The position numbers and the translations under genes were made by a program. A stretch of 64,000 bases of DNA from assembly GCF_009707485.1 (NCBI RefSeq), contig NZ_CP046121.1:2108001-2172000 (forward strand). The letters run 5' to 3'. Source of the stretch: Nostocoides sp. HKS02. Its GTDB lineage: Bacteria > Actinomycetota > Actinomycetes > Actinomycetales > Dermatophilaceae. Positions 1 to 64,000 of this stretch are shown piece after piece; the first letter of the stretch is position 1, and each line of letters starts with the position of its first letter. Below the pieces are notes generated by a model, which was not told where the DNA came from, did not search any database, and saw only the letters and a list, made by a program, of their open reading frames with translations.

Positions 1-907
1 GCGACGACGGACTTCTCGTCCAGCGTCGTGCCGGCCACCGCCGGGACCACCACGGGAGTCGTCCCGGACAGCGTGATCCGCGCGTCCCGGGCGGTCGCCT
101 CGATGCCGGCAGCAGCCGCAGCAGCGCGCACGATCGTGACCAGCTTGGCGTCGTCGACGACCGGGGCCAGGGTGCCGGACGCATCGGGTCGCATGGTGAT
201 GGCGGGCGCGAAGGCCGCCGGGGGGACCCTGACGGACTTGGCACCGACGACGACCGTGACCGGCCCGGACATCGCCGGCGTGGCGAACTGCGTCGTGGCC
301 CGGGTGACCTCCTGCGCCGACACCGCAGGTGCCGTGATGTCGAGCTTGGCCTGGATGGGGCCGGACGCCGGCCACCGGGCAGCGATGGCGTCGGCGGTGG
401 CGCCCACCGCGAGCTTGGACCCGGTGACGGGCTGGACCGCGCTCACGGTGCCGCCGGGGAAGGTGACGCCCCCCTCGACGACAGGAGTGTCGAACGACGT
501 GGCGGCGCTGGCGAGGGCGGCTTCCAGCCGCGCGCGGTCGACCGACGTGGGCAGCGGCCTGTCGGTGCCACCGGTGAGGTGGTTCCAGAGGTCCGCCGGC
601 CGGATGCTGAAGCCGCTCAACCCCCCGACCGCGCCCGTGAGGTCGAGGGTGAGCCCTGCGGTCGCCGGCTCGAGCGTGAGGCTGTGGTCGCCGGCGCGGA
701 GCACCACGGGGGTCTGCTGCTCGGTGGCCAGGGCCTGGCGCAGGGTCTCCTCGGCGCGAGCCGGGGTCATCCCCCGATCGGTACGCCGGCCACGGTGGTG
801 TTGGCCGGCACGTGGCGGCCGAGGAACCACGCAGCGCCGACGTAGGCCGCGGCGAGGACCAGCAGGGCCGCCGCCAACCGCAGCGTGGCCGACCCGCTCT
901 CCCTCAC
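1..907 (-). CDS. VanW family protein with peptidoglycan-binding (PG_binding_4) domains; partial and frameshifted
   Basis: The 3' end lies outside the window. The GTG start at 907 follows an AAGGGG ribosome-binding site. The first ~46 codons encode a short basic end, one membrane segment (LAAALLVLAAAYVGAAWFL) and the family-typical VAGVPIGG. The frame then hits TGA, while MTPARAEETLRQAL continues in another frame. One G missing from the five-base run at 771-775 would restore VPIGG-MTPA. About 250 downstream residues look like two tandem YoaR/PG_binding_4 domains, expected to precede a VanW domain off the window. Members are membrane-anchored cell-envelope proteins; the exact role is unknown. 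It is the last gene of the typA-mshB unit, 9 bp after the flavin reductase. The indel is probably a sequence error, not gene decay. Confidence 0.7.
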
Positions 908-916
908 GCCTGCCCC

Positions 917-1423
917 TTACATCAACGCCGTGTAGCGACTTCGGTAGTACACCAGGGCCTCTCCCGGGTGTGCTGTAGTCGACAGGGACACCACCTCGCC
1001 GACGACGATGCTGTGGTCGCCCGCGGGATGGATGTCCGTGGTGCGACATTCAATCGTGGCCAGGGCGTCCTCGAGGAGAGCCACGCCGGTGACCGGGCCG
1101 CGACGGTGCGCGATCCGGTCCAGCTGGCCGTGCAGTGGCCTGCCCTGGGTGGACAGCCAGTCGGCCACGGGCCGGTGCCCGGAGGCGAGCACGCTGATCC
1201 CCCACACGCCGGACTCCGTGATCGCGTCGTGGAACCGGGCCTCCACCTCGACGCAGACGAGCACCAGCATGGGATCCATCGACACCGATGTGAGCGCGTT
1301 GGCGGTCATCGCGTGGTCGTGGCCGCCGGAGAAGGTGGTCAGGACCGTGACGCCGGTGGCGAACCTGCCCATCGCGGCGCGGAACTCGTCGGTGGCCACT
1401 GCGGGGACCGGTGCCTGCGTCAC
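917..1423 (-). CDS. Flavin reductase-like, FMN-binding split-barrel protein
   Basis: A 168-residue protein matching the flavin reductase (FMN-binding split barrel) family over nearly its whole length. GRFATGVTVLTT (about residues 19-30) and MTANALTSVSMDP (about 39-51) are the phosphate and flavin-contacting segments typical of the family, and the C-terminal YYRSRY is also characteristic. Such proteins use NAD(P)H to reduce free FMN, or serve as the reductase of a two-component monooxygenase. No monooxygenase lies nearby, so the partner is unknown. The GTG start overlaps the mshB stop by four bases (GTGA), implying translational coupling. Confidence 0.85.
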   Translation of the reverse strand: MTQAPVPAVATDEFRAAMGRFATGVTVLTTFSGGHDHAMTANALTSVSMDPMLVLVCVEVEARFHDAITESGVWGISVLASGHRPVADWLSTQGRPLHGQLDRIAHRRGPVTGVALLEDALATIECRTTDIHPAGDHSIVVGEVVSLSTTAHPGEALVYYRSRYTALM

Positions 1424-2334
1424 CGCTGTACCCCGTCGATGATCCCGGTATGCCGCGGGCCGCCCCGCCGACCGGCGGCCAGCTCACCGCTGGACGGGTC
1501 GACCAGGGCGAACCCTTCCCGGCCGGGCAGCCGAGCCGCGATGTCGTTGGACAGCGCGTAGGTCAGGCCGTCCTGCGCGACCGTGACCTGCGTGCGGTGC
1601 TCACGCAGGGCCTGGGCCTGGACGGGGACCAGTTCGGGGGCGAGGAGCTCGTGCGTCACGAAGCCATCGTCGACCACGGATGGCGGGTACTCGCCGTCGG
1701 GGTGAGGAAGGTCCCACCGCGGGTCGACGGGGTGCGCGGCCAGCCACGCGCGGTCCGCGCGCGCCCACGAGCGCGGGGTGAGCACGGCATACAGCGGGGG
1801 GCGGTCCTGCGACAGCGCGGCCAGCGCCGCGCAGGTGACCCGGTGGGCCTGGATGTGGTCGGGGTGGCCATAGCCGCCGTAGCGGTCGTAGGTCACCACG
1901 GCGACGGGTCGCAGCCGCCGGATCACCTCGCCGACGAGCTCAGCCGCCTCGGCGACGTCGGCGTTGACGAAGGCCGCGGGGTGGGCCGCGCTCGCCGTAC
2001 CGGCCATGCCCGAGTCGCGGTAGCGCGCCAGTACGCCTGCGTCCGGGCGCTCGCCCAGCACCTCGTGCTGCACCCCGAGCACGGCCATGGCGCGGCGCAG
2101 CTCCTCACGCCGGTGGGGCCCGAGCGCGTCGTCGTGCGCCGAGTCGAGGTGGGCCAGCTCCGCCGGGATGACCTCGCCCTCGTCACCGAGGGTGCAGGTG
2201 AGCAGGTGGACCGGGTGCCCCGCGCGGGCGTAGTGGGCCATCGTCAGCCCGGTCGTGAGCGTCTCGTCGTCGGGATGGGCGTGGACGAACACCAACGGCT
2301 GCTGCGCCGGGCCCGCCGCGCCCTCGCTGGTCAC
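1420..2334 (-). CDS. mshB: N-acetyl-1-D-myo-inositol-2-amino-2-deoxy-glucopyranoside deacetylase (mycothiol synthesis)
   Basis: A 304-residue LmbE/PIG-L deacetylase. The HPDDE motif at residues 20-24 supplies the zinc His and Asp ligands plus the catalytic Asp, and YGGYGHPDH (about 152-160) carries the second metal His. MshB removes acetyl from GlcNAc-inositol, the second step to mycothiol, the cytoplasmic thiol of actinobacteria. The GTG start at 2334 overlaps the stop of the upstream lipoprotein gene (GTGA), although an open frame runs further upstream. A GTATGCCG octamer lies in its C-terminal codons. Mycothiol S-conjugate amidase is the closest alternative family; length and motifs fit MshB better. 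Confidence 0.88.
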   Translation of the reverse strand: MTSEGAAGPAQQPLVFVHAHPDDETLTTGLTMAHYARAGHPVHLLTCTLGDEGEVIPAELAHLDSAHDDALGPHRREELRRAMAVLGVQHEVLGERPDAGVLARYRDSGMAGTASAAHPAAFVNADVAEAAELVGEVIRRLRPVAVVTYDRYGGYGHPDHIQAHRVTCAALAALSQDRPPLYAVLTPRSWARADRAWLAAHPVDPRWDLPHPDGEYPPSVVDDGFVTHELLAPELVPVQAQALREHRTQVTVAQDGLTYALSNDIAARLPGREGFALVDPSSGELAAGRRGGPRHTGIIDGVQR

Positions 2335-4052
2335 CCGACCCCGATCGCCGCGAGGTCGACGAACCCGCCCAACGCCTCGTTGGCGCCAAAGCGCGTCACG
2401 GCGCTGCCCGCGACGTAGAGCGACTTGTGTTGGGCGAGCGCGACGAACACGGCGCGCCGGGCGAGCGACGCGTCGAGGTCCGCCCACGCGGGCGCCTGGT
2501 CGTCGAGGCTGGGGAGGGACTGGATATGGGTGATTGTCGCGTTGACCTTGGCATCGGTGAAGCCGCCGAAGTCCCGCCCGGTGCCGCTGCCGGTGAGGTT
2601 GAGGCGGCTGTCGAACAACGGGGGGATCACGGTGGACGCCGAGGGCCAGGCAGGTGCCCAGTTCGCCCAGAACACGTCCGTCTTCGCGAGCTGGGCGGGT
2701 GCGGAGATCGTCTCGAAGTAGTTCTTGGCGATGGGCTGGAGCTTGACGGAGAAGCCGGCATCCTGCCAGCCGTTGCTCAGCGCGGCCATCGCCTTGTCGG
2801 CGGTGGGGGTCGACCGGTAGGCCACCCGCACGGTGACCGGCAGCGTGAGCCCGGACTTCTGCAGCGCGGTGCGGGCCGCGGCGGCGTCTCCGGCGGACCC
2901 GGCCCCCAGCGGGTCGTCGGAGCGGTGGCCCGGCAGGGTGGGACCGATCAAGGAGTATGCCGCCGAGGCGGCGCTGGCGCCGCCGAGGGCCGCGACATAG
3001 CTGTCGCGGTTCGTCGCGAGCGCGAGGGCGGTCCGGACGTCGGGGTTCTTCATGACGCCACGCTCGACGTTGGGCGCGAGGTAGTCGACGAACTGCGAGG
3101 AGGGATTGACCGACCGCGCCCTGAGGCCCGGGTCGGAGAGGACGTGCTGTTGCATCGCCGGTGGCGCCGAGTCGAGCGTCACCGCGGCGGTGTTCTCGCT
3201 CTGGTTGTTGATGACCGCTTGCACGGCGGTCTGCGACTCGGTGCCCTGGACATAGTGGATGGAGTCGGGCAACGCCTTGCGAATCGGGTCAGATGCCTTG
3301 TCCCACTTGGCGTTTCGCACGAAGGTGCCACCGGCGCTGGAGTCCCAGGGCTCCTTGAGGAGGTAGGGGCCGCTGCTGAACACGGCATACGTGCCGGCCT
3401 TGCCCTTGTCCGCGGACTTCTTCATTGGGGCGAACACGGGCATGGCGAGCGCCTCGCTGAAGTCCGCCATCGGCGCGGCGAGCCGGAAGGTGATGGTGGA
3501 GCCGCTGCACGACACGGCCTTGTCGAACGCCGCCTGGCCCGAAGCGTCGGACGGCCCGGTGAACGTCGTCGAGCCGTCGGCCTTGCGCGGGAGGTCAAGG
3601 TAGGCCAACGGGTAGGTGAGCCCTTCGCTGGCGAAGGGTTGGGCGAACGATCTCGCGATGCCGTAGCGGACGTCCTCGCAGGTGATGGGCGAGCCGTCCT
3701 GCCACGAGATCCCCTTGCGGAGCGTGAAGCGCCAGACCTTCAAGGTCGAGTCGGGACTGCCGGCGTCGGTCGCGAGATCGCCGACGACGTGCCGCTGGGC
3801 GGTCGCGTCACGACCTGGCGGAAAAGCCGTGAGGGTGCGCAGGAAGGTCCGGCCCGCGAACGCGATGTCCTGCGGGGTGGACAGCCGTTGCGGGTCCCAG
3901 GTCGTGACGGGCCCGAGGGACAGCACCGTCAGCTCGCCTCGGGGCCCCGAGGACTGGGTAGTGCCAGGAGAGCTGCTGCACGCGGCGGCGACCAGCGTCG
4001 TGAGGACGCCGGCCACCGCGACGGCAGCGCGCACGCGGCGGGAGTTTCGCAC
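2331..4052 (-). CDS. ABC transporter family 5 substrate-binding lipoprotein (peptide type)
   Basis: A 573-residue secreted binding protein. Residues 1-25 form a lipoprotein signal peptide (basic end, hydrophobic stretch, lipobox ending AAAC with Cys25), so it should be anchored to the outer face of the membrane. The rest matches the SBP_bac_5 (DppA/OppA) fold, for example TWDPQRLSTPQD near the start and LRKGISWQDGSPITCEDVRYG around residue 120. No permease or ATPase is adjacent; it sits between typA (19 bp upstream) and mshB (4-base overlap). The ligand is unknown. It resembles but is not identical to the binding protein at 7716-9494. Confidence 0.85.
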   Translation of the reverse strand: MRNSRRVRAAVAVAGVLTTLVAAACSSSPGTTQSSGPRGELTVLSLGPVTTWDPQRLSTPQDIAFAGRTFLRTLTAFPPGRDATAQRHVVGDLATDAGSPDSTLKVWRFTLRKGISWQDGSPITCEDVRYGIARSFAQPFASEGLTYPLAYLDLPRKADGSTTFTGPSDASGQAAFDKAVSCSGSTITFRLAAPMADFSEALAMPVFAPMKKSADKGKAGTYAVFSSGPYLLKEPWDSSAGGTFVRNAKWDKASDPIRKALPDSIHYVQGTESQTAVQAVINNQSENTAAVTLDSAPPAMQQHVLSDPGLRARSVNPSSQFVDYLAPNVERGVMKNPDVRTALALATNRDSYVAALGGASAASAAYSLIGPTLPGHRSDDPLGAGSAGDAAAARTALQKSGLTLPVTVRVAYRSTPTADKAMAALSNGWQDAGFSVKLQPIAKNYFETISAPAQLAKTDVFWANWAPAWPSASTVIPPLFDSRLNLTGSGTGRDFGGFTDAKVNATITHIQSLPSLDDQAPAWADLDASLARRAVFVALAQHKSLYVAGSAVTRFGANEALGGFVDLAAIGVG

Positions 4053-4071
4053 GAGTCGCCCGCCCCGCCGC

Positions 4072-5955
4072 TCAGGCGTTGCGCGCCCGAGAAGCCGCGC
4101 GGGCGCGCAGGGTCTGGTCGAGCTCGACCTTGCGGATGCGCACGGCCTCCGGGGTCACCTCGACGCACTCGTCCTCGCGGCAGAACTCGAGGGACTGCTC
4201 GAGGCTGAGCTTGCGAGGAGGCACGATCTTCTCGAAGTTGTCGGAGGAGGAGGCGCGCACGTTGGTGAGCTTCTTCTCCTTGGTGATGTTGACGTCCATG
4301 TCGTCGGCGCGGGAGTTCTCGCCGATGATCATGCCCTCGTAGACCTCGGTGGTGGGCTCGACGAACAGCGTGCCGCGCTCCTGGAGGTTGACCATGGCGT
4401 ATGCCGTGACGACCCCGGTGCGGTCGGACACGAGCGAGCCGCTGGTCCGGGTGGTGATGGTGCCGTACCAGGGCTCGTAGTCCTCGAACACGTGGTGGGC
4501 GATGCCGGTGCCGCGGGTCTCGGTGAGGAACTCGGTGCGGAAGCCGATGAGACCGCGCGAGGGCACGAGGAACTCCATCCGGATCCACCCGGTGCCGTGG
4601 TTGGTCATCTGCTCCATCCGGCCCTTGCGAGCCGCGAGGATCTGGGTGATCGGGCCGAGGAACTCCTCGGGGGTGTCGATGGTGAGCCGCTCGACGGGCT
4701 CGTGGGTCTTGCCGTCGACCTCACGCGTGACGACCTGCGGCTTGCCGACGGTGAGCTCGTAGCCCTCGCGCTTCATCTGCTCGACGAGGATCGCGAGCGC
4801 CAGCTCACCACGGCCCTGGACCTCCCAGGCGTCCGGGCGCTCGGTGGTCAGCACGCGGAGCGAGACGTTGCCGACGAGCTCCTTGTCGAGGCGGTCCTTG
4901 ACCATGCGGGCGGTGACCTTCGAGCCACGCACGCGACCCACCATGGGGCTGGTGTTCGTGCCGATGGTCATGGAGATGGCCGGCTCGTCGACGGTGATGA
5001 CGGGCAGCGGGATCGGGTTCTCGGCGTCGGCCAAGGTCTCGCCGATCATGATCTCGGGGATGCCGGCGATGGCGATGATGTCGCCGGGGCCGGCCGACTC
5101 GGCGGGCTTGCGCTCGAGCGCCTCGGTCATCAGCAGCTCGGTGATCTTGACGCGCTCGACGGTGCCGTCGACCTTGCACCAGGCGACGTGCTGGCCCTTG
5201 CGGATCGTGCCGTTGTGCACGCGCAGGAGGGCCAGGCGGCCGAGGAAGTTGGAGGCGTCGAGGTTGGTGACGTGGGCCTGCAGCGGGGCCTCGTCGTCGT
5301 AGACCGGCGCGGGGATCGTCGACAGGATCGTCTCGAAGAGCGCCTCGAGGTCCTCGGCGTCCGGCAGGCCGCCGTTCTCGGGGCGGTTCATCGACGCGCG
5401 GCCGTTCTTGGCCGAGGCGTACACGATCGGGAACTCGATCTGGTGCTCGTCGGCGTCGAGGTCCATGAAGAGCTCGTAGACCTCGTCGACGACCTCGGCG
5501 ATGCGGCTGTCAGGACGGTCGACCTTGTTGATGCACAGCACGACCGGCATCTTGGCCGCGAGCGCCTTGCGCAGCACGAACCGGGTCTGCGGGAGCGGGC
5601 CCTCGGACGCGTCCACCAGCAGGACGACACCGTCGACCATGCTCAGGCCGCGCTCGACCTCGCCACCGAAGTCGGCGTGACCGGGGGTGTCGATGATGTT
5701 GATCGTCGCCCCGTCGGGCAGACCCGCCTCGGCGGCCGCCTTCCCGGCGTAGTGGATCGCGGTGTTCTTCGCGAGGATCGTGATCCCCTTCTCGCGCTCC
5801 AGGTCACCGGAGTCCATCGCCCGCTCGTCGACGTGCTGGTGCTCGCCGAACGCACCGGCCTGCCAGAGCATCTTGTCGACCAGCGTGGTCTTTCCGTGGT
5901 CGACGTGGGCAACGATGGCGACATTGCGGATGTCACCGCGGGTCTTCATAGGCAT
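4072..5955 (-). CDS. typA: Translational GTPase TypA/BipA
   Basis: A 627-residue ribosome-associated GTPase. The G domain is intact: P-loop AHVDHGKTT (residues 16-24), switch region [14 protein letters not shown] and NKVDRPD. It is followed by EF-G-like domain II and the TypA-specific C-terminal domain. It acts in ribosome assembly and stress or cold adaptation. Three in-frame ATGs lie at 5964, 5955 and 5949, none with a clear Shine-Dalgarno; I chose the middle one. It heads the typA > lipoprotein > mshB > flavin reductase > VanW unit. Confidence 0.93.
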
Positions 5956-6019
5956 GAGCACCATTGTCTCAGGAATTCGAGCACGGTCCGACCACGGCGC
6001 CTGACCAGCACCGAAAGCC

Positions 6020-6478
6020 TCAGGTGAGGTGCGTGGCCACCAGGTCGACGATGGGCAGATCGGCCGGCAGCCACGGCACGGCATACAGGTCGTTCAGCGA
6101 CAGCCAGCGCAGCTCGTCGTGGTCCTCGAGCGGCGCGGGCTCGCCGTCGGTGACCACCGCCCAGCGGACCGTCATGGCGTACCGGTCCCCCAGCGGCCAG
6201 CGGTCACCCGCCAGGGGGCCGGGAAGGCTCGCTCCGAGCACCACCTCCACACCCAGCTCCTCGCGCAGCTCACGGTGCAGCGCCTCCTGCTCCGTCTCGC
6301 CCGGGTCCACCTTGCCGCCCGGGAACTCCCACCCGCCCGACAGCGCGGGGGGCTCGGTCCGGCGCGCGGCCAGCAGCCGTGTCGGGCGCACGAGGTCGTC
6401 GACGATCGCGGCGCCGACCACCGCCGTCCGCGCGGCTCGTGGACCGTGCTGGTGTGCGTCGGGATCAGGGGTTGTCAC
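6020..6478 (-). CDS. Nudix hydrolase, MutT-like (8-oxo-dGTP diphosphatase type)
   Basis: A 152-residue Nudix protein with a complete Nudix box: GGKVDPGETEQEALHRELRE followed by ELGVEV, giving the metal-binding REXXEE core. The short single-domain layout matches MutT-type (d)NTP pyrophosphohydrolases that clear oxidised nucleotides, but specificity cannot be read from sequence. The GTG start at 6478 has AAAGGA seven bases upstream, which decides against a longer open frame. It is convergent to nothing nearby, lies just upstream of typA on the same strand, and diverges from the peptide importer operon. Confidence 0.85.
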   Translation of the reverse strand: MTTPDPDAHQHGPRAARTAVVGAAIVDDLVRPTRLLAARRTEPPALSGGWEFPGGKVDPGETEQEALHRELREELGVEVVLGASLPGPLAGDRWPLGDRYAMTVRWAVVTDGEPAPLEDHDELRWLSLNDLYAVPWLPADLPIVDLVATHLT

Positions 6479-6674
6479 GAGAATTCCTTTGGTCCGGCCG
6501 GGGTGTGGGCAAAAACATTTCAGCGCGTCACGATTTCGCATCGGGTGGTTGCTGGCGGGCCTCCCGGCGTCCATGATGGGCGCCGAGCCCCGCACCGAGC
6601 GCGGCGCGTGACCCGCGCCGCAGCTCTCCACCACATCGACAAACCGCCGTATCCGGCGTCTGGAGGACGATTTC
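6479..6674. promoter_or_regulatory. Divergent intergenic region between Nudix gene and peptide importer operon
   Basis: A 196-bp gap that must carry the promoters for both directions. An AT-richer patch near 6508-6520 stands out, and GGAGGAC just before 6675 is the ribosome-binding site of the permease. I could not assign convincing -10/-35 pairs. Confidence 0.4.
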
Positions 6675-7670
6675 GTGAGCGCTCCGCTCGAGTTCGAGCC
6701 GGGGGCCAGCATCGCTGAGCCCGAAGCGGTTCTCGTCGGTGAGCGACGGATCGAAGGGCGTTCGCTCGGCCAGATCGCGTGGTCCCGGCTCAAGCGGGAC
6801 AAGGTCGCGATCACCGGCTTCTTCTTCCTCATCTTCCTGATCCTCGTCGCCATCTTCGCGCCGCTGATCACGCATTTTCTCGGGGGTGACCCGAACGCGT
6901 TCCATCAGGACCTCATCGACACCGCCGGTGGCACGCTCGGGCCCAAGGGCGCCTACGGAGGCATCAGCGGGGCCCACCCCCTGGGCATCGAGCCCGTCAA
7001 CGGTCGCGACATCTTCGCGCGCATCGTCTACGGATCCAGGATCTCCCTGCTCATCGCCTTCCTCGCCACGCTGCTGTCGGTCGTCATCGGCACCACGATG
7101 GGCATCATCGCTGGCTTCTTCGGCGGCTGGGTCGACGCCATCATCGGCCGCACCATGGACATCTTCCTGGCGTTCCCGCTGCTGGTGTTCGCGATCGCCC
7201 TCGTCGGCGTGATCCCGGACCAGGCGTTCGGCCTGAGTGGCCTCGCGCTGCGCATCACCCTGCTGGTGTTCATCATCGGGTTCTTCAACTGGCCCTACAT
7301 CGGCCGAATCGTCCGCGGACAGACGCTGTCGCTGCGCGAGCGAGAGTTCGTCGACGCCGCGCGCAGCCTGGGCGCGCGAAGCCCGAGCATCCTGCGCTCG
7401 GAGCTGCTGCCCAACCTGATCGCGCCGATCCTCGTCTACTCGACCCTGCTGATCCCGACCAACATCCTGTTCGAGGCGGCCCTGTCGTTCCTCGGTGTCG
7501 GCGTCCAGCCGCCCACCGCGTCGTGGGGCGGCATGCTCAGCGAGGCCGTGAACTTCTACACCATGCCGTACTTCATGGTGTGGCCCGGGCTGGCGATCTT
7601 CCTGACCGTCATGGCCTTCAATCTGTTCGGCGACGGGTTGCGCGATGCACTCGATCCCCGAGCACGCTAG
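6675..7670 (+). CDS. Peptide/nickel ABC transporter permease, DppC-like
   Basis: A 331-residue inner-membrane permease with a cytoplasmic N-terminal OppC-type region, one N-terminal membrane helix, a periplasmic loop and five further helices. The EAA loop that docks the ATPase is visible (DAARSLGARSPSILRSELL, about residues 220-240). The GTG start at 6675 has GGAGGAC upstream. It is the first gene of a five-gene operon (C-type permease, binding protein, B-type permease, two ATPases). This order is unusual, because DppC normally follows DppB. The substrate is presumably oligopeptides. Confidence 0.9.
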   Translation: MSAPLEFEPGASIAEPEAVLVGERRIEGRSLGQIAWSRLKRDKVAITGFFFLIFLILVAIFAPLITHFLGGDPNAFHQDLIDTAGGTLGPKGAYGGISGAHPLGIEPVNGRDIFARIVYGSRISLLIAFLATLLSVVIGTTMGIIAGFFGGWVDAIIGRTMDIFLAFPLLVFAIALVGVIPDQAFGLSGLALRITLLVFIIGFFNWPYIGRIVRGQTLSLREREFVDAARSLGARSPSILRSELLPNLIAPILVYSTLLIPTNILFEAALSFLGVGVQPPTASWGGMLSEAVNFYTMPYFMVWPGLAIFLTVMAFNLFGDGLRDALDPRAR

Positions 7671-7715
7671 ATGCGAGGAAACGCGCATCAACTTCCGTAT
7701 CCAGAAGGGTGCACA

Positions 7716-9494
7716 ATGAAAACAAAGAAACTGATGGGCGTCACCAGCATGATCGCTGTGGCCGCCCTCGGCTTGAGCGCGTGCGCGGGAAGCTCCAGCA
7801 ACCCGGGCACAGGTGGCTCCTCCTCGAGCGGCGGCACCACCAAGGCCTCGTTCAACGCCGCGCTCAACGCTGTCTACAACCCGTCCACGAAGACGGGGGG
7901 CACGCTGAAGTTCGCGGACGACGCGCAGCCCGACAGCACCGACCCTGGTGACACCTACTACGGGTACATGTGGGACTTCATCCGGCTGTACGGCCGGTCC
8001 CTCACGATGTTCAAGGTGGTGCCCGGCCAGGCGAGCTCTGAGCTGGTCGGCGACCTGGCCGTGGGCAAGGGCACCTCGCCCGACAGCGGCAAGACCTGGA
8101 CCTACAAGCTGCGCTCGGGCCTGAAGTTCGAGGACGGCACCCCGATCACGTCCAAGGACGTGAAGTATGCCGTCGAGCGCCAGTACGACAAGACGGTCTT
8201 CCCCGATGGGCCGACCTACCTCAACGACATGCTCAACTGGCCGGCCGGCTACAAGGGCGTCTACCAGTCCAAGGGTGTGAACACCGACTCGGCGATCACC
8301 ACGCCCGACGACCTGACGATCACCTTCCACCTCAAGACGGCGTTCTCCGGCTTCGACTACGTCGCCATGACGCCTCAGGTGATGCCTGTGGAGCAGGCGA
8401 AGGACACGGGTGCGAAGTACAAGGAGCACCCGATCTCCTCCGGTCCGTACATGTTCAAGGAGGGCTCCTACGTCGAGGGCAAGGGCTACACGCTGGTCCG
8501 CAACCCGAACTGGAGCAAGGCGACCGACCCGAACCGCCCGGCGCTCGTCGACGAGATCGACATGCAGTTCAACCAGAACGCCGAGGACATCGACAACCGG
8601 ATCATCGCCGGCGACCTCGACGTGCACGTGACCGGAACGGGTGTCACCTCGGCCACGCAGAGCCGGGTCCTCACGACGCCTGACCTCAAGGCCCGCGCGG
8701 ACAACCCGACCATCGCGCGCCTGTGGTACGTCTCGATCCCCAGCACGGTCAAGCCGTTCGACAACAAGGACTGCCGCATCGCCGTCCAGTACGCGATGGA
8801 CCGCACGTCGTACCAGACCGCCTACGGTGGCCAGTTCACCGGTGGCCAGCTGGCGACCACGCTGCTGCCCCCGATCATCCCGGGTTACCAGAAGTTCGAC
8901 CTCTACCCGACCCCGGACAACAAGGGTGACGTGACGAAGGCCAAGGCCGCGCTCGCCAAGTGCGGCAAGCCGAACGGCTTCACGACCAACATGGGCTACC
9001 GCGCCGAGCGGCCGAAGGAGAAGGCTGTCGCCGAGGCCTTCCAGCAGGCGCTTGCCAAGGTCGGCATCACGGTCAACCTCAAGGGCTACCCGAAGAAGGA
9101 CTACTTCTCGACCTACTGCGGCAACCCGCCGTACGTCGTGAAGAACGACCTCGGTCTGTGCGTCAACGGCTGGGGCGCCGACTGGAACGACGGTTACGGC
9201 TTCCTCGCCCAGATCGTCGACTCTCGGGTCATCCGGGACACGGGCGGCTCGTCCAACATCTCGGTGCGCAACCCTGCGGTGGACAAGCTGCTCGACCAGG
9301 CTCAGAACGAGCTGGACGTCACCAAGCGCAACGCCATCTGGGGCCAGATCGACAAGCTGGTCATGGAGGACGCCACGGTCTACCCGGGCGTCTACGCCAA
9401 CGCACTCCTGTTGCGCGGCAAGAACCTGACCAACGTGTTCATCAACCAGCAGTTCGGCTACTACGACTACGTGGCCCTCGGCAAGTCGTCCTAG
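7716..9494 (+). CDS. Peptide ABC transporter substrate-binding lipoprotein
   Basis: A 592-residue DppA/OppA-type binding protein. It has a lipoprotein signal (MKTKKLMG..., lipobox LSAC at residues 22-25), then a Gly/Ser-rich linker to about residue 45. SBP_bac_5 features follow, such as KLRSGLKFEDGTPITSKDVK. The ATG at 7716 has AGAAGGG upstream, which supports it over the open frame extending to 7671. It is the second gene of the importer operon. A perfect 13-bp hairpin follows its stop and may set a higher mRNA level for the binding protein than for the membrane components. Confidence 0.92.
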   Translation: MKTKKLMGVTSMIAVAALGLSACAGSSSNPGTGGSSSSGGTTKASFNAALNAVYNPSTKTGGTLKFADDAQPDSTDPGDTYYGYMWDFIRLYGRSLTMFKVVPGQASSELVGDLAVGKGTSPDSGKTWTYKLRSGLKFEDGTPITSKDVKYAVERQYDKTVFPDGPTYLNDMLNWPAGYKGVYQSKGVNTDSAITTPDDLTITFHLKTAFSGFDYVAMTPQVMPVEQAKDTGAKYKEHPISSGPYMFKEGSYVEGKGYTLVRNPNWSKATDPNRPALVDEIDMQFNQNAEDIDNRIIAGDLDVHVTGTGVTSATQSRVLTTPDLKARADNPTIARLWYVSIPSTVKPFDNKDCRIAVQYAMDRTSYQTAYGGQFTGGQLATTLLPPIIPGYQKFDLYPTPDNKGDVTKAKAALAKCGKPNGFTTNMGYRAERPKEKAVAEAFQQALAKVGITVNLKGYPKKDYFSTYCGNPPYVVKNDLGLCVNGWGADWNDGYGFLAQIVDSRVIRDTGGSSNISVRNPAVDKLLDQAQNELDVTKRNAIWGQIDKLVMEDATVYPGVYANALLLRGKNLTNVFINQQFGYYDYVALGKSS

Positions 9495-9536
9495 TTCGAC
9501 CATCCCTGCACACAGAGAGCGGGTGAAGGCAACAGC

Positions 9537-9567
9537 GGGTGGCCGGCCCTGACCGGGCCGGCCACCC
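9537..9567 (+). terminator. Perfect 13-bp stem-loop inside the peptide importer operon
   Basis: The arms 9537-9549 (GGGTGGCCGGCCC) and 9555-9567 pair perfectly around the loop TGACC. There is no T-tract, so it is more likely a 3'-end stabiliser or partial attenuator for the binding-protein transcript than a full terminator. It separates the binding-protein stop from the next permease. Confidence 0.65.
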
Positions 9568-9580
9568 CTGCCGCACCGTT

Positions 9581-10594
9581 GTGATCACCTACATCATCCG
9601 GCGACTGCTGGCCGCGATCGGCCTGCTGATGGTCGTCACGATCATCACGTTCGCGATCTTCTACCTCCTGCCCCGGCTTGCCGGCGCCTCGGCGGAGACC
9701 CTGGCGGCCCGCTACGTCGGACGGTCCGCCACCGCCCAGACGGTGCACCTCATGGCGCAGAACCTTGGCTTCTACGACCCGATCTGGGTCCAGTACTGGC
9801 ACTGGCTGCGCGGCATCTTCACGGGCGTCGACTACAACATCGGCACCGGCATCGACCACTGCCCGGCTCCGTGCCTGGGCTACTCCTTCCAGACCAAGAG
9901 CCCGGTGCTGCCCGACATCCTGCGGGTGACCCCGGTGACGTTCTCGCTGGCCATTGGTGCCGCCGTCATCTGGTTGGTCGTCGGAGTGGCTACCGGTGTT
10001 CTCTCGGCCCTGCGCCGAGGGACCTTCTTCGACCGTTTCGCCATGACGATCTCCCTCGCCGGCGTCTCGCTCCCCATCTACTGGACCGGCCTGATGGTGC
10101 TGGCCTTCTTCGCCTACCAATGGGGCCTCATCCCGCCGGGCGGCAGCTACACGCCGATCACCCAGAACCCCCTGCTGTGGGCCAGTGACCTCTTGGCACC
10201 GTGGATCACCCTGGCGTTCCTCTTCTCTGCCCAGTACGCGCGCCTGACCCGCGCGGGCATGCTCGAGACCATGAACGAGGACTACGTGCGCACGGCGCGC
10301 GCCAAGGGGCTCTCGGAGCGCACCGTGGTCCTCAAGCACGGGCTCCGTGCGGCGCTGACCCCCATCCTGACCATCTTCGGGCTCGACCTGGGCCTGCTGC
10401 TCGGCGGTGCGGTACTCACCGAGACCGCCTTCAACCTCGATGGCCTGGGTCACTACGCGATCCTCGCGATCGGTGATGAGGACCTACCGCGCATCCTGGG
10501 CGTCGTCCTCGTCGCCTCGGTGTTCGTGGTCCTCGCGAACCTGATCGTTGACCTGTTGTATGCCGTCGTCGACCCGAGAGTGCGTGTCCAGTGA
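9581..10594 (+). CDS. Peptide/nickel ABC transporter permease, DppB-like
   Basis: About 337 residues from the GTG at 9581, which gives the family-typical N-terminus VITYIIRRLLAAIG. An in-frame GTG at 9539 would start inside the intergenic hairpin and is less likely. Six membrane helices are evident, with a long periplasmic loop after the first, and the EAA loop reads RTARAKGLSERTVVLKHGL. It pairs with the DppC-like permease to form the channel. Its stop overlaps the next start (GTGA). Confidence 0.9.
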   Translation: MITYIIRRLLAAIGLLMVVTIITFAIFYLLPRLAGASAETLAARYVGRSATAQTVHLMAQNLGFYDPIWVQYWHWLRGIFTGVDYNIGTGIDHCPAPCLGYSFQTKSPVLPDILRVTPVTFSLAIGAAVIWLVVGVATGVLSALRRGTFFDRFAMTISLAGVSLPIYWTGLMVLAFFAYQWGLIPPGGSYTPITQNPLLWASDLLAPWITLAFLFSAQYARLTRAGMLETMNEDYVRTARAKGLSERTVVLKHGLRAALTPILTIFGLDLGLLLGGAVLTETAFNLDGLGHYAILAIGDEDLPRILGVVLVASVFVVLANLIVDLLYAVVDPRVRVQ

Positions 10595-11613
10595 GCGAAC
10601 CCTTCCTCGACGTGCGGGACCTGCGCGTCGCCTTCCAGACCATGGACGGACTGGTCAAGTCCGTCGACGGACTGTCCTTCCAGCTCCAGCGCGGCAAGAC
10701 CCTCGGCATCGTCGGCGAGTCCGGCTCGGGCAAGAGCGTGACGAGCCTGTCCATCATGGGTCTGCACCACGGTGACAACGCCCGCATCACGGGCGAGATC
10801 CTGCTCGATGGGACCGACCTCGTCGGTGCCACTCCCGAGCAGGTCCGGTCGCTGCGCGGCAAGAAGATGGCGATGATCTTCCAGGACCCGCTGTCCGCGA
10901 TGCACCCCTTCTACACCGTCGGCCATCAGATCGTCGAGGCCTACCGGGTGCACAACGACGTCTCCAAGTCGGTGGCCCGAAAGCACGCGATCGACATGCT
11001 CGACCGCGTCGGCATCCCTCAGCCGAACTCGCGGGTCGACGACTACCCGCACCAGTTCTCCGGCGGGATGCGGCAACGAGCGATGATCGCGATGGCGCTG
11101 TCCTGCGACCCCGACCTGCTGATCGCCGACGAGCCGACGACCGCCCTCGACGTCACGGTCCAGGCGCAGATCCTCGACCTGATCAGGGACCTGCAGAAGG
11201 AGTTCAACTCCGCGGTCATCATCATCACGCACGACCTCGGCGTCGTCGCCGAGCTGGCCGACGACATCCTGGTCATGTATGCCGGCCGGTCCATGGAGTA
11301 CGCCTCCGGCCACGAGGTCTTCGAGCGTCCCCAGCACCCCTACACCTGGGGCCTGCTGGGCTCGATGCCCCGGATGGACCGAGAGCGCACCGAGCGCCTG
11401 ATCCCCATCAAGGGCTCGCCCCCGAGCCTGATCAACGTGCCCAGCGGCTGCCCGTTCCACCCCCGCTGCGCCTTCGAGGGCCGGACCAACGGACTGGCTC
11501 GCACCGAGCGTCCTCCGTTCGAGGAGGTGCTGCCCGGCCACTTCGTCGCGTGCCACCTGACCGACGAGGAACGCCGCCAGATCTGGGAGTCTGAGATCCG
11601 GCCGAAGCTGTGA
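10591..11613 (+). CDS. Peptide ABC transporter ATP-binding protein, DppD-like
   Basis: A 340-residue ABC ATPase with Walker A GESGSGKS (about residues 44-51), signature FSGGMRQR, Walker [13 protein letters not shown] and an H-loop (ITHDLG). The C-terminal OppD/F extension includes CPFHPRCAF; related extensions in this family can carry a 4Fe-4S cluster, but only two of the Cys are obvious here. The GTG start is coupled by a four-base overlap to the permease gene. It energises the importer together with the next gene. Confidence 0.92.
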
Positions 11614-11665
11614 GCCACGACCTCATCGCCAGACCCGCCCACCTGCACGACCCGGGAGACCCCCA

Positions 11666-12730
11666 GTGAACCTGACGACCGAGACCACCGACTCGTCCAC
11701 TCAACCGCGGACCGACGCACTCTTGTCGGTGACCGGCCTGACCAAGCACTTCCCGATCCGGCGTGGCCTGCTGCAGCGCCAGGTCGGCGCCGTGCAGGCG
11801 GTGGACGGGCTGACCTTCGACGTCGCCCGGGGCGAGACGCTGTCGCTGGTCGGCGAGTCCGGCTGTGGAAAGACCACCACCGGCCGCATGCTGACCCGGC
11901 TCATCGAGCCCACCGGCGGACGCATCCTCTTCGAGGACCGGGACATCACGCACCTGTCGACCGCAGACATGCGACCACTGCGCCGAGACGTGCAGATGAT
12001 CTTCCAGGACCCGTACGGCTCCCTGAACCCGCGGCATACGGTCGGCACGATCGTCGGCGCCCCGTTCCGCATCCAGAAGGTCAAGACCGAGCACGGCACC
12101 AAGCGCGCGGTCCAGGACCTGCTCGAGCTGGTCGGGCTCAACCCCGAGCACTACAACCGCTACCCGCACGAGTTCTCCGGCGGTCAGCGGCAACGCATCG
12201 GCATCGCTCGCTCGCTCGCTCTGCGACCCAAGCTCATCGTGGCGGACGAGCCGGTGTCGGCCCTCGACGTGTCGATCCAGGCCCAGGTGATCAACCTGCT
12301 CGAGGACCTCCAGAACGAGTTCGGCCTCACCTATGTCGTCATCGCCCACGACCTGTCGGTCGTGCGCCACATGTCGGACCGGGTGGCCGTGATGTACCTC
12401 GGGAAGATGGTCGAGCTCGCCGACCGCGACGAGCTCTACAGCCGTCCGATGCACCCGTACACGACCGCGCTGATGTCCGCCGTGCCGATCCCCGACACCG
12501 GTCGCCGGACCAGCCGCGAGCGCATCCGGCTCACCGGTGACGTCCCCAGCCCGATCAACCCGCCCCCGGCCTGCCGCTTCCACACGCGCTGCTGGAAGGC
12601 CCAGGAGGTCTGCAAGACCCAGGAGCCGCCGCTGGTCGAGCTCGCCCCCGGGCACCGGGTGGCCTGCCACTTCCCCGAGAACGCCACCACGCCGGCCGCC
12701 ACCACGCCGGCGGCCACCGCCCCCCAGTGA
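11666..12730 (+). CDS. Peptide ABC transporter ATP-binding protein, DppF-like
   Basis: A 354-residue ABC ATPase with Walker [10 protein letters not shown], signature [10 protein letters not shown], Walker [13 protein letters not shown] and H-loop IAHDLS. The OppD/F C-terminal domain ([14 protein letters not shown]) is present, and the last ~15 residues are a low-complexity Ala/Thr/Pro repeat. The GTG start has GGGAG upstream. It is the last gene of the importer operon, 52 bp after the DppD-like gene. Confidence 0.92.
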
Positions 12731-12777
12731 GGGTCGCCTTCGGTGACACACGCCGCCCGGTTTGCCAGAGTGAGGGC

Positions 12778-13086
12778 ATGCCCAGGCTGCTGACCGACGA
12801 GGAGATCGAGCGACAGCTCGACGATCTGCCCGACTGGGCGCGGGAGGGCGACACGTTGTCCGCCACCCTGGACGCACCAGACTTCCCGGCCGCGATCCGG
12901 CTCGTCGACGAGGTCGCAGTGGAGGCCCAGGAGATGGACCACCACCCCGACATCGACATCCGCTGGCGCACCACGCGCTGGGTGCTGTCGACCCACTCCG
13001 AGGGCGGGCTGACCCAGCTCGACATCGAGCTCGCCCACCGCATCTCGCAGGCGGCTGCACGGCTCGGGGCGGTTCGTCATGGCTGA
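12778..13086 (+). CDS. 4a-hydroxytetrahydrobiopterin dehydratase (PCD/DCoH family)
   Basis: A 102-residue single-domain protein. Residues 50-85 carry the family pattern EMDHHPDIDIRWRTTRWVL...GLTQLD, with the His-His-Pro-Asp active-site motif. The reaction recycles 4a-hydroxy-tetrahydropterin after aromatic amino acid hydroxylation; no hydroxylase is nearby, and in many bacteria the protein has other or unknown roles. The ATG at 12778 was chosen because it gives the normal family N-terminus. It overlaps the next gene by eight bases. Confidence 0.85.
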   Translation: MPRLLTDEEIERQLDDLPDWAREGDTLSATLDAPDFPAAIRLVDEVAVEAQEMDHHPDIDIRWRTTRWVLSTHSEGGLTQLDIELAHRISQAAARLGAVRHG

Positions 13087-13807
13087 GACCACGACGCCCG
13101 ACGTCGAACCCCACGAGGGCGAACCCCACGCTCTGGCCATCGGTGCGAAGCTGAACTGGCTGCGCGCGGGGGTCCTTGGCGCCAACGACGGCATCGTCTC
13201 GACCGCGGGCATCGTCATCGGCGTCGCTGCGGCCACCACGAGCAGGGCGGCGATCCTCACGGCGGGCGCGGCCGGTCTGGCTGCTGGCGCGATGAGCATG
13301 GCAGCCGGTGAGTACGTCTCCGTCAGCACACAACGCGACACCGAGCGCGCCCTGCTGGCCAAGGAGCGCCGCGAGCTGCGCGAGATGCCCGAGGAGGAGC
13401 TCGCCGAGCTCGCGGCCATCTACGAGGGCAAGGGGCTCTCCCCACAGCTGGCCCACGAGGTCGCGCAGCAGCTGACCCACCACGACGCGCTCGGCGCCCA
13501 CGCGGAGGCAGAGCTCGGCATCGACCCCAACGACCTCACCAACCCCTGGCACGCCGCGTGGGCGTCGATGATCAGCTTCACCTGCGGCGCGCTGCTCCCG
13601 CTGCTGGCGATGTTGCTCACGCCCGTCACCGCGCGCGTACCGGTCACCGCGCTCGCCGTCGTGGCGGCGCTCGCGCTCACCGGATGGACGAGTGCCGGGC
13701 TGGGCGGTGCGCCTCGCCGCCCTGCGGTGGTGCGCAACGTGCTGGGCGGGGTGGTGGCCATGCTCGTCACCTACGTCGTCGGCCGCGCCGTCGGCACTCA
13801 GCTCTAA
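13079..13807 (+). CDS. VIT1/CCC1-family iron/manganese transporter
   Basis: A 242-residue membrane protein. It has a first helix pair with the family motif GANDGIVSTAGIVIGV (about residues 35-50) and the AAGEYVSVSTQRDTE segment. A charged cytoplasmic region follows (about 85-150, KERRELREMPEEELAELA), then three C-terminal helices. Homologues export Fe(II)/Mn(II) from the cytosol. The Glu-rich middle is the metal-binding domain of this family. Its start overlaps the end of the pterin dehydratase gene, so the two are probably co-expressed without an obvious functional link. Confidence 0.88.
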   Translation: MAETTTPDVEPHEGEPHALAIGAKLNWLRAGVLGANDGIVSTAGIVIGVAAATTSRAAILTAGAAGLAAGAMSMAAGEYVSVSTQRDTERALLAKERRELREMPEEELAELAAIYEGKGLSPQLAHEVAQQLTHHDALGAHAEAELGIDPNDLTNPWHAAWASMISFTCGALLPLLAMLLTPVTARVPVTALAVVAALALTGWTSAGLGGAPRRPAVVRNVLGGVVAMLVTYVVGRAVGTQL

Positions 13808-13871
13808 ACCGCCCTCACCTCAGGCCAACTGGCTCTACGCTGGGCACCTCGTGCCAACCCAGGGAGCTTTC

Positions 13872-14729
13872 ATGAACCTCCGCCGCACCGTGGCGATCCT
13901 CGGCCTGACCACCGCGATGGTCTCGGGCGGCGCGCTCGCCGCCAACGCGATCACCGGAGGGCAGGCCGACGGTGGCGGCCACCCCAACGTCGGCATGATC
14001 GGGTACTACGACGCCTCGGGCCGGCAGCGCTGCAGCGCGACCCTCGTGTCGCCGACCATCGTGCTGACCGCGGGGCACTGCGCCGACGGCACGATCGGCA
14101 AGACCGCGGTGTCGTTCGACTCGGTCATCGCCCAGGACCCGTCGTCGTCGCTGCCGCCGGCGGCGGACCCGACCGTGGGCTACACCGCCGCCGAGCTGGC
14201 GGCCGACGGCTGGCGCAGCGGCACGGCATACGCCCACCCGGCGTACTCGCACTTCACGGACAAGGACAGCTGGAACGACGTGGGAGTGGTCGTCCTCGAC
14301 CAGCCGGTCACCGACATCACCCCGGTGTCGCTCGCGCCGGTGGGCTACCTCGACCAGTTCACCCCGAGTGTCCTGAACTCGACGCTCTTCACGGCCGTCG
14401 GTTACGGCGTCGACGTGACCAGGGCCGACTCCGGCCCCCAGAACCCGACGCCGCAGTCCTACCCGATCCTGCGTCGCGTCGCCGATGCCCCGGGCCAGAA
14501 GCTCACCTCGCAGATCCTGCAGGTCAACGGCAGCAGCAACGACTCCAAGGGCACCGGTGGCATCTGCTTCGGCGACTCGGGCGGTCCGTCGTTCAACGGC
14601 GGCTACCAGGTCGGCGTCGCGAGCTACACCTACAGCTCGACCTGTCGTTCGATCGACGGTCTGCAGCGGGTCGACATCCCCGTTGTGCAGGACTGGCTGG
14701 CCGGCTTCGGGGTGTACCCCGCGAGCTGA
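13872..14729 (+). CDS. Secreted trypsin-like serine protease
   Basis: A 285-residue protein with a Sec signal peptide (MNLRRTVAILG... to about ALAANA, residues 1-27). The S1 catalytic triad is visible: His in TAGHC, Asp in NDVGVVVLD, Ser in GDSGGP. It lacks the long propeptide of alpha-lytic-type enzymes; ITGG just after the signal resembles a mature trypsin N-terminus (IxGG). It should act outside the cell. The ATG at 13872 is preceded by GGGAGC. An open frame extends upstream but would remove the signal peptide. Confidence 0.9.
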   Translation: MNLRRTVAILGLTTAMVSGGALAANAITGGQADGGGHPNVGMIGYYDASGRQRCSATLVSPTIVLTAGHCADGTIGKTAVSFDSVIAQDPSSSLPPAADPTVGYTAAELAADGWRSGTAYAHPAYSHFTDKDSWNDVGVVVLDQPVTDITPVSLAPVGYLDQFTPSVLNSTLFTAVGYGVDVTRADSGPQNPTPQSYPILRRVADAPGQKLTSQILQVNGSSNDSKGTGGICFGDSGGPSFNGGYQVGVASYTYSSTCRSIDGLQRVDIPVVQDWLAGFGVYPAS

Positions 14730-14740
14730 CGGTCCGCCGC

Positions 14741-14950
14741 TCAGACGTCGTTGCGGCCCATCGAGATGGGCGCCGTGAGCGCACCGGTCACGGCGATCGT
14801 GGAGGCCAGGCTGGGGCCGTGTCCGGCGGCAACGGCTGAGCCGGCGCCGGTCACCGGGATCGACAGGCCGGCGGCGAGCGCGGCGGCCGCGGCGAACCGG
14901 CGGGTGCGGCCATGCAGGGCGAGTGAGGGGCGTTGCGCGGTGGTCGTCAT
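14741..14950 (-). CDS. Small putative secreted protein, unknown function
   Basis: A 69-residue reading frame starting at the ATG at 14950. It has a basic N-terminus (MTTTAQRPSLALHGRTRR), a hydrophobic Ala-rich stretch (about 20-45) like a signal peptide or membrane segment, and a short tail ending GRNDV. I recognise no family. A GGTGGAG precedes the ATG but too closely for a standard ribosome-binding site. It faces the protease gene across 11 bp. It could be a chance frame. Confidence 0.35.
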   Translation of the reverse strand: MTTTAQRPSLALHGRTRRFAAAAALAAGLSIPVTGAGSAVAAGHGPSLASTIAVTGALTAPISMGRNDV

Positions 14951-15048
14951 GGCTCCACCGTGGTGGACGGCCCTGCCACCGAGGTATGCCGTGGCTGTGC
15001 ACTCCCTGTGGGCGTGGGCCACGTCTGCGCGCACCGACGCCGAGGGTG

Positions 15049-15675
15049 TCAGTGGTCGCCGCTGAAGATCTCGCGAGCTTCCTTCAGCCCGTAGACGACG
15101 ATCACCAACCCAGCGACCGGATCCGCCCACCACGCACCGACCAGCGCGTTGAGCATCAGGCCCGCGAGCACGGCGGTGGCCAACAGCCCGTCGATCAGGG
15201 TGACGCGCCCCTCGGTGGTCAGCACCGGGTTGTCGAGCGCGGCACCGGTGCGCGCCTTGCCCGCGGCCAGGGCGAACATGACCAGGGCCGTCACCGCGGT
15301 CCAGATGATCCCCAGCGGGCTGTGGCGCGTATGGAAGCCGCTGACGAGAACGATGGTGGACTGGATCGCGAGGTAGACCGCGAGTCCCACGAACGCGGCC
15401 CCGATAAGGCGCAGGGCGCGGCGTTGGCGGTGTTCACCAGTGCCCGACAGCTCCCAGAGCACCACGCTCGACGCACCGATCTCGATGAGACTGTCCAGCC
15501 CGAACCCGGCGAGCGCCACCGAACGCGCCTGCACCGCAGCCACGGCGAGCACCCCCAGCCCGACGACGTTCCACGCCAGGGTGGCGCGCTCGAGCCGCAC
15601 CCCACGGCGCAGCAGCCCGGCGCGGACCGCTGGCTCGAGCGGGGACCGCGCGGTGGGTACGGCTGACTCGGACAT
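15049..15675 (-). CDS. Cation diffusion facilitator-type transporter, short form
   Basis: A 208-residue protein with about five to six membrane helices. GLDSLIEIGASSVVLWEL (about residues 49-66) and DGLLATAVLAGLMLNAL are the metal-binding helices of the cation efflux (CDF) family, and DPVAGLVIVVYGLKEARE is its typical last helix. The cytoplasmic C-terminal domain of full-length CDF proteins is missing, as in the short 'cation transporter' subgroup. Metal specificity is unknown. A promoter-like TTTTCC-N17-TAGTCT ends seven bases before the ATG, so the mRNA may be leaderless. Confidence 0.8.
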   Translation of the reverse strand: MSESAVPTARSPLEPAVRAGLLRRGVRLERATLAWNVVGLGVLAVAAVQARSVALAGFGLDSLIEIGASSVVLWELSGTGEHRQRRALRLIGAAFVGLAVYLAIQSTIVLVSGFHTRHSPLGIIWTAVTALVMFALAAGKARTGAALDNPVLTTEGRVTLIDGLLATAVLAGLMLNALVGAWWADPVAGLVIVVYGLKEAREIFSGDH

Positions 15676-15682
15676 CGCAGCG

Positions 15683-15711
15683 AGACTAGCTTCGGGTAGC
15701 CGCCGGGAAAA
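15683..15711 (-). promoter_or_regulatory. Predicted promoter of the cation efflux gene
   Basis: On the minus strand a -35-like TTTTCC (15706-15711) is 17 bp from the -10 TAGTCT (15683-15688). Transcription would begin at or next to the ATG at 15675. Confidence 0.45.
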
Positions 15712-16007
15712 CGCAGGGGCGCTCAGGTCGACCTCAGCCGGTGATGGGCAGGATGCGGCTGCGCGCCCTCTCCCTTCCCCCACGACGGAGGGGGCGCGCT
15801 CAGCCCAGCGTCCGCCGGCACCTTCCCCCAAGCGCCCGCGCCCCGAATCGGAGCAAAAGGGGCCAATCTCCTGCGCGCGATGCCGGCACGCCGATAGCGT
15901 TCCTTGACCATCGGGGCGGGGAGGCCACGCGTGAACGCCGACCAGACTGCGGCCCGAGCCGCCCACGCCCCCGGTGGAAAGGGCGCCGCATCCCCGGTGA
16001 GTCCCAG
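15712..16007. other. Gap with no supported gene
   Basis: Between the cation efflux promoter and the DUF3761 gene I see only C- and G-rich runs and open frames on both strands that are overlapping shadows. No repeat, RNA gene or convincing promoter was recognised. Confidence 0.4.
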
Positions 16008-17051
16008 GTGAGTCCCCGCCGAATACCCGTTGCCGCGCTGTGCGGATGGGGCGGCTTGACGATGGCGGTGATGCTTGGGGCAGCTGGTACGGGCCTGAGC
16101 GGCGCGGTGACCGCCATCGCCATGTTCGGCTTCGTCATCGGCGTGATCGGTCTGCTCCGAGGTCGGGTCCGGTGGGCCCACCTGCGCAGCCGAACCGCGG
16201 CAGCCGCCACCCTGGCGGGTTCCCTGGCGGCCTTCACCCTGGCCGCCGTGGCCGCCCCGGCACCGCCCACCCCCGCCACCACGGCCAGCCCCGCAGCAGC
16301 TTCCCGGGCCCCTGCCCGGAGCCGACCGGCAGCGTCCGCGAGCGCGGGCACGAGCACAGCCGCGAGCCCGTCCGCGACCAACCCGCCGCAGCCTAGCCAC
16401 GTCCCGGCCGCGGCCCGGGTTATCCCAGCGGCCGCCGGTGACACCGTCAACGCTGCCGGCGCGGTCCTGCCGAACGCGGCACGGACCCCAGGAGCCGTCA
16501 ACCCCGCAGTCACCCAGGCCACCATCAGGAGCACGATCTGCGTGGCCGGCTGGACCGCCACTGTGCGGCCGCCCTCCTCGGTGACGACCCGACTCAAGAT
16601 CCAGCAGCTCGCCAGCGGCTACGCCTACAAGGGCGACACCACCACCGGCGACTACGAAGAAGACCACCTGATCTCTCTCGAGCTCGGCGGCTCCCCCGCA
16701 GCCACCGCGAACCTGTGGCCAGAGCCGTACGCCACCGCCGAGGGCGCCCGGGTCAAGGACCGCGTGGAGAACACGCTCCACACCCTGGTCTGCAACCACA
16801 CCATCACCCTGGCGACGGCCCAACACGCCATCGCCACCAACTGGTGGATTGCCTACCGGACCTACGTCACCGCGGCGACCTCCCCGACCACACCGGCGCC
16901 GCCCCGCGTCCCAGCTCCGGCGCCGGCTCCTGCACCAGTCGTGCCCGGGAACGGGGCGACCGCGTTGTGCAACGACGGCACCTACTCGTATGCCGCCCAC
17001 CACCGAGGCGCCTGCTCACACCACGGCGGCGTCCGAGTGTTCTACACGTAG
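16008..17051 (+). CDS. Predicted secreted protein with HNH-like motif and C-terminal DUF3761 domain
   Basis: About 347 residues from GTG 16008. Two N-terminal hydrophobic helices (about 8-45) and a third (about 60-85) are followed by a long Ala/Pro/Ser/Thr-rich linker (about 85-160). A domain with YEEDHLISLELGG and NLWPE (about 225-250) matches the His/Asn pattern of HNH-like nucleases. After another Pro-rich linker, the C-terminus CNDGTYSYAAHHRGACSHHGG is the DUF3761 signature. A membrane-anchored or exported nuclease-like protein is an inference; no substrate or partner is known. GTG was chosen because upstream codons give no hydrophobic N-terminus. Confidence 0.7.
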   Translation: MSPRRIPVAALCGWGGLTMAVMLGAAGTGLSGAVTAIAMFGFVIGVIGLLRGRVRWAHLRSRTAAAATLAGSLAAFTLAAVAAPAPPTPATTASPAAASRAPARSRPAASASAGTSTAASPSATNPPQPSHVPAAARVIPAAAGDTVNAAGAVLPNAARTPGAVNPAVTQATIRSTICVAGWTATVRPPSSVTTRLKIQQLASGYAYKGDTTTGDYEEDHLISLELGGSPAATANLWPEPYATAEGARVKDRVENTLHTLVCNHTITLATAQHAIATNWWIAYRTYVTAATSPTTPAPPRVPAPAPAPAPVVPGNGATALCNDGTYSYAAHHRGACSHHGGVRVFYT

Positions 17052-17073
17052 GCACTGGTCGAGCCGCCCCAGG

Positions 17074-18159
17074 TCACACGTTGAAACGGAACTCCACGAC
17101 GTCGCCGTCGGCCATGACGTACTCCTTGCCCTCGATCCGCACCTTGCCCGCCGCCTTGGCTGCCGCCATGGACCCGGCCGCGACGAGGTCGTCGAAGGAC
17201 ACGATCTCGGCCTTGATGAACCCACGCTGGAAGTCGGTGTGGATCACCCCAGCAGCCTGGGGGGCGGTCCAGCCCTGGCCGATGGTCCAGGCCCGCGACT
17301 CCTTGGGGCCGGCAGTCAGGTAGGTCTGGAGGCCGAGGGTGTGGAAGCCCGTGCGCGCCAGCTGGTCGAGCCCCGACTCGGTGGCGCCGAACGACTCGAG
17401 GAGCTCCATCGCCTCGGCCGGCTCCATGTCCATGAGGTCCATCTCGAGCTTGGCGTTGAGGAACACCGCATCGGCCGGTTCGACGAGCTGGCGCAGCGAG
17501 GCGTGCAGATCGGCGTCGGAGAGCTGGTCCTCGTCGAGGTTGAAGACGTAGATGAAGGGCTTCGTGGTCAGCAGGCCCAGGCCCCGCGCGAGGTCAAGGT
17601 CGACCCCGGCAGCCGCGCCCGCGGCATACAGGGTGTGTCCTTCGTCGAGGACCTTCTGCGCGGCCACCGCGTTGTCGAGGATCGGCTTGGACTCCTTCTT
17701 GATCCGCGCCTCCTTCTCCAGGCGGGGCACGGCCTTCTCGAGGGTCTGCAGGTCGGCGAGGATGAGCTCGGTGTGGATGGTCTCGATGTCGGACGCCGGC
17801 GAGACCTTGCCGTCGACGTGCACGACGTCGCCGTCCTCGAACGCGCGCACCACCTGGCAGATCGCGTCGGCCTCACGGATGGTGGCGAGGAACTTGTTGC
17901 CCAGCCCCTCGCCCACCGACGCACCCCGGACGATGCCCGCGATGTCGACGAACGAGACGGTCGCCGGCAGGATCTTCTCGGACCCGAAGATCTCGGCAAG
18001 GGCGCCCAGCCGCGCATCCGGCAGGGGAACGACCCCGACGTTCGGCTCGATGGTCGCGAACGGGTAGTTCGCGGCGAGCACGTTGTTCTTGGTCAGGGCG
18101 TTGAACATCGTGGACTTGCCGACATTGGGCAGTCCGACGATTCCGATAGTGAGAGCCAC
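17074..18159 (-). CDS. ychF: Redox-regulated ATPase YchF (Obg family)
   Basis: A 361-residue P-loop protein with Walker A GIVGLPNVGKST at the N-terminus, the switch/G3 region FVDIAGIVRGASVGEGLGN and a C-terminal TGS domain (about residues 275-361). YchF binds ATP rather than GTP, associates with ribosomes and affects translation accuracy and oxidative stress response. The length matches the family. It ends 22 bp from the converging DUF3761 gene. Confidence 0.95.
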   Translation of the reverse strand: MALTIGIVGLPNVGKSTMFNALTKNNVLAANYPFATIEPNVGVVPLPDARLGALAEIFGSEKILPATVSFVDIAGIVRGASVGEGLGNKFLATIREADAICQVVRAFEDGDVVHVDGKVSPASDIETIHTELILADLQTLEKAVPRLEKEARIKKESKPILDNAVAAQKVLDEGHTLYAAGAAAGVDLDLARGLGLLTTKPFIYVFNLDEDQLSDADLHASLRQLVEPADAVFLNAKLEMDLMDMEPAEAMELLESFGATESGLDQLARTGFHTLGLQTYLTAGPKESRAWTIGQGWTAPQAAGVIHTDFQRGFIKAEIVSFDDLVAAGSMAAAKAAGKVRIEGKEYVMADGDVVEFRFNV

Positions 18160-18171
18160 AAGGCCGAGAGT

Positions 18172-19024
18172 CTACCGTCGCGGTGCGGACGCCCTGGCCA
18201 GCTGCCGTGACAGGGCGACCAGTCGGCCCGCGCTGTCCCACACCTCGGCGTCCTCCTCGAGGAAGCCGCCGGTCAGCGTGCGGTTGGTGAGGCTGACCCG
18301 CAGCCAGCCCGGCGCGGGACGCGCCCGCACGTGCGCGGTGAGCTCGAGCGTGGGGGTCCAGCCGGGTAGGCCGAGCTCGAAGGCGACCGGTGGGAGGGCG
18401 TCCACCGCCAGCAGGAGCAACAGCGGGTCGGGCTCGCGGCCATCGGCCATCCGGAGCCAGCCGCGGATGACGCCGTTGCCCGAGGGCTTGCCCACGGCCC
18501 AGCCGGTCGTCGCGGGGTCGAGCCGCAGGTCGAGCCGCTCCAGCAGGGACGCGTGCTTGAGGAACCCGGGCGGCGCCTCCGCCGCCGAGATGCACTCCTC
18601 TGGCGGGGGCAGCTGGGGAGGCTGAGCGGTGGTCGTGGCGCCCCCCGTCGACGGCGGCGAGGTCGCCGTAGGTCGCGAGCACCCTGAAGCGCTCGACCGG
18701 GACCCCGCCCTCGTCCTGGAACAGCGACGCCTGGCCGGTCGACACCGCGCGCCCTCGTCGAACGACGGAGGTCATGACCGTCGCCGGTCCGGGCGCGCCC
18801 GGCGTGAGGTAGTAGGCACTGATCGCGAGCGGATCGGCGTGGCCGGGCTGGTCCCCGTCAGGCGCCCCGAACTCCTGCGACAGGGCGCGGCCGGCGATGG
18901 CCAGGAGCAGGCCGCCGTTGATGCCGCCGCCGATGCGCCAGCCCTCGCCGAGCTGTGCGTCGAAGACGCCCTGCTCACCGTCGCGCGCCACAACCACTGA
19001 ACCGGTGTCGAACTCGCTGCTCAC
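18172..19024 (-). CDS. Acyl-CoA thioesterase family protein, frameshifted in this sequence
   Basis: Joining two frames gives about 283 residues with a double hot-dog (TesB-like) layout. The first half has GEGWRIGGGINGGLLLAIAG and YYLTPGAPGPATVMTSVVRR; the second has SGNGVIRGWLRMADGREPD and SLTNRTLTGGFLEEDAEVWD. The frames meet near 18640-18655, at six G on the coding strand where five would keep the frame (VDGG-ATTTAQPPQ). Members hydrolyse acyl-CoA; the substrate is unknown. The GTG at 19024 was chosen because it starts the family-typical N-terminus. Length minus one base is a multiple of three, as expected for one insertion. Confidence 0.72.
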
Positions 19025-19081
19025 CCGGCCAGTCTGGCTCACGGCGGCGCCGGACACGCGGCATACGTGGTCAGCTTCACC

Positions 19082-19981
19082 TCAGAGGGCCGGGAGGCCG
19101 TCCTCGAGGTATGCCGTCGGGCCGGCGTGCGCGGAGAGGAACGCGAGCAGCCGCTGGTTGTACGGCGCCACGCGTCGCTCCCAGTCCTCCTCGGACGCGA
19201 AGTGGATGGCGCGAATCTCCCTGTGCTCCAATGTCGCTCGGGTCAGGAGGTCGACCGGGGCGATGCCGAGGTCGAAGACGAACACGGTGGCGTCCGCCCA
19301 GCCTCGCCACGGCGGCAACCAGTTGACCGCGAGCAGACCCCGCACCTCGACCTCGATCCCGAGCTCCTCGCGCACCTCGCGCGCGACGCACTGGGCCGGT
19401 GACTCCAGGGGGTCGACGACCCCACCCGGGAGGTCCCACTCCGCCTTGTAGGTGAGTTCGCAGAGCAGCACCCGTCCACTCGTGTCGCGCAGGACGCCCT
19501 GGGCAATGGCGCGCTTGGTCGGCAGCGAGGAGTTCAGGAGGGCGATGAAGCCCTCTCGGCTGTCGGGGTGGTCGTCATCACGCAATCGCGCGAACACGAC
19601 GGTGTCCTTGCGACGCCCCCCGGGCGCCAGGGCGCCACGAGCGATGCCTTCGCGGAGCAGCCCCGCACGGAGCGCCGCCCGTATGCCGTCGTGGTCGTCG
19701 CCCTCGACGCGCGCCTCGACGCGGTCCAGGCCCAAGGTGTCGAACCCCCAGGTGATCGCGAGCCGAAGGGCTCGCTCGACGATGCCGACGGCGCGGTACT
19801 CGGGCACCACGGCCCACACCAGGTCGGCGTCACCCAGACCGTCGTCGAGCAGCTCGACCCGCCCGACCTGTTCGCCCTGCCAGCGCAGCACGAACGCGCC
19901 GGGGTCGCCGTCGACGGCGACGAGTGCCACGTCACCGTCACTCAGCAGCAGTTCGCGGTCGTCGGCAGCGGATTCGGGCAT
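19082..19981 (-). CDS. GNAT acetyltransferase-Nudix hydrolase fusion
   Basis: A 299-residue two-domain protein. Residues 1-130 resemble a GNAT N-acetyltransferase of the RimJ/RimL type (VVPEYRAVGIVERALRLAITWG, RVEARVEGDDHDGIRAALRAG). Residues 150-285 form a Nudix domain whose box reads GGVVDPLESPAQCVAREVRE plus ELGIEV; the usual Gly-Glu at box positions 6-7 is Leu-Glu, so activity should be checked. The substrate of either half is unknown. The ATG has no ribosome-binding site, but TAGCGT ends six bases upstream, suggesting a leaderless mRNA. Confidence 0.82.
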   Translation of the reverse strand: MPESAADDRELLLSDGDVALVAVDGDPGAFVLRWQGEQVGRVELLDDGLGDADLVWAVVPEYRAVGIVERALRLAITWGFDTLGLDRVEARVEGDDHDGIRAALRAGLLREGIARGALAPGGRRKDTVVFARLRDDDHPDSREGFIALLNSSLPTKRAIAQGVLRDTSGRVLLCELTYKAEWDLPGGVVDPLESPAQCVAREVREELGIEVEVRGLLAVNWLPPWRGWADATVFVFDLGIAPVDLLTRATLEHREIRAIHFASEEDWERRVAPYNQRLLAFLSAHAGPTAYLEDGLPAL

Positions 19982-20022
19982 GTCGTGACGCTATCGGGGA
20001 CGAGTTGTCGGTGGGTGCTGGC

Positions 20023-21219
20023 ATGGTCCTGGTCATGGAACTCGTGGTGACTCTGCTGGTGGGGCTGGTCCTGGGCACCGTCGTCGGCCTGTGGGTGGCG
20101 CGGGCATCGGGTGCGGCTGCTCTCGCCGCGACCCGCACCGAGGCAGACCTCCTTCGCGAGCGCGTGGTCGACCTCGAGGCGGCGGTCGCCGACGACGCCC
20201 AGACCGCAGCCGCCCTGGCCCCGCTGCGCGACACCCTCATCCGGGTCGAACAGCAGGTGGGGGTGCTGGAGCGTGACCGCACGAGCCAGTTCGCGGCGCT
20301 CGAGACCACCATCGCGGCCGTGCGGGAGTCCACAGCCACCCTGGGCCGACAGACCCAGTCGCTCGCGGGGTCGCTCAACTCCTCCACTGTCCGCGGCGCC
20401 TGGGGTGAGGTCCAGCTGCGGCGGGTGCTGGAGCACGCCGGCCTGCTCGCCCGGTGCGACTTCGACGAGCAGGTGAGCCGGGTGAGCCGCCACCAGCGCC
20501 AGGTGCGGCCCGACGTCGTGGTCCGCCTGCCGGGCGACAAGTACCTCGTCGTCGACTCCAAAGCCCCGATGGGCGCCTTCCTCGCGGCCCAGGCCGACGA
20601 CCTGCCGGGTGCCCAGCGCAGCCAGCTCCTGCGTGACCACGCGGCATCCCTGAAGTCCCACGTCATGTCGCTGGCGGCCAAGGACTACTGGTCCGCCTTC
20701 GCGAACTCTCCCGAGATGGTCGTCTGCTTCGTGCCCAGCGACGCCATGTTGGCCGCGGCCCTGGCGAGCGACCCCGCGCTGCACGAGGACGCGATGGCTC
20801 GCCGGGTGGTCCTGGTCGGCCCCGGGGCCTTGCTGGCCTTGCTGCGCACTGTCGCGTTCACCTGGCAGCAGGACGCCCTGACCGCGCACGCCCAAGAGGT
20901 CATGCGCCTCGGCCGCGACCTCTACGACCGGCTCGGCACCCTCGGCTCGCACACCACGCGCATGGGCACGGCCCTGCAGCGCTCGGTCGAGGCCTACAAC
21001 CAGATGGTCGGGGCCCTGGAGTCCCGGGTCCTCGTCGCCGCCCGGCGCATGCACGAGGCCGGGGTGGTCGAGCACCCCCTGGCCGTTCCCGCGCCGGTCG
21101 AGGTCGGCCCCCGGGTGCTGACGGCCATGGAGCTCATTGAGGCGGCTACGGCCGACGAGGCCAGGCCCGAGCTCGACCTCGAGGCACCAGCCACCGAGCG
21201 GGACCGGTCGACGGCCTAG
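20023..21219 (+). CDS. rmuC: DNA recombination protein RmuC
   Basis: About 398 residues. It has an N-terminal membrane helix (MELVVTLLVGLVLGTVVGLWVA), a coiled-coil segment (about 35-120, heptad-like Leu/Ala/Glu), then the RmuC nuclease-fold domain with SSTVRGAWGEVQLRRVLEHA and DKYLVVDSKAPMGAFL. RmuC limits inversions and rearrangements at repeats in E. coli. ATGs lie at 20023 and 20035; both give the same hydrophobic start and I cannot decide firmly. Confidence 0.88.
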   Translation: MVLVMELVVTLLVGLVLGTVVGLWVARASGAAALAATRTEADLLRERVVDLEAAVADDAQTAAALAPLRDTLIRVEQQVGVLERDRTSQFAALETTIAAVRESTATLGRQTQSLAGSLNSSTVRGAWGEVQLRRVLEHAGLLARCDFDEQVSRVSRHQRQVRPDVVVRLPGDKYLVVDSKAPMGAFLAAQADDLPGAQRSQLLRDHAASLKSHVMSLAAKDYWSAFANSPEMVVCFVPSDAMLAAALASDPALHEDAMARRVVLVGPGALLALLRTVAFTWQQDALTAHAQEVMRLGRDLYDRLGTLGSHTTRMGTALQRSVEAYNQMVGALESRVLVAARRMHEAGVVEHPLAVPAPVEVGPRVLTAMELIEAATADEARPELDLEAPATERDRSTA

Positions 21220-21232
21220 GCCGACCCTGGCC

Positions 21233-22246
21233 TCAGTGCAGCGAGCCGGCTTCCTCGAACGACGCGTCGTGGCGCATCTTGTCCGAGAGTCCTCGCGCCT
21301 TGAGGTCGCGGCGGATCTCGTTCGGCAGGGAGAACAGCAGACTCTCCTCGGCCGCCACCACGGGAGCGACATCCCCGTAGCCGCGCTCGGCGAGATAGGT
21401 CAGCACATCGCGGACGAGCACCTCGGGCACCGACGCGCCCGAGGTCACCCCGACCGTGGTGACGCCCTCGAGCCAGGACTCCTCGATCTCATCGGCGTAG
21501 TCCACGAGGTGGCCCGCCTTGGCACCGTGCTCGAGCGCGACCTCGACGAGGCGCACCGAGTTCGACGAGTTGCGCGAGCCGACCACGATCATCAGCTCGG
21601 TCTCGGCCGCCATCTGCTTGACCGCGAGCTGGCGGTTCTGGGTGGCGTAGCAGATGTCGTCGCTCGGCGGGTCCTGGAGGGCGGGGAACCGCTCACGCAG
21701 CCTGCGCACCGTCTCCATCGTCTCGTCCACCGACAACGTGGTCTGCGACAGCCAGACGACCTTCTGCGGGTCGCGCACCGTGACGTTGGGAACGTCATCC
21801 GGGCCGTCGACGAGCGTGATGTGGTCGGGGGCCTCACCCGAGGTCCCCACGACCTCCTCGTGCCCCTCGTGCCCGATGAGGAGGATGTCGAACTCGTCGT
21901 TGGCGAACCGCACCGCCTCACGGTGCACCTTGGTCACCAGGGGGCAGGTGGCGTCGATGGTCTTGAGGCTGAGCGCCTTGGCCTCCTCGTGCACCACCGG
22001 AGCCACTCCGTGTGCCGAGAAGATCACCGTCGCACCCTCGGGGACCTCGTCGGTCTCCTCGACGAAGATCGCGCCCCGCTTCTCCAGCGTGGTCACGACG
22101 TGCTTGTTGTGCACGATCTCCTTGCGGACGTAGACCGGCGGCCCGTAGAGCTCGAGAGCCTTCTCGACCGTGACGACCGCCCGGTCCACCCCCGCGCAGT
22201 ATCCACGCGGAGCAGCCAGGAGCACTCGTTTGGTCGGTTCAGTCAT
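21233..22246 (-). CDS. ispH: 4-hydroxy-3-methylbut-2-enyl diphosphate reductase
   Basis: A 337-residue LytB/IspH enzyme, the last step of the MEP isoprenoid pathway, making IPP and DMAPP. The three conserved Cys that hold the iron-sulfur cluster are present in [23 protein letters not shown] and [11 protein letters not shown]. The ATG at 22246 gives the normal N-terminus; the open frame before it was ignored. It is divergent from xseA with 58 bp between the starts. Confidence 0.95.
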
Positions 22247-22304
22247 GCCCCCATCGTAAGTTGTGCCGAGTCCGGCAGACGCCGCCACCTCCTAGAGTGA
22301 TCTC

Positions 22305-23556
22305 GTGAGCGTCCCTGACCAGCCGTCTTCGTTGCCCGAGCGGGCCGGCGACACCACGGCGGAGCACCCGTGGCCGGTGCGCCTGCTCAGCATGAAGATC
22401 GCCGACTACGTCGAGAAGATGTCCGTCCTCTGGGTCGAGGGCCAGGTGGTCCAGCTGACGCGGCGCCCGGGCCAGCGCACGGCATACCTCACCCTGCGCG
22501 ACGCGGACGTCGACATGTCCCTGTCGGTCGCGATCCAGACCAACGCCCTCGACGCCATGCCCACCCAGCTGGTCCAGGGCGCGCGGGTGGTCCTGCAGGC
22601 CAAGCCGGTGTTCTGGACCCAGCGCGGGTCGCTCATGCTCGACGCCCGCCAGATCCGCCCGGTCGGCGTCGGCGAGCTTGTTGGCCCGCGTCGAGCACCT
22701 CAAGCGCACGCTGGCCTCCGAGGGACTGTTCGACGCCGACCGCAAGCGCCCGCTGCCCTTCCTGCCGCGCACCGTCGGCCTCATCTGCGGGCGCGCCGGC
22801 GCGGCCGAGAAGGACGTCGTCGAGAACGCCCGCCGCCGCTGGCCCACGGTGCGCTTCGCGATCCGCGAGGTCGCGGTCCAGGGCAGCGCCGCCGTGGCAG
22901 AGGTCATGGCAGCACTCGCCGAGCTCGACCAGCTCGCCGAGGTCGACGTCATCGTCATCGCGCGCGGTGGTGGCTCGGTCGAGGACCTCCTGCCGTTCAG
23001 CAACGAGGCCCTCCTGCGAGCCGTCGCGGCCGCACGCACCCCCGTCGTGTCCGCGATCGGGCACGACGTCGACACGCCGCTGCTCGACCACGTCGCCGAC
23101 TGGCGCGCGTCGACCCCGACCGACGCCGGCAAGGCCGTGGTGCCCGACGCGCGCGCCGAGCGGCACGGCATCCAGGGCGCCCGCCAACGCGGACGGCGGG
23201 CCGTCCGTGGTCGCCTCGACGCCGAGCGACGACACCTCGTGGCGCTGCGTTCGCGCCCGGTCATGGCCCACCCGGCGGCGATGATCGATGCCCGGCGCCT
23301 CGAGCTCGACGCCCTCACCGACCGCGCGCGACGCCGGGTCCTGGGTGCGGTGCACCGCGCCGCCGACCAGATCGGCCACCTGCGCACGCAGGTGCGCTCC
23401 CTGTCGCCGCAGTCCACCCTCGAACGGGGGTATGCAGTGGTGCAGCAGCGAGACGGCCGCATCGTCACCGACCAGGCGCAGGTCGAGGTGGACGAGCTGT
23501 TGCGGGTGCGCGTGGCACGCGGGGACTTCGCGGCCCGTGTCGCCGGCTTGGCTTAG
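22305..23556 (+). CDS. xseA: Exodeoxyribonuclease VII large subunit, frameshifted in this sequence
   Basis: Two frames join to a normal ~416-residue XseA. The first frame carries the N-terminal OB-fold (KIADYVEKMSVLWVEGQVVQ, LTLRDADVDMSLSV) up to RPVGVGEL. The second continues LARVEHLKRTLASEGLFDAD and the catalytic region IARGGGSVEDLLPFSNEALL through the C-terminal ERGYAVVQ. One surplus T at about 22678 (GAGCTTGTTGG, where GAGCTGTTGG keeps the frame) explains the break. XseA with XseB degrades single-stranded DNA from both ends. TAGAGT five bases before the GTG suggests a leaderless start. xseB follows after 10 bp. Confidence 0.87.
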
Positions 23557-23566
23557 GGTGACGCCC

Positions 23567-23812
23567 ATGGCGAAGGCTCAGCAGGGTGCGGACTCGACCA
23601 GCCCCGACGACGGCCTCGGCGACGTCGCCGAGCTGTCCTACGAGCAGGCCCGGGACGAGCTCATCGCGATCGTGAGCCAGCTCGAGGGTGGCCAGCTTGG
23701 CCTCGAGGAGAGCATGCGCCTCTGGCGTCGTGGTGAGGTCCTGGCGGCGCACTGCAGCACCTGGCTCGACGGCGCCGAGGCGGCGCTCACCGAGGGTGAC
23801 GAGGCGGACTGA
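23567..23812 (+). CDS. xseB: Exodeoxyribonuclease VII small subunit
   Basis: An 81-residue protein with the family core LSYEQARDELIAIVSQLEGG and LGLEESMRLWRRGEVLAAHC, followed by an acidic tail. The small subunits form the long helical arms that cap XseA. It lies 10 bp after xseA. TAGGGT, which contains the xseA stop codon, sits seven bases before the ATG and could act as a -10 for a separate leaderless mRNA. The gene ends three bases from the converging DUF4245 gene. Confidence 0.93.
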   Translation: MAKAQQGADSTSPDDGLGDVAELSYEQARDELIAIVSQLEGGQLGLEESMRLWRRGEVLAAHCSTWLDGAEAALTEGDEAD

Positions 23813-23815
23813 GCC

Positions 23816-24374
23816 TCAGGAGGTGGGCGCGGGCCGCAGTGCCGCGGCAAAGGTCGCGAGCTCGTCGAACGTCCCGGTGCCGGTGATGATCGTGGTCAGG
23901 TCCTTGGCGCTCGCCGCCTTGGCGACCAAGCTTGTTCTGCACCTTGCCGTCGCGCACGTAGGTCGTCCAGGTCCGGCCACCGGCCTGACGCTCACCGGTG
24001 ATCCGCGCCCGGTTGGTCTCCGCCGCGATCCACAGGGCGGACGGGCCCTGGGTCTGCTCGATCGCCACGTAGTTCCCGGTGGGCGACAGGTACCCCGCGT
24101 GCCAAGTCATGAAGCCGTCCGTGGAGCGGACGTAGCGCACGCTGGTGGCCTTCCAGCCGTCTGGCAGGCCCACGGGGCGCTCGATCGGCCAGCCGCTCTC
24201 CTTGGCGATCTCGACCGAGGCGCCGGCGACGTCGACCGGGGGCTGGGACACCGTGTTGACGCGCGGGACGATCGCGATGAGCCCCACCACGATCACGCCG
24301 ATCACCAGCAGGGACCGGATCATGTTGGCCACTGATCCGTTGGCGTAGGAACTGCGGGGCGCGGGCGTGCTCAC
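23816..24374 (-). CDS. DUF4245 family membrane-anchored protein, frameshifted in this sequence
   Basis: About 185 residues when two frames are joined. One N-terminal membrane helix (IRSLLVIGVIVVGLIAIVP, about 20-38) precedes an extracellular domain with VEIAKESGWPIERP and GYLSPTGNYVAIEQTQGP, typical of DUF4245. After KVQNKL the frame breaks, and the ending TIITGTGTFDELATFAAALR is read in another frame. One surplus T in AAGCTTGG (about 23930) explains this. Function unknown; the family is actinobacterial and often lies beside glpX and xseB, as here. Start is GTG 24374. Confidence 0.75.
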
Positions 24375-24484
24375 AGGCCCATCGTCCCTGACGGACACCG
24401 CCCGGCGCCAACTGCCCCTGCCACCGATAGGCTCAGAGCCTCTCATCAGACCCGCTCACCCGCCGACGCGTGAAGGATCGATGC

Positions 24485-25552
24485 ATGTCCGAGCAGCACC
24501 TCCCCTCTTCCCTGCGCGTGGGAGTCGAGGCCCCCGACCGCAACCTCGCCCTCGAGCTGGTCCGAGTCACCGAGGCGGCCGCCATGGCCGGTGGGCGCTG
24601 GGTCGGGCGAGGTGACAAGAACGGCGCCGACGGTGCGGCCGTCGAGGCGATGCGCACCCTCATCTCAACCGTGTCGATGAAGGGCGTCGTCGTCATCGGC
24701 GAGGGTGAGAAGGACGACGCGCCGATGCTCTACAACGGCGAGGAGGTGGGCGACGGCAACGGCCCGGAGTGCGATGTCGCAGTCGACCCCATCGACGGCA
24801 CGACGCTGACGGCCAAGGGCCAGTCCAACGCCGTCTCGGTGTTGGCGGTCGCCGACCGGGGCAGCATGTACGACCCGTCCGCGGTCTTCTACATGGACAA
24901 GCTGGTCACCGGGCCCGAGGCCGCCGACGTGGTCGACATCCGGCTGCCGGTGGCCGAGAACATCAAGCGGATCGCCAAGGCCAAGCACCAGACCGTCGAG
25001 GACGTCACCGTCGTCATGCTCGACCGTCCACGCCACCAGCAGCTCGCGAGCGAGGTCCGTGCGGCGGGGGCCCGGCTCCGCTTCATCTCCGACGGCGACG
25101 TCGCGGGTGCCATCATGGCCGCCCGGGACGACACCGGCATCGACCTGCTGCTGGGCATCGGCGGCACACCCGAGGGCATCATCACGGCCTGCGCCATCAA
25201 GTGCACCGGCGGCGTGATCCAGGGACGCCTCTGGCCCCAGGACGACGACGAGCGCCAACGCGCCGTCGATGCCGGCCACGACCTCGACCGCGTGCTCTCG
25301 ACCGACGACCTCGTGCGCGGCGAGAACTGCTTCTTCGTCGCCACGGGTATCACCGACGGTGAGCTGCTGCGGGGGGTGCGGTACCGCGCGGGCGGTGTCA
25401 CCACCCATTCACTCGTCATGCGCTCCAAGTCCGGCACCATCCGGCTCATCGAGAGCCATCACCAGCTGTCCAAGCTGCGGGCCTACTCGTCCATCGACTT
25501 CGACCACGCGGGCTCGGCGGGGCACTCGGGCTCGGCGGGGACCGCGTCGTGA
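24485..25552 (+). CDS. glpX: Class II fructose-1,6-bisphosphatase
   Basis: A 355-residue GlpX enzyme that dephosphorylates fructose-1,6-bisphosphate in gluconeogenesis; in many actinobacteria it is the only FBPase. Metal and substrate motifs are clear: [32 protein letters not shown], and [16 protein letters not shown] 24485 has AAGGA eight bases upstream; an ATG at 24470 is less likely. The last ~20 residues are a repetitive Gly/Ser/His tail. Its stop overlaps the GTG of the next gene. Confidence 0.94.
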
Positions 25553-26466
25553 GCCCGCGGCTACTCGTCATCGGCGAGGCGCTGGTCGACATCGTCACCG
25601 ACGCCCAGGGCGAGCGGTCCGAACACGTGGGCGGCAGCCCGGCCAACGTGGCCGTCGGCCTGGCCCGCCTCGACCACCTCGTCGACTTCGCCTCCTGCCT
25701 TGGCCGCGACGAGCGTGGCGAGCGCATCAGTGCCCACCTCACCCGCCACGGCGTGCACGTCCTGCCAGAGAGCTTCGGCGAGGCCCCCACCTCCACCGCG
25801 CTGGCGGTGCTCGACCACTCGGGTGCGGCGACCTACGAGTTCGACCTGCACTGGGACCTCCCCCCGATCCGCCTGCCCGAGGGCACCGCCCACATCCACA
25901 CCGGCTCGATCGGCACCGTGCTGACCCCTGGCGCCGAGAGCGTCACGAGCGCCCTGCAGGACGTCCGCGCCCAGGGCACGGTCTCCTACGACCCCAACAT
26001 CCGCCCCGGCATCATGGGTGACCTCGACGCCGTGCGCGTTCGCGTCGAAGAGCTCGTGGCGCTCAGCGATGTCGTCAAGGCGAGCGAGGACGACCTCGCC
26101 CTGCTGTATGCCGACCAGTCACCGCAGGACGTGATGGCCCACTGGGTGGGCCTGGGCGCCGCGCTGACCGTGGTCACCCTGGGCGCAGACGGCGTGATGT
26201 TCCGGGTGTGCGGCGACGAGACCGTGAAGAACGCTCCGACCCGCGCCGAGCAGGTCGTCGACACCGTCGGCGCCGGCGACTCGTTCATGGCGGGGCTGGT
26301 GTCGGGGCTCGTGGTCGTGGGCCTGCTCGGGGGACCCGATGCACGGGCTCGGTTGCGGGCAGCGACACTGGAGGACGTCGAGCCGGCGGTCTCGCGCGGC
26401 CTGTCCACGAGCGGGGTGACCGTCGGCAAGGCCGGCGCCTACGCCCCCAGCCTCGACGAGCTGTAG
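25549..26466 (+). CDS. PfkB-family carbohydrate kinase (fructokinase/ribokinase-like)
   Basis: A 305-residue kinase. The N-terminal substrate site [14 protein letters not shown] (about 26-39) and the C-terminal [13 protein letters not shown] with the catalytic Asp (about 240-252) define the PfkB family. Sugar specificity cannot be read, but fructokinase-type is plausible next to a fructose-bisphosphatase. The GTG start overlaps the glpX stop by four bases (GTGA), so the two are translationally coupled. Confidence 0.88.
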
Positions 26467-26514
26467 AAGACCCGGGCCACTGCCCGACCGTGAACGAAGG
26501 AGCCTTGCGAGTCC

Positions 26515-28248
<1,734 letters not shown>

Positions 28249-28252
<4 letters not shown>

Positions 28253-28764
28253 GCGAGAACGCTACTCCCCCACAAGGATTCGACGACCTGCTGGCGGCCA
28301 ACCAGACCTTCGCCGCCACGTTCACGTCCGGTGGCTTCGACGGCATCGCGCATCGTGGGGTGGCCGTGGTGACGTGCATGGACTCGCGCATCGACCCGTT
28401 GCGGATGCTCGGCCTGTCGCCGGGTGACGCAAAGATCTTCCGCAACCCCGGCGGCCGTATCACCTCGGCCGCGCTGGAGGCCCTGGTCCTCGGCGTGCAC
28501 CTGCTCAATGTCCAGCGCATCCTCATCGTGCCGCACACGCGGTGCGCGATGACGAAGTACACCGAGCCCGAGCTCCGCGAGAAGATCGGCGAGCTCGCCG
28601 GTCAGGATGCCTCGTGGCAGGGCTTCCATGTCATCGCCGACCAGAACGTCGCCCTGCGCCAGGACGTCGCCGCGGTGCGCTCCCATCCGCTGATCCCGGA
28701 GCGAGTGGCCGTCGGCGGCTTCCTCTACGACGTCGACAGCGGGCTGCTCGACCGGGTGGTCTAA
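28249..28764 (+). CDS. Beta-class carbonic anhydrase
   Basis: A 171-residue enzyme. TCMDSRIDP carries the zinc Cys and the Asp-Arg dyad, and HTRCAM the zinc His and second Cys. The usual HTDCG is HTRCAM here, a variant I believe is normal for a subgroup of short actinobacterial enzymes. It hydrates CO2 in the cytoplasm, supplying bicarbonate for carboxylations. The GTG start overlaps the fumarase stop, placing it in the glpX-PfkB-fumarase transcript. Confidence 0.88.
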
Positions 28765-28780
28765 GCAGCCCGCTGGGTGC

Positions 28781-28850
28781 GTCAGCCTGGGTCAGCCCGG
28801 GCCAGCCCTCGTCAGCCCGGGTCACTCCTCGTCAGGCCTGATCAGCCGAG
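28781..28850. repeat. Seven tandem 10-bp imperfect repeats
   Basis: Units resembling GTCAGCCCGG are repeated head to tail with an exact 10-bp period: GTCAGCCTGG, GTCAGCCCGG, GCCAGCCCTC, GTCAGCCCGG, GTCACTCCTC, GTCAGGCCTG, ATCAGCCGAG. They fill the gap between the converging carbonic anhydrase and ohr genes and run into the last ohr codons. Confidence 0.75.
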
Positions 28851-29264
28851 CGTGACGGTGACGTCGATGTTGCCGCGGGTGGCCTTGGAGTACGGGCAGC
28901 GCTCGTGCGCCGCGTCCAGGACCTTCTGGGCAGCGCCTGCCTCGACGCCGGGAAGCGTCGCGGTGAGGGCGACGGCGAGGCCCACCCCGGTGTCGGTGCG
29001 ACCCAGCGTCACCTCGGCGGTGACGGTCGACTCCGAGAGGTCCAGGCCGGTGGCCTGGCCCACGCTGAGGATCGCGTTGCCGAAGCACGCGGCGTACCCG
29101 GCGGCGAACAGCGACTCGGGGTTGGCCTTGGGGTTGGTCTTGCTCCCCGGCTTGCCGAGCTCGAGGTCGATGACCCCGTCCTCGGTGGTCACGTGCCCAC
29201 CGCGCCCGCCCTTGGCGGTCGCGGCAACGGCATACAGGGACTCGGTCAGGGACTCGTGGGGCAT
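28842..29264 (-). CDS. ohr: Organic hydroperoxide resistance protein Ohr
   Basis: A 140-residue OsmC/Ohr-family thiol peroxidase. The two reactive Cys are in AAGYAACFGNAI (about 57-68) and ERCPYSKATRGN (about 122-133), and the N-terminal YAVAATAKGGRGG is typical. It reduces organic hydroperoxides with a dithiol cofactor. ATG 29264 gives the family N-terminus; the upstream open frame is spurious. No OhrR-type regulator is adjacent. Confidence 0.92.
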   Translation of the reverse strand: MPHESLTESLYAVAATAKGGRGGHVTTEDGVIDLELGKPGSKTNPKANPESLFAAGYAACFGNAILSVGQATGLDLSESTVTAEVTLGRTDTGVGLAVALTATLPGVEAGAAQKVLDAAHERCPYSKATRGNIDVTVTLG

Positions 29265-29367
29265 CAGATTCCTTGGGGGGAGGCGCATGGGGTACTTCCG
29301 TCTCAACCGCGCGACCGGCTTCAGGATTCCGGGCTGGCGCGTGGCGTGGCCCACGTAGGCTGGCGGC

Positions 29368-30564
29368 ATGGGGCAGGCGGAGCGCCAGATCGTCATCGGG
29401 GGCGGCATCATCGGGTTGGCCGTGGCCGACCGGCTGCTCCGTGACCAGCCCGCTGCGCACGTGACGGTGGTCGAGAAGGAGCCCGCCTGGGCGACCCACC
29501 AGACCGGGCGCAACAGCGGGGTGATCCACTCGGGGCTGTACTACGCACCCGGCTCGAAGAAGGCCCTCATGTGCCGCGCCGGCGCCGCCTCGATGGTGGC
29601 CTTCGCCGAGCAGGAGGGGATCCCCCACGAGATCTGCGGCAAGCTCGTCGTGGCGACCGACCGGGCCGAGCTGCCGGGTCTGGCCAAGTTAGGTGACCGG
29701 GGTCGAGCCAACGGGCTGACGGTGACCGAGCTCTCGGGCGCGCAGGCACGCGAGTACGAGCCCCACGTCGCGGCACTCGCGGCGCTGCACGTCCCCAGCA
29801 CGGGGATCATCGACTACGGCGAGGTCTGCCGGGCGTTCGTGCGGCGTCTCGAGGCAGCAGGCGCCACGTTGCTGCTCGGCGCCGAGGTACTCGGTTCGAC
29901 CCCGTCGGGGGCCGGCAGCGTCCTCCACACGACCCGCGGCGACCTCACCGCCGAGCGCGTCGTGGCGTGCGCCGGTCTGCACGCCGACGAGGTCGCCCGC
30001 CGCCTCGGCCATGAGCCGTCCGCGCGGATCATCCCCTTTCGCGGCGAGTACTTCGAGCTGGTGCCGGAGGCCACCCACCTGGTGCGCAACCTCGTCTACC
30101 CCGTGCCCGACCCGAGCTTTCCGTTCCTCGGTGTCCATCTGACCCGGGGGATCGGCGGGCACGTCCATGCCGGGCCCAACGCGGTGCTCGCCTTCGCGCG
30201 TGAGGGGTACGACTGGCGCACGGTCGACGGTCACGACCTGCGCGGCACCCTGGGCTACCCCGGTTTCTGGCGGCTCGCCGGGCGGCACTACCGCGAGGGG
30301 GCGCGGGAGGTGGCCCGGTCGGCGTCGCGGCACCTGTTCGGTGCCAGCCTGCGCAGACTGGTGCCCGCGGTCCGCGACGAACACCTCACGCCGGCTCCGG
30401 CCGGGGTCCGAGCACAGGCGGTGCGGCGAGACGGCAGCCTCGTCGACGACTTCCTCATCGAGCGCTCGGGGAACGTCGTGCACGTCCTCAACGCACCCTC
30501 GCCCGCGGCCACCAGCGCGTTGGAGATCGCGCGCCACGTCGCGTCCCTGCTCGCCACCCCGTGA
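29368..30564 (+). CDS. lhgO: L-2-hydroxyglutarate oxidase/dehydrogenase-like FAD enzyme
   Basis: A 398-residue DAO-family flavoprotein. The N-terminal dinucleotide-binding motif is GGGIIGLAVADRLL (about residues 11-24). THQTGRNSGVIHSGLYY (about 49-65) is the signature of LhgO/L2HGDH, and LPFRGEYFELVPE-like and FPFLGVHLTRGIGG segments follow the same pattern. It oxidises L-2-hydroxyglutarate to 2-oxoglutarate, passing electrons to quinone in E. coli. TAGGCT ends six bases before the ATG and no ribosome-binding site is seen, so it is probably leaderless. Confidence 0.86.
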   Translation: MGQAERQIVIGGGIIGLAVADRLLRDQPAAHVTVVEKEPAWATHQTGRNSGVIHSGLYYAPGSKKALMCRAGAASMVAFAEQEGIPHEICGKLVVATDRAELPGLAKLGDRGRANGLTVTELSGAQAREYEPHVAALAALHVPSTGIIDYGEVCRAFVRRLEAAGATLLLGAEVLGSTPSGAGSVLHTTRGDLTAERVVACAGLHADEVARRLGHEPSARIIPFRGEYFELVPEATHLVRNLVYPVPDPSFPFLGVHLTRGIGGHVHAGPNAVLAFAREGYDWRTVDGHDLRGTLGYPGFWRLAGRHYREGAREVARSASRHLFGASLRRLVPAVRDEHLTPAPAGVRAQAVRRDGSLVDDFLIERSGNVVHVLNAPSPAATSALEIARHVASLLATP

Positions 30565-30588
30565 GGTATGCCGGGTGGCCGGCGAGCA

Positions 30589-31935
30589 CTAGAGGGTCAG
30601 GCGCGCCCTGACGACCTCGACCAGACGCTCGGCCACGGCCAGGGCCTGCTCGTGCTCGGCGGCCTCGACCATGACCCGCACGACCGGCTCGGTGCCTGAC
30701 TTGCGCAGCAGGACGCGACCGGTGCCGCCCAGAGCCTCCTGCTCGGTCTTGACGGCCTGCTGGAGGTCCTCGTCGGACTCCACCCGGGACTTGTCGACGC
30801 CCTTGACGTTGATGAGCACCTGCGGAAGCCGGCGCATCACGGTGGCCAGCTCGGCCAGCGTCTGGCCCGTCTCGACGACGCGCGCAGCGAGCATCAACCC
30901 GGTCAGCACGCCGTCGCCGGTGGTGCCGTGGTCGAGGAAGATGACGTGGCCGCTCTGCTCCCCGCCGAGGGAGTACGAGGACGCGCGCATGTCCTCGAGC
31001 ACGTAGCGGTCGCCCACAGCGGTCTGGCGCACGGTGATGCCCTCGCGCTCCATGGCCTGCAGCAGCCCGAGGTTGCTCATCACCGTGGCGACGAGGGTGT
31101 TGTCGGCCAGCACGCCCCGGGACTTCAGCGCGACGGCGAGGATCGCCATGATCTGGTCGCCGTCGACCTCCTCCCCCCGCGCATCGACTGCGAGGCAGCG
31201 GTCGGCGTCACCGTCGTGGGCGATCCCCAGATCTGCGCCCTTGGCCCGCACCGCGGCCTTGAGGTGGTCGAGGTGGGTGGAGCCGTAGCCGTCGTTGATG
31301 TTGAGGCCGTCGGGTTCGGTGCCGATCTCGTGGACGGTGGCCCCGGCCAGCCGGAAGACCTCGGGGCTGACCGAGCTGGCCGCCCCGTGGGCGCCGTCGA
31401 TGACGACGGTCAGGCCGGCGAGGCGGTTCGGCAGGACCGCGAGCAGGTGCGAGATGTAGCGCGTGTGGCCGTCCGGCATCGTGACGACGCGGCCCACGTC
31501 GGGGCCCGTGGGGCGTTCCCAGTCGACGTCGAGCCGCGCGGCGATCTGGTCCTCGACCGTGTCGTCGAGCTTGTGGCCGCCGGCGGCGAAGAACTTGATG
31601 CCGTTGTCGGGCATGGCGTTGTGCGACGCCGACAGCATGACCCCGAAGTCGGCATGGGTGTCGGCCGTGAGGAAGGCGATGGCAGGCGTCGGCAGCACAC
31701 CGGCCTGGTAGACGTCCACTCCGGCGGAGGCGAGCCCGGCGATGACTGCGGCGGACAGGAACTCACCCGAGGCGCGCGGGTCGCGACCGACCACGGCCTT
31801 GGGTCGGCGACCGGCCTGCCGAGCGCCGTCACCCAGGATGTGCGCCGCCGCGACGCTGAGCCGCAGCGCCAGCTCCGCGGTGATGTCGACGTTGGCGAGT
31901 CCGCGGACTCCGTCCGTACCGAACAGTCGTGCCAT
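30589..31935 (-). CDS. glmM: Phosphoglucosamine mutase
   Basis: A 448-residue phosphohexomutase. FGTDGVRG at the N-terminus, the phosphoserine loop [13 protein letters not shown] (about 100-112), the metal loop DGDADRC and the C-terminal sugar-phosphate loop [15 protein letters not shown] are all intact. It converts glucosamine-6-phosphate to glucosamine-1-phosphate for UDP-GlcNAc and peptidoglycan. It follows rpsI by 173 bp, with a strong hairpin between them, so it may use its own promoter. Confidence 0.95.
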
Positions 31936-32061
31936 GTGGTGAGCCTTTCGAGGTGTTCAGGCGCGCACGCGCGGCATACCGGGGTCCTGCTTCGCACCGG
32001 AGCCGAGGCGCGCACCGTGGAACGCGAGCATCCCAGCGAACCTACCGCCACACATGCCGAT

Positions 32062-32088
32062 GGCGGCACCCGATGACCGGGTGCCGCC
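32062..32088 (-). terminator. Perfect 11-bp hairpin after rpsI
   Basis: The arms 32062-32072 and 32078-32088 (GGCGGCACCCG and its complement) pair without mismatch around five bases. It lies 20 bp past the rpsI stop and likely ends the rplM-rpsI transcript. No T-tract, as is common in high-GC genomes. Confidence 0.7.
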
Positions 32089-32108
32089 ACAGGCGGTGAA
32101 GCGACAGA

Positions 32109-32612
32109 TCAGCGCTTGGAGTACTGCGGAGCCTTGCGGGCCTTCTTGAGACCGGCCTTCTTGCGCTCCGGAACGCGAGCGTCGCGGGTGAGGAAGCCAG
32201 CCTTCTTCAGCGTCGGACGGTTCAGCTCCTCATCGATGCCGTTGAGCGAGCGGGCGATGCCGAGGCGGACCGCACCGGCCTGGCCGGAGGGGCCACCACC
32301 GTGGACGCGCACGAGCACGTCGTAGGCGCCGTCGAGCTCGAGCACCTTGAGGGGCTCGTTGACGATCTGCTGGTGCACCTTGTTGGGGAAGTACTCCTCG
32401 AGCGTGCGCCCGTTGATCTTCCACTCACCCGTGCCCGGGACGATGCGCACGCGGGCGATGGCCTGCTTGCGGCGGCCGGTGGCAGCGCCGGGCGCCGAGG
32501 CGCTCGGGCGGCGGGCGGGCTCGCCGGCGACGGGGCCTTCGGACTCGGAGGTGTACTCGGTCAGCTCGACCTCGTCGCCCTCGAGCGGGGTCTCAGTGTT
32601 GATGTCAGTCAC
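32109..32612 (-). CDS. rpsI: 30S ribosomal protein S9
   Basis: A 167-residue protein. The conserved S9 body starts at about residue 46 ([15 protein letters not shown]) and ends with the basic tail [10 protein letters not shown] that reaches the ribosomal P site. The first ~45 residues are an acidic then Pro/Ala-rich extension, usual in actinobacteria. It lies 8 bp after rplM. Confidence 0.97.
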
Positions 32613-32620
32613 GGTGATCC

Positions 32621-33064
32621 TTACTGGGAGACCTGGGTGATCTCGAACGGGACGGGCTTCTGGGCAGCGTGCGGGTGCTCGGCGCCGACGTAGACCTTGA
32701 GCTTGGTCAGCTGCTGGCGACCCAGGGTGGTCCTGGGGAGCATGCCGCGGACGGCCTTCTCGATGGCCTTCTCGGGGCTCTTGGCGAGCAGCTCGGTGTA
32801 GGAGGTGCTCTTGAGGCCGCCCGGGAAGCCGGAGTGGCGGTAGGCCTTCTTCTGCTCGAGCTTGGCGCCGGTCAGGGCGACCTTCTCGGCGTTGATGATG
32901 ATGACGAAGTCACCACCGTCGACGTGGGGCGCGAAGGTGGTCTTGTGCTTGCCGCGCAGCAGGACCGCGGTCTGGCTCGCGAGGCGACCCAGCACGACGT
33001 CCGTCGCGTCGATGACGTGCCAGGTGCGAGTGACCTCGGCCGGCTTGGGGGTGAAAGTGCGCAA
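32621..33064 (-). CDS. rplM: 50S ribosomal protein L13
   Basis: A 147-residue protein of normal length with [20 protein letters not shown] near the N-terminus and the conserved [18 protein letters not shown]. It is the first gene of the rplM-rpsI transcript; a good promoter lies about 120 bp upstream. Confidence 0.97.
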
Positions 33065-33182
33065 GGTAATGGCCCTTTACTGCAGATGGTGGTGCTGGAC
33101 TTGGTATGCCGCGGGCGCCCGAGGCGAATGCTCCGGGAGCGTGGGTGCCGCCTTACGAGGGCGCACGGCACAACAGTCCTCA

Positions 33183-33211
33183 AGTTTACGGGCGGAGAGC
33201 CCGCCACCCAA
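33183..33211 (-). promoter_or_regulatory. Predicted rplM promoter
   Basis: On the minus strand the -35 TTGGGT (33206-33211) is 17 bp from the -10 TAAACT (33183-33188). The -35 sits in GCGATTTGGGT, an element shared with the infA, rpsJ and rpsL promoters of this window. Confidence 0.7.
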
Positions 33212-33272
33212 ATCGCCGGCTCGACCCGGCCAGACCCACTCTGACCTGCGACGATGCGGATTTCCGGGGTCC

Positions 33273-33316
33273 GTGCACACTACTTGTGCAAATGAAGTGT
33301 GCACAGGTATTGTGCA
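33273..33316 (+). promoter_or_regulatory. Promoter with four 13-bp-spaced GTGCA repeats (probable operator) before the regulator gene
   Basis: GTGCA begins at 33273, 33286, 33299 and 33312, exactly 13 bp apart, with TGTGCACA at 33298-33305 fully palindromic. A -35-like TTGTGC (33284-33289) and -10 TATTGT (33308-33313), 18 bp apart, are built from the same repeats. Transcription would start at the ATG at 33320. Autoregulation by the encoded protein is the likely use. Confidence 0.65.
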
Positions 33317-33319
33317 TAC

Positions 33320-33937
33320 ATGGCCCCTGATGACACCGCCGACTACACCGGCTTGCGGCTCGACGCCACGGCACTGAAGACCCTCGCCCACCCCCTGCGC
33401 TCGCGGCTGCTCAGCACCCTGCGCAAGGGCGGCCCGGCCACCGCGACCAGCCTGGCCACGACGCTGCACACCAACACCGGGGCCACGAGCTACCACCTGC
33501 GCCGGCTCGAGGCCGTGGGGCTGGTGGCCGACACCGGTGAGGGCGAGGGCAAGCGCCGCCTGTGGAAGGCCGCAACCGACAGCCACCAGTACGAGCCCAG
33601 CGACTTCGTCGGCGACGAGGACGCCGAGACCGCCCTCAACTGGCTGGTCCGCGACTACATCCGCCACCTCGGCGAGCAGTTCGAGCGCTGGCTCGACGTC
33701 GAGGGCAGCTGGCCGGTGGCCTGGCGGGACGCGGCGGGCATGAACGACTCGTTCGTCATCGCCACCCCCGACCAGGTCCAGGCCATGAACGCCGAGATCG
33801 ACCAGGTCGTCGAGAGGTACCGCCGCGTCGGTCAGGGAAACCCCGGCGCGCGCCGGCTGGCGGTGTACTCGGTCATCTATCCGCTCGACCTCGACCGAAC
33901 CCCTCGGGGCGGCTCCGAAACGGCGGACCGGTCATGA
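33320..33937 (+). CDS. ArsR-like winged-helix transcriptional regulator
   Basis: A 205-residue protein. Residues 12-85 form an ArsR/HTH_20-type winged helix: LKTLAHPLRSRLLSTLRKGG, recognition helix TNTGATSYHLRRLEAVG, wing DTGEGEGKRRLWK. The C-terminal ~110 residues are an alpha-helical domain without Cys metal-site motifs, so a metal sensor is unlikely. It overlaps the following MFS gene (ATGA) and probably controls it. No ribosome-binding site: the mRNA is likely leaderless. Confidence 0.85.
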   Translation: MAPDDTADYTGLRLDATALKTLAHPLRSRLLSTLRKGGPATATSLATTLHTNTGATSYHLRRLEAVGLVADTGEGEGKRRLWKAATDSHQYEPSDFVGDEDAETALNWLVRDYIRHLGEQFERWLDVEGSWPVAWRDAAGMNDSFVIATPDQVQAMNAEIDQVVERYRRVGQGNPGARRLAVYSVIYPLDLDRTPRGGSETADRS

Positions 33938-35217
33938 CCTCCCAGCACCTGTCCCCCAGCGCGGCGCGACGCGTCTACCTCACCCTGTCCTTCACCCGAT
34001 GGTTCCCGGTCGGCCTGGTGGTCGGGCTGGTCACCCTGCTTCCGCTCGCGCGCGGGCTCACCGTGGCCGAGGCGCTGACCGCCTCCGCAGTCTCCGGCTG
34101 GGTGGTCTTCGCGCTCGAGCTGCCGACCAGTGGGCTCGCCGACGCCCTGGGGCGGCGACCGGTGTTCGTGGCCGCCGCGGTGGTCAACGTCGCGGCTGGA
34201 CTGGTCTACCTCGTCGCCCACTCGTTCTGGACCTTTGCCCTGGCCGCCTTCCTCACGGGGGTCTTCCGGGCGCTGGACTCCGGCCCGCTCGACGCGTGGT
34301 TCGTCGACACCGTCCACGCGAGCGAGCCCGGCGCCGACGTCGGCCGCGCGCTCTCGGCCCAGGGCACGATGCTCGGGGTCGCCATCGCGACCGGCGCGCT
34401 CATCTCCGGTGCCCTGGTCTGGTGGCACCCCATCGCGAGCCAGCCCGCACTGTTCCTGCCCTTCCTGCTCCTCGTCGCCCTCAACGTGGTCCACCTCGTC
34501 GCCGTGCTGGTCCTGCTCAAGGAGCCGCGGACCCACGTCGACGTCACCGGCGCACGGCGGGCCCTGCAGTCCGCCAAGGAGGCACCGGCGGTCGTGCGCG
34601 ACGGGCTGGGCATGCTGCGTGCCAACAGGATCCTGCGCGGGCTCGTCATGGTCGAGGTGTTCTGGTCCATCGCCATGGTCGTCTTCGAGACGTTCCAGCC
34701 GATCCGGCTCGCCCAGCTCGTCGGCAGCCAGACCGAAGCCGGCGCCCTCATGGGCCCGGTCGCCTCGGCCGGATGGGCGGTCTTCGCCCTCGGGGCGGCG
34801 CTGGCCGGCGTGAGCTCGCGACGCATCGGCCTGGCTCGCACCGCCATCCTCGCCCGGGTCCTCAACAGCCTCGGGGCCGTGGTCATGGGACTGGTCGCCG
34901 GTCCGGCGGCGCTCGTCACGGCATACCTGTTCACCTATGGGCTGCACGGCACCGGCGGGCCGGCGCACAGCGCCCTGCTGCACCGCGAGGCCCACGCCCG
35001 CAACCGCGCCACGGTGCTCTCGATGAACTCCATGATGATGTTCTCGGCCTACTCGGTGGCCGCCCCGTTGCTCGGCCTGCTGGCCGACCACACGTCCAAC
35101 CAGGTCGCGATGGTCACGGCGGGACTGGTCAGCGTGCTCGGTGTGCTCTGCTACCTGCCCGCACGCCGTCACGAACGGCGCGCCGCCCTCGCCGCCCAGG
35201 AGCCTCTCAGCGTCTGA
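33934..35217 (+). CDS. MFS transporter
   Basis: A 427-residue membrane protein with about 12 predicted helices and the MFS loop 2-3 pattern GLADALGRRPVF (about 68-79). The N-terminal half contains FRALDSGPLDAWFVD, seen in a subgroup of actinobacterial drug-efflux-like MFS proteins. The ATG at 33934 overlaps the regulator stop by four bases, so the pair is coupled. Export of a small molecule sensed by the regulator is the simplest reading; the substrate is unknown. Confidence 0.87.
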   Translation: MTSQHLSPSAARRVYLTLSFTRWFPVGLVVGLVTLLPLARGLTVAEALTASAVSGWVVFALELPTSGLADALGRRPVFVAAAVVNVAAGLVYLVAHSFWTFALAAFLTGVFRALDSGPLDAWFVDTVHASEPGADVGRALSAQGTMLGVAIATGALISGALVWWHPIASQPALFLPFLLLVALNVVHLVAVLVLLKEPRTHVDVTGARRALQSAKEAPAVVRDGLGMLRANRILRGLVMVEVFWSIAMVVFETFQPIRLAQLVGSQTEAGALMGPVASAGWAVFALGAALAGVSSRRIGLARTAILARVLNSLGAVVMGLVAGPAALVTAYLFTYGLHGTGGPAHSALLHREAHARNRATVLSMNSMMMFSAYSVAAPLLGLLADHTSNQVAMVTAGLVSVLGVLCYLPARRHERRAALAAQEPLSV

Positions 35218-35244
35218 CGATGCGGGCGACGGCAGACTGGGGCC

Positions 35245-35905
35245 ATGCGCCCCTTTCTCCCTCGGCCTCCTCACCGGACTCCTCGCCCTGGCGGTCGCCG
35301 CGACAGCACTGGTCGTCGCGATCAGCCGACCCAGCGGCGGCCCAGTCCCCTCACCTGGGCGATCCGCCACGGCATCGCTCACCCCGCCGAAGGATCTGCG
35401 CAAGGGCGAGACCTGGTTGCGCACGGTGGCGCTCGACGGCAGCGCGGTCGTGACGACCGAGGGCGGGTTCCAGGACGTGCACGCGACGGCACGCGACGTG
35501 CGCATGACCTCGCGCGGACTGCGGGTGGGCAGCCTGGCCCTCGACGCGACGGTGCCTTTCGGCACCGTCGCTCGCCAGGTCGGGAACGGCGTCCAGCTGT
35601 ATGCCGCCGGCGCCGGCCTCGCGGGGATCCGGCGCGCGTCGACGGCCTTGGGCCGCACGATCGTCATCCAGGCGACGGGCGCGGTCACGGCCCAGGGCGG
35701 ACAGCTGGTCATCGAGCCGCAGACGATCGACCTCGGCGGACCGGCGGCCCTGAACACGGCGTTGTCCGCGGCGGCGCGCGCCCTGGTCACCATCCGGCAT
35801 ACGGTCCAGGGCCTGCCCCAGGGCATGCGGCTGACGCGCGTGACGGTGGGCGCCGACGGCTTTCGCGTGCACCTCGACGGCACCGGGGTCGCGCTCACCT
35901 CCTGA
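35245..35905 (+). CDS. LmeA-like (DUF2993) exported phospholipid-binding protein, frameshifted near the start
   Basis: About 219 residues. The body has FQDVHATARDVRMTSRGLRV and the closing GLPQGMRLTRVTVGADGFRV typical of DUF2993/LmeA, a periplasmic phospholipid-binding family needed for mannan maturation in mycobacteria. The membrane-targeting helix SLGLLTGLLALAVAATALVV is in the body frame, which has no start codon. ATG 35245 is one base out of frame, and removing one C from the four-base run at 35250-35253 joins it as MRPFSLG. A single insertion error is likely. Confidence 0.7.
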
Positions 35906-35936
35906 CGACCCCGCCCCGGCCGTCGAGGCACGCCGT

Positions 35937-37619
35937 TCAGCGAGCCCGCTGCACCCGCCCTTCGTCCCAGACCGGCTCGTCGGACTCGTAGACCGTGCCG
36001 TCAGCCCCGAAGACGAGGTAGCGGTCGAAGCCCCGGGCGAACCAGCGGTCGTGGGTGACGGCGAGCACCGTCCCCTCGAAGGCCGCCAGGCCCTCCTCGA
36101 GCGCCTCGGCCGAGTGGAGGTCGAGGTTGTCGGTCGGTTCGTCGAGCAGCAGGCAGGTGGCACCGGACAACTCGAGCAGCAGGATCTGGAAGCGGGCCTG
36201 CTGGCCGCCGGACAGCGAGTCGAAGGTCTGCTCCCCGGCCCTGGCCAGACCGTAGCGATCGAGCACCTTCGCGGCCTCCTCGCGGGGCCGGCCGGCGCGG
36301 TGCTCGTCGCCGCGGTGCAGGATCTCCAGCAGCGTGCGACCCACCAGCGCTGGCTGTTCGTGGGTCTGCGCAAACCACCCTGGTCGCACGCGCGAGCCCA
36401 GCCGGAGCCGACCGGTGTGCGCGACCGGTGCAGGCGCGACGTCACCGACGGGCTGGTGCTCCTGGTCGGGGTCGGAACCGCCGCCGGCCACCAGGCGCAG
36501 GAAGTGGGACTTGCCCGAGCCGTTGCTGCCGAGCACCGCCACCCGCTCCCCGAACCACACCTCGAGGTCGAACGGGCGCATGAGGCCGGTGAGCTCGAGC
36601 TCCTCGGCGATGACGGCGCGCTTGGCCGTCCGGCCACCCTGGAGGCGCATCCGGACGTTCTGCCGCGGAGGGACGACCCCGGGCGGTCCGGCCTCCTCGA
36701 AGCGCCGCAGCCGCGTCTCGGCCGCCTGGAGCCGCGCCGCCATGTCGGAGTTGTAGGCCGCCTTCTGCCGGTACATGACGACCAGCGCCTTGAGCTTCGC
36801 GTGCTCCTCGTCCCAACGCCGCCGCGACTCCTCGAGCTTGGAGTTCCGGTCCTCGCGGGCCTGGTGATAGGTGGAGAAGCGCCCCGGGTGGACCCACAGG
36901 GTGGAGCCCGCGGCGCCGGGCTCGAGCGTCGCGATCCGGGTGGCGACCCGGTCGAGGAGCTCGCGGTCGTGGCTGACGAACAGCACGGTCTTGGGTGACG
37001 CGATGAGCTGGTCCTCCAGCCACCGCTTGCCGGGCACGTCGAGATAGTTGTCCGGCTCGTCGAGCAGCAGCACCTCTTCGGAGCCGCGGAGCAGGGACTC
37101 GAGCACGAGCCGCTTCTGCTCACCACCCGACAGCGTGGAGACCTGTCGCCACTGGGCCCGGTCGAAGGGCTGCCCCAACGCAGCGACCGTGCAGACGTCC
37201 CACGCGGTCTCCTGGTCGTAGCCGCCGACGTCACCCCAGGTCACCAGCGCCTGCGCATAGGCCAGCTGGTCGACCTCGGAGTCACGCTCCATCATCAGCA
37301 GCTCGGTGCGGTCGATCTCGGCGGCTGCCCTGCGCACCGGGTCGGGTGCGACCGACAGCAGCAGCTCGCGCACTGTCGAGGTGTCGCGGACGTGCCCGAC
37401 GAACTGGCGCATCACCCCGAGCCCGCCCGACCGCGTCACCGCGCCGTCCTGGGCGGCGAGGTCACCGGCGATGATCCGTCCCAGGGTCGTCTTGCCCGTG
37501 CCGTTCGGGCCGACCAGCGCGATCTTGGCTCCCTCCCCAACCCGCAGGGACACGTCGCTGAGCAGGGGCCTGCCGTCGGGCAGGACGAAGCTCACGGAGT
37601 TGACGTCGAGATGGCCCAC
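35937..37619 (-). CDS. ABC-F family ATPase
   Basis: About 560 residues with two ABC domains and no membrane segment. Walker A: GPNGTGKTT and GSNGSGKS; signatures LSGGEQKR and LSGGQQAR; Walker B VLLLDEPDNYLD and CLLLDEPTDNLD. The inter-domain linker (about 240-320) is helical and charged. ABC-F proteins act on ribosomes, as translation factors or in antibiotic protection; which applies here is not clear. GTG 37619 gives the usual MGHLDVNSVSF-like start; an earlier GTG at 37649 is possible. Confidence 0.88.
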   Translation of the reverse strand: MGHLDVNSVSFVLPDGRPLLSDVSLRVGEGAKIALVGPNGTGKTTLGRIIAGDLAAQDGAVTRSGGLGVMRQFVGHVRDTSTVRELLLSVAPDPVRRAAAEIDRTELLMMERDSEVDQLAYAQALVTWGDVGGYDQETAWDVCTVAALGQPFDRAQWRQVSTLSGGEQKRLVLESLLRGSEEVLLLDEPDNYLDVPGKRWLEDQLIASPKTVLFVSHDRELLDRVATRIATLEPGAAGSTLWVHPGRFSTYHQAREDRNSKLEESRRRWDEEHAKLKALVVMYRQKAAYNSDMAARLQAAETRLRRFEEAGPPGVVPPRQNVRMRLQGGRTAKRAVIAEELELTGLMRPFDLEVWFGERVAVLGSNGSGKSHFLRLVAGGGSDPDQEHQPVGDVAPAPVAHTGRLRLGSRVRPGWFAQTHEQPALVGRTLLEILHRGDEHRAGRPREEAAKVLDRYGLARAGEQTFDSLSGGQQARFQILLLELSGATCLLLDEPTDNLDLHSAEALEEGLAAFEGTVLAVTHDRWFARGFDRYLVFGADGTVYESDEPVWDEGRVQRAR

Positions 37620-37675
37620 GAGGGTCCAGCCTGCTGCACCCGGGCGCACTCGTCACCTCGTTATCGCCAGGTTCC

Positions 37676-37735
37676 GGTCGGGGCGTCGGTCGGGGCGTCG
37701 ATCAGGGCGTCAATCAGCGCGTCGGCCAGGGCGTG
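37676..37735. repeat. Five tandem 12-bp repeats
   Basis: Two identical GGTCGGGGCGTC units (37676-37699) are followed by three diverged ones (GATCAGGGCGTC, AATCAGCGCGTC, GGCCAGGGCGTG). They lie in the 220-bp gap between the divergent ABC-F gene and the secreted-protein gene. Confidence 0.75.
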
Positions 37736-37839
37736 TCGCATCCTCCGAACGGCCGACCCGATGGTAAATGCTTCACCAAGTTTGCCGGGGGTACCCCCAT
37801 GGGCCCGGGACACTGGTGATCCGCCCCGAGAGGACCCCT

Positions 37840-38733
37840 TTGCCCAGATTCACCCTGCCCGTGCGTCACCTGCTGGTTATCGTCGGGCTCATGGTCACCA
37901 TCGTCACCGCGCTCGGTGCCGCGGAGTCGAGGTCCGCCCGAGCCGCCGACGCGGTGGCGTCGACCCCTGCGGCACGGGCCATGTGGGTGTGGGACACCTC
38001 CACCCCAGCGGCGACCGTGGCGTTGGCCAGCTCGCAGGGCATCACCGAGCTGTATGCCGCCGTGCCGCCGCACGTCGACAGCTCACCTCAGCTCGCCCAG
38101 CTGCGTGACCTCTCCCAGCGCGCGGCCGCGGCCGGGATCCGCGTCGACGCCCTCGGTGGCGACCCGACCTGGATCGACAACCAGTCGTGGGCCGTCGACA
38201 GCTGGCTCCGGCCCGCGATCGCGACCGGCCTGTTCGCCGGCGTCCACGTCGACATCGAGCCCTACACGACCTCCGCCTGGACCACCTCGCAGGCCAAGGT
38301 CGTCAAGAAATGGCTGGCGACCCTCGACACCCTCCGCACGGCCGCGGGCGCGACGCCGATGCAGGCGGACATCCCGTTCTGGCTGGACCAGGTGTCCGTC
38401 AACGGATCGACGCTCGACTCCGAGATCATCCGGCGCACGAGCGGCGTGACCGTCATGGCCTATCGCAACACCGCTGGCGGCGCGGATGGTTCGATCGCGC
38501 TGAGCGCCCACGCGGTCCACGCCGGCGAGCTGCTCGGCCGCCCAGTGCGCATCGGCGCCGAGACGGACTACCTCGGCACCGATCCGGCCGCGGCCAAGCA
38601 GACCTTCTACGGCTCCACCCGCACCGCCATGGAGGCCCAGCTCTCTGCACTCGCCGGTGCCTACGCAGGCTCGACGGCATACGCGGGGCTGGCGATCCAC
38701 GACGCGGCCGGGTATGCCGCGATGGCCCCCTGA
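37840..38733 (+). CDS. Secreted TIM-barrel-like protein, possible glycoside hydrolase
   Basis: About 297 residues. I chose TTG 37840 because GAGAGGA lies six bases upstream and the product begins with a signal peptide (LPVRHLLVIVGLMVTIVTAL, cleavage near ARA). The mature part alternates short strands and helices: MWVWDTSTPA, ITELYAAVPPHV, GVHVDIEPY, VTVMAYRNT, VRIGAETDYLG. The DIEP and MAYR patterns recall catalytic strands of GH18-like barrels. No firm family assignment. It is likely extracellular. Confidence 0.7.
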   Translation: MPRFTLPVRHLLVIVGLMVTIVTALGAAESRSARAADAVASTPAARAMWVWDTSTPAATVALASSQGITELYAAVPPHVDSSPQLAQLRDLSQRAAAAGIRVDALGGDPTWIDNQSWAVDSWLRPAIATGLFAGVHVDIEPYTTSAWTTSQAKVVKKWLATLDTLRTAAGATPMQADIPFWLDQVSVNGSTLDSEIIRRTSGVTVMAYRNTAGGADGSIALSAHAVHAGELLGRPVRIGAETDYLGTDPAAAKQTFYGSTRTAMEAQLSALAGAYAGSTAYAGLAIHDAAGYAAMAP

Positions 38734-38764
38734 CGGCCCGCTCACCCGCGTCCGGGCACCGACC

Positions 38765-39670
38765 TCACCCCTTCAGTGAGCGCACCGCTCGCGCCTCCTG
38801 GGCGCGCGCGGCCAGGGCGTGGTCCGGGGGGTAGACGACCTCTTCCAGCGAGAGCCCGTGCGGCGCCATGACCGCCACCGCCGGGTCGCGCACGGTCGCC
38901 GACAGCACCTCAGCGGGCCAGCCGACCTCGCGCCGCCCCTCCCCGACGGGCACGACCGCGCCCACCAGCGACCGCACCATCGAGTGGCAGAAGGCGTCGG
39001 CCACGACGGTGGCTTCGAGCACCCCGTCGTCCGCCCGGCGCCACGCGTAGTCCAGCAGGGTCCGGACCGTCGTGGCGCCCTCCCGCCGCTTGCAGAAGGC
39101 CCCGAAGTCGTGCAGCCCCAGCAGCTGTTGTGCGGCGGTGTGCATGGCGACCACGTCGAGCGGGCGCCTGGCGAGCACGGTGTCGTGCCGCCGCAGGGGG
39201 TCGACGGCGCTTGGTTGGTCGCAGAGCCGGTAGAGGTAGCGGCGCCGCACTGCGGAGAACCGCGCGTCGAACCCAGGCGGGGCGACGGACACGGCATGGA
39301 CCGCGATGTCGGGCGGCAGGATGCCCCGCAGGCGCCGCAGGGCGGCCTCTTCGGGGCTGCGTTCGGCCCGGTTGCGCTCGGCCACGCCGGGCAGCTCGGC
39401 CCAGCGCACCGGGTCGGGGTCGAGATGGGCCACCTGGCCGCGCGCGTGCACGCCGGCATCGGTGCGCCCCGCCACGGTCAGCCGGACCGGCTCCGGGGCA
39501 CGCAGCATCGTGGCCAGGGCCGCCGAGAGCTCGGCCTCGACCGTGCGCAGCCCGGGCTGGGCGGCCCACCCCGAGAAGTCGGTGCCGTCGTAGCCGAAGT
39601 CGAGCCGAATCCGCACCGGCGGGTCCACCTCTGCTCGCACCTTCGGGTCCACGCGCGCCAGCCTAGCCAC
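38765..39670 (-). CDS. truA: tRNA pseudouridine synthase A
   Basis: A 301-residue enzyme making pseudouridine at tRNA positions 38-40. LDFGYDGTDFSGWAAQPG (about 23-40) and GRTDAGVHARGQVAHLD with the catalytic Asp (about 67-83) are intact, as is the C-terminal FCHSMVRSLVGAVVPVGEG. Family-typical position after rplQ, but separated by a strong hairpin. Confidence 0.93.
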   Translation of the reverse strand: MARLARVDPKVRAEVDPPVRIRLDFGYDGTDFSGWAAQPGLRTVEAELSAALATMLRAPEPVRLTVAGRTDAGVHARGQVAHLDPDPVRWAELPGVAERNRAERSPEEAALRRLRGILPPDIAVHAVSVAPPGFDARFSAVRRRYLYRLCDQPSAVDPLRRHDTVLARRPLDVVAMHTAAQQLLGLHDFGAFCKRREGATTVRTLLDYAWRRADDGVLEATVVADAFCHSMVRSLVGAVVPVGEGRREVGWPAEVLSATVRDPAVAVMAPHGLSLEEVVYPPDHALAARAQEARAVRSLKG

Positions 39671-39695
39671 CGCGCCCGCCCGGACCCGCCACCAG

Positions 39696-39745
39696 GCACG
39701 GCGAAGGGCCGCCCACCCCGTACGGGTGAGCGGCCCTTCGTGTGC
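39696..39745 (-). terminator. Long hairpin after rplQ
   Basis: A composite stem: GCAC/GTGC, an 11-bp core CGAAGGGCCGC (39702-39712) with its complement at 39730-39740, and CACCC/GGGTG, with single-base bulges and a five-base loop. It likely ends the alpha-operon transcript before truA. Confidence 0.75.
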
Positions 39746-39781
39746 CGTCGAGCAGGTATGCCGTGAGGCTGCCCGCCTGGG

Positions 39782-40519
39782 TCAGCCGCCGGCCTTGGTG
39801 AAGCCAGCGGCCTCGGCGTCGGCGGCAGACTTGAACCAGAACTCGGCGATCGTCTGGTCGTACCACTGGCCGTCGGCCTCGTGGTACTTGCCCGAGTCGG
39901 CGTTGCCCTTGACCGTGTAGGCCTCGTCGGGCGAGGAGCCGTCCTCGTTGGCGGCGATCGCGCCGGCCGGGAGCTCGACCGCGCTCTGCGCAGCCTCGGT
40001 CTCGGTGGTCTCGGTCTCGGTGGTCTCGACCTCGGCGACCTCGTCGACCTTGGCCTCGTCCTCCGCGGCCTTGGTCTCGGCGGCGGCGTCCTTGGCCTCG
40101 GCCTGCTTGGCTGCGCGCTTCGTCGCCGCCTCGGCCTCCTTGACGGTGGCCTTCTTGGCGATCGGCTCGCGGACGAGCTCGATCACCGCCATCGGGGCGT
40201 TGTCGCCCTTGCGGGCACCGATCTTGGTGACCCGGGTGTAGCCGCCGGGACGCTCGGCCATGTCGGGCGCGATCTCGGTGAAGAGACGGTGCACGACGCC
40301 CTTGTCGTGGATGACCGACAGCACCCGGCGACGGGCGTGCAGGTCACCGCGCTTGGCGAACGTCACGAGACGCTCGGCCAGCGGACGCAGGCGCTTGGCC
40401 TTGGTCTCGGTGGTGGTGATCGAGTCGTGCTCGAACAGCGAGGTGGCCAGGTTGGCCAGGATCAGCCGCTCGTGAGCCGGACCGCCGCCGAGACGGGGAC
40501 CCTTGGTGGGGGTGGGCAT
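39782..40519 (-). CDS. rplQ: 50S ribosomal protein L17 with acidic linker and C-terminal sunset-like domain
   Basis: A 245-residue protein, about twice the usual ~120. Residues 1-118 are a normal L17 ([37 protein letters not shown]). Residues 120-195 are an Ala/Glu/Thr/Lys-rich linker with repeated ETTETE. The last ~45 residues, from [20 protein letters not shown] to AGFTKAGG, match the short domain found at the C-termini of assorted actinobacterial proteins (I know it as the 'sunset' domain). Its role on the ribosome is unknown. It follows rpoA by 59 bp. Confidence 0.92.
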
Positions 40520-40578
40520 TGATGAATCTCCTTGGTGTGCAACCGGTGCGGTCACCCGCGCCGGTCAGCGGCGGTTGG

Positions 40579-41631
40579 TCAGAGCTGCTCGTCCTCGGCC
40601 AGCGAGCGGCCGTCGTCGGCAGAGTCGGCGGTGTCAGCGAACTCGTCGTCGTAGTCGCCGTAGTTGTCGGCGATCGCGCTCGGGTCGAACCCGGGCGGGC
40701 TGTCCTTGAGCGCCAGACCCATGCCCACGAGCTTGGCCTTGACCTCGTCGATCGACTTCGCACCGAAGTTGCGGATGTCGAGCAGGTCGGCCTCGCTGCG
40801 GCCCACGAGCTCACCCACGGTGTGGATGCCCTCGCGCTTGAGGCAGTTGTAGGACCGCACGGTCAGGTCGAGGTCCTCGATCGGCAGCGCCAGGTCGGCG
40901 GCCAGGGCGGCGTCCGTCGGGGACGGGCCCATGTCGATGCCCTCGGCCTCGACGTTGAGCTCACGGGCCAGTCCGAACAGCTCGACGAGGGTCTTGCCGG
41001 CCGAGGCCATGGCGTCGCGGGGAGCCATCGAGTTCTTGGTCTCGACATCGACGATGAGCTTGTCGAAGTCGGTGCGCTGCTCGACACGGGTCGCCTCGAC
41101 CTTGTAGGTCACGGCCAGCACCGGGCTGTAGATGGAGTCGACCGGGATACGGCCGATCTCCTGGTCGCCGGACTTGTTCTGCTGGGCCGAGACGTAGCCG
41201 CGACCGCGCTCGACGGTCAGCTCCATCTCGACCTTGCCCTTGCCGTTGAGCGTGGCGATGTGCAGGTCAGGGTTGTGCACCTCGACGCCAGCCGGGGGGG
41301 CGATGTCGGCAGCCGTGACAGCGCCGGCGCCGGTCTTGCGCAGGTACATCACGACCGGCTCGTCGTGCTCGGAGGAGACGACGAGACCCTTGATGTTGAG
41401 GATGATCTCGGTGACGTCCTCCTTGACCCCGGGGATCGTGGAGAACTCGTGCAGCACGCCGTCGACGCGGATGCTGGTGACCGAGGCGCCGGGGATGCTG
41501 GAGAGCAGGGTGCGGCGCAGGGAGTTGCCGAGCGTGTAGCCGAAGCCGGGCTCGAGGGGCTCGATGGCGAAGCGGCTGCGGTTCTCCGCAACGACCTCTT
41601 CGCTGAGGGTGGGGCGCTGTGCAATGAGCAC
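40579..41631 (-). CDS. rpoA: DNA-directed RNA polymerase alpha subunit
   Basis: A 350-residue protein with the N-terminal assembly domain ([24 protein letters not shown], here [20 protein letters not shown]) and the C-terminal domain with [20 protein letters not shown] and [16 protein letters not shown], which contacts UP elements and regulators. The tail is acidic. GTG start, with GAAAGGA upstream. A hairpin separates it from rpsD, so it may also have its own promoter. Confidence 0.97.
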
Positions 41632-41735
41632 GGGTGTGTCCTTTCTCGTCGGCGACCGCTATATGACGCCGAGATGTCGACCGGCGAACCGGTCTGGTCC
41701 CGCTCGCCTCTGTCTGCGAGTGGGACCGAACGAGC

Positions 41736-41767
41736 GGTATGCCGCGTGGTCGCCCACGCGGCATACC
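41736..41767 (-). terminator. Perfect 14-bp hairpin between rpsD and rpoA built from inverted GTATGCCG octamers
   Basis: The arms 41736-41749 (GGTATGCCGCGTGG) and 41754-41767 pair fully around TCGC. It lies eight bases past the rpsD stop. Both arms carry the over-represented octamer. Confidence 0.75.
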
Positions 41768-41774
41768 CGCACGA

Positions 41775-42383
41775 TCAGTTCTTCGAGTAGAGCTCCACGA
41801 TCAGCTGCTCGGTGAGGATCGTGTCGATCTGCTCACGCACGGGCAGCTGGTGGATCAGGATCTGCAGCGTGCCCGGGACGACCTGGAGCCAGGCCGGGGT
41901 GGGGCGGTCGCCGAAGGTCTGACGGGCCAGCTCGATCGGGAAGGTGTTCACGGACTTGGCGCGAACGGTGATGATGTCGTACTGCTCGACGCGGTAGGAC
42001 GGGACGTCCACGCGGCGGCCGTTGACCTCGAAGTGGCCGTGCGTCACCAGCTGGCGAGCCGCACGACGGGTGCGGGCCAGGCCGGCGCGGTAGACCACGT
42101 TGTCCAGGCGGGACTCGAGGATCTGCAGCAGGGTCTCACCGGTCTTGCCCGAGCGGCGCGAAGCCTCCTCGTAGTACCCGCGGAACTGCTTCTCCATGAC
42201 GCCGTAGGTGAAGCGGGCCTTCTGCTTCTCCTGCAGCTGGGTGAGGTACTCCTTCTCCTGCATCCGGCGACGGCCGTGCTGGCCGGGCGGGAACGGGCGG
42301 AGCTCGAAGTTCTTGTCGCCGCCGACCAGGTCGACCTTGAGGCGACGCGACTTCTTGGTGATGGGTCCGGTGTAACGGGCCAT
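41775..42383 (-). CDS. rpsD: 30S ribosomal protein S4
   Basis: A 202-residue protein of normal length, starting [15 protein letters not shown], with the S4 RNA-binding domain [20 protein letters not shown] (about 93-112). The N-terminal Cys zinc motif is absent, the usual C-minus form. S4 nucleates 30S assembly. Confidence 0.97.
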
Positions 42384-42409
42384 GATCTAGTTCTCTCTCT
42401 TCCCGTTAC

Positions 42410-42814
42410 TCAGACGCGACGGCGCTTGGGGGGGCGGACACCGTTGTGCGGCGAGGGGGTGACGTCGCTGATCGCACCGACCTCGAGGCCGGTGGCGGTC
42501 AGGGAGCGGATCGCGGTCTCGCGACCAGAACCCGGACCCTTGACGAAGACATCGACCTTGCGCATGCCGTGCTCCATCGCGCGGCGGGCAGCAGCCTCGG
42601 CGGCCATCTGCGCGGCGAACGGCGTGGACTTGCGCGAACCCTTGAAGCCGACCTGGCCGGCGGAGGCCCAGGCAATGACGGCACCAGCGGGGTCCGTGAT
42701 CGAGATGATGGTGTTGTTGAAGGTGCTCTTGATGTGAGCGTGCCCGTGGGCGATGTTCTTCTTTTCCTTGCGGCGCACCTTCTTGGCGCCGGCAGTGCGA
42801 GCCTTGGGAGGCAT
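42410..42814 (-). CDS. rpsK: 30S ribosomal protein S11
   Basis: A 134-residue protein of normal length with the core [18 protein letters not shown] and [20 protein letters not shown]. Its ATG shares one base with the rpsM stop, so the two are tightly coupled. Confidence 0.97.
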
Positions 42815-43191
42815 TACTTACCAACCTTCTTCTTGCCGGCGACGGTGCGCTTCGGGCCCTTGCGGGTGCGCGCGTTGGTCTTGGTGCGCTGACCGCGCAC
42901 CGGAAGGCCACGGCGGTGACGCAGGCCCTCGTAGGAGCCGATCTCGACCTTGCGGCGGATGTCGGCGGCGATCTCGCGACGGAGGTCACCCTCGTGCTTG
43001 ACGTTGGTCTCGAGGTAGTCACGGAGCTTGACCAGGTCCTCGTCCGTGAGGTCGCGGACGCGGACGTCCGGGCTCACGCCCGTGGCGGCCAGCGCCTGCT
43101 GGGAGCGGGTGCGACCCACTCCGAAAATGTAGGTGAGAGCGACCTCGACGCGCTTTTCGCGCGGCAGGTCAACACCGACAAGACGTGCCAT
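42814..43191 (-). CDS. rpsM: 30S ribosomal protein S13
   Basis: A 125-residue protein with the helix-two-turn-helix ([20 protein letters not shown]) and the basic tail [18 protein letters not shown] that contacts P-site tRNA. First gene after the rpmJ-rpsM gap. Confidence 0.97.
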
Positions 43192-43272
43192 CTTGTGTGT
43201 TCCTTTGTTTCACCGGAGGTCTGGTGCAGTACCGGTCCGGCGATGCTCCCGAAGCTTTCCTCGGGCACCGGT

Positions 43273-43292
43273 CCCCGGCCTCCGGGCCGGGG
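43273..43292 (-). terminator. GC-rich hairpin between rpmJ and rpsM
   Basis: CCCCGGCC (43273-43280) and GGCCGGGG (43285-43292) pair perfectly around TCCG, in the 217-bp gap after rpmJ. It may attenuate read-through into rpsM; no T-tract. Confidence 0.5.
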
Positions 43293-43408
43293 GTGACGTC
43301 CTGGGCTGCGTCGATGACGCCGCGCACAGGGGCCGGGTACTGCTCAATTCATTTGTCTGCTTCTCGAAGAGATGCGACGTGGCAAGGCGAGCGGATGCTC
43401 GCCGCTGC

Positions 43409-43522
43409 TCAACCCTGGCGCTGCTTGTGGCGCAGGTTCTCGCAGATGACCATGACCCGGCCGTGACGGCGGATCACCTTGCACTTGTCGCAGATCTTCT
43501 TGACGCTCGGCTGAACCTTCAT
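43409..43522 (-). CDS. rpmJ: 50S ribosomal protein L36
   Basis: A 37-residue protein: [20 protein letters not shown] followed by [17 protein letters not shown]. The zinc ligands Cys11, Cys14, Cys27 and His32 are all present (C-plus form). It was found by reading the gap after infA and is too short for many gene callers. Confidence 0.95.
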
Positions 43523-43593
43523 AGCCTCTGCTTCGCCTCGATCTGGCACTGCCGAGCCCGGGCGGGCCGACAGGTCTTGCGGGGTGGTGCTGC

Positions 43594-43815
43594 TCAGCGG
43601 TAGCGGAAGACGATCCGGCCACGGGTCAGGTCGTACGGGCTGAGCTCCACCACCACGCGGTCCTCGGGGAGGATCCGGATGTAGTGCTGACGCATCTTGC
43701 CCGAGATGTGAGCGAGAACCTTGTGACCGTTGGTGAGCTCAACCCTGAACATGGCGTTCGGGAGAGCCTCGACGATCGTGCCCTCGATCTCGATGACACC
43801 GTCCTTTTTGGCCAT
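43594..43815 (-). CDS. infA: Translation initiation factor IF-1
   Basis: A 73-residue S1/OB-fold protein, starting [20 protein letters not shown] and ending RGRIVFRYR, full family length. ATG 43815 was chosen over a longer open frame. A promoter of the shared ribosomal type lies about 80 bp upstream. Confidence 0.97.
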
Positions 43816-43899
43816 AGCCTCCACAATCTGCTGCTCGTCCCGCCCCAGGCTGGGACGGACACACGAATGCCGGCGCGCGGGTACGCGCACCGACGCACA

Positions 43900-43928
43900 A
43901 GTCTACGTCACCCGCCGCTGAGCACGAA
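43900..43928 (-). promoter_or_regulatory. Predicted infA promoter
   Basis: On the minus strand the -35 TTCGTG (43923-43928), inside GCGATTTCGTG, is 17 bp from the -10 TAGACT (43900-43905). The element resembles those before rplM, rpsJ and rpsL. Confidence 0.65.
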
Positions 43929-43937
43929 ATCGCCCCA

Positions 43938-43955
43938 GGGGCAGGCACCTGCCCC
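43938..43955 (-). terminator. Short palindrome after map
   Basis: GGGGCAGG and CCTGCCCC (43938-43945, 43948-43955) are complementary. It sits between the map stop and the infA promoter and may be a weak terminator. Confidence 0.4.
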
Positions 43956-43973
43956 GCCGAGCGGTGCCGGAGG

Positions 43974-44816
43974 TCAGGCGAGGGGGGCGTATGCCGCGCC
44001 GGCGGCTTCCAGCCGCTCCTGGCCGCCGTCGAGCGCGGTGAGGACCCACAGGCCGCCTTCAGTGACCGCCACGGTGTTCTCCCAGTGCGCGGCCCGGGAC
44101 CCGTCAGTGGTCACCACGGTCCAGTCATCCTGGAGCACCCGGGTGTCCGGCCTGCCGAGGGTGACCATCGGCTCGATGGCCACGGTCACCCCGGTGCGGA
44201 CCGTCGGACCCCTGTCCCGGACCCGGTAGTTCGGGACCTGCGGGTCCTGGTGCATCTCGGTGCCGATGCCGTGGCCGACGTAGTCCTCGACGATGCCGTA
44301 CTCGCGACCGTCGCGCTCCCCCGCGGCGACCACGCTGTCCTCGACCGCCGCACCCACGGCATACAGGGAGTCCCCGGCGGCGAGCGCGGCGATGCCCGCC
44401 CACATGGAGTCCTCGGTGGCCTCGATCAGCTCGAGATCCTCGGGGCGGGCCGCCGAACGACCGCCGACGACGACCGAGATGGCCGCGTCACCGTGCCAGC
44501 CGTCGACGATGGCACCGCAGTCGATCGAGATGAGGTCACCCTCGGCCAGCACGCGCGAGCCCGGGATGCCATGGACGACCTCCTCGTTGACCGACGTGCA
44601 GAGGCTGCCCGTGAAGCCGTGGTAGCCGAGGAACGACGGCACGGCCCCGCACCCGCGGATGTGCTCCTCGGCGAGCTCGTCGAGCTGCTTGGTGCTCATG
44701 CCGGGACGGACCGTCTGGGCCATCAGCTGCAGGGTCTGCCCGACCACCAGACCGGCCCTGCGCATGTGCAGGACCTGGTCGGGAGTCTTGGTCTCGATAC
44801 GCGACCGACCGAACAT
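43974..44816 (-). CDS. map: Methionine aminopeptidase, type I
   Basis: A 280-residue enzyme removing the N-terminal Met. The conserved pattern GYHGFTGSLCTSVNEEVVHG, the metal Asp in SIDCGAIVDGWHGDAA, the metal His in GHGIGTEMHQDP and the metal Glu in VTVAIEPMV are all present. Starts one base into the adk stop. Confidence 0.95.
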   Translation of the reverse strand: MFGRSRIETKTPDQVLHMRRAGLVVGQTLQLMAQTVRPGMSTKQLDELAEEHIRGCGAVPSFLGYHGFTGSLCTSVNEEVVHGIPGSRVLAEGDLISIDCGAIVDGWHGDAAISVVVGGRSAARPEDLELIEATEDSMWAGIAALAAGDSLYAVGAAVEDSVVAAGERDGREYGIVEDYVGHGIGTEMHQDPQVPNYRVRDRGPTVRTGVTVAIEPMVTLGRPDTRVLQDDWTVVTTDGSRAAHWENTVAVTEGGLWVLTALDGGQERLEAAGAAYAPLA

Positions 44817-45391
44817 CAGGATCGAGCAACCCCTTCGAGCGCCTCGGAGATCCGGCTGAAGACCTCGTCGACCGACCCCATGCCGTCAACCTGCCGGAGC
44901 AGGCCACGGGCAGCGTAGAGCTCGGTCAGCGGAGCGGTCTCGCGACGGTAGATCGCCTGGCGCTCGCGGATCACGTCCTCGGTGTCGTCGTCGCGCCCCT
45001 CGGTCTCGGCCCGCTTGAGCAGGCGCTCGACCACGGCGTCCTCGTCGACGGTGAGCTCGAGCACCATCTCGAGCTTGTGGCCGTGCTCGGCGAGGATCGC
45101 GTCGAGGGCGTCGACCTGGGCCGCCGTGCGCGGGTAGCCGTCGAGCAGGAAGCCCCGCTCGGCGTCCTCCTCGAACAACCGGTCGCGGACGATCGCGTTG
45201 GTGATGTCGTCGGTGACGTAGCCACCCGAGGCGAGGATGTCCTTGACCTGCTTGCCCAGCTCGGTCTCGTTCTTGATGTTGGCGCGGAAGATGTCGCCGG
45301 TGGAGATGGCGGGGATGCCGAAGGACTCGGCGATCGTGGCGGCCTGCGTGCCCTTGCCGGCACCGGGCGGCCCCAGAATGATCAGACGCAT
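44816..45391 (-). CDS. adk: Adenylate kinase
   Basis: A 191-residue short-type adenylate kinase: P-loop GPPGAGKGTQA (residues 7-17), AMP site STGDIFRANI, and LLDGYPRTAAQ. It lacks the LID zinc-finger insertion, as in other actinobacteria. Its start and stop each share one base with secY and map. Confidence 0.96.
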   Translation of the reverse strand: MRLIILGPPGAGKGTQAATIAESFGIPAISTGDIFRANIKNETELGKQVKDILASGGYVTDDITNAIVRDRLFEEDAERGFLLDGYPRTAAQVDALDAILAEHGHKLEMVLELTVDEDAVVERLLKRAETEGRDDDTEDVIRERQAIYRRETAPLTELYAARGLLRQVDGMGSVDEVFSRISEALEGVARS

Positions 45392-46704
45392 CAGCGGAGG
45401 AACCCTTCGTAATGGCGCTGCTGCAGCTGGGACTCGATCTGCTTCACGGTCTCCAGGCCCACACCGACGATGATGAGGATGGAGGTGCCACCGAACGGGA
45501 AGTTCTGGTTGGCCCCGACGAGCACCAGTGCGATGAGCGGGATCAGCGAGATGAGGCCGAGGTAGATGGCCCCTGGGACGGTGATGCGGGTGAGCACGTA
45601 GTCGAGGTACTCGGCCGTGGGTCGCCCGGCGCGAATACCTGGGATGAAGCCGCCGTACCGCTTCATGTTGTCGGCGACCTCGGTGGGGTTGAACGTGATC
45701 GACACGTAGAAGAACGTGAAGAACAGGATCAGCCCGACGTAGAGCATCATGTAGATCGGGTGGTCGCCGCGCACCAGGTTCTCCTGGACCCAGGTCACCC
45801 AGGCCGCCTGGTTGCCCGTGGCCGACCGGTTGAACTGTGCCACGAGCGAGGGCAGCGCGAGCAGGGACGAGGCGAAGATCACGGGGATCACGCCCGCCAT
45901 GTTGACCTTGAGGGGGATGTAGGTCGAGGTGCCGCCGTACATCTGGCGGCCGACCTGACGCTTGGCGTACTGCACCGGGATGCGGCGCTGGCTCTGCTCG
46001 ACGAACACAACCAGCGCGATGATCAGGAACCCGAGCAGGATCACGCCGATGAAGACGTCCCAGCGGCCCTGCTGCTGCTCGATCGCCCACAGCGAGCTCG
46101 GGAAGGAGCTGGCGATCGAGGTGAAGATCAGCAGGGACATGCCGTTGCCGATGCCCTTGTCGGTGACGAGCTCGCCGAGCCACATGACCACGCCAGTGCC
46201 AGCCGTCATGGTGAGGACCATGATGACCAGGGTGGTGATCGAGCCGTCGGGCAGGATCGTCGTGCACCGGGCGCCGAAGAGCGCCTGGGGGTTCTGGGCG
46301 AAGGTGATCAGCGTCGAGGACTGCAGGATCGCCAGGCCGATGGTGAGGTAGCGCGTGTACTGCGTCATCTTCGTCTGGCCCTGCTGGCCCTCCTTCTTGA
46401 GGGCCTCGAACCGCGGGATGACGACGGTGAGCAGCTGGATGATGATGCTCGCCGTGATGTACGGCATGATCCCCAGCGCGAAGATCGACAGCTGCAGGAG
46501 GGCGCCACCGCTGAACAGGTTGGCCAGCCCCAGCACGCCGGTGGTGTTGTCGGCGTTCTTGAGGCAGTTCTGCACCGCGCTATAGCTGACGCCCGGCACC
46601 GGCACGTGGCTGCCCAGCCGGAACACGAGCACGATGCCGAGGGTGAACAGCAGCTTCCTGCGCAGGTCCGGCGTCTTGAACGCACGGGTGAAGGCGGTGA
46701 GCAC
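45391..46704 (-). CDS. secY: Protein translocase subunit SecY
   Basis: A 437-residue ten-helix membrane channel of the Sec pathway. The N-terminus LLFTLGIVLVFRLGSHVPVP and the cytoplasmic loop RRIPVQYAKRQVGRQMYGG are characteristic. It heads the secY-adk-map unit, which follows rplO after a strong hairpin; a TTGGTG at 46794-46799 (minus strand) may be part of its promoter, but no well-spaced -10 was found. Confidence 0.97.
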   Translation of the reverse strand: MLTAFTRAFKTPDLRRKLLFTLGIVLVFRLGSHVPVPGVSYSAVQNCLKNADNTTGVLGLANLFSGGALLQLSIFALGIMPYITASIIIQLLTVVIPRFEALKKEGQQGQTKMTQYTRYLTIGLAILQSSTLITFAQNPQALFGARCTTILPDGSITTLVIMVLTMTAGTGVVMWLGELVTDKGIGNGMSLLIFTSIASSFPSSLWAIEQQQGRWDVFIGVILLGFLIIALVVFVEQSQRRIPVQYAKRQVGRQMYGGTSTYIPLKVNMAGVIPVIFASSLLALPSLVAQFNRSATGNQAAWVTWVQENLVRGDHPIYMMLYVGLILFFTFFYVSITFNPTEVADNMKRYGGFIPGIRAGRPTAEYLDYVLTRITVPGAIYLGLISLIPLIALVLVGANQNFPFGGTSILIIVGVGLETVKQIESQLQQRHYEGFLR

Positions 46705-46802
46705 AGGTCCTCCTGGTGACGCTGGGCAGCGGGCCCAGGCGGTGACGACGGTCAGGCAATCCTACGAAGGTTACCCCGGGGCGCGCCCCGGGACACCAAA
46801 CG

Positions 46803-46844
46803 GGTATGCCGCGGGCTCACCGTGAGGTGAGCCCGCGGCATACC
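46803..46844 (-). terminator. Perfect 19-bp hairpin after rplO built from inverted GTATGCCG octamers
   Basis: The arms 46803-46821 and 46826-46844 pair without mismatch around GTGA. Each arm begins or ends with the octamer. It lies 15 bp past the rplO stop and likely separates the spc ribosomal genes from secY-adk-map. Confidence 0.8.
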
Positions 46845-46859
46845 TGCAGCTGGGGTGGG

Positions 46860-47351
46860 TCAGGCCGAGGTGACCGAGCCGCCAGCGGCCTCGATCTTCT
46901 CCTTGGCGGAGGCGGAGAACTTGTCAGCGGTCACAGTGACCTTGACGGTGATCTCGCCGGTGCCGAGGACCTTCACCGGAGCATTGTCGCGGACCGCGCC
47001 CTTGGCGACGAGGTCGGCGACGGTCACGTCGCCACCCTCGGGGAAGAGCGAGGACAGCTTGTCCAGGTTGACGACCTGGTACTCCACCTTGAACGGGTTC
47101 TTGAAGCCACGCAGCTTGGGGAGGCGCATGTGCAGCGGCATGGCGCCACCTTCGAAGCGCTCCGCAACCTGGTAGCGGGCCTTGGTGCCCTTGGTGCCAC
47201 GGCCAGCGGTCTTGCCCTTGGAGCCCTCACCGCGACCCACTCGGGTCTTCGCGGTCTTGGCGCCCGGGGCGGGACGCAGGTGGTGCAGCTTGAGGGCAGT
47301 GCCCTCGCCAGCGGACGCCGCAGCGGCCTTGGTGGCCTTCTTGTCAGCCAT
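46860..47351 (-). CDS. rplO: 50S ribosomal protein L15
   Basis: A 163-residue protein with the glycine-rich [20 protein letters not shown] (about 37-56) and the globular C-terminal part. The first ~20 residues are an Ala-rich extension. It lies 2 bp after rpmD. Confidence 0.97.
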
Positions 47352-47353
47352 GG

Positions 47354-47539
47354 TCAGTCAACCTCCTCGACGGCCACCAGGTGGGTCACCGTCTTGACCA
47401 TCCCGCGGATCTCGGGACGGTCCTCCTTGACGACGACGTCGCCAATGCGCTTCAGACCGAGGCTGCGCAGCGTGTCACGCTGGTTCTGCTTGCCGCCGAT
47501 CTCGGAACGGGTCTGGGTCACCTTGAGACGAGCCATCAT
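47354..47539 (-). CDS. rpmD: 50S ribosomal protein L30
   Basis: A 61-residue protein of full length: [20 protein letters not shown] and [13 protein letters not shown]. Begins MMARL, overlapping the rpsE end by four bases; the second Met may be the real start. Confidence 0.96.
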
Positions 47540-48207
47540 GCACCAGCCTTGGCGGCCTCGCGGGCAGCCTCACGACCGGCAGCCTGGGCGCGCAGCATGG
47601 CGGCCGGGGCGACTCGGTCGACCGGCAGACCACGACGGGCGGCAACGGCCTCGGGACGCTCGAGGCCCTTGAGGGCCGCGACCGTTGCGTGGACGATGTT
47701 GATCGCGTTGTCGGAGCCGAGCGACTTCGACAGCACGTCGTGGATGCCGGCGCACTCGAGCACCGCACGCACCGGACCACCGGCGATGACACCGGTACCA
47801 GGGGCGGCGGGACGGAGCATGACGACACCGGCCGCAGCCTCACCCTGGACGGGGTGCGGGATGGTGCCCTGGATGCGCGGGACCTTGAAGAACTCCTTCT
47901 TGGCCTCCTCGACACCCTTGGCGATCGCCGCAGGCACTTCCTTGGCCTTGCCGTAGCCGACGCCCACGGTGCCGTCGCCGTCGCCCACCACGACGAGCGC
48001 GGTGAAGCTGAAGCGGCGGCCACCCTTGACGACCTTGGCCACGCGGTTGATGGTCACGACGCGCTCGACGTAGGCGCTCTTCTCGGCCTGGTCGCGGCCG
48101 CCCTCACGGCGGTTGTCGCGACCGCCTCGGCGGTCGTTGCGGTCGCCGCCGGAACGGGCGTCGCCGCCGCCGACGGGTCCAGTGCCTCGACGCTGGGGTC
48201 CGGGCAT
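47536..48207 (-). CDS. rpsE: 30S ribosomal protein S5
   Basis: A 223-residue protein. The conserved body starts at about 45 ([20 protein letters not shown]) with [20 protein letters not shown] near the C-terminus. The ~45-residue N-terminal extension is Arg/Gly/Asp-rich and low complexity, as in related genomes. ATG 48207 was chosen; a longer open frame has no homology. Confidence 0.96.
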
Positions 48208-48262
48208 CAGATGTTCCTCATCTCGAATGGTGCAGTCACGGTCATGCGGAAGTCGTAGCCAC

Positions 48263-48637
48263 TCACAGAGCCAGCCCACCCTCGCGGGCGCCCTCGGCGA
48301 TGGCGGCGATGCGGCCGTGGTACTTGTTGCCGCCGCGGTCGAACACGACCGCCTCGACACCAGCACTCTTGGCACGCTCGGCGAGCAGCTCGCCCACCTT
48401 GCGGGCCTTCGCGGTCTTGTCGCCCTCGAAGGAACGCAGGTCAGCCTCCATGGTGGACGCCGACGCGACGGTCTTGCCGATCGTGTCATCCACGATCTGC
48501 ACGAACACGTGGCGGCTCGAGCGCGACACGACCAGGCGTGGACGCGCGGTGGTGCCGGCGACCTTCTTGCGCAGGCGCAGGTGGCGACGTCCGCGAGCTG
48601 CGGACTTCCCCTTGGCGCGCTTGATGATCATTGCCAT
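48263..48637 (-). CDS. rplR: 50S ribosomal protein L18
   Basis: A 124-residue protein with [20 protein letters not shown] and [20 protein letters not shown], the 5S rRNA-binding protein pattern. It lies between rplF and rpsE in standard order. Confidence 0.97.
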
Positions 48638-48640
48638 GGC

Positions 48641-49177
48641 TTACTTACCAGCCTTTCCGACCTTGCGACGGATCTGCTCGCCCGCATAGCGAACGCCCTT
48701 GCCCTTGTACGGGTCGGGCTTGCGCAGCTTGCGGATGTTCGCGGCGACCTCGCCGACCAGCTGCTTGTCGATGCCCTGGACCGCGAAGCGGGTGGGGTTC
48801 TCGACAGCGAAGGAGATGCCCTCGGGGGCCTGCACGGTGATCGAGTGGCTGTAGCCGAGCGCGAACTCGAGGTTCCCGTCCTTGTTGGCCACGCGGTAAC
48901 CCGTGCCGTGGATCTCCATCTTCTTCTCGTAGCCCTCGGTGACCCCGAGGACCATGTTGTTGATGAGCGAGCGGGTCAGGCCGTGCAGGGCACGGGACTG
49001 CCGCTCGTCATTGGGGCGCTTGACCTCGAGGGCGCCGTCACCCTGGGCGACGGTGATGGGCTCGGCCACCACGTGGCTGAGCTCGCCCTTGGGTCCCTTC
49101 ACCGTGACGGCCTGGCCGTCGATGGTGATGTCGACACCGCTGGGGATGGCAACGGGAAGTCGTCCGATACGCGACAT
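48641..49177 (-). CDS. rplF: 50S ribosomal protein L6
   Basis: A 178-residue protein of normal length: [20 protein letters not shown] at the start and the C-terminal motif [19 protein letters not shown]. Three bases from rplR. Confidence 0.97.
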
Positions 49178-49188
49178 GTCGAATCCCC

Positions 49189-49587
49189 TTACCAGACGTA
49201 GGCGAGGACTTCCCCGCCCACGCCCTTGGCTTTGGCCTGGCGGTCCGTGAGGAGACCAGACGAGGTGGAAAGGATGGCCACACCGAGCCCGCCGAGCACC
49301 TTGGGAAGGTTCGTCGACTTGGCGTAGACACGCAGACCGGGCTTGGAGACACGGCGCACGCCAGCGATGGAGCGCTCGCGGTTGGGGCCGTACTTGAGCT
49401 CCACGGTCAGCGTCTTGCCGACCTCGGCGTCCTCAACGGTCCAACCGGCGATGTACCCCTCGGCCTGCAGGATCTCGGCGATGTGGGACTTCAGCTTGGA
49501 AAACGGCATGGAGACTGCGTCGTGGTGCGCCGAGTTGGCGTTCCGGACGCGGGTCAGCATGTCCGCAATCGGGTCAGTCATGGTCAT
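49189..49587 (-). CDS. rpsH: 30S ribosomal protein S8
   Basis: A 132-residue protein starting [20 protein letters not shown] and ending in the conserved [16 protein letters not shown]8 binds the central domain of 16S rRNA and, in other bacteria, its own operon mRNA. Confidence 0.97.
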
Positions 49588-49670
49588 GGGCTTCTCCGCC
49601 CTCTCTCACCGTGGTTTCACTGCCGATGCAGCGACCTGCGATGTAGAAGATCAAATGGTGGGTTGTGGTC

Positions 49671-49856
49671 TTACCAGGAGCTCTTGGTGACACCGGGCAG
49701 CTCGCCGCGGTGAGCCATCTCGCGCACGCAGATACGGCACAGGCCGAACTTGCGGTACACCGAGTGGGGACGTCCGCAGCGCTGGCAGCGGGTGTAGCCG
49801 CGCACCTTGAACTTCGGCTTCTTGTTGGCCTTGTTGACCAGGGCGGTCTTCGCCAT
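49671..49856 (-). CDS. rpsN: 30S ribosomal protein S14, zinc-binding type Z
   Basis: A 61-residue short S14 with four Cys in CQRC and CRIC (about residues 24-27 and 40-43) as zinc ligands. This type normally sits between rplE and rpsH, as here. A zinc-free paralogue may exist elsewhere. Confidence 0.96.
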
Positions 49857-49857
49857 G

Positions 49858-50427
49858 TCAGTTCTCCTTGAAGGGGAAGCCGAGCGCCTTCAGCAGTGCG
49901 CGGCCCTCGTCGTCGTTGGTGGCAGTGGTCACCACAGTGATGTCCATGCCACGCACGCGGTCGATCCGGTCCTGGTCGATCTCGTGGAACATCGACTGCT
50001 CGGTGAGACCGAAGGTGTAGTTGCCCTTGCCATCGAACTGCTTGGGCGACAGACCACGGAAGTCACGGATACGCGGCAGCGCCACGGACACCAGACGGTC
50101 CAGGAACTCCCACATCCGGTCGCCGCGCAGCGTGGTGTGCGCACCAATCGGCATACCCTCGCGCAGCTTGAACTGGGCGATCGACTTGCGGGCCTTGGTG
50201 ACCAGCGGCTTCTGACCGGTGATGGCCGACAGGTCGCGGATCGCGCCCTCGATGAGCTTGGCGTCCTTGGCGGCGTCACCGACACCCATGTTCACGACGA
50301 CCTTGACGACGCCAGGCACCTGCATGACGTTCTCGTAGCCGAACTGCTCCAGCAGCTGACCCTTGATCTCGTCGGCGTAGCGCGTCTTGAGACGGGGCGT
50401 CGACGTAACGGTTGCGGTTTCGGTCAT
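49858..50427 (-). CDS. rplE: 50S ribosomal protein L5
   Basis: About 189 residues with [20 protein letters not shown] and the family pattern [20 protein letters not shown] near the C-terminus. Two starts are possible: ATG 50427 (used here) and GTG 50436, which overlaps the rplX stop (GTGA). It binds 5S rRNA. One base from rpsN. Confidence 0.96.
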
Positions 50428-50432
50428 CTCTC

Positions 50433-50786
50433 TCACAGGTCCTTGCCCGAGCGGACCGCCACGCGGGTGCGGGTGGTCTTCTCGCGGCCATTGCGCTCGA
50501 CGGTCTCGACGCGGGTCTTGACGCGGGTCGGCTTCTTGTCGGACGGGTCGACGATCGCCACGTTGCTCACGTGGATCGCGGCCTCCTGGACGACCAGGCC
50601 ACCGGTGCGGCTACCGCGAGCGGTCTGGCCGGCCTTGGTGTGCCGGGTCACCCGGTTGACGCCCTCGACGAGCACGCGCTCGGTCTCGGTGTAGACCGCG
50701 ATGACCTTGCCCTGCTTGGCCTTGTCCTTGCCCGTGAGGACCTGGACGAGGTCGCCCTTCTTGATCTTCATCTTCTTCGCAGCCAT
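50433..50786 (-). CDS. rplX: 50S ribosomal protein L24
   Basis: A 117-residue KOW-domain protein: [20 protein letters not shown] near the N-terminus, [20 protein letters not shown] in the middle. The tail is basic. An early assembly protein of the 50S subunit. Confidence 0.97.
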
Positions 50787-50789
50787 GAC

Positions 50790-51158
50790 TCAGAGCACCT
50801 CCGGCGCGAGCGAAATGATCTTCATGAACTTCTTCTCACGCAGCTCACGACCAACCGGGCCGAAGATACGGGTGCCACGAGGGTCACCGTCACCCTTGAG
50901 GATGACCGCGGCGTTCTCGTCGAACTTGATGTAGCTGCCGTCGGGGCGACGACGCTCCTTGGTCGTGCGCACGATGACCGCCTTGACGACATCGCCCTTC
51001 TTGACGTTGCCGCCGGGGATGGCGTCCTTGACTGCGGCGACGATCACGTCACCGATGCCGGCGTAACGACGACCCGAGCCACCGAGAACACGGATGCAAA
51101 GGATTTCCTTGGCACCGGTGTTGTCGGCGACGCGCAGTCGCGACTCCTGCTGGATCAC
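50790..51158 (-). CDS. rplN: 50S ribosomal protein L14
   Basis: A 122-residue protein of exact family length, starting [20 protein letters not shown] and ending [16 protein letters not shown]. It lies 84 bp after rpsQ, the largest gap inside this part of the cluster; nothing notable is in the gap. Confidence 0.97.
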
Positions 51159-51242
51159 TGTCTAACTCCTACTCGTCGTGCTGGTTCTCACCCCGTGGGC
51201 GAGCCTGGCCGAACTGACTGGATTGCCTTGAAAGGCAGAGGC

Positions 51243-51533
51243 TTACTTGGCCTTCTCGAGGATCTCGACCACGCGCCAGCGCTTGCTGGCGGACAGCGGC
51301 CGGGTCTCCATGATCAGGACGCGGTCGCCGATGCCGGCGGCGTTCTGCTCGTCGTGGGCCTTGACCTTGCTGGAGCGACGCATGACCTTGCCGTAGAGCG
51401 CGTGCTTGACGCGGTCCTCGACCTCGACCACAACGGTCTTGTCCATCTTGTCGCTGACCACGTAACCCTGACGGGTCTTGCGGTCGTTGCGCTCAGCAGC
51501 CGTCACGGCCTCTTCCTTCACGTGCTTGCTCAT
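51243..51533 (-). CDS. rpsQ: 30S ribosomal protein S17
   Basis: A 96-residue OB-fold protein with [20 protein letters not shown] and [20 protein letters not shown]. It overlaps rpmC by four bases. Confidence 0.97.
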
Positions 51534-51778
51534 GCCGACTTCTCCGTGCTCGTGGTGGTCCCACCGATGCCCAGCTCGCGCTCGCGCAGCTCGGTGTAGA
51601 TGCGAGCGATGTCCTTGCGGACCGCGCGCAGACGACCGTGGTTGTCCAGCTGACCGGTGGCCGACTGGAACCGGAGGTTGAACAGCTCCTCCTTGGCCTT
51701 GCGGAGCTCATCGACCAGGCGCTCCTCGTCGAGACCACGCAGGTTCTCCGACGTCAGGTCCTTCGAACCGACTGCCAT
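51530..51778 (-). CDS. rpmC: 50S ribosomal protein L29
   Basis: An 82-residue two-helix protein with [20 protein letters not shown], the conserved L29 core, and a slightly extended C-terminus. It shares one base with the rplP stop. Confidence 0.97.
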
Positions 51779-52197
51779 CAGATGTCACCACCCTCACGCC
51801 GAACGAAGCGGCACTTCATGGGGAGCTTGTGCATTGCCAGACGCATGGCCTCGCGGGCAACCTCTTCGGTGACGCCCGAGATCTCGAACATCACCCGGCC
51901 CGGCTTGACGTTGGCGATCCACCACTCGGGGGAACCCTTACCGGAACCCATGCGGGTCTCGGCGGGCTTCTTGGTCAGCGGACGGTCGGGGTAGATGTTG
52001 ATCCACACCTTTCCGCCACGCTTCATGTACCGGGTCATCGCGATACGCGCGGACTCGATCTGGCGGTTGGTGACGTAGGCGGGCTCGAGAGCCTGGATGC
52101 CGAAGTCGCCGAACGCGATCTTGGTGCCGCCCTTGGCAGCGCCGGAACGACCCGGGTGGTGCTGCTTGCGGTGCTTGACTCGACGGGGAATCAACAT
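51778..52197 (-). CDS. rplP: 50S ribosomal protein L16
   Basis: A 139-residue protein of family length: [20 protein letters not shown] and [20 protein letters not shown]. Located at the A-site/P-site region of the 50S subunit. ATG 52197 was chosen; the longer open frame overlaps rpsC. Confidence 0.97.
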
Positions 52198-52199
52198 GC

Positions 52200-53024
52200 T
52201 CAGGACTCTCCCTCTGAGCTGGACGGGGCGCTGGCGGCAGCGGCCGGAGCCGCCGACTCGACAGCGGTGGACTCGGGCGCGGTCTCCGGACGCTCGCGAC
52301 GGGCACGGGCGGGGCGGTCGGCGCCCTCGCGACGGGGACCACGGCTCGGGCGCGGCGCGGCAGCCTGCTGCTGGGCCAGCTCGCGGGCCGTGACGTCGCC
52401 CTTGTAGATCCACACCTTGACGCCGATGCGACCGAACGTGGTGCGGGCCTCGTAGAAGCCGTAGTCAATCTGCGCACGCAGGGTGTGCAGCGGGACGCGA
52501 CCCTCACGGTAGAACTCGGTGCGGGACATCTCAGCGCCGCCGAGACGGCCCGAGACCTGGACACGGATGCCCTTGGCGCCGGCGCGGGTGGCGGACTGCA
52601 TGCCCTTGCGCATCGCGCGACGGAACGAGACGCGAGCAGAGAGCTGCTCGGCGATGCCCTGCGCGACGAGCTGGCTGTCGACCTCGGGGTTCTTGACCTC
52701 GAGGATGTTCAGCTGGACCTGCTTGCCCGTGAGCTTCTCGAGCTCACCGCGGATGCGGTCGGCCTCGGCGCCACGGCGACCGATGACGATGCCCGGGCGC
52801 GCGGTGTGGATGTCCACACGCACGCGGTCACGGGTGCGCTCGATCTCGACGCGGGAGATGCCGGCCCGCTCCATGCCCTCGGACATGAGCTTGCGGATGG
52901 CGACGTCTTCCTTGACGTAGTCGCGGTACCGCTGACCCTCCTTGGTGGAGTCAGCGAACCAGCGGCTCTTGTGCTCGGTGGTGATGCCGAGGCGGAAGCC
53001 GTGCGGGTTGACCTTCTGGCCCAT
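52200..53024 (-). CDS. rpsC: 30S ribosomal protein S3
   Basis: A 274-residue protein: [20 protein letters not shown], the KH domain ([20 protein letters not shown]) and the conserved C-terminal domain ([20 protein letters not shown]). The last ~60 residues are an Arg/Pro/Ala/Ser-rich tail typical of high-GC actinobacteria. Confidence 0.97.
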
Positions 53025-53425
53025 TAGCGGGTGCCTCCCTTGGTGGTCTTCGGCGTGACGACCACGGTGATGTGGCTGGTGCGCTTGTTGATGCGGGCCG
53101 CACGGCCCTGGGCGCGCGGGCGGAACCGCTTCATCGTCGGGCCCTCGTCGACGAAGGCAGCGCTGATGAACAGCGTGCGCTCGTCGAACGGCTCCGAAGC
53201 CCGGTCGGCCTTGACCCGAGCGTTCGCGATGGCGCTCTCGAGCACCTTCTGGATCGGCTCCGACGCGGACTGCGGGGCGAACTGCAGCACCGACACGGCA
53301 TCGACGGCCTTCTTGCCGCGGATGAGGTCGACCATGCGTCGCGCCTTCTGGGGCGTGACGCGGACGTGCCGCGCACTCGCCTTGGCTTCCATCACGTTGT
53401 CCTTGTTCTCAGTGGGGGCGGCCAT
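53024..53425 (-). CDS. rplV: 50S ribosomal protein L22
   Basis: A 133-residue protein with [20 protein letters not shown] and the exit-tunnel loop region [20 protein letters not shown]. Shares one base each with rpsS and rpsC. Confidence 0.97.
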
Positions 53426-53706
53426 CAGCGACGACGCCCCTTCTTGTCGTCCTTCACGTGACCCTTGAACGTGCGGGTCGGCGCGAACTCACCGAGCTTG
53501 TGGCCGACCATCGACTCGGTGACGAACACCGGGACGTGCTTGCGGCCGTCGTGCACGGCAAGGGTGTGACCGAGCATGTCCGGGCTGATGACCGAACGAC
53601 GCGACCAGGTCTTGATGACGTTCTTGGAACCCGCTTCGTTCTGGGCGTCCACCTTCTTCTGAAGGTGATCGTCGATGAAGGGGCCCTTCTTCAGACTGCG
53701 AGGCAT
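53425..53706 (-). CDS. rpsS: 30S ribosomal protein S19
   Basis: A 93-residue protein of exact family length: [20 protein letters not shown] and [20 protein letters not shown]. Lies 15 bp after rplB. Confidence 0.97.
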
Positions 53707-53721
53707 GTATCCAGGCTCCTA

Positions 53722-54559
53722 TCAGCGCTTCTTGCCAGTACGACGGCGGCGAACGATCAGCTTGTCGCTCGGCTTGCCGGGGCGGCGGGTGCGGCCCTCG
53801 GCCTGACCCCACGGGCTGACCGGGTGGCGACCACCGGAGGTCTTGCCCTCACCACCACCGTGCGGGTGGTCGACCGGGTTCATGGCGACACCACGGACGG
53901 TCGGGCGCTTGCCCTTCCAGCGCATGCGGCCGGCCTTGCCCCAGTTGATGTTGGACTGCTCGGCGTTGCCCACCTCGCCGACCGTGGCGCGGCAGCGCAG
54001 GTCGACGTTGCGGATCTCGCCGGACGGCATACGCAACTGTGCGTAGGGGCCGTCCTTGGCGACGAGCTGCACACGCACCCCAGCCGAGCGGGCGATCTTC
54101 GCGCCGCCGCCAGGCTTGAGCTCGACCGCGTGGATGACCGTACCGGTGGGGATGTTGCGCAGCGGCAGGCTTGTTGCCGGGCTTGATGTCGGCCCCAGCG
54201 CCGTTCTCGATGTTGGCGCCCTGCTCGAGGCCCTTGGGGGCCAGGATGTAGCGCTTCTCACCGTCGGCGTAGTGCAGCAGCGCGATGCGCGCCGTGCGGT
54301 TGGGGTCGTACTCGATGTGAGCGACCTTGGCCGGCACGCCGTCCTTGTCATGACGACGGAAGTCGATGACGCGGTAGGCGCGCTTGTGGCCACCACCGAT
54401 GTGGCGGGTCGTGATGCGCCCGTTGCTGTTGCGGCCGCCGGACTTGGTCAGTGGACGGACCAGCGACTTCTCCGGCGTGGTGCGCGTGACCTCGACGAAG
54501 TCAGCGACGCTGGAGCCGCGGCGACCAGGCGTCGTCGGCTTGTATTTACGGATACCCAT
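53722..54559 (-). CDS. rplB: 50S ribosomal protein L2, frameshifted in this sequence
   Basis: Joining two frames gives 278 residues, the normal L2 length. The first frame runs [20 protein letters not shown] to ADIKPGN, the second from [20 protein letters not shown] through the peptidyl-transferase-region motif [17 protein letters not shown] to the end. The break is near 54170, where GGCAACAAGCCTGCC has one base too many. L2 is essential, and both halves are otherwise perfectly conserved, so a sequence error is by far the best explanation. Confidence 0.93.
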
Positions 54560-54593
54560 GTTCGTAATCCCTTACGTCTCTTCGGCGTCCTCG

Positions 54594-54899
54594 TCAGGCG
54601 CCGGCACCGAAGATGTCGATCGAGCCCTCGCGGAGGGTGACGATCGCACGCTTGGTGTCCTTGCGCTTGCCGATGCCGAACCGCGTGCGGCGGGTCTTGC
54701 CGATGCGGTTGAGGGTGTGGACGGAGTCGACCTTGACGTTGAAGACGCGCTCGACGGCGATCTTGATCTCGGTCTTGTTGGCTCGCGGGTCGACGATGAA
54801 GGTGTACTTGCCCTGGTTGAGCAGCGAGTACGACTTCTCCGAGACGACGGGCGCGATCAGAATGTCGCGCGGGTCCTTGCCAGCAGCGAGAGTGCTCAC
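54594..54899 (-). CDS. rplW: 50S ribosomal protein L23
   Basis: A 101-residue protein with [20 protein letters not shown] and the family-typical tail [18 protein letters not shown]. Sits at the tunnel exit and binds trigger factor and SRP. Overlaps rplD by four bases. Confidence 0.97.
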
Positions 54900-55654
54900 T
54901 TCGTCTCCTCCTCGGCCTCGGCCTTGGCAGCCTTGGCGGGCTTGTCGGCCTTCTCAGCCTTGGCGGGCTTGTCAGCCTTCGCGGGCTTGTCAGCCTTCTC
55001 AGCCTTGTCGGTCGTAGCGGCGGCCTCGACGGCAACCTGGACCTCGACGCTGCCCACGGGCTGGGCGCCACTGACGAACGCGTCCAGCGCAGCGCGGGTG
55101 AAGACCACGTCGTCGGCGCAGAGCACGTCGTAGGTGTTCAGCTGGTCGGCGGCGAGCACGTGCACGCCCTCGAGGTTGCGCACCGACTTCATCGACACGA
55201 GGTCGCTGCGGTCGAGCACGACGAGCACGTTGGGGCGCTCGGTCAGGCCGGCCAGCAGCGCCAGCGCGTCCTTGGTGGACGGCGCATCGCCGGTCACCAG
55301 GGAGTCGACGACGTGGATGCGGTCGTGGCGCGCCCGGTCCGAGAGGGCACCGCGCAGGGCGGCGGCCTTCATCTTCTTGGGGGTGCGCTGCGAGTAGTCA
55401 CGCGGCTGCGGGCCGTGGACGACGCCACCACCGGCGAACTGCGGGGCGCGGGTCGAGCCCTGACGGGCGCGGCCGGTGCCCTTCTGGCGGTAAGGCTTGC
55501 GGCCTCCACCGCGGACCTCGCCACGCGTCTTGGTGGAGTGCGTGCCCTGGCGGGCAGCAGCCATCTGCGCGACGACGACCTGGTGGATCAGCGGGACGTT
55601 GACCTGGACGTCGAAGATCTCGACGGGGAGGTCAGCGGCGGTTGTGGTTGCCAT
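54896..55654 (-). CDS. rplD: 50S ribosomal protein L4 with lysine/alanine-rich tail
   Basis: A 252-residue protein. Residues 1-213 are a normal L4, including the loop [20 protein letters not shown] that lines the exit tunnel. The last ~38 residues repeat [12 protein letters not shown] units and end EEETK; this low-complexity tail is a lineage-specific extension. The first residues ([15 protein letters not shown]) are also slightly extended. Confidence 0.96.
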
Positions 55655-55659
55655 CTGGC

Positions 55660-56310
55660 TCAGGCTCCCTTCGCGGCCGTGCGGACGAGGACGGTGCCGC
55701 CACGGGGGCCGGGAACGGCGCCCTTGACGAGCAGCAGGCCCTTGTCGGCGTCCACGGCGTGGATGGTGAGGTTCTGGGTGGTCTGGCGCACGCCGCCCAT
55801 CCGGCCGGCCATGCGCATGCCCTTGAAGACCCGGCCCGGGGTGGCGCAGCCACCGATCGAACCCGGCTTGCGGTGGTTCTTGTGCGAACCGTGCGAGGAG
55901 CTCACGCCGTGGAAGCCGTGACGCTTCATGACACCGGCGAAACCCTTGCCCTTGGTGGTGCCGGTGACGTCGATGTCCTGGCCGGCCTCGAAGGTCTCGA
56001 CCGTGATCTCCTGGCCGAGCGTGTACTCGGTGGCATCAGCGGTGCGGAGCTCGACGAGGTGGCGGCGGGGGGTCACGCCAGCCTTCTCGAAGTGGCCGGT
56101 GAGCGGCTTGGTCACCTTGCGCGGGTCGATGGCGCCGAACGCGATCTGCACGGCGGCGTAGCCGTCGCTCTCGGCCTGGCGAACCTGCGTGACGACGCAG
56201 GGCCCGGCCTCGATGACGGTGACGGGGACGAGCCGGTTGTCGGCGTCCCACACCTGGGTCATGCCGAGCTTCGTGCCCAGCACACCCTTCACGGTCTTGG
56301 TAGCAGTCAT
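55660..56310 (-). CDS. rplC: 50S ribosomal protein L3
   Basis: A 216-residue protein: [20 protein letters not shown] at the N-terminus and [20 protein letters not shown] in the conserved central loop near the peptidyl-transferase centre. Ten bp after rpsJ. Confidence 0.97.
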
Positions 56311-56320
56311 TTCGTCAGCC

Positions 56321-56629
56321 TCAGAGCTTGATCTCGATGTTGACGTCAGCCGGCAGGTCGAGGCGCATCAGCGAGTCGACGGCCTTGGGCGTCGGGTCGA
56401 TGATGTCGATGAGGCGCTTGTGGGTGCGCATCTCGAAGTGCTCGCGGCTGTCCTTGTACTTGTGGGGCGAACGGATGACCACGAATACGTTCTTCTCCGT
56501 GGGCAGCGGCACGGGGCCAACCACCGTCGCGCCGGCACGGGTGACCGTGTCGACAATCTTGCGCGCCGAGTTGTCGATGACCTCGTGGTCATACGACTTC
56601 AGTCGGATGCGGATCTTCTGTCCCGCCAT
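56321..56629 (-). CDS. rpsJ: 30S ribosomal protein S10
   Basis: A 102-residue protein of family length: [20 protein letters not shown] and [20 protein letters not shown]. Also NusE in antitermination. First gene of the S10 cluster, with a leader of roughly 270 bases if the predicted promoter is right. Confidence 0.97.
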
Positions 56630-57064
56630 CTCCGTTACGTCTCTCTCTCGCCGAACACTTAGCTTGTAGCCGTCTCTGCTGCCATCCGACCCCCGAGGTC
56701 GGGTGTGTCGCACCCGCTTCGCGGCCCGACGACATGCGCTTCCACGCTCGTCGTTCGGATCGGTTGGCCCGGCAGAGCCGGGGCTTGCGCTTCCCTGGAG
56801 TGTCGCCCCGCCCCGTGATTCGGGCGGTTCGAGGTGTGGCACCGGGGTGGCGGCAACGACCATGTTTTCCAGACAGGCCATCGCCGCGCGTCAAGCAACC
56901 GCTCTAGTGTGCCAGAGGCTCGGGCGACCTACCAAATCGGGCCGGGAGCACCCGGCATACCGGCGTTGGTGGCGCGTCGCGGGAGCCGCGCCGCCCGCGC
57001 GCGTATGCCGGGTCAGGGCGACCGATGCCCGCCACCGGCCGCCCGCACACGGCAGGATGCGTTC
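56630..57064. promoter_or_regulatory. 435-bp regulatory gap between rpsJ and the FMN oxidase gene
   Basis: No gene is supported. It holds the predicted rpsJ promoter at 56906-56935, a probable long S10 leader, and two GTATGCCG octamers in opposite orientation (56953-56960 and 57003-57010). It must also carry the promoter of the divergent oxidase gene, which I could not place. Confidence 0.5.
56906..56935 (-). promoter_or_regulatory. Predicted rpsJ (S10 cluster) promoter
   Basis: On the minus strand the -35 TTGGTA (56930-56935), in CCGATTTGGTA, is 18 bp from a -10-like CACACT (56906-56911). The ten-base CCGATTTGGT is identical to that before rpsL, and both begin about 300 bp from their start codons. 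The -10 is weak. Confidence 0.55.
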
Positions 57065-58351
57065 ATGACGACGTTGCCGATCGGCCCCGGGAGAGCCCGG
57101 CAGGGCGAGATCTACCGTGCTGGCGTGCTGGGGCGCAGTCCCGCGGTGCCCGCCGACTGTGCCGAGCTGGAGCGCCGCGCGCAGGGCGCCATGTCGCTGC
57201 GGGCGTGGGCCTATGTCGCTGGCGGGGCCGGCGAGGGCGCGACGATGCGCGCGAACCGGGCGGCTTTCGACCGCTGGCAGATCCGGCCCCGGATGCTCCC
57301 GGGCCAGGCACAGCGTGACCTGCGCACGACCGTCCTGGGGAACGAGCTGGCCACTCCCCTGCTCCTGGCGCCGATCGGAGCCGCGGGCCTGGTCCACGAC
57401 GACAGCGACCTGCACATCGCCCGCGCCGCGGCGCAGGCCGGCGTGCCGTACGTGATCTCCAACCAGGGTTGCACGCCGATGGAGGACATCGCAGCAGCCA
57501 TGGGCGACGCGCCCCGGTGGTTCCAGCTCTACTGGTCGACCGACGAGGCGCTCGTCGACAGCCTGCTCGCACGGGCGGACGCCATCGGCGCAGGGGCGTT
57601 GGTGGTCACCCTCGACACGACGATGCTCGGGTGGCGCCCGGCGGACCTGAACCTCGGCAGCCTGCCCTTCTCCCAAGGGATCGGGATCGCGCAGTACACC
57701 TCGGACCCGCGATTCCAGGAGATCGTCCGTGAGCGGGTGGCGCGCGCCACCCCGAGTCCGGAGAAGGTCGAGGTCACCCTCGGCGCCCTGCGCTCGCTGC
57801 TGTCGATCAGCCGCAACCACCCGGGGCCGTGGCGCGCCAACCTCCGTTCGCCCGAACCCCGGGCCGCGGTGGAGGCGTTCCTGGACATCTACTCCAACCC
57901 CGGGCTGACCTGGGAACACCTGGGCACGCTGCGCCAGCGGACGGACCTGCCCATCGTGCTCAAGGGGATCCTGCACCCCGACGATGCGGTGCGGGCCGTC
58001 GAGCTCGGAGCCAGCGGCATCGTCGTGAGCAACCACGGCGGACGTCAGGTGGACGGCGCCGTCGCGAGCCTCGACGCCCTCCCCGCGATCCGCGCGGCCG
58101 TGGGGCCAGGCACGACGCTGATCCTGGACAGCGGGGTCCGCACCGGCTCGGACGTCGCCAAGGCCCTGGCCCTCGGCGCGGACGCCGTCGCCCTGGGGCG
58201 GCCCTACCTCTACGGGCTCGCGCTGGCCGGACAGGACGGGGTGCGTGAGGTCGTCGCCAACGTGCTCGCCGAGCTGGACCTCACCCTGGGACTGTCGGGC
58301 GTGACCTCGGTGGCCGAGCTCGGTCCGGACCTGCTGCAGACCGCTCCCTGA
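57065..58351 (+). CDS. FMN-dependent alpha-hydroxy-acid oxidase, lactate 2-monooxygenase-like
   Basis: A 428-residue (beta/alpha)8 flavoprotein. PLLLAPIGAAGLVHDDSDLH (FMN site), VTLDTTMLGWRPADLNLGSL, the catalytic region VVSNHGGRQVDGAVASLDAL and the phosphate loop LDSGVRTGSDVAKALALGAD are intact. The insert LPFSQGIGIAQYTSDPRF fits the lactate monooxygenase-like subgroup better than LldD, but substrate and product cannot be decided. ATG 57065 gives the family N-terminus. A lone plus-strand gene set between tuf and rpsJ. Confidence 0.87.
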   Translation: MTTLPIGPGRARQGEIYRAGVLGRSPAVPADCAELERRAQGAMSLRAWAYVAGGAGEGATMRANRAAFDRWQIRPRMLPGQAQRDLRTTVLGNELATPLLLAPIGAAGLVHDDSDLHIARAAAQAGVPYVISNQGCTPMEDIAAAMGDAPRWFQLYWSTDEALVDSLLARADAIGAGALVVTLDTTMLGWRPADLNLGSLPFSQGIGIAQYTSDPRFQEIVRERVARATPSPEKVEVTLGALRSLLSISRNHPGPWRANLRSPEPRAAVEAFLDIYSNPGLTWEHLGTLRQRTDLPIVLKGILHPDDAVRAVELGASGIVVSNHGGRQVDGAVASLDALPAIRAAVGPGTTLILDSGVRTGSDVAKALALGADAVALGRPYLYGLALAGQDGVREVVANVLAELDLTLGLSGVTSVAELGPDLLQTAP

Positions 58352-58376
58352 CCGGTCCGGCCGGTGCGACTCGTCA

Positions 58377-58437
58377 GGGCGGCATACGGAAGGGCGGCAT
58401 ACGGAAGGGCGGCATACGGAAGGGGCGACATACGGAA
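58377..58437. repeat. Four tandem 15-bp repeats, each with a GTATGCCG-type octamer
   Basis: Three identical GGGCGGCATACGGAA units (58377-58421) and a fourth, 16-bp variant with GACATAC, sit directly before the tuf terminator hairpin. The first three units contain CGGCATAC, the complement of the octamer. Confidence 0.8.
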
Positions 58438-58466
58438 GGGCCCCACAGCCGAAGCTGTGGGGCCCT
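58437..58466. terminator. Bidirectional hairpin between the oxidase gene and tuf
   Basis: AGGGCCCCACAGC (58437-58449) pairs perfectly with 58454-58466 around the tetraloop CGAA. It can end both converging transcripts; CTCTC follows on the plus strand. Confidence 0.8.
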
Positions 58467-58490
58467 CTCGCTGGTGCGGGAAGCGTCAGA

Positions 58491-59687
58491 TCACTTGAGG
58501 ATCTTGGTGACGCGGCCGGCGCCCACGGTGCGGCCACCTTCGCGGATAGCGAACTTGAGGCCCTCCTCCATGGCGATCGGCTGGATGAGCTCGACGTTCA
58601 TCTCCGTGTTGTCACCGGGCATGACCATCTCGGTGCCCTCGGGGAGGTGCACGACGCCGGTCACGTCAGTGGTGCGGAAGTAGAACTGCGGGCGGTAGTT
58701 GTCGTAGAACGGCGTGTGACGGCCACCCTCATCCTTGGACAGGATGTAGACGTTCGCCTCGAAGTCCGTGTGCGGGGTGATCGAGCCGGGCTTGACGATG
58801 ACCTGGCCGCGCTCGACGTCCTCGCGCTTGGTGCCACGAAGCAGCAGACCGACGTTCTCGCCCGCACGACCCTCGTCGAGGAGCTTGCGGAACATCTCGA
58901 CACCGGTGACGGTGGTCTTGGCCGGAGGGCCGGTGTGGATGCCCACGATCTCGACCTCCTCGTTGACCTTGAGGATGCCGCGCTCGATGCGGCCGGTGAC
59001 GACCGTGCCACGACCGGTGATGGTGAAGACGTCCTCGACGGGCATGAGGAACGGCTTGTCGATCTCGCGCTCCGGAACCGGAATCGAGTTGTCGACAGCG
59101 TCCATCAGCTCGAGCACGGACTGGCCCCACTCGGCGTCGCCCTCGAGGGCCTTCAGCGCGGAGACCTTGACGACCGGCAGGTCGTCGCCCGGGAACTCGT
59201 AGGAGGACAGCAGCTCGCGGACCTCCATCTCGACGAGCTCGAGGATCTCCTCGTCGTCGACCATGTCGGCCTTGTTGAGCGCCACGACGATGTAGGGGAC
59301 GCCGACCTGGCGGGCCAGGAGGACGTGCTCCTTCGTCTGCGGCATGGGGCCGTCGGTGGCGGCGACCACGAGGATCGCGCCGTCCATCTGGGCCGCACCC
59401 GTGATCATGTTCTTCACGTAGTCCGCGTGACCGGGGCAGTCGACGTGCGCGTAGTGACGGCTCTCGGTCTGGTACTCGATGTGCGCGATGGAGATGGTGA
59501 TACCGCGCTGCTTCTCCTCGGGCGCCTTGTCGATGTCCTCGAACGCGAACTGCGGGTTCAGGTCGGGGTACTTGTCGTGCAGGACCTTGGAAATCGCAGC
59601 CGTCAGCGTCGTCTTACCGTGGTCGATGTGACCAATGGTGCCGATGTTGACGTGCGGCTTAGTCCGCTCGAACTTTGCCTTCGCCAC
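58491..59687 (-). CDS. tuf: Elongation factor Tu
   Basis: A 398-residue GTPase that delivers aminoacyl-tRNA. G domain motifs [28 protein letters not shown] and [10 protein letters not shown] are followed by domains II and III. GTG start with a strong AGGAGGAC upstream. It lies 126 bp after fusA; CATAAT at 59750-59755 (minus strand) could be the -10 of its own promoter. Confidence 0.98.
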
Positions 59688-59795
59688 TTGATGTCCTCCT
59701 CAGGACTCTTCTTGGTGATACGCCTTACGACCTGGCGGACGTGGCGCGGATTATGGGAGTAGTGCGTGGTGCAGTCGTCGTGCTGTCGTGGTGCC

Positions 59796-59815
59796 GACCG
59801 GTAATGCTACCGGTC
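59796..59815 (-). terminator. Hairpin over the fusA stop codon
   Basis: GACCGGTA (59796-59803) and TACCGGTC (59808-59815) pair around ATGC, overlapping the fusA stop. It may attenuate read-through into tuf. Confidence 0.5.
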
Positions 59816-61932
59816 ACTCACCACGGGTCTTTTTGATGATCTCCTCGGCGACAGCCTTGGGGACCTCGGCGTAGGAGTCAAACTCCATGGAGTAGTTCGC
59901 ACGACCCTGGGTCTTGGACCGCAGGTCGCCGACGTACCCGAACATCTCCGACAGGGGCACCAGACCGCGCACGACCTTGGCACCGCTGATGTCCTCCATG
60001 GCCTGGATCTGGCCACGACGGGAGTTGATGTCTCCGATGACGTCGCCCATGTAGTCCTCGGGCGTGCGCACCTCGACGGCCATCATCGGCTCGAGGAGCA
60101 CGGGGTCGGCCTTGCGGACGGCCTCCTTGAGCGCCATGGAGCCGGCGATCTTGAACGCCATCTCGGAGGAGTCGACGTCGTGGTAGGCGCCGTCGAGCAG
60201 GGGAGGCCTTGATGCCCACCAGCGGGTAACCGGCCAGCACGCCGTACTGCATGGCGTCCTGGATGCCGGCGTCGACCGACGGGATGTACTCGCGCGGGAT
60301 GCGGCCACCGGTGACCTTGTTCTCGAACTCGTACAGCTCACCGGACTCGGTGGTGTCCAGCGGCTCGATGCTGATCTGCACCTTCGCGAACTGGCCGGAG
60401 CCACCCGTCTGCTTCTTGTGGGTGTAGTCGTACTTCTCGACGGTGCGACGGATCGTCTCGCGGTAGGCCACCTGCGGCTTGCCGACGTTCGCCTCGACCT
60501 TGAACTCGCGCTTCATGCGGTCGACCAGGATGTCGAGGTGCAGCTCACCCATGCCGGCGATGATCGTCTGGCCGGTCTCCTCGTCGTGGTGGACCTGGAA
60601 GGTCGGGTCCTCGGCGGAGAGCTTCTGGATGGCCGTCGACAGCTTCTCCTGGTCGCCCTTGGTCTTGGGCTCGATGGCCACCTGGATGACCGGGTCCGGG
60701 AAGGTCATCGACTCGAGGACGATCTGCTCGTTCGGGTCGCTGAGGGTGTCACCGGTGGTGGTGTCCTTCAGGCCGATCGCCGCGTAGATGTGGCCGGCGA
60801 GGGCCTCGTCCACGGGGTTCTCCTTGTTGGCGTGCATCTGGAAGAGCTTGCCGATGCGCTCCTTGCGGCCCTTGGTCGTGTTGACGACCGCGGAGCCGGA
60901 GGAGATCTGGCCGGAGTACACGCGGATGAACGTCAGCGTGCCGAAGAACGGGTGCGTGGCGACCTTGAAGGCCAGCGCCGAGAACGGCTCGCTGGTGTCG
61001 GGCTTGCGCGTCATCTCGATCTCCTCGTGGTTCGGCTTGTGGCCGACCATCGGGGGGACGTCGAGCGGCGACGGCAGGTAGTCGACGACCGCGTCGAGCA
61101 TCGGCTGCACACCGCGGTTCTTGAAGGCGGAGCCACACAGGATCGGGTAGAGCTCGGAGTTGACCGTGAGCTTGCGGATCGCGCCCTTGATCTCCTCGGG
61201 CGTCAGCTCCTCGCCACCGAGGTACTTCTCCATGAGGGTGTCGTCGGACTCGGCAACGCGCTCGACGAGGTGGTGGCGGTACTCCTCCACCTTCTCGACC
61301 ATGTCGGCCGGGATCTCCTGGATCTCGTACTTGGCGCCCATGGTCACGTCACCCTTGGCGTCACCGGGCCACACGAGGGCGCGACGGTAGATGAGGTCGA
61401 CGACACCGACGAACTCGCTCTCGGAGCCGATCGGCAGCTGGAGCACGAGGGGCTCGGCGCCGAGGCGGTCCTTGATGGTCTGCACGGTGAAGTAGAAGTC
61501 CGCGCCGAGCTTGTCCATCTTGTTGACGAACGCGATGCGGGGCACGTCGTACTTGTCGGCCTGGCGCCAGACGGTCTCGGACTGGGGCTCGACGCCCTCC
61601 TTGCCGTCGAACACCGCGACGGCGCCGTCCAGCACGCGCAACGAGCGCTCGACCTCGACGGTGAAGTCGACGTGGCCGGGGGTGTCGATGATGTTGATCT
61701 GGGTGCCCTCCCAGAAGGAGGTCACGGCGGCAGACGTGATCGTGATGCCGCGCTCCTTCTCCTGCTCCATCCAGTCGGTGGTCGAGGCACCGTCGTGGGT
61801 CTCACCGATCTTGTGGTTGACACCGGTGTAGAAGAGGATGCGCTCCGTCGTCGTCGTCTTGCCGGCGTCGATGTGCGCCATGATGCCGATGTTGCGGACC
61901 TTGGTCAGGTCCGTCAGGACGTCGAGTGCCAC
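59814..61932 (-). CDS. fusA: Elongation factor G, frameshifted in this sequence
   Basis: Two frames join to about 705 residues, normal for EF-G. The first frame begins [20 protein letters not shown] with the P-loop [13 protein letters not shown], then DTPGHVDF and NKMDKLGAD, and continues to GYPLVGIKA. The second continues [20 protein letters not shown] to KKTRGE. A surplus C near 60205 (four C where three keep the frame) explains the break. EF-G is essential, so this is almost certainly an error in the sequence. The GTG at 61932 was chosen over an upstream ATG that would run through the hairpin. Confidence 0.93.
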
Positions 61933-62003
61933 TCGTATCTCATCTCGCTCGTTGCGGAAGTTCTGTTCGTGCGCGACCGGGCGTGCATTCCCGGGCGCGG
62001 GCT

Positions 62004-62046
62004 CTCGGTATGCCGCGTGCGCGCGGGGCGCACGCGGCATACCGAG
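62004..62046 (-). terminator. Perfect 19-bp hairpin between rpsG and fusA built from inverted GTATGCCG octamers
   Basis: The arms 62004-62022 and 62028-62046 pair fully around a five-base loop, seven bases past the rpsG stop. Both arms contain the octamer. It probably reduces read-through from rpsL-rpsG into fusA. Confidence 0.78.
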
Positions 62047-62052
62047 GCGCTG

Positions 62053-62523
62053 TTACCAGCGGTAGTGCGCGAAGGCCTTGTTGGACTCGGCCATCTTGTG
62101 GGTGTCCTCGCGACGCTTCACCGCGGCACCGAGGCCGTTGGAGGCGTCGAGGATCTCGTTCATGAGGCGCTCGGTCATGGTCTTCTCACGACGCTGACGC
62201 GAGTAGCCGACCATCCAGCGCAGGGCCAGCGTGGTCGCGCGGTTGGGCTTGACCTCGATCGGCACCTGGTAGGTCGCGCCACCGACACGGCGGGACTTGA
62301 CCTCGAGGGTGGGGCGGATGTTGTCCAGGGCACGCTTGAGCGTGGCCACGGGGTCGGTGCCGGTCTTCTCCTTGACGCCGTCGAGGGCGCCGTAGACGAT
62401 CGTCTCGGCGATGGACTTCTTGCCATCGAGGAGGATCTTGTTGACCAGCTGGGTGACCAGCGGGGAGTTGTGAACCGGGTCGACGACGAGGGGGCGCTTC
62501 GGCGCGGGTCCCTTGCGAGGCAT
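62053..62523 (-). CDS. rpsG: 30S ribosomal protein S7
   Basis: A 156-residue protein of family length: [20 protein letters not shown] and [20 protein letters not shown]. It initiates assembly of the 30S head. Its ATG shares one base with the rpsL stop. Confidence 0.97.
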
Positions 62524-62897
62524 TACTTCTTCTCCATCTTCGCGCCGTAACGGGAACGGGCCTGCTTGCGGTTCTTCACACCCTGGGTGTCGAGCGAGCC
62601 GCGGACGATCTTGTAACGCACACCGGGCAGGTCCTTCACACGACCACCACGCACGAGCACGATGGAGTGCTCCTGCAGGTTGTGGCCGACGCCCGGGATG
62701 TAGGCCGTGACCTCGATGCCGCTGGTCAGGCGCACACGGGCGACCTTGCGCAGGGCAGAGTTCGGCTTCTTGGGGGTGGTGGTGTACACGCGCGTGCACA
62801 CTCCGCGGCGCTGGGGCGAGCCCTTGAGGGCAGGAGTCTTGGTCTTGGTGACCTTGTCCTGACGCCCCTTGCGCACAAGCTGGTTGATCGTAGGCAA
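62523..62897 (-). CDS. rpsL: 30S ribosomal protein S12, TTG start
   Basis: A 124-residue protein: [20 protein letters not shown], the decoding-centre loop [19 protein letters not shown], and [20 protein letters not shown] with the Lys/Pro positions linked to streptomycin response. The start is TTG 62897, set by the invariant PTINQL N-terminus and by GGAG six bases upstream; the open frame continuing to 63230 has no homology. Confidence 0.95.
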
Positions 62898-63172
62898 CCT
62901 GTTCTCCGTACGTTGTCGTTGTCGGTGCCCTCGGGCCGCGGTGCGGCCGGCTCGGGCACTCCTTGGTGTGGTGCCCCTGCCGACCCCCGCACTCGGGTGT
63001 GTCGTCAGTGGCGCTCTCCCCTGCACCACCCACGCGCGATCCTGAGGACTCCAGGGATCGGTGGTGGGTTGCCCGGCGAGAGGTGGTGCTGGCTGCGGTG
63101 GCCGACGATCGCGGACGATGATCGGTGCCGACTCCAGCGGCGTGCCCGAGCAGACCTCAGGCACAGTGTTCA

Positions 63173-63201
63173 AAGATACCGCCTGCACAGTGGGCCACCA
63201 A
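63173..63201 (-). promoter_or_regulatory. Predicted rpsL (str operon) promoter
   Basis: On the minus strand the -35 TTGGTG (63196-63201), in CCGATTTGGTG, is 17 bp from the -10 TATCTT (63173-63178). Same element as before rpsJ, rplM and infA. Confidence 0.65.
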
Positions 63202-63343
63202 ATCGGTTCGGCCTTCGCAGACGTAGTCATCCTTCACAACAACGCTGCCCCGTCGGGTATGCCGCCACCTGCCTTCCGGTCGATCGGGCCACGGGGGCTC
63301 GATGACCGTCCCCGTGCCGAGGACACGATGCAGGGGGACGGCT

Positions 63344-63379
63344 GAGGGGGCCGGACCGGCGAACCGGACCGACCCCCTC
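63344..63379 (-). terminator. Hairpin after rpoC
   Basis: A 16-bp stem with two mismatches (63344-63359 with 63364-63379) and a CGAA loop, about 30 bp beyond the rpoC stop. The same tetraloop closes the tuf terminator. Confidence 0.65.
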
Positions 63380-63409
63380 GGGTCATGCTGTGCGTCGGAC
63401 GTCAGTGCG

Positions 63410-64000
63410 TCACTCCAGGCCCAGCTCCGCGTCGTCGAGGCGGATGGCCTCGCCGGACCCGGGGCCGAACACGGGGTAGTCGTACTCGTAGCTCGGCATG
63501 GTGTACATCGCGGCCTTGGCCTCTTCGGTCGGCTCCACCTTGATGTTCCGGTAGCGCGGGAGACCCGTGCCGGCCGGGATGAGCTTGCCGAGGATGACGT
63601 TCTCCTTCAGACCCAGCAGGGGGTCCGACTTGGCGTTCATCGCGGCCTCGGTGAGGACGCGGGTCGTCTCCTGGAAGGAGGCGGCCGACAGCCAGGAGTC
63701 CGTGGCCAGCGACGCCTTGGTGATGCCCATCAGCTCGGGGCGACCCGATGCCGGGCGACCACCCTCGGCCACCACGCGGCGGTTCTCGGTCTCGAAGCGA
63801 CCGCGCTCGGCCAGCTCACCCGGGAGCAGGTCGGCGTCGGCGGACTCGATGATCGTGATGCGCCGCAGCATCTGGCGGACAATGACCTCGATGTGCTTGT
63901 CGTGGATCGACACACCCTGCTGGCGGTAGACGTGCTGGACCTCGTCCACCAGGTGCATCTGGACCGCACGCGGCCCGAGGATGCGCAGCACCTGCTTGGG
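63410..64000 (-). CDS. rpoC: DNA-directed RNA polymerase beta' subunit, C-terminal part
   Basis: The last ~196 residues; the start lies beyond the window. [32 protein letters not shown] and [20 protein letters not shown] are the conserved end of beta', followed by the usual [20 protein letters not shown] and an acidic tail. Essential core polymerase subunit; in this lineage rpoBC normally precede rpsL, as seen. Confidence 0.97.

What the first reader, a model, noticed from the sequence alone, without database searches (positions are those of the whole stretch)
1448..63264. A strongly over-represented octamer, GTATGCCG, spread through the whole window
I counted 48 copies (24 per strand) in 64 kb, about one per 1.3 kb. 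With ~70 % GC and independent bases, roughly 2-3 are expected. Every GTATGCC I found was followed by G, so the unit is at least eight bases, with C or T next in 41 of 48. Equal numbers on both strands argue against a replication-polarised signal such as KOPS or Chi. Density, strand balance, intergenic enrichment (18 of 48 copies in ~8 % of the DNA) and use in terminator stems all resemble DNA uptake sequences of Neisseria and Pasteurellaceae. I know of no such system described in actinobacteria. Other readings: a methylation or restriction motif, or a protein-binding site.
Basis: partly seen in the sequence, partly recalled or inferred. Interest (0 to 1): 0.9.

Follow-up and report, generated by a model that had tools for sequence, protein, structure and literature searches.

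The report
Self-DNA uptake word in actinobacteria
An actinobacterium and many of its relatives carry thousands of copies of one eight-letter DNA word, spelled differently in different genera, that looks like the 'take up DNA of my own kind' tags described in two families of Gram-negative bacteria.

Summary
GTATGCCG occurs 48 times in the window (0.9 expected) and 2537 times in the 3.48-Mb genome; in 522 kb it occurs 393 times against 4.1 expected. At least 600 copies occur in 30 of 48 sampled genomes of the family; genomes of other families hold at most 167 (30 of the order) and 386 (144 of the class). Some genera use other spellings at that scale: GGATGCCG, GTATGACG, GTATGCGG; 14 of 48 show none of the four. 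One conserved hairpin carries the local spelling in both arms. ComEA-like and ComEC genes are adjacent in 40 of 40 family genomes examined, with or without the word; a type IV pilin signature is nearly absent. Best reading: an independently evolved DNA-uptake-sequence system, probably with a Tad/Flp pilus; function is inferred and the receptor unknown. Unexpected: same-strand copies avoid each other within about 1.5 kb, opposite-strand copies do not, in three genomes and two spellings, so recognition or selection may act on one strand. No actinobacterial case was found in the literature searched.

The parts
1448..1455 (+). GTATGCCG copy
1785..1792 (-). GTATGCCG copy
2955..2962 (+). GTATGCCG copy
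3383..3390 (-). GTATGCCG copy
4399..4406 (+). GTATGCCG copy
6079..6086 (-). GTATGCCG copy
8165..8172 (+). GTATGCCG copy
10558..10565 (+). GTATGCCG copy
11277..11284 (+). GTATGCCG copy
12032..12039 (-). GTATGCCG copy
14224..14231 (-). GTATGCCG copy
14984..14991 (+). GTATGCCG copy
16988..16995 (+). GTATGCCG copy
17622..17629 (-). GTATGCCG copy
19059..19116 (.). tail-to-tail pair of copies (19059-, 19109+) in one foldable stretch
19681..19688 (+). GTATGCCG copy
22480..22487 (-). GTATGCCG copy
26106..26113 (+). GTATGCCG copy
27105..27112 (-). GTATGCCG copy
27816..27823 (+). GTATGCCG copy
29228..29235 (-). GTATGCCG copy
30566..30573 (+). GTATGCCG copy
31972..31979 (-). GTATGCCG copy
33104..33111 (+). 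GTATGCCG copy
34919..34926 (-). GTATGCCG copy
35599..35606 (+). GTATGCCG copy
35795..35802 (-). GTATGCCG copy
38052..38059 (+). GTATGCCG copy
38675..38719 (.). tail-to-tail pair of copies (38675-, 38712+), inside a called gene
39756..39763 (+). GTATGCCG copy
41737..41766 (.). head-to-head pair forming a 13-bp-stem hairpin between the genes read as rpsD and rpoA; in relatives this site carries the local dialect in both arms
43989..43996 (+). GTATGCCG copy
44357..44364 (-). GTATGCCG copy
46804..46843 (.). head-to-head pair forming an 18-bp-stem hairpin between called genes 45391-46704 and 46860-47351
50149..50156 (-). GTATGCCG copy
54025..54032 (-). GTATGCCG copy
56953..57010 (.). tail-to-tail pair of copies (56953-, 57003+)
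58380..58417 (-). three copies (58380, 58395, 58410) in a 15-bp tandem repeat
62008..62042 (.). head-to-head pair forming a 15-bp-stem hairpin
63257..63264 (+). GTATGCCG copy

Best explanation
GTATGCCG is the DNA uptake sequence (self-DNA tag) of this actinobacterium and its relatives. Free DNA is captured and passed to ComEA and ComEC, whose genes lie side by side; the capturing filament is most likely the Tad/Flp pilus whose genes are present. Fragments carrying the family word are taken up or processed better. Over many rounds of transformation and recombination this bias builds up the word (molecular drive) until each strand has one about every 2-2.5 kb. A change of receptor specificity then moves a whole genome to a new spelling, and loss of specificity lets the word decay. 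Shown: over-representation, strand symmetry, dialects, patchy absence, hairpin pairs, ComEA-like/ComEC and Tad genes, strand-autonomous spacing. Inferred: that transformation happens, that the word raises it, that a receptor exists, and which protein it is.
For: 2537 copies genome-wide against 159 for the reversed word; 393 against 4.1 expected in 522 kb. At least 600 copies in 30 of 48 family genomes; at most 167 in 30 genomes of other families of the order and at most 386 (7.5 Mb, reversed control 176) in 144 non-family genomes of the class, 3 of which were also. Dialects: GGATGCCG 3816 in G026 and 3949 in G036; GTATGACG 1954 in G037 and 1557 in G013; GTATGCGG 1204 in G030. The rpsD-rpoA hairpin has two GTATGCCG arms in the window and 8 relatives, two GGATGCCG arms in 2, two GTATGCGG arms in 1 (of 23 relatives resolved). 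GTATGCCG occurs in both deep clades of a LeuS tree of 36 family genomes, with at least 8 changes between word and none as coded. ComEA-like and ComEC hits adjacent in 40 of 40 family genomes examined; a Tad cluster in 17 genomes looked at. Five blocks under 64% GC hold 2 copies against 9.4 expected. 256 of 312 genic copies fall in the Tyr-Ala or Ala-Tyr frames. Tad/Flp genes are required for transformation in the actinobacterium Micrococcus luteus (PMC4322843, passages).
Against: No uptake data. Import genes are also present in genomes without the word, and no gene tracking the word was found. ComEC of the own genome is split between two frames, and three word-rich family genomes gave no ComEC match: G039, G042 and G043 (58, 81 and 95% complete, all in hundreds of contigs). 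One-mismatch copies are only mildly in excess (388 against 253). The word-less label is not clearly clustered on the LeuS tree (63 of 500 shuffles as low). Strand-autonomous spacing is not predicted by orientation-blind uptake as reported for H. influenzae (PMC1939737, passages).
Confidence: 0.7

Rival explanations
1. A one-strand methylation or strand-tagging signal (for example a Type III, BREX-like or orphan methyltransferase mark used for repair or self-marking). Each strand would need its own copies at regular spacing, and specificity changes would give dialects.
For: Strand-autonomous spacing fits a mark that counts per strand; non-palindromic words are typical of one-strand methylation (recall).
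Against: PF00145 methyltransferases occur in 20 of 35 and PF01555 in 17 of 35 family genomes without following the word: word-rich G017, G031, G032 and G044 have neither. Other methyltransferase families and actual methylation were not tested. A roughly 100-fold over-representation of an octamer through methylation alone is not known to me (recall).
Confidence: 0.1
2. A chromosome-organisation or nucleoid-protein site, or another intracellular DNA-binding site, spaced evenly along each strand.
For: Even per-strand spacing (CV 0.60-0.72 in the own genome); dialects could follow a changing binding protein.
Against: Repeated absence inside one family (at least 8 changes as coded) is hard to square with a housekeeping role; orientation-specific redundancy has no obvious reason.
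Confidence: 0.08
3. A polar recombination hotspot such as Chi for AdnAB or RecBCD, or a KOPS-like segregation signal.
For: Octamer length, orientation dependence and change of spelling between genera.
Against: Local strand balance: difference per stretch 1.38 against 3.17 by chance, and copies alternate. Chi and KOPS are skewed along each replichore and Chi enrichment is usually far lower (both recall).
Confidence: 0.05
4. A conversion or short-patch repair bias that turns near-matches into GTATGCCG without function (HIP1-like ratchet).
For: Single near-matches are few next to the word.
Against: Near-matches together are not depleted (388 against 253 expected); a repair bias predicts neither per-strand spacing nor inverted hairpin pairs; HIP1 is palindromic and tied to methyltransferases (PMC4390886, listing abstract and passages).
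Confidence: 0.05

Closest known systems
DNA uptake sequence (DUS) of Neisseriaceae with receptor ComP
   Same: Short non-palindromic word at about one per kb, inverted pairs in hairpins, dialects with a shared core, family members without it (PMC3630211 and PMC2397512, passages).
   Different: Different word; Gram-positive high-GC host; type IV pilin signature PF07963 in only 1 of 35 family genomes, so no sign of a ComP-type receptor; spacing is strand-autonomous, which the passages read do not report for DUS.
Uptake signal sequence (USS) of Pasteurellaceae
   Same: Short word at about one per kb, no orientation bias round the chromosome, terminator pairs (PMC7811141 and PMC1939737, passages).
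   Different: Unrelated sequence and phylum; H. influenzae uptake is reported as independent of USS orientation; Pasteurellaceae USS show an intragenic position bias (PMC2346458, part 1 of 3) that is not seen here.
HIP1 of cyanobacteria
   Same: Highly iterated octamer spread through whole genomes, with exceptional variants (PMC4390886, listing abstract and passages).
   Different: HIP1 is a palindrome linked to methyltransferases; this word is not a palindrome and the two methyltransferase families tested do not track it.
Flp/Tad-pilus-dependent transformation of Micrococcus luteus
   Same: [quoted passage not shown] PMC4322843, passages); a similar gene order is seen here.
   Different: The terms 'uptake sequence' and 'sequence-specific' do not occur in that paper, nor 'uptake sequence' in PMC8467076.

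Membership tests
DUS/USS-type uptake sequences (functional kind) | Short word over-represented genome-wide, roughly one per kb | tested here: met
   2537 in 3.48 Mb; 393 against 4.1 expected in 522 kb
DUS/USS-type uptake sequences (functional kind) | Both strands used, without replichore bias | tested here: met
   Mean difference per stretch 1.38 against 3.17 by chance
DUS/USS-type uptake sequences (functional kind) | Inverted pairs in hairpins near gene ends | tested here: met
   23 inverted pairs under 70 bp apart in the 522-kb sample, 12 of them outside called genes
DUS/USS-type uptake sequences (functional kind) | Dialects with a common core across related genera | tested here: met
   Four spellings sharing G-ATG--G
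DUS/USS-type uptake sequences (functional kind) | Scarce in recently acquired DNA | tested here: inconclusive
   GC proxy only: 2 against 9.4 expected in five blocks under 64% GC
DUS/USS-type uptake sequences (functional kind) | Host carries DNA-import machinery | tested here: met
   ComEC (PF03772) in 45 of 48 family genomes; ComEA-like and ComEC adjacent in 40 of 40 examined. ComEC of the own genome is split; G039, G042, G043 gave no match
DUS/USS-type uptake sequences (functional kind) | The word raises uptake or transformation | not testable with these tools
   Needs an assay
Neisserial DUS-ComP system | Type IV minor pilin receptor ComP | tested here: not met
   PF07963 in 1 of 35 family genomes (G035), not in the own genome
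Chi/KOPS-type polar signals | Strand bias along each replichore | tested here: not met
   Local balance and alternation
HIP1 | Palindromic word | tested here: not met
   GTATGCCG is not its own reverse complement (CGGCATAC)
Restriction-modification or orphan methylation motif | A cognate methyltransferase wherever the word is | tested here: inconclusive
   PF00145 and PF01555 do not track the word; other families and methylation itself not tested

The most novel reading that the evidence does not exclude
A self-DNA recognition system that evolved in Gram-positive actinobacteria independently of ComP and USS, works through a Tad/Flp pilus or the ComEA/ComEC channel, and recognises or is selected on a single strand: each strand carries its own evenly spaced set of words, same-strand copies being redundant over about 1-1.5 kb.
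Probability: 0.35. Interest if true: 0.95.

Novelty: new variant of a known kind. Interest (0 to 1): 0.9.

Why it matters
[quoted passage not shown] A third, Gram-positive case without a ComP-type pilin would show that the trait evolved again with other machinery. The family offers several natural changes of spelling and repeated absences, so the receptor could be found by comparing sister genera. The strand rule makes a mechanistic question testable: does recognition see double- or single-stranded DNA?

Tried and rejected
Chi or KOPS: rejected on local strand balance. Methylation by PF00145 or PF01555 enzymes: no link with the word in 35 genomes. A ComP-like type IV pilin: PF07963 absent in 34 of 35 family genomes. 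ComEC or T2SSE ATPase presence as the cause: present with and without the word. Looking for a word-specific gene in 20-kb stretches round comEC (40 genomes) and in 20 Tad-search stretches (17 with the common cluster, two with another Tad type, one without a cluster): gene groups found only with the word were neighbours shared by at most 10 genomes, nothing convincing. TadE looked missing in G046 but is open in another frame. Intragenic position bias as the cause of alternation: quintiles show no end bias, and the alternation holds within genes (8 same, 52 opposite at 200-1600 bp) and between genes of either relative direction at that range. A directional reading (only head-to-head or only tail-to-tail pairs avoided): not seen, 47 head-to-head against 36 tail-to-tail at 200-800 bp. 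A first control set of 120 octamers contained the motif itself and was redone without it: of 200 controls the highest reached 74.6% opposite neighbours at 100-1600 bp against 77.9% for the word (mean 47.8, sd 6.0); over all distances the highest was 59.0% against 71.3%. The strand rule is weaker in the mixed GTATGNCG dialect sample: same-strand density 0.57-0.85 at 100-800 bp (157 copies). Orthologous-site conservation was too sparsely aligned to carry weight: identical at L013 8 of 9, L001 5 of 8, L003 5 of 6, L009 3 of 5, L018 3 of 4, L011 2 of 4, L014 2 of 5, L006 1 of 3, L010 1 of 7, L005 0 of 3 aligned sites (L015 and L017 none aligned), and 0 of 20 in five word-less loci counted.
Full report
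OBSERVATION. The window holds 48 copies of GTATGCCG, 24 per strand; dinucleotide shuffles give 0.91. It is the most over-represented octamer of the window (48 against 1.08 by an order-2 Markov model). The window is bases 2108001-2172000 of a single-contig 3,482,451-base genome with 1273 forward and 1264 reverse copies; the word read backwards gives 94 and 65. A sample of 522,001 bases (window, 20 stretches at nearly regular steps, and three chosen round com and tad genes) gives 393 copies against 4.1 expected by an order-3 Markov model with the motif masked; the other octamers among the 16 printed overlap it. The 24 one-mismatch words together number 388 against 253 expected; CTATGCCG (21 against 3.6) and GGATGCCG (111 against 44.9) contribute most of the excess, the latter being another genus's dialect. 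The flanks carry little beyond a codon-position pattern and a mild preference for C or T at base 9 and G at base 10.

WHERE IT LIES. With own gene calls, 81 of 393 copies are intergenic against 48.6 expected. Of 312 genic copies, 163 lie in the sense Tyr-Ala frame and 93 in the antisense Ala-Tyr frame. There are 23 inverted pairs under 70 bp apart, 12 of them outside called genes; in the window 41737-41766, 46804-46843 and 62008-62042 form hairpins with 13-, 18- and 15-bp stems, 8 to 16 bases after called stop codons. The ribosomal-protein genes (read from sequence) between 46843 and 56953 hold only two copies. Low-GC stretches are thin in copies: 2 against 9.4 expected in five 2.5-kb blocks under 64% GC, and 0.53 per kb in the lowest GC fifth against 0.72-0.91 in the others.

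WHO HAS IT. A genome-contig scan with the window's TruA (so read) named relatives: Phycicoccus, Knoellia, Terrabacter, Ornithinimicrobium, Humibacillus, Flexivirga and others. NCBI places Knoellia in Intrasporangiaceae, Micrococcales; that the sampled family is GTDB's Dermatophilaceae is recalled. Within the roughly 20-kb loci, GTATGCCG is the top octamer in 12 named relatives, while Phycicoccus sonneratiae, P. flavus, Janibacter melonis and Arsenicicoccus piscis have none. Of 48 sampled family genomes 30 have at least 600 copies and 18 at most 293; all 11 of the own genus are in the first group (625-3986). Thirty genomes of other families of the order have at most 167 copies. Of 148 genomes drawn from the class 4 are of the family; the other 144 (3 of them also) have at most 386 (7.5 Mb, reversed control 176). 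Reversed controls vary: G025 has 1142 copies with a control of 453, the weakest contrast among the 30.

DIALECTS. Counting all octamers blindly showed that some family members use another spelling. Genome-wide: GGATGCCG 3816 (G026), 3949 (G036) and, weakly, 1336 (G011), against 260-976 in the other 40 genomes searched. GTATGACG 1954 (G037) and 1557 (G013), beside GTATGCCG, with 319-834 in six more of 43. GTATGCGG 1204 in G030 (control 107); next highest of 37 is 459 (G028, control 312). G022 mixes GAATGCCG and GTATGCCG in its stretch (not counted genome-wide). Of the 18 genomes poor in GTATGCCG, G026, G036, G030 and weakly G011 have another spelling; 14 have none of the four words at that scale (G029, with 293 against a control of 130, is mildly raised). 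The rpsD-rpoA gap shows the change at one site (window and 26 relatives, 3 of these lacking one or both genes in the locus). Both arms are GTATGCCG in the window, L001, L003, L009, L011, L013, L014, L018 and L027; GGATGCCG in L008 and L068; GTATGCGG in L028. L005, L006, L010 and L020 have a single GTATGCCG copy. L002, L004, L007, L016, L019, L022 and L035 have none of these words (L016 has the look-alike GGATGTGG); for L032 only the first 230 of 457 bases were printed, without any. A LeuS tree of 36 family genomes has GTATGCCG in both deep clades (midpoint root) and needs at least 8 changes between word and none as I coded them; the word-less label alone is not clearly clustered (63 of 500 shuffles as low), the GTATGCCG label is (1 of 500). 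I infer that the word is ancestral in the family, with repeated loss and re-spelling.

THE STRAND RULE. Neighbouring copies alternate in orientation: 34 of 47 neighbour pairs in the window; 263 of 369 in the own sample (binomial P 1.6e-16), 278 of 392 in 440 kb of G002 (6e-17), 266 of 425 in 440 kb of G036, which uses GGATGCCG (2e-7). The cause is avoidance between same-strand copies: their pair density at 100-800 bp is 0.14-0.42 of expectation in G000, 0.21-0.46 in G002 and 0.23-0.62 in G036, and recovers beyond 1.6 kb. Opposite-strand pairs stay at 0.8-1.3 beyond 100 bp, except 0.55 at 100-200 bp in G000, and are in excess below 100 bp (1.3-2.0). Each strand alone is evenly spaced in G000 (means 2.5 and 2.6 kb, CV 0.60 and 0.72). 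The rule holds inside genes (8 same, 52 opposite at 200-1600 bp) and between genes; 200 control octamers average 47.8% opposite at 100-1600 bp (sd 6.0, highest 74.6) against 77.9%. It is seen pooled over other GTATGCCG genomes (117 same, 191 opposite) and named loci (47, 127), and more weakly in the GTATGNCG dialect (56, 96; some of these loci come from the same genomes). In a toy establishment model with one unfitted parameter setting, redundancy counted per strand gives same/opposite densities of 0.39/0.98 (100-800 bp) and 0.69/1.04 (800-1600 bp), close to the data; an orientation-blind rule gives 0.56/0.48 and 0.81/0.86. The simplest reading is that the unit on which the word acts or is selected is one strand of about 1-1.5 kb. 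Whether Neisseria and Haemophilus show this was not tested here; the passages read discuss spacing and report no orientation effect on H. influenzae uptake.

MACHINERY. ComEC (PF03772) is found in 73 of 78 relatives and 45 of 48 family genomes; the misses in the family are the fragmented G039, G042 and G043, all word-rich. In the own genome the match is split between two frames, an assembly error or a real break. A ComEA-like gene (named from its sequence, not by a family search) lies beside ComEC in 40 of 40 family stretches, 12 of them from genomes without the word; the match in G022 crosses one stop. PF00437 ATPases pass the cut-off in 77 of 78 genomes (G016 has only a weak match); PilB-like scores occur in two family genomes, G015 and G035. 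A Tad cluster with tadA, tadB and, where the stretch reaches, tadC, flp, tadE and tadF was seen in 17 genomes, including six without any of the words (G012, G018, G020, G024, G034 in part, G046); the gene names rest on sequence reading and order. PF07963 is absent from 34 of 35 family genomes. So the general import machinery is there, a ComP-type receptor is not seen, and the receptor is unknown.

INTERPRETATION. An uptake sequence explains the density, the strand symmetry, the hairpin pairs, the spellings that change across a whole genome, the repeated absence and the thinning in low-GC DNA. Methylation, Chi/KOPS, architecture and repair-bias readings each fail a test or leave features unexplained. 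Function remains inferred. In print: a search for the word's letters met 643 papers, of which the 40 listed looked incidental by title; searches for uptake sequences with actinobacteria, Gram-positives or this family and for their spacing or orientation listed no actinobacterial uptake sequence. The library lacks preprints and most subscription papers. Papers were seen as passages (PMC1939737, PMC3630211, PMC2397512, PMC7811141, PMC4322843, PMC12616744, PMC4390886, PMC5217627), as a term search without hits (PMC8467076) or as part 1 of 3 (PMC2346458).

Noticed in passing
G000:C1:1517076-1517881 (L141): ComEC of the own genome matches in two pieces in different frames, so the gene is broken or the assembly has an indel there.
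   Followed up: partly
58380-58440: A 15-bp tandem repeat (three exact units and a degenerate one) carries three copies of the word in the same orientation, against the strand rule.
   Followed up: no
G012:C17:129291-130273: GTATGCGG recurs about every 61 bp, 17 times, which looks like a CRISPR or other direct-repeat array.
   Followed up: no
46843-56953: The conserved ribosomal-protein genes hold only two copies of the word in 10 kb.
   Followed up: no
G000 sample: CTATGCCG is enriched about six-fold (21 against 3.6), a possible second, weaker spelling.
   Followed up: no
L146 (G005): Words such as GGGTCAGT and TCAGTCCG occur 14 times in 20 kb, suggesting a local repeat.
   Followed up: no
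   Followed up: no
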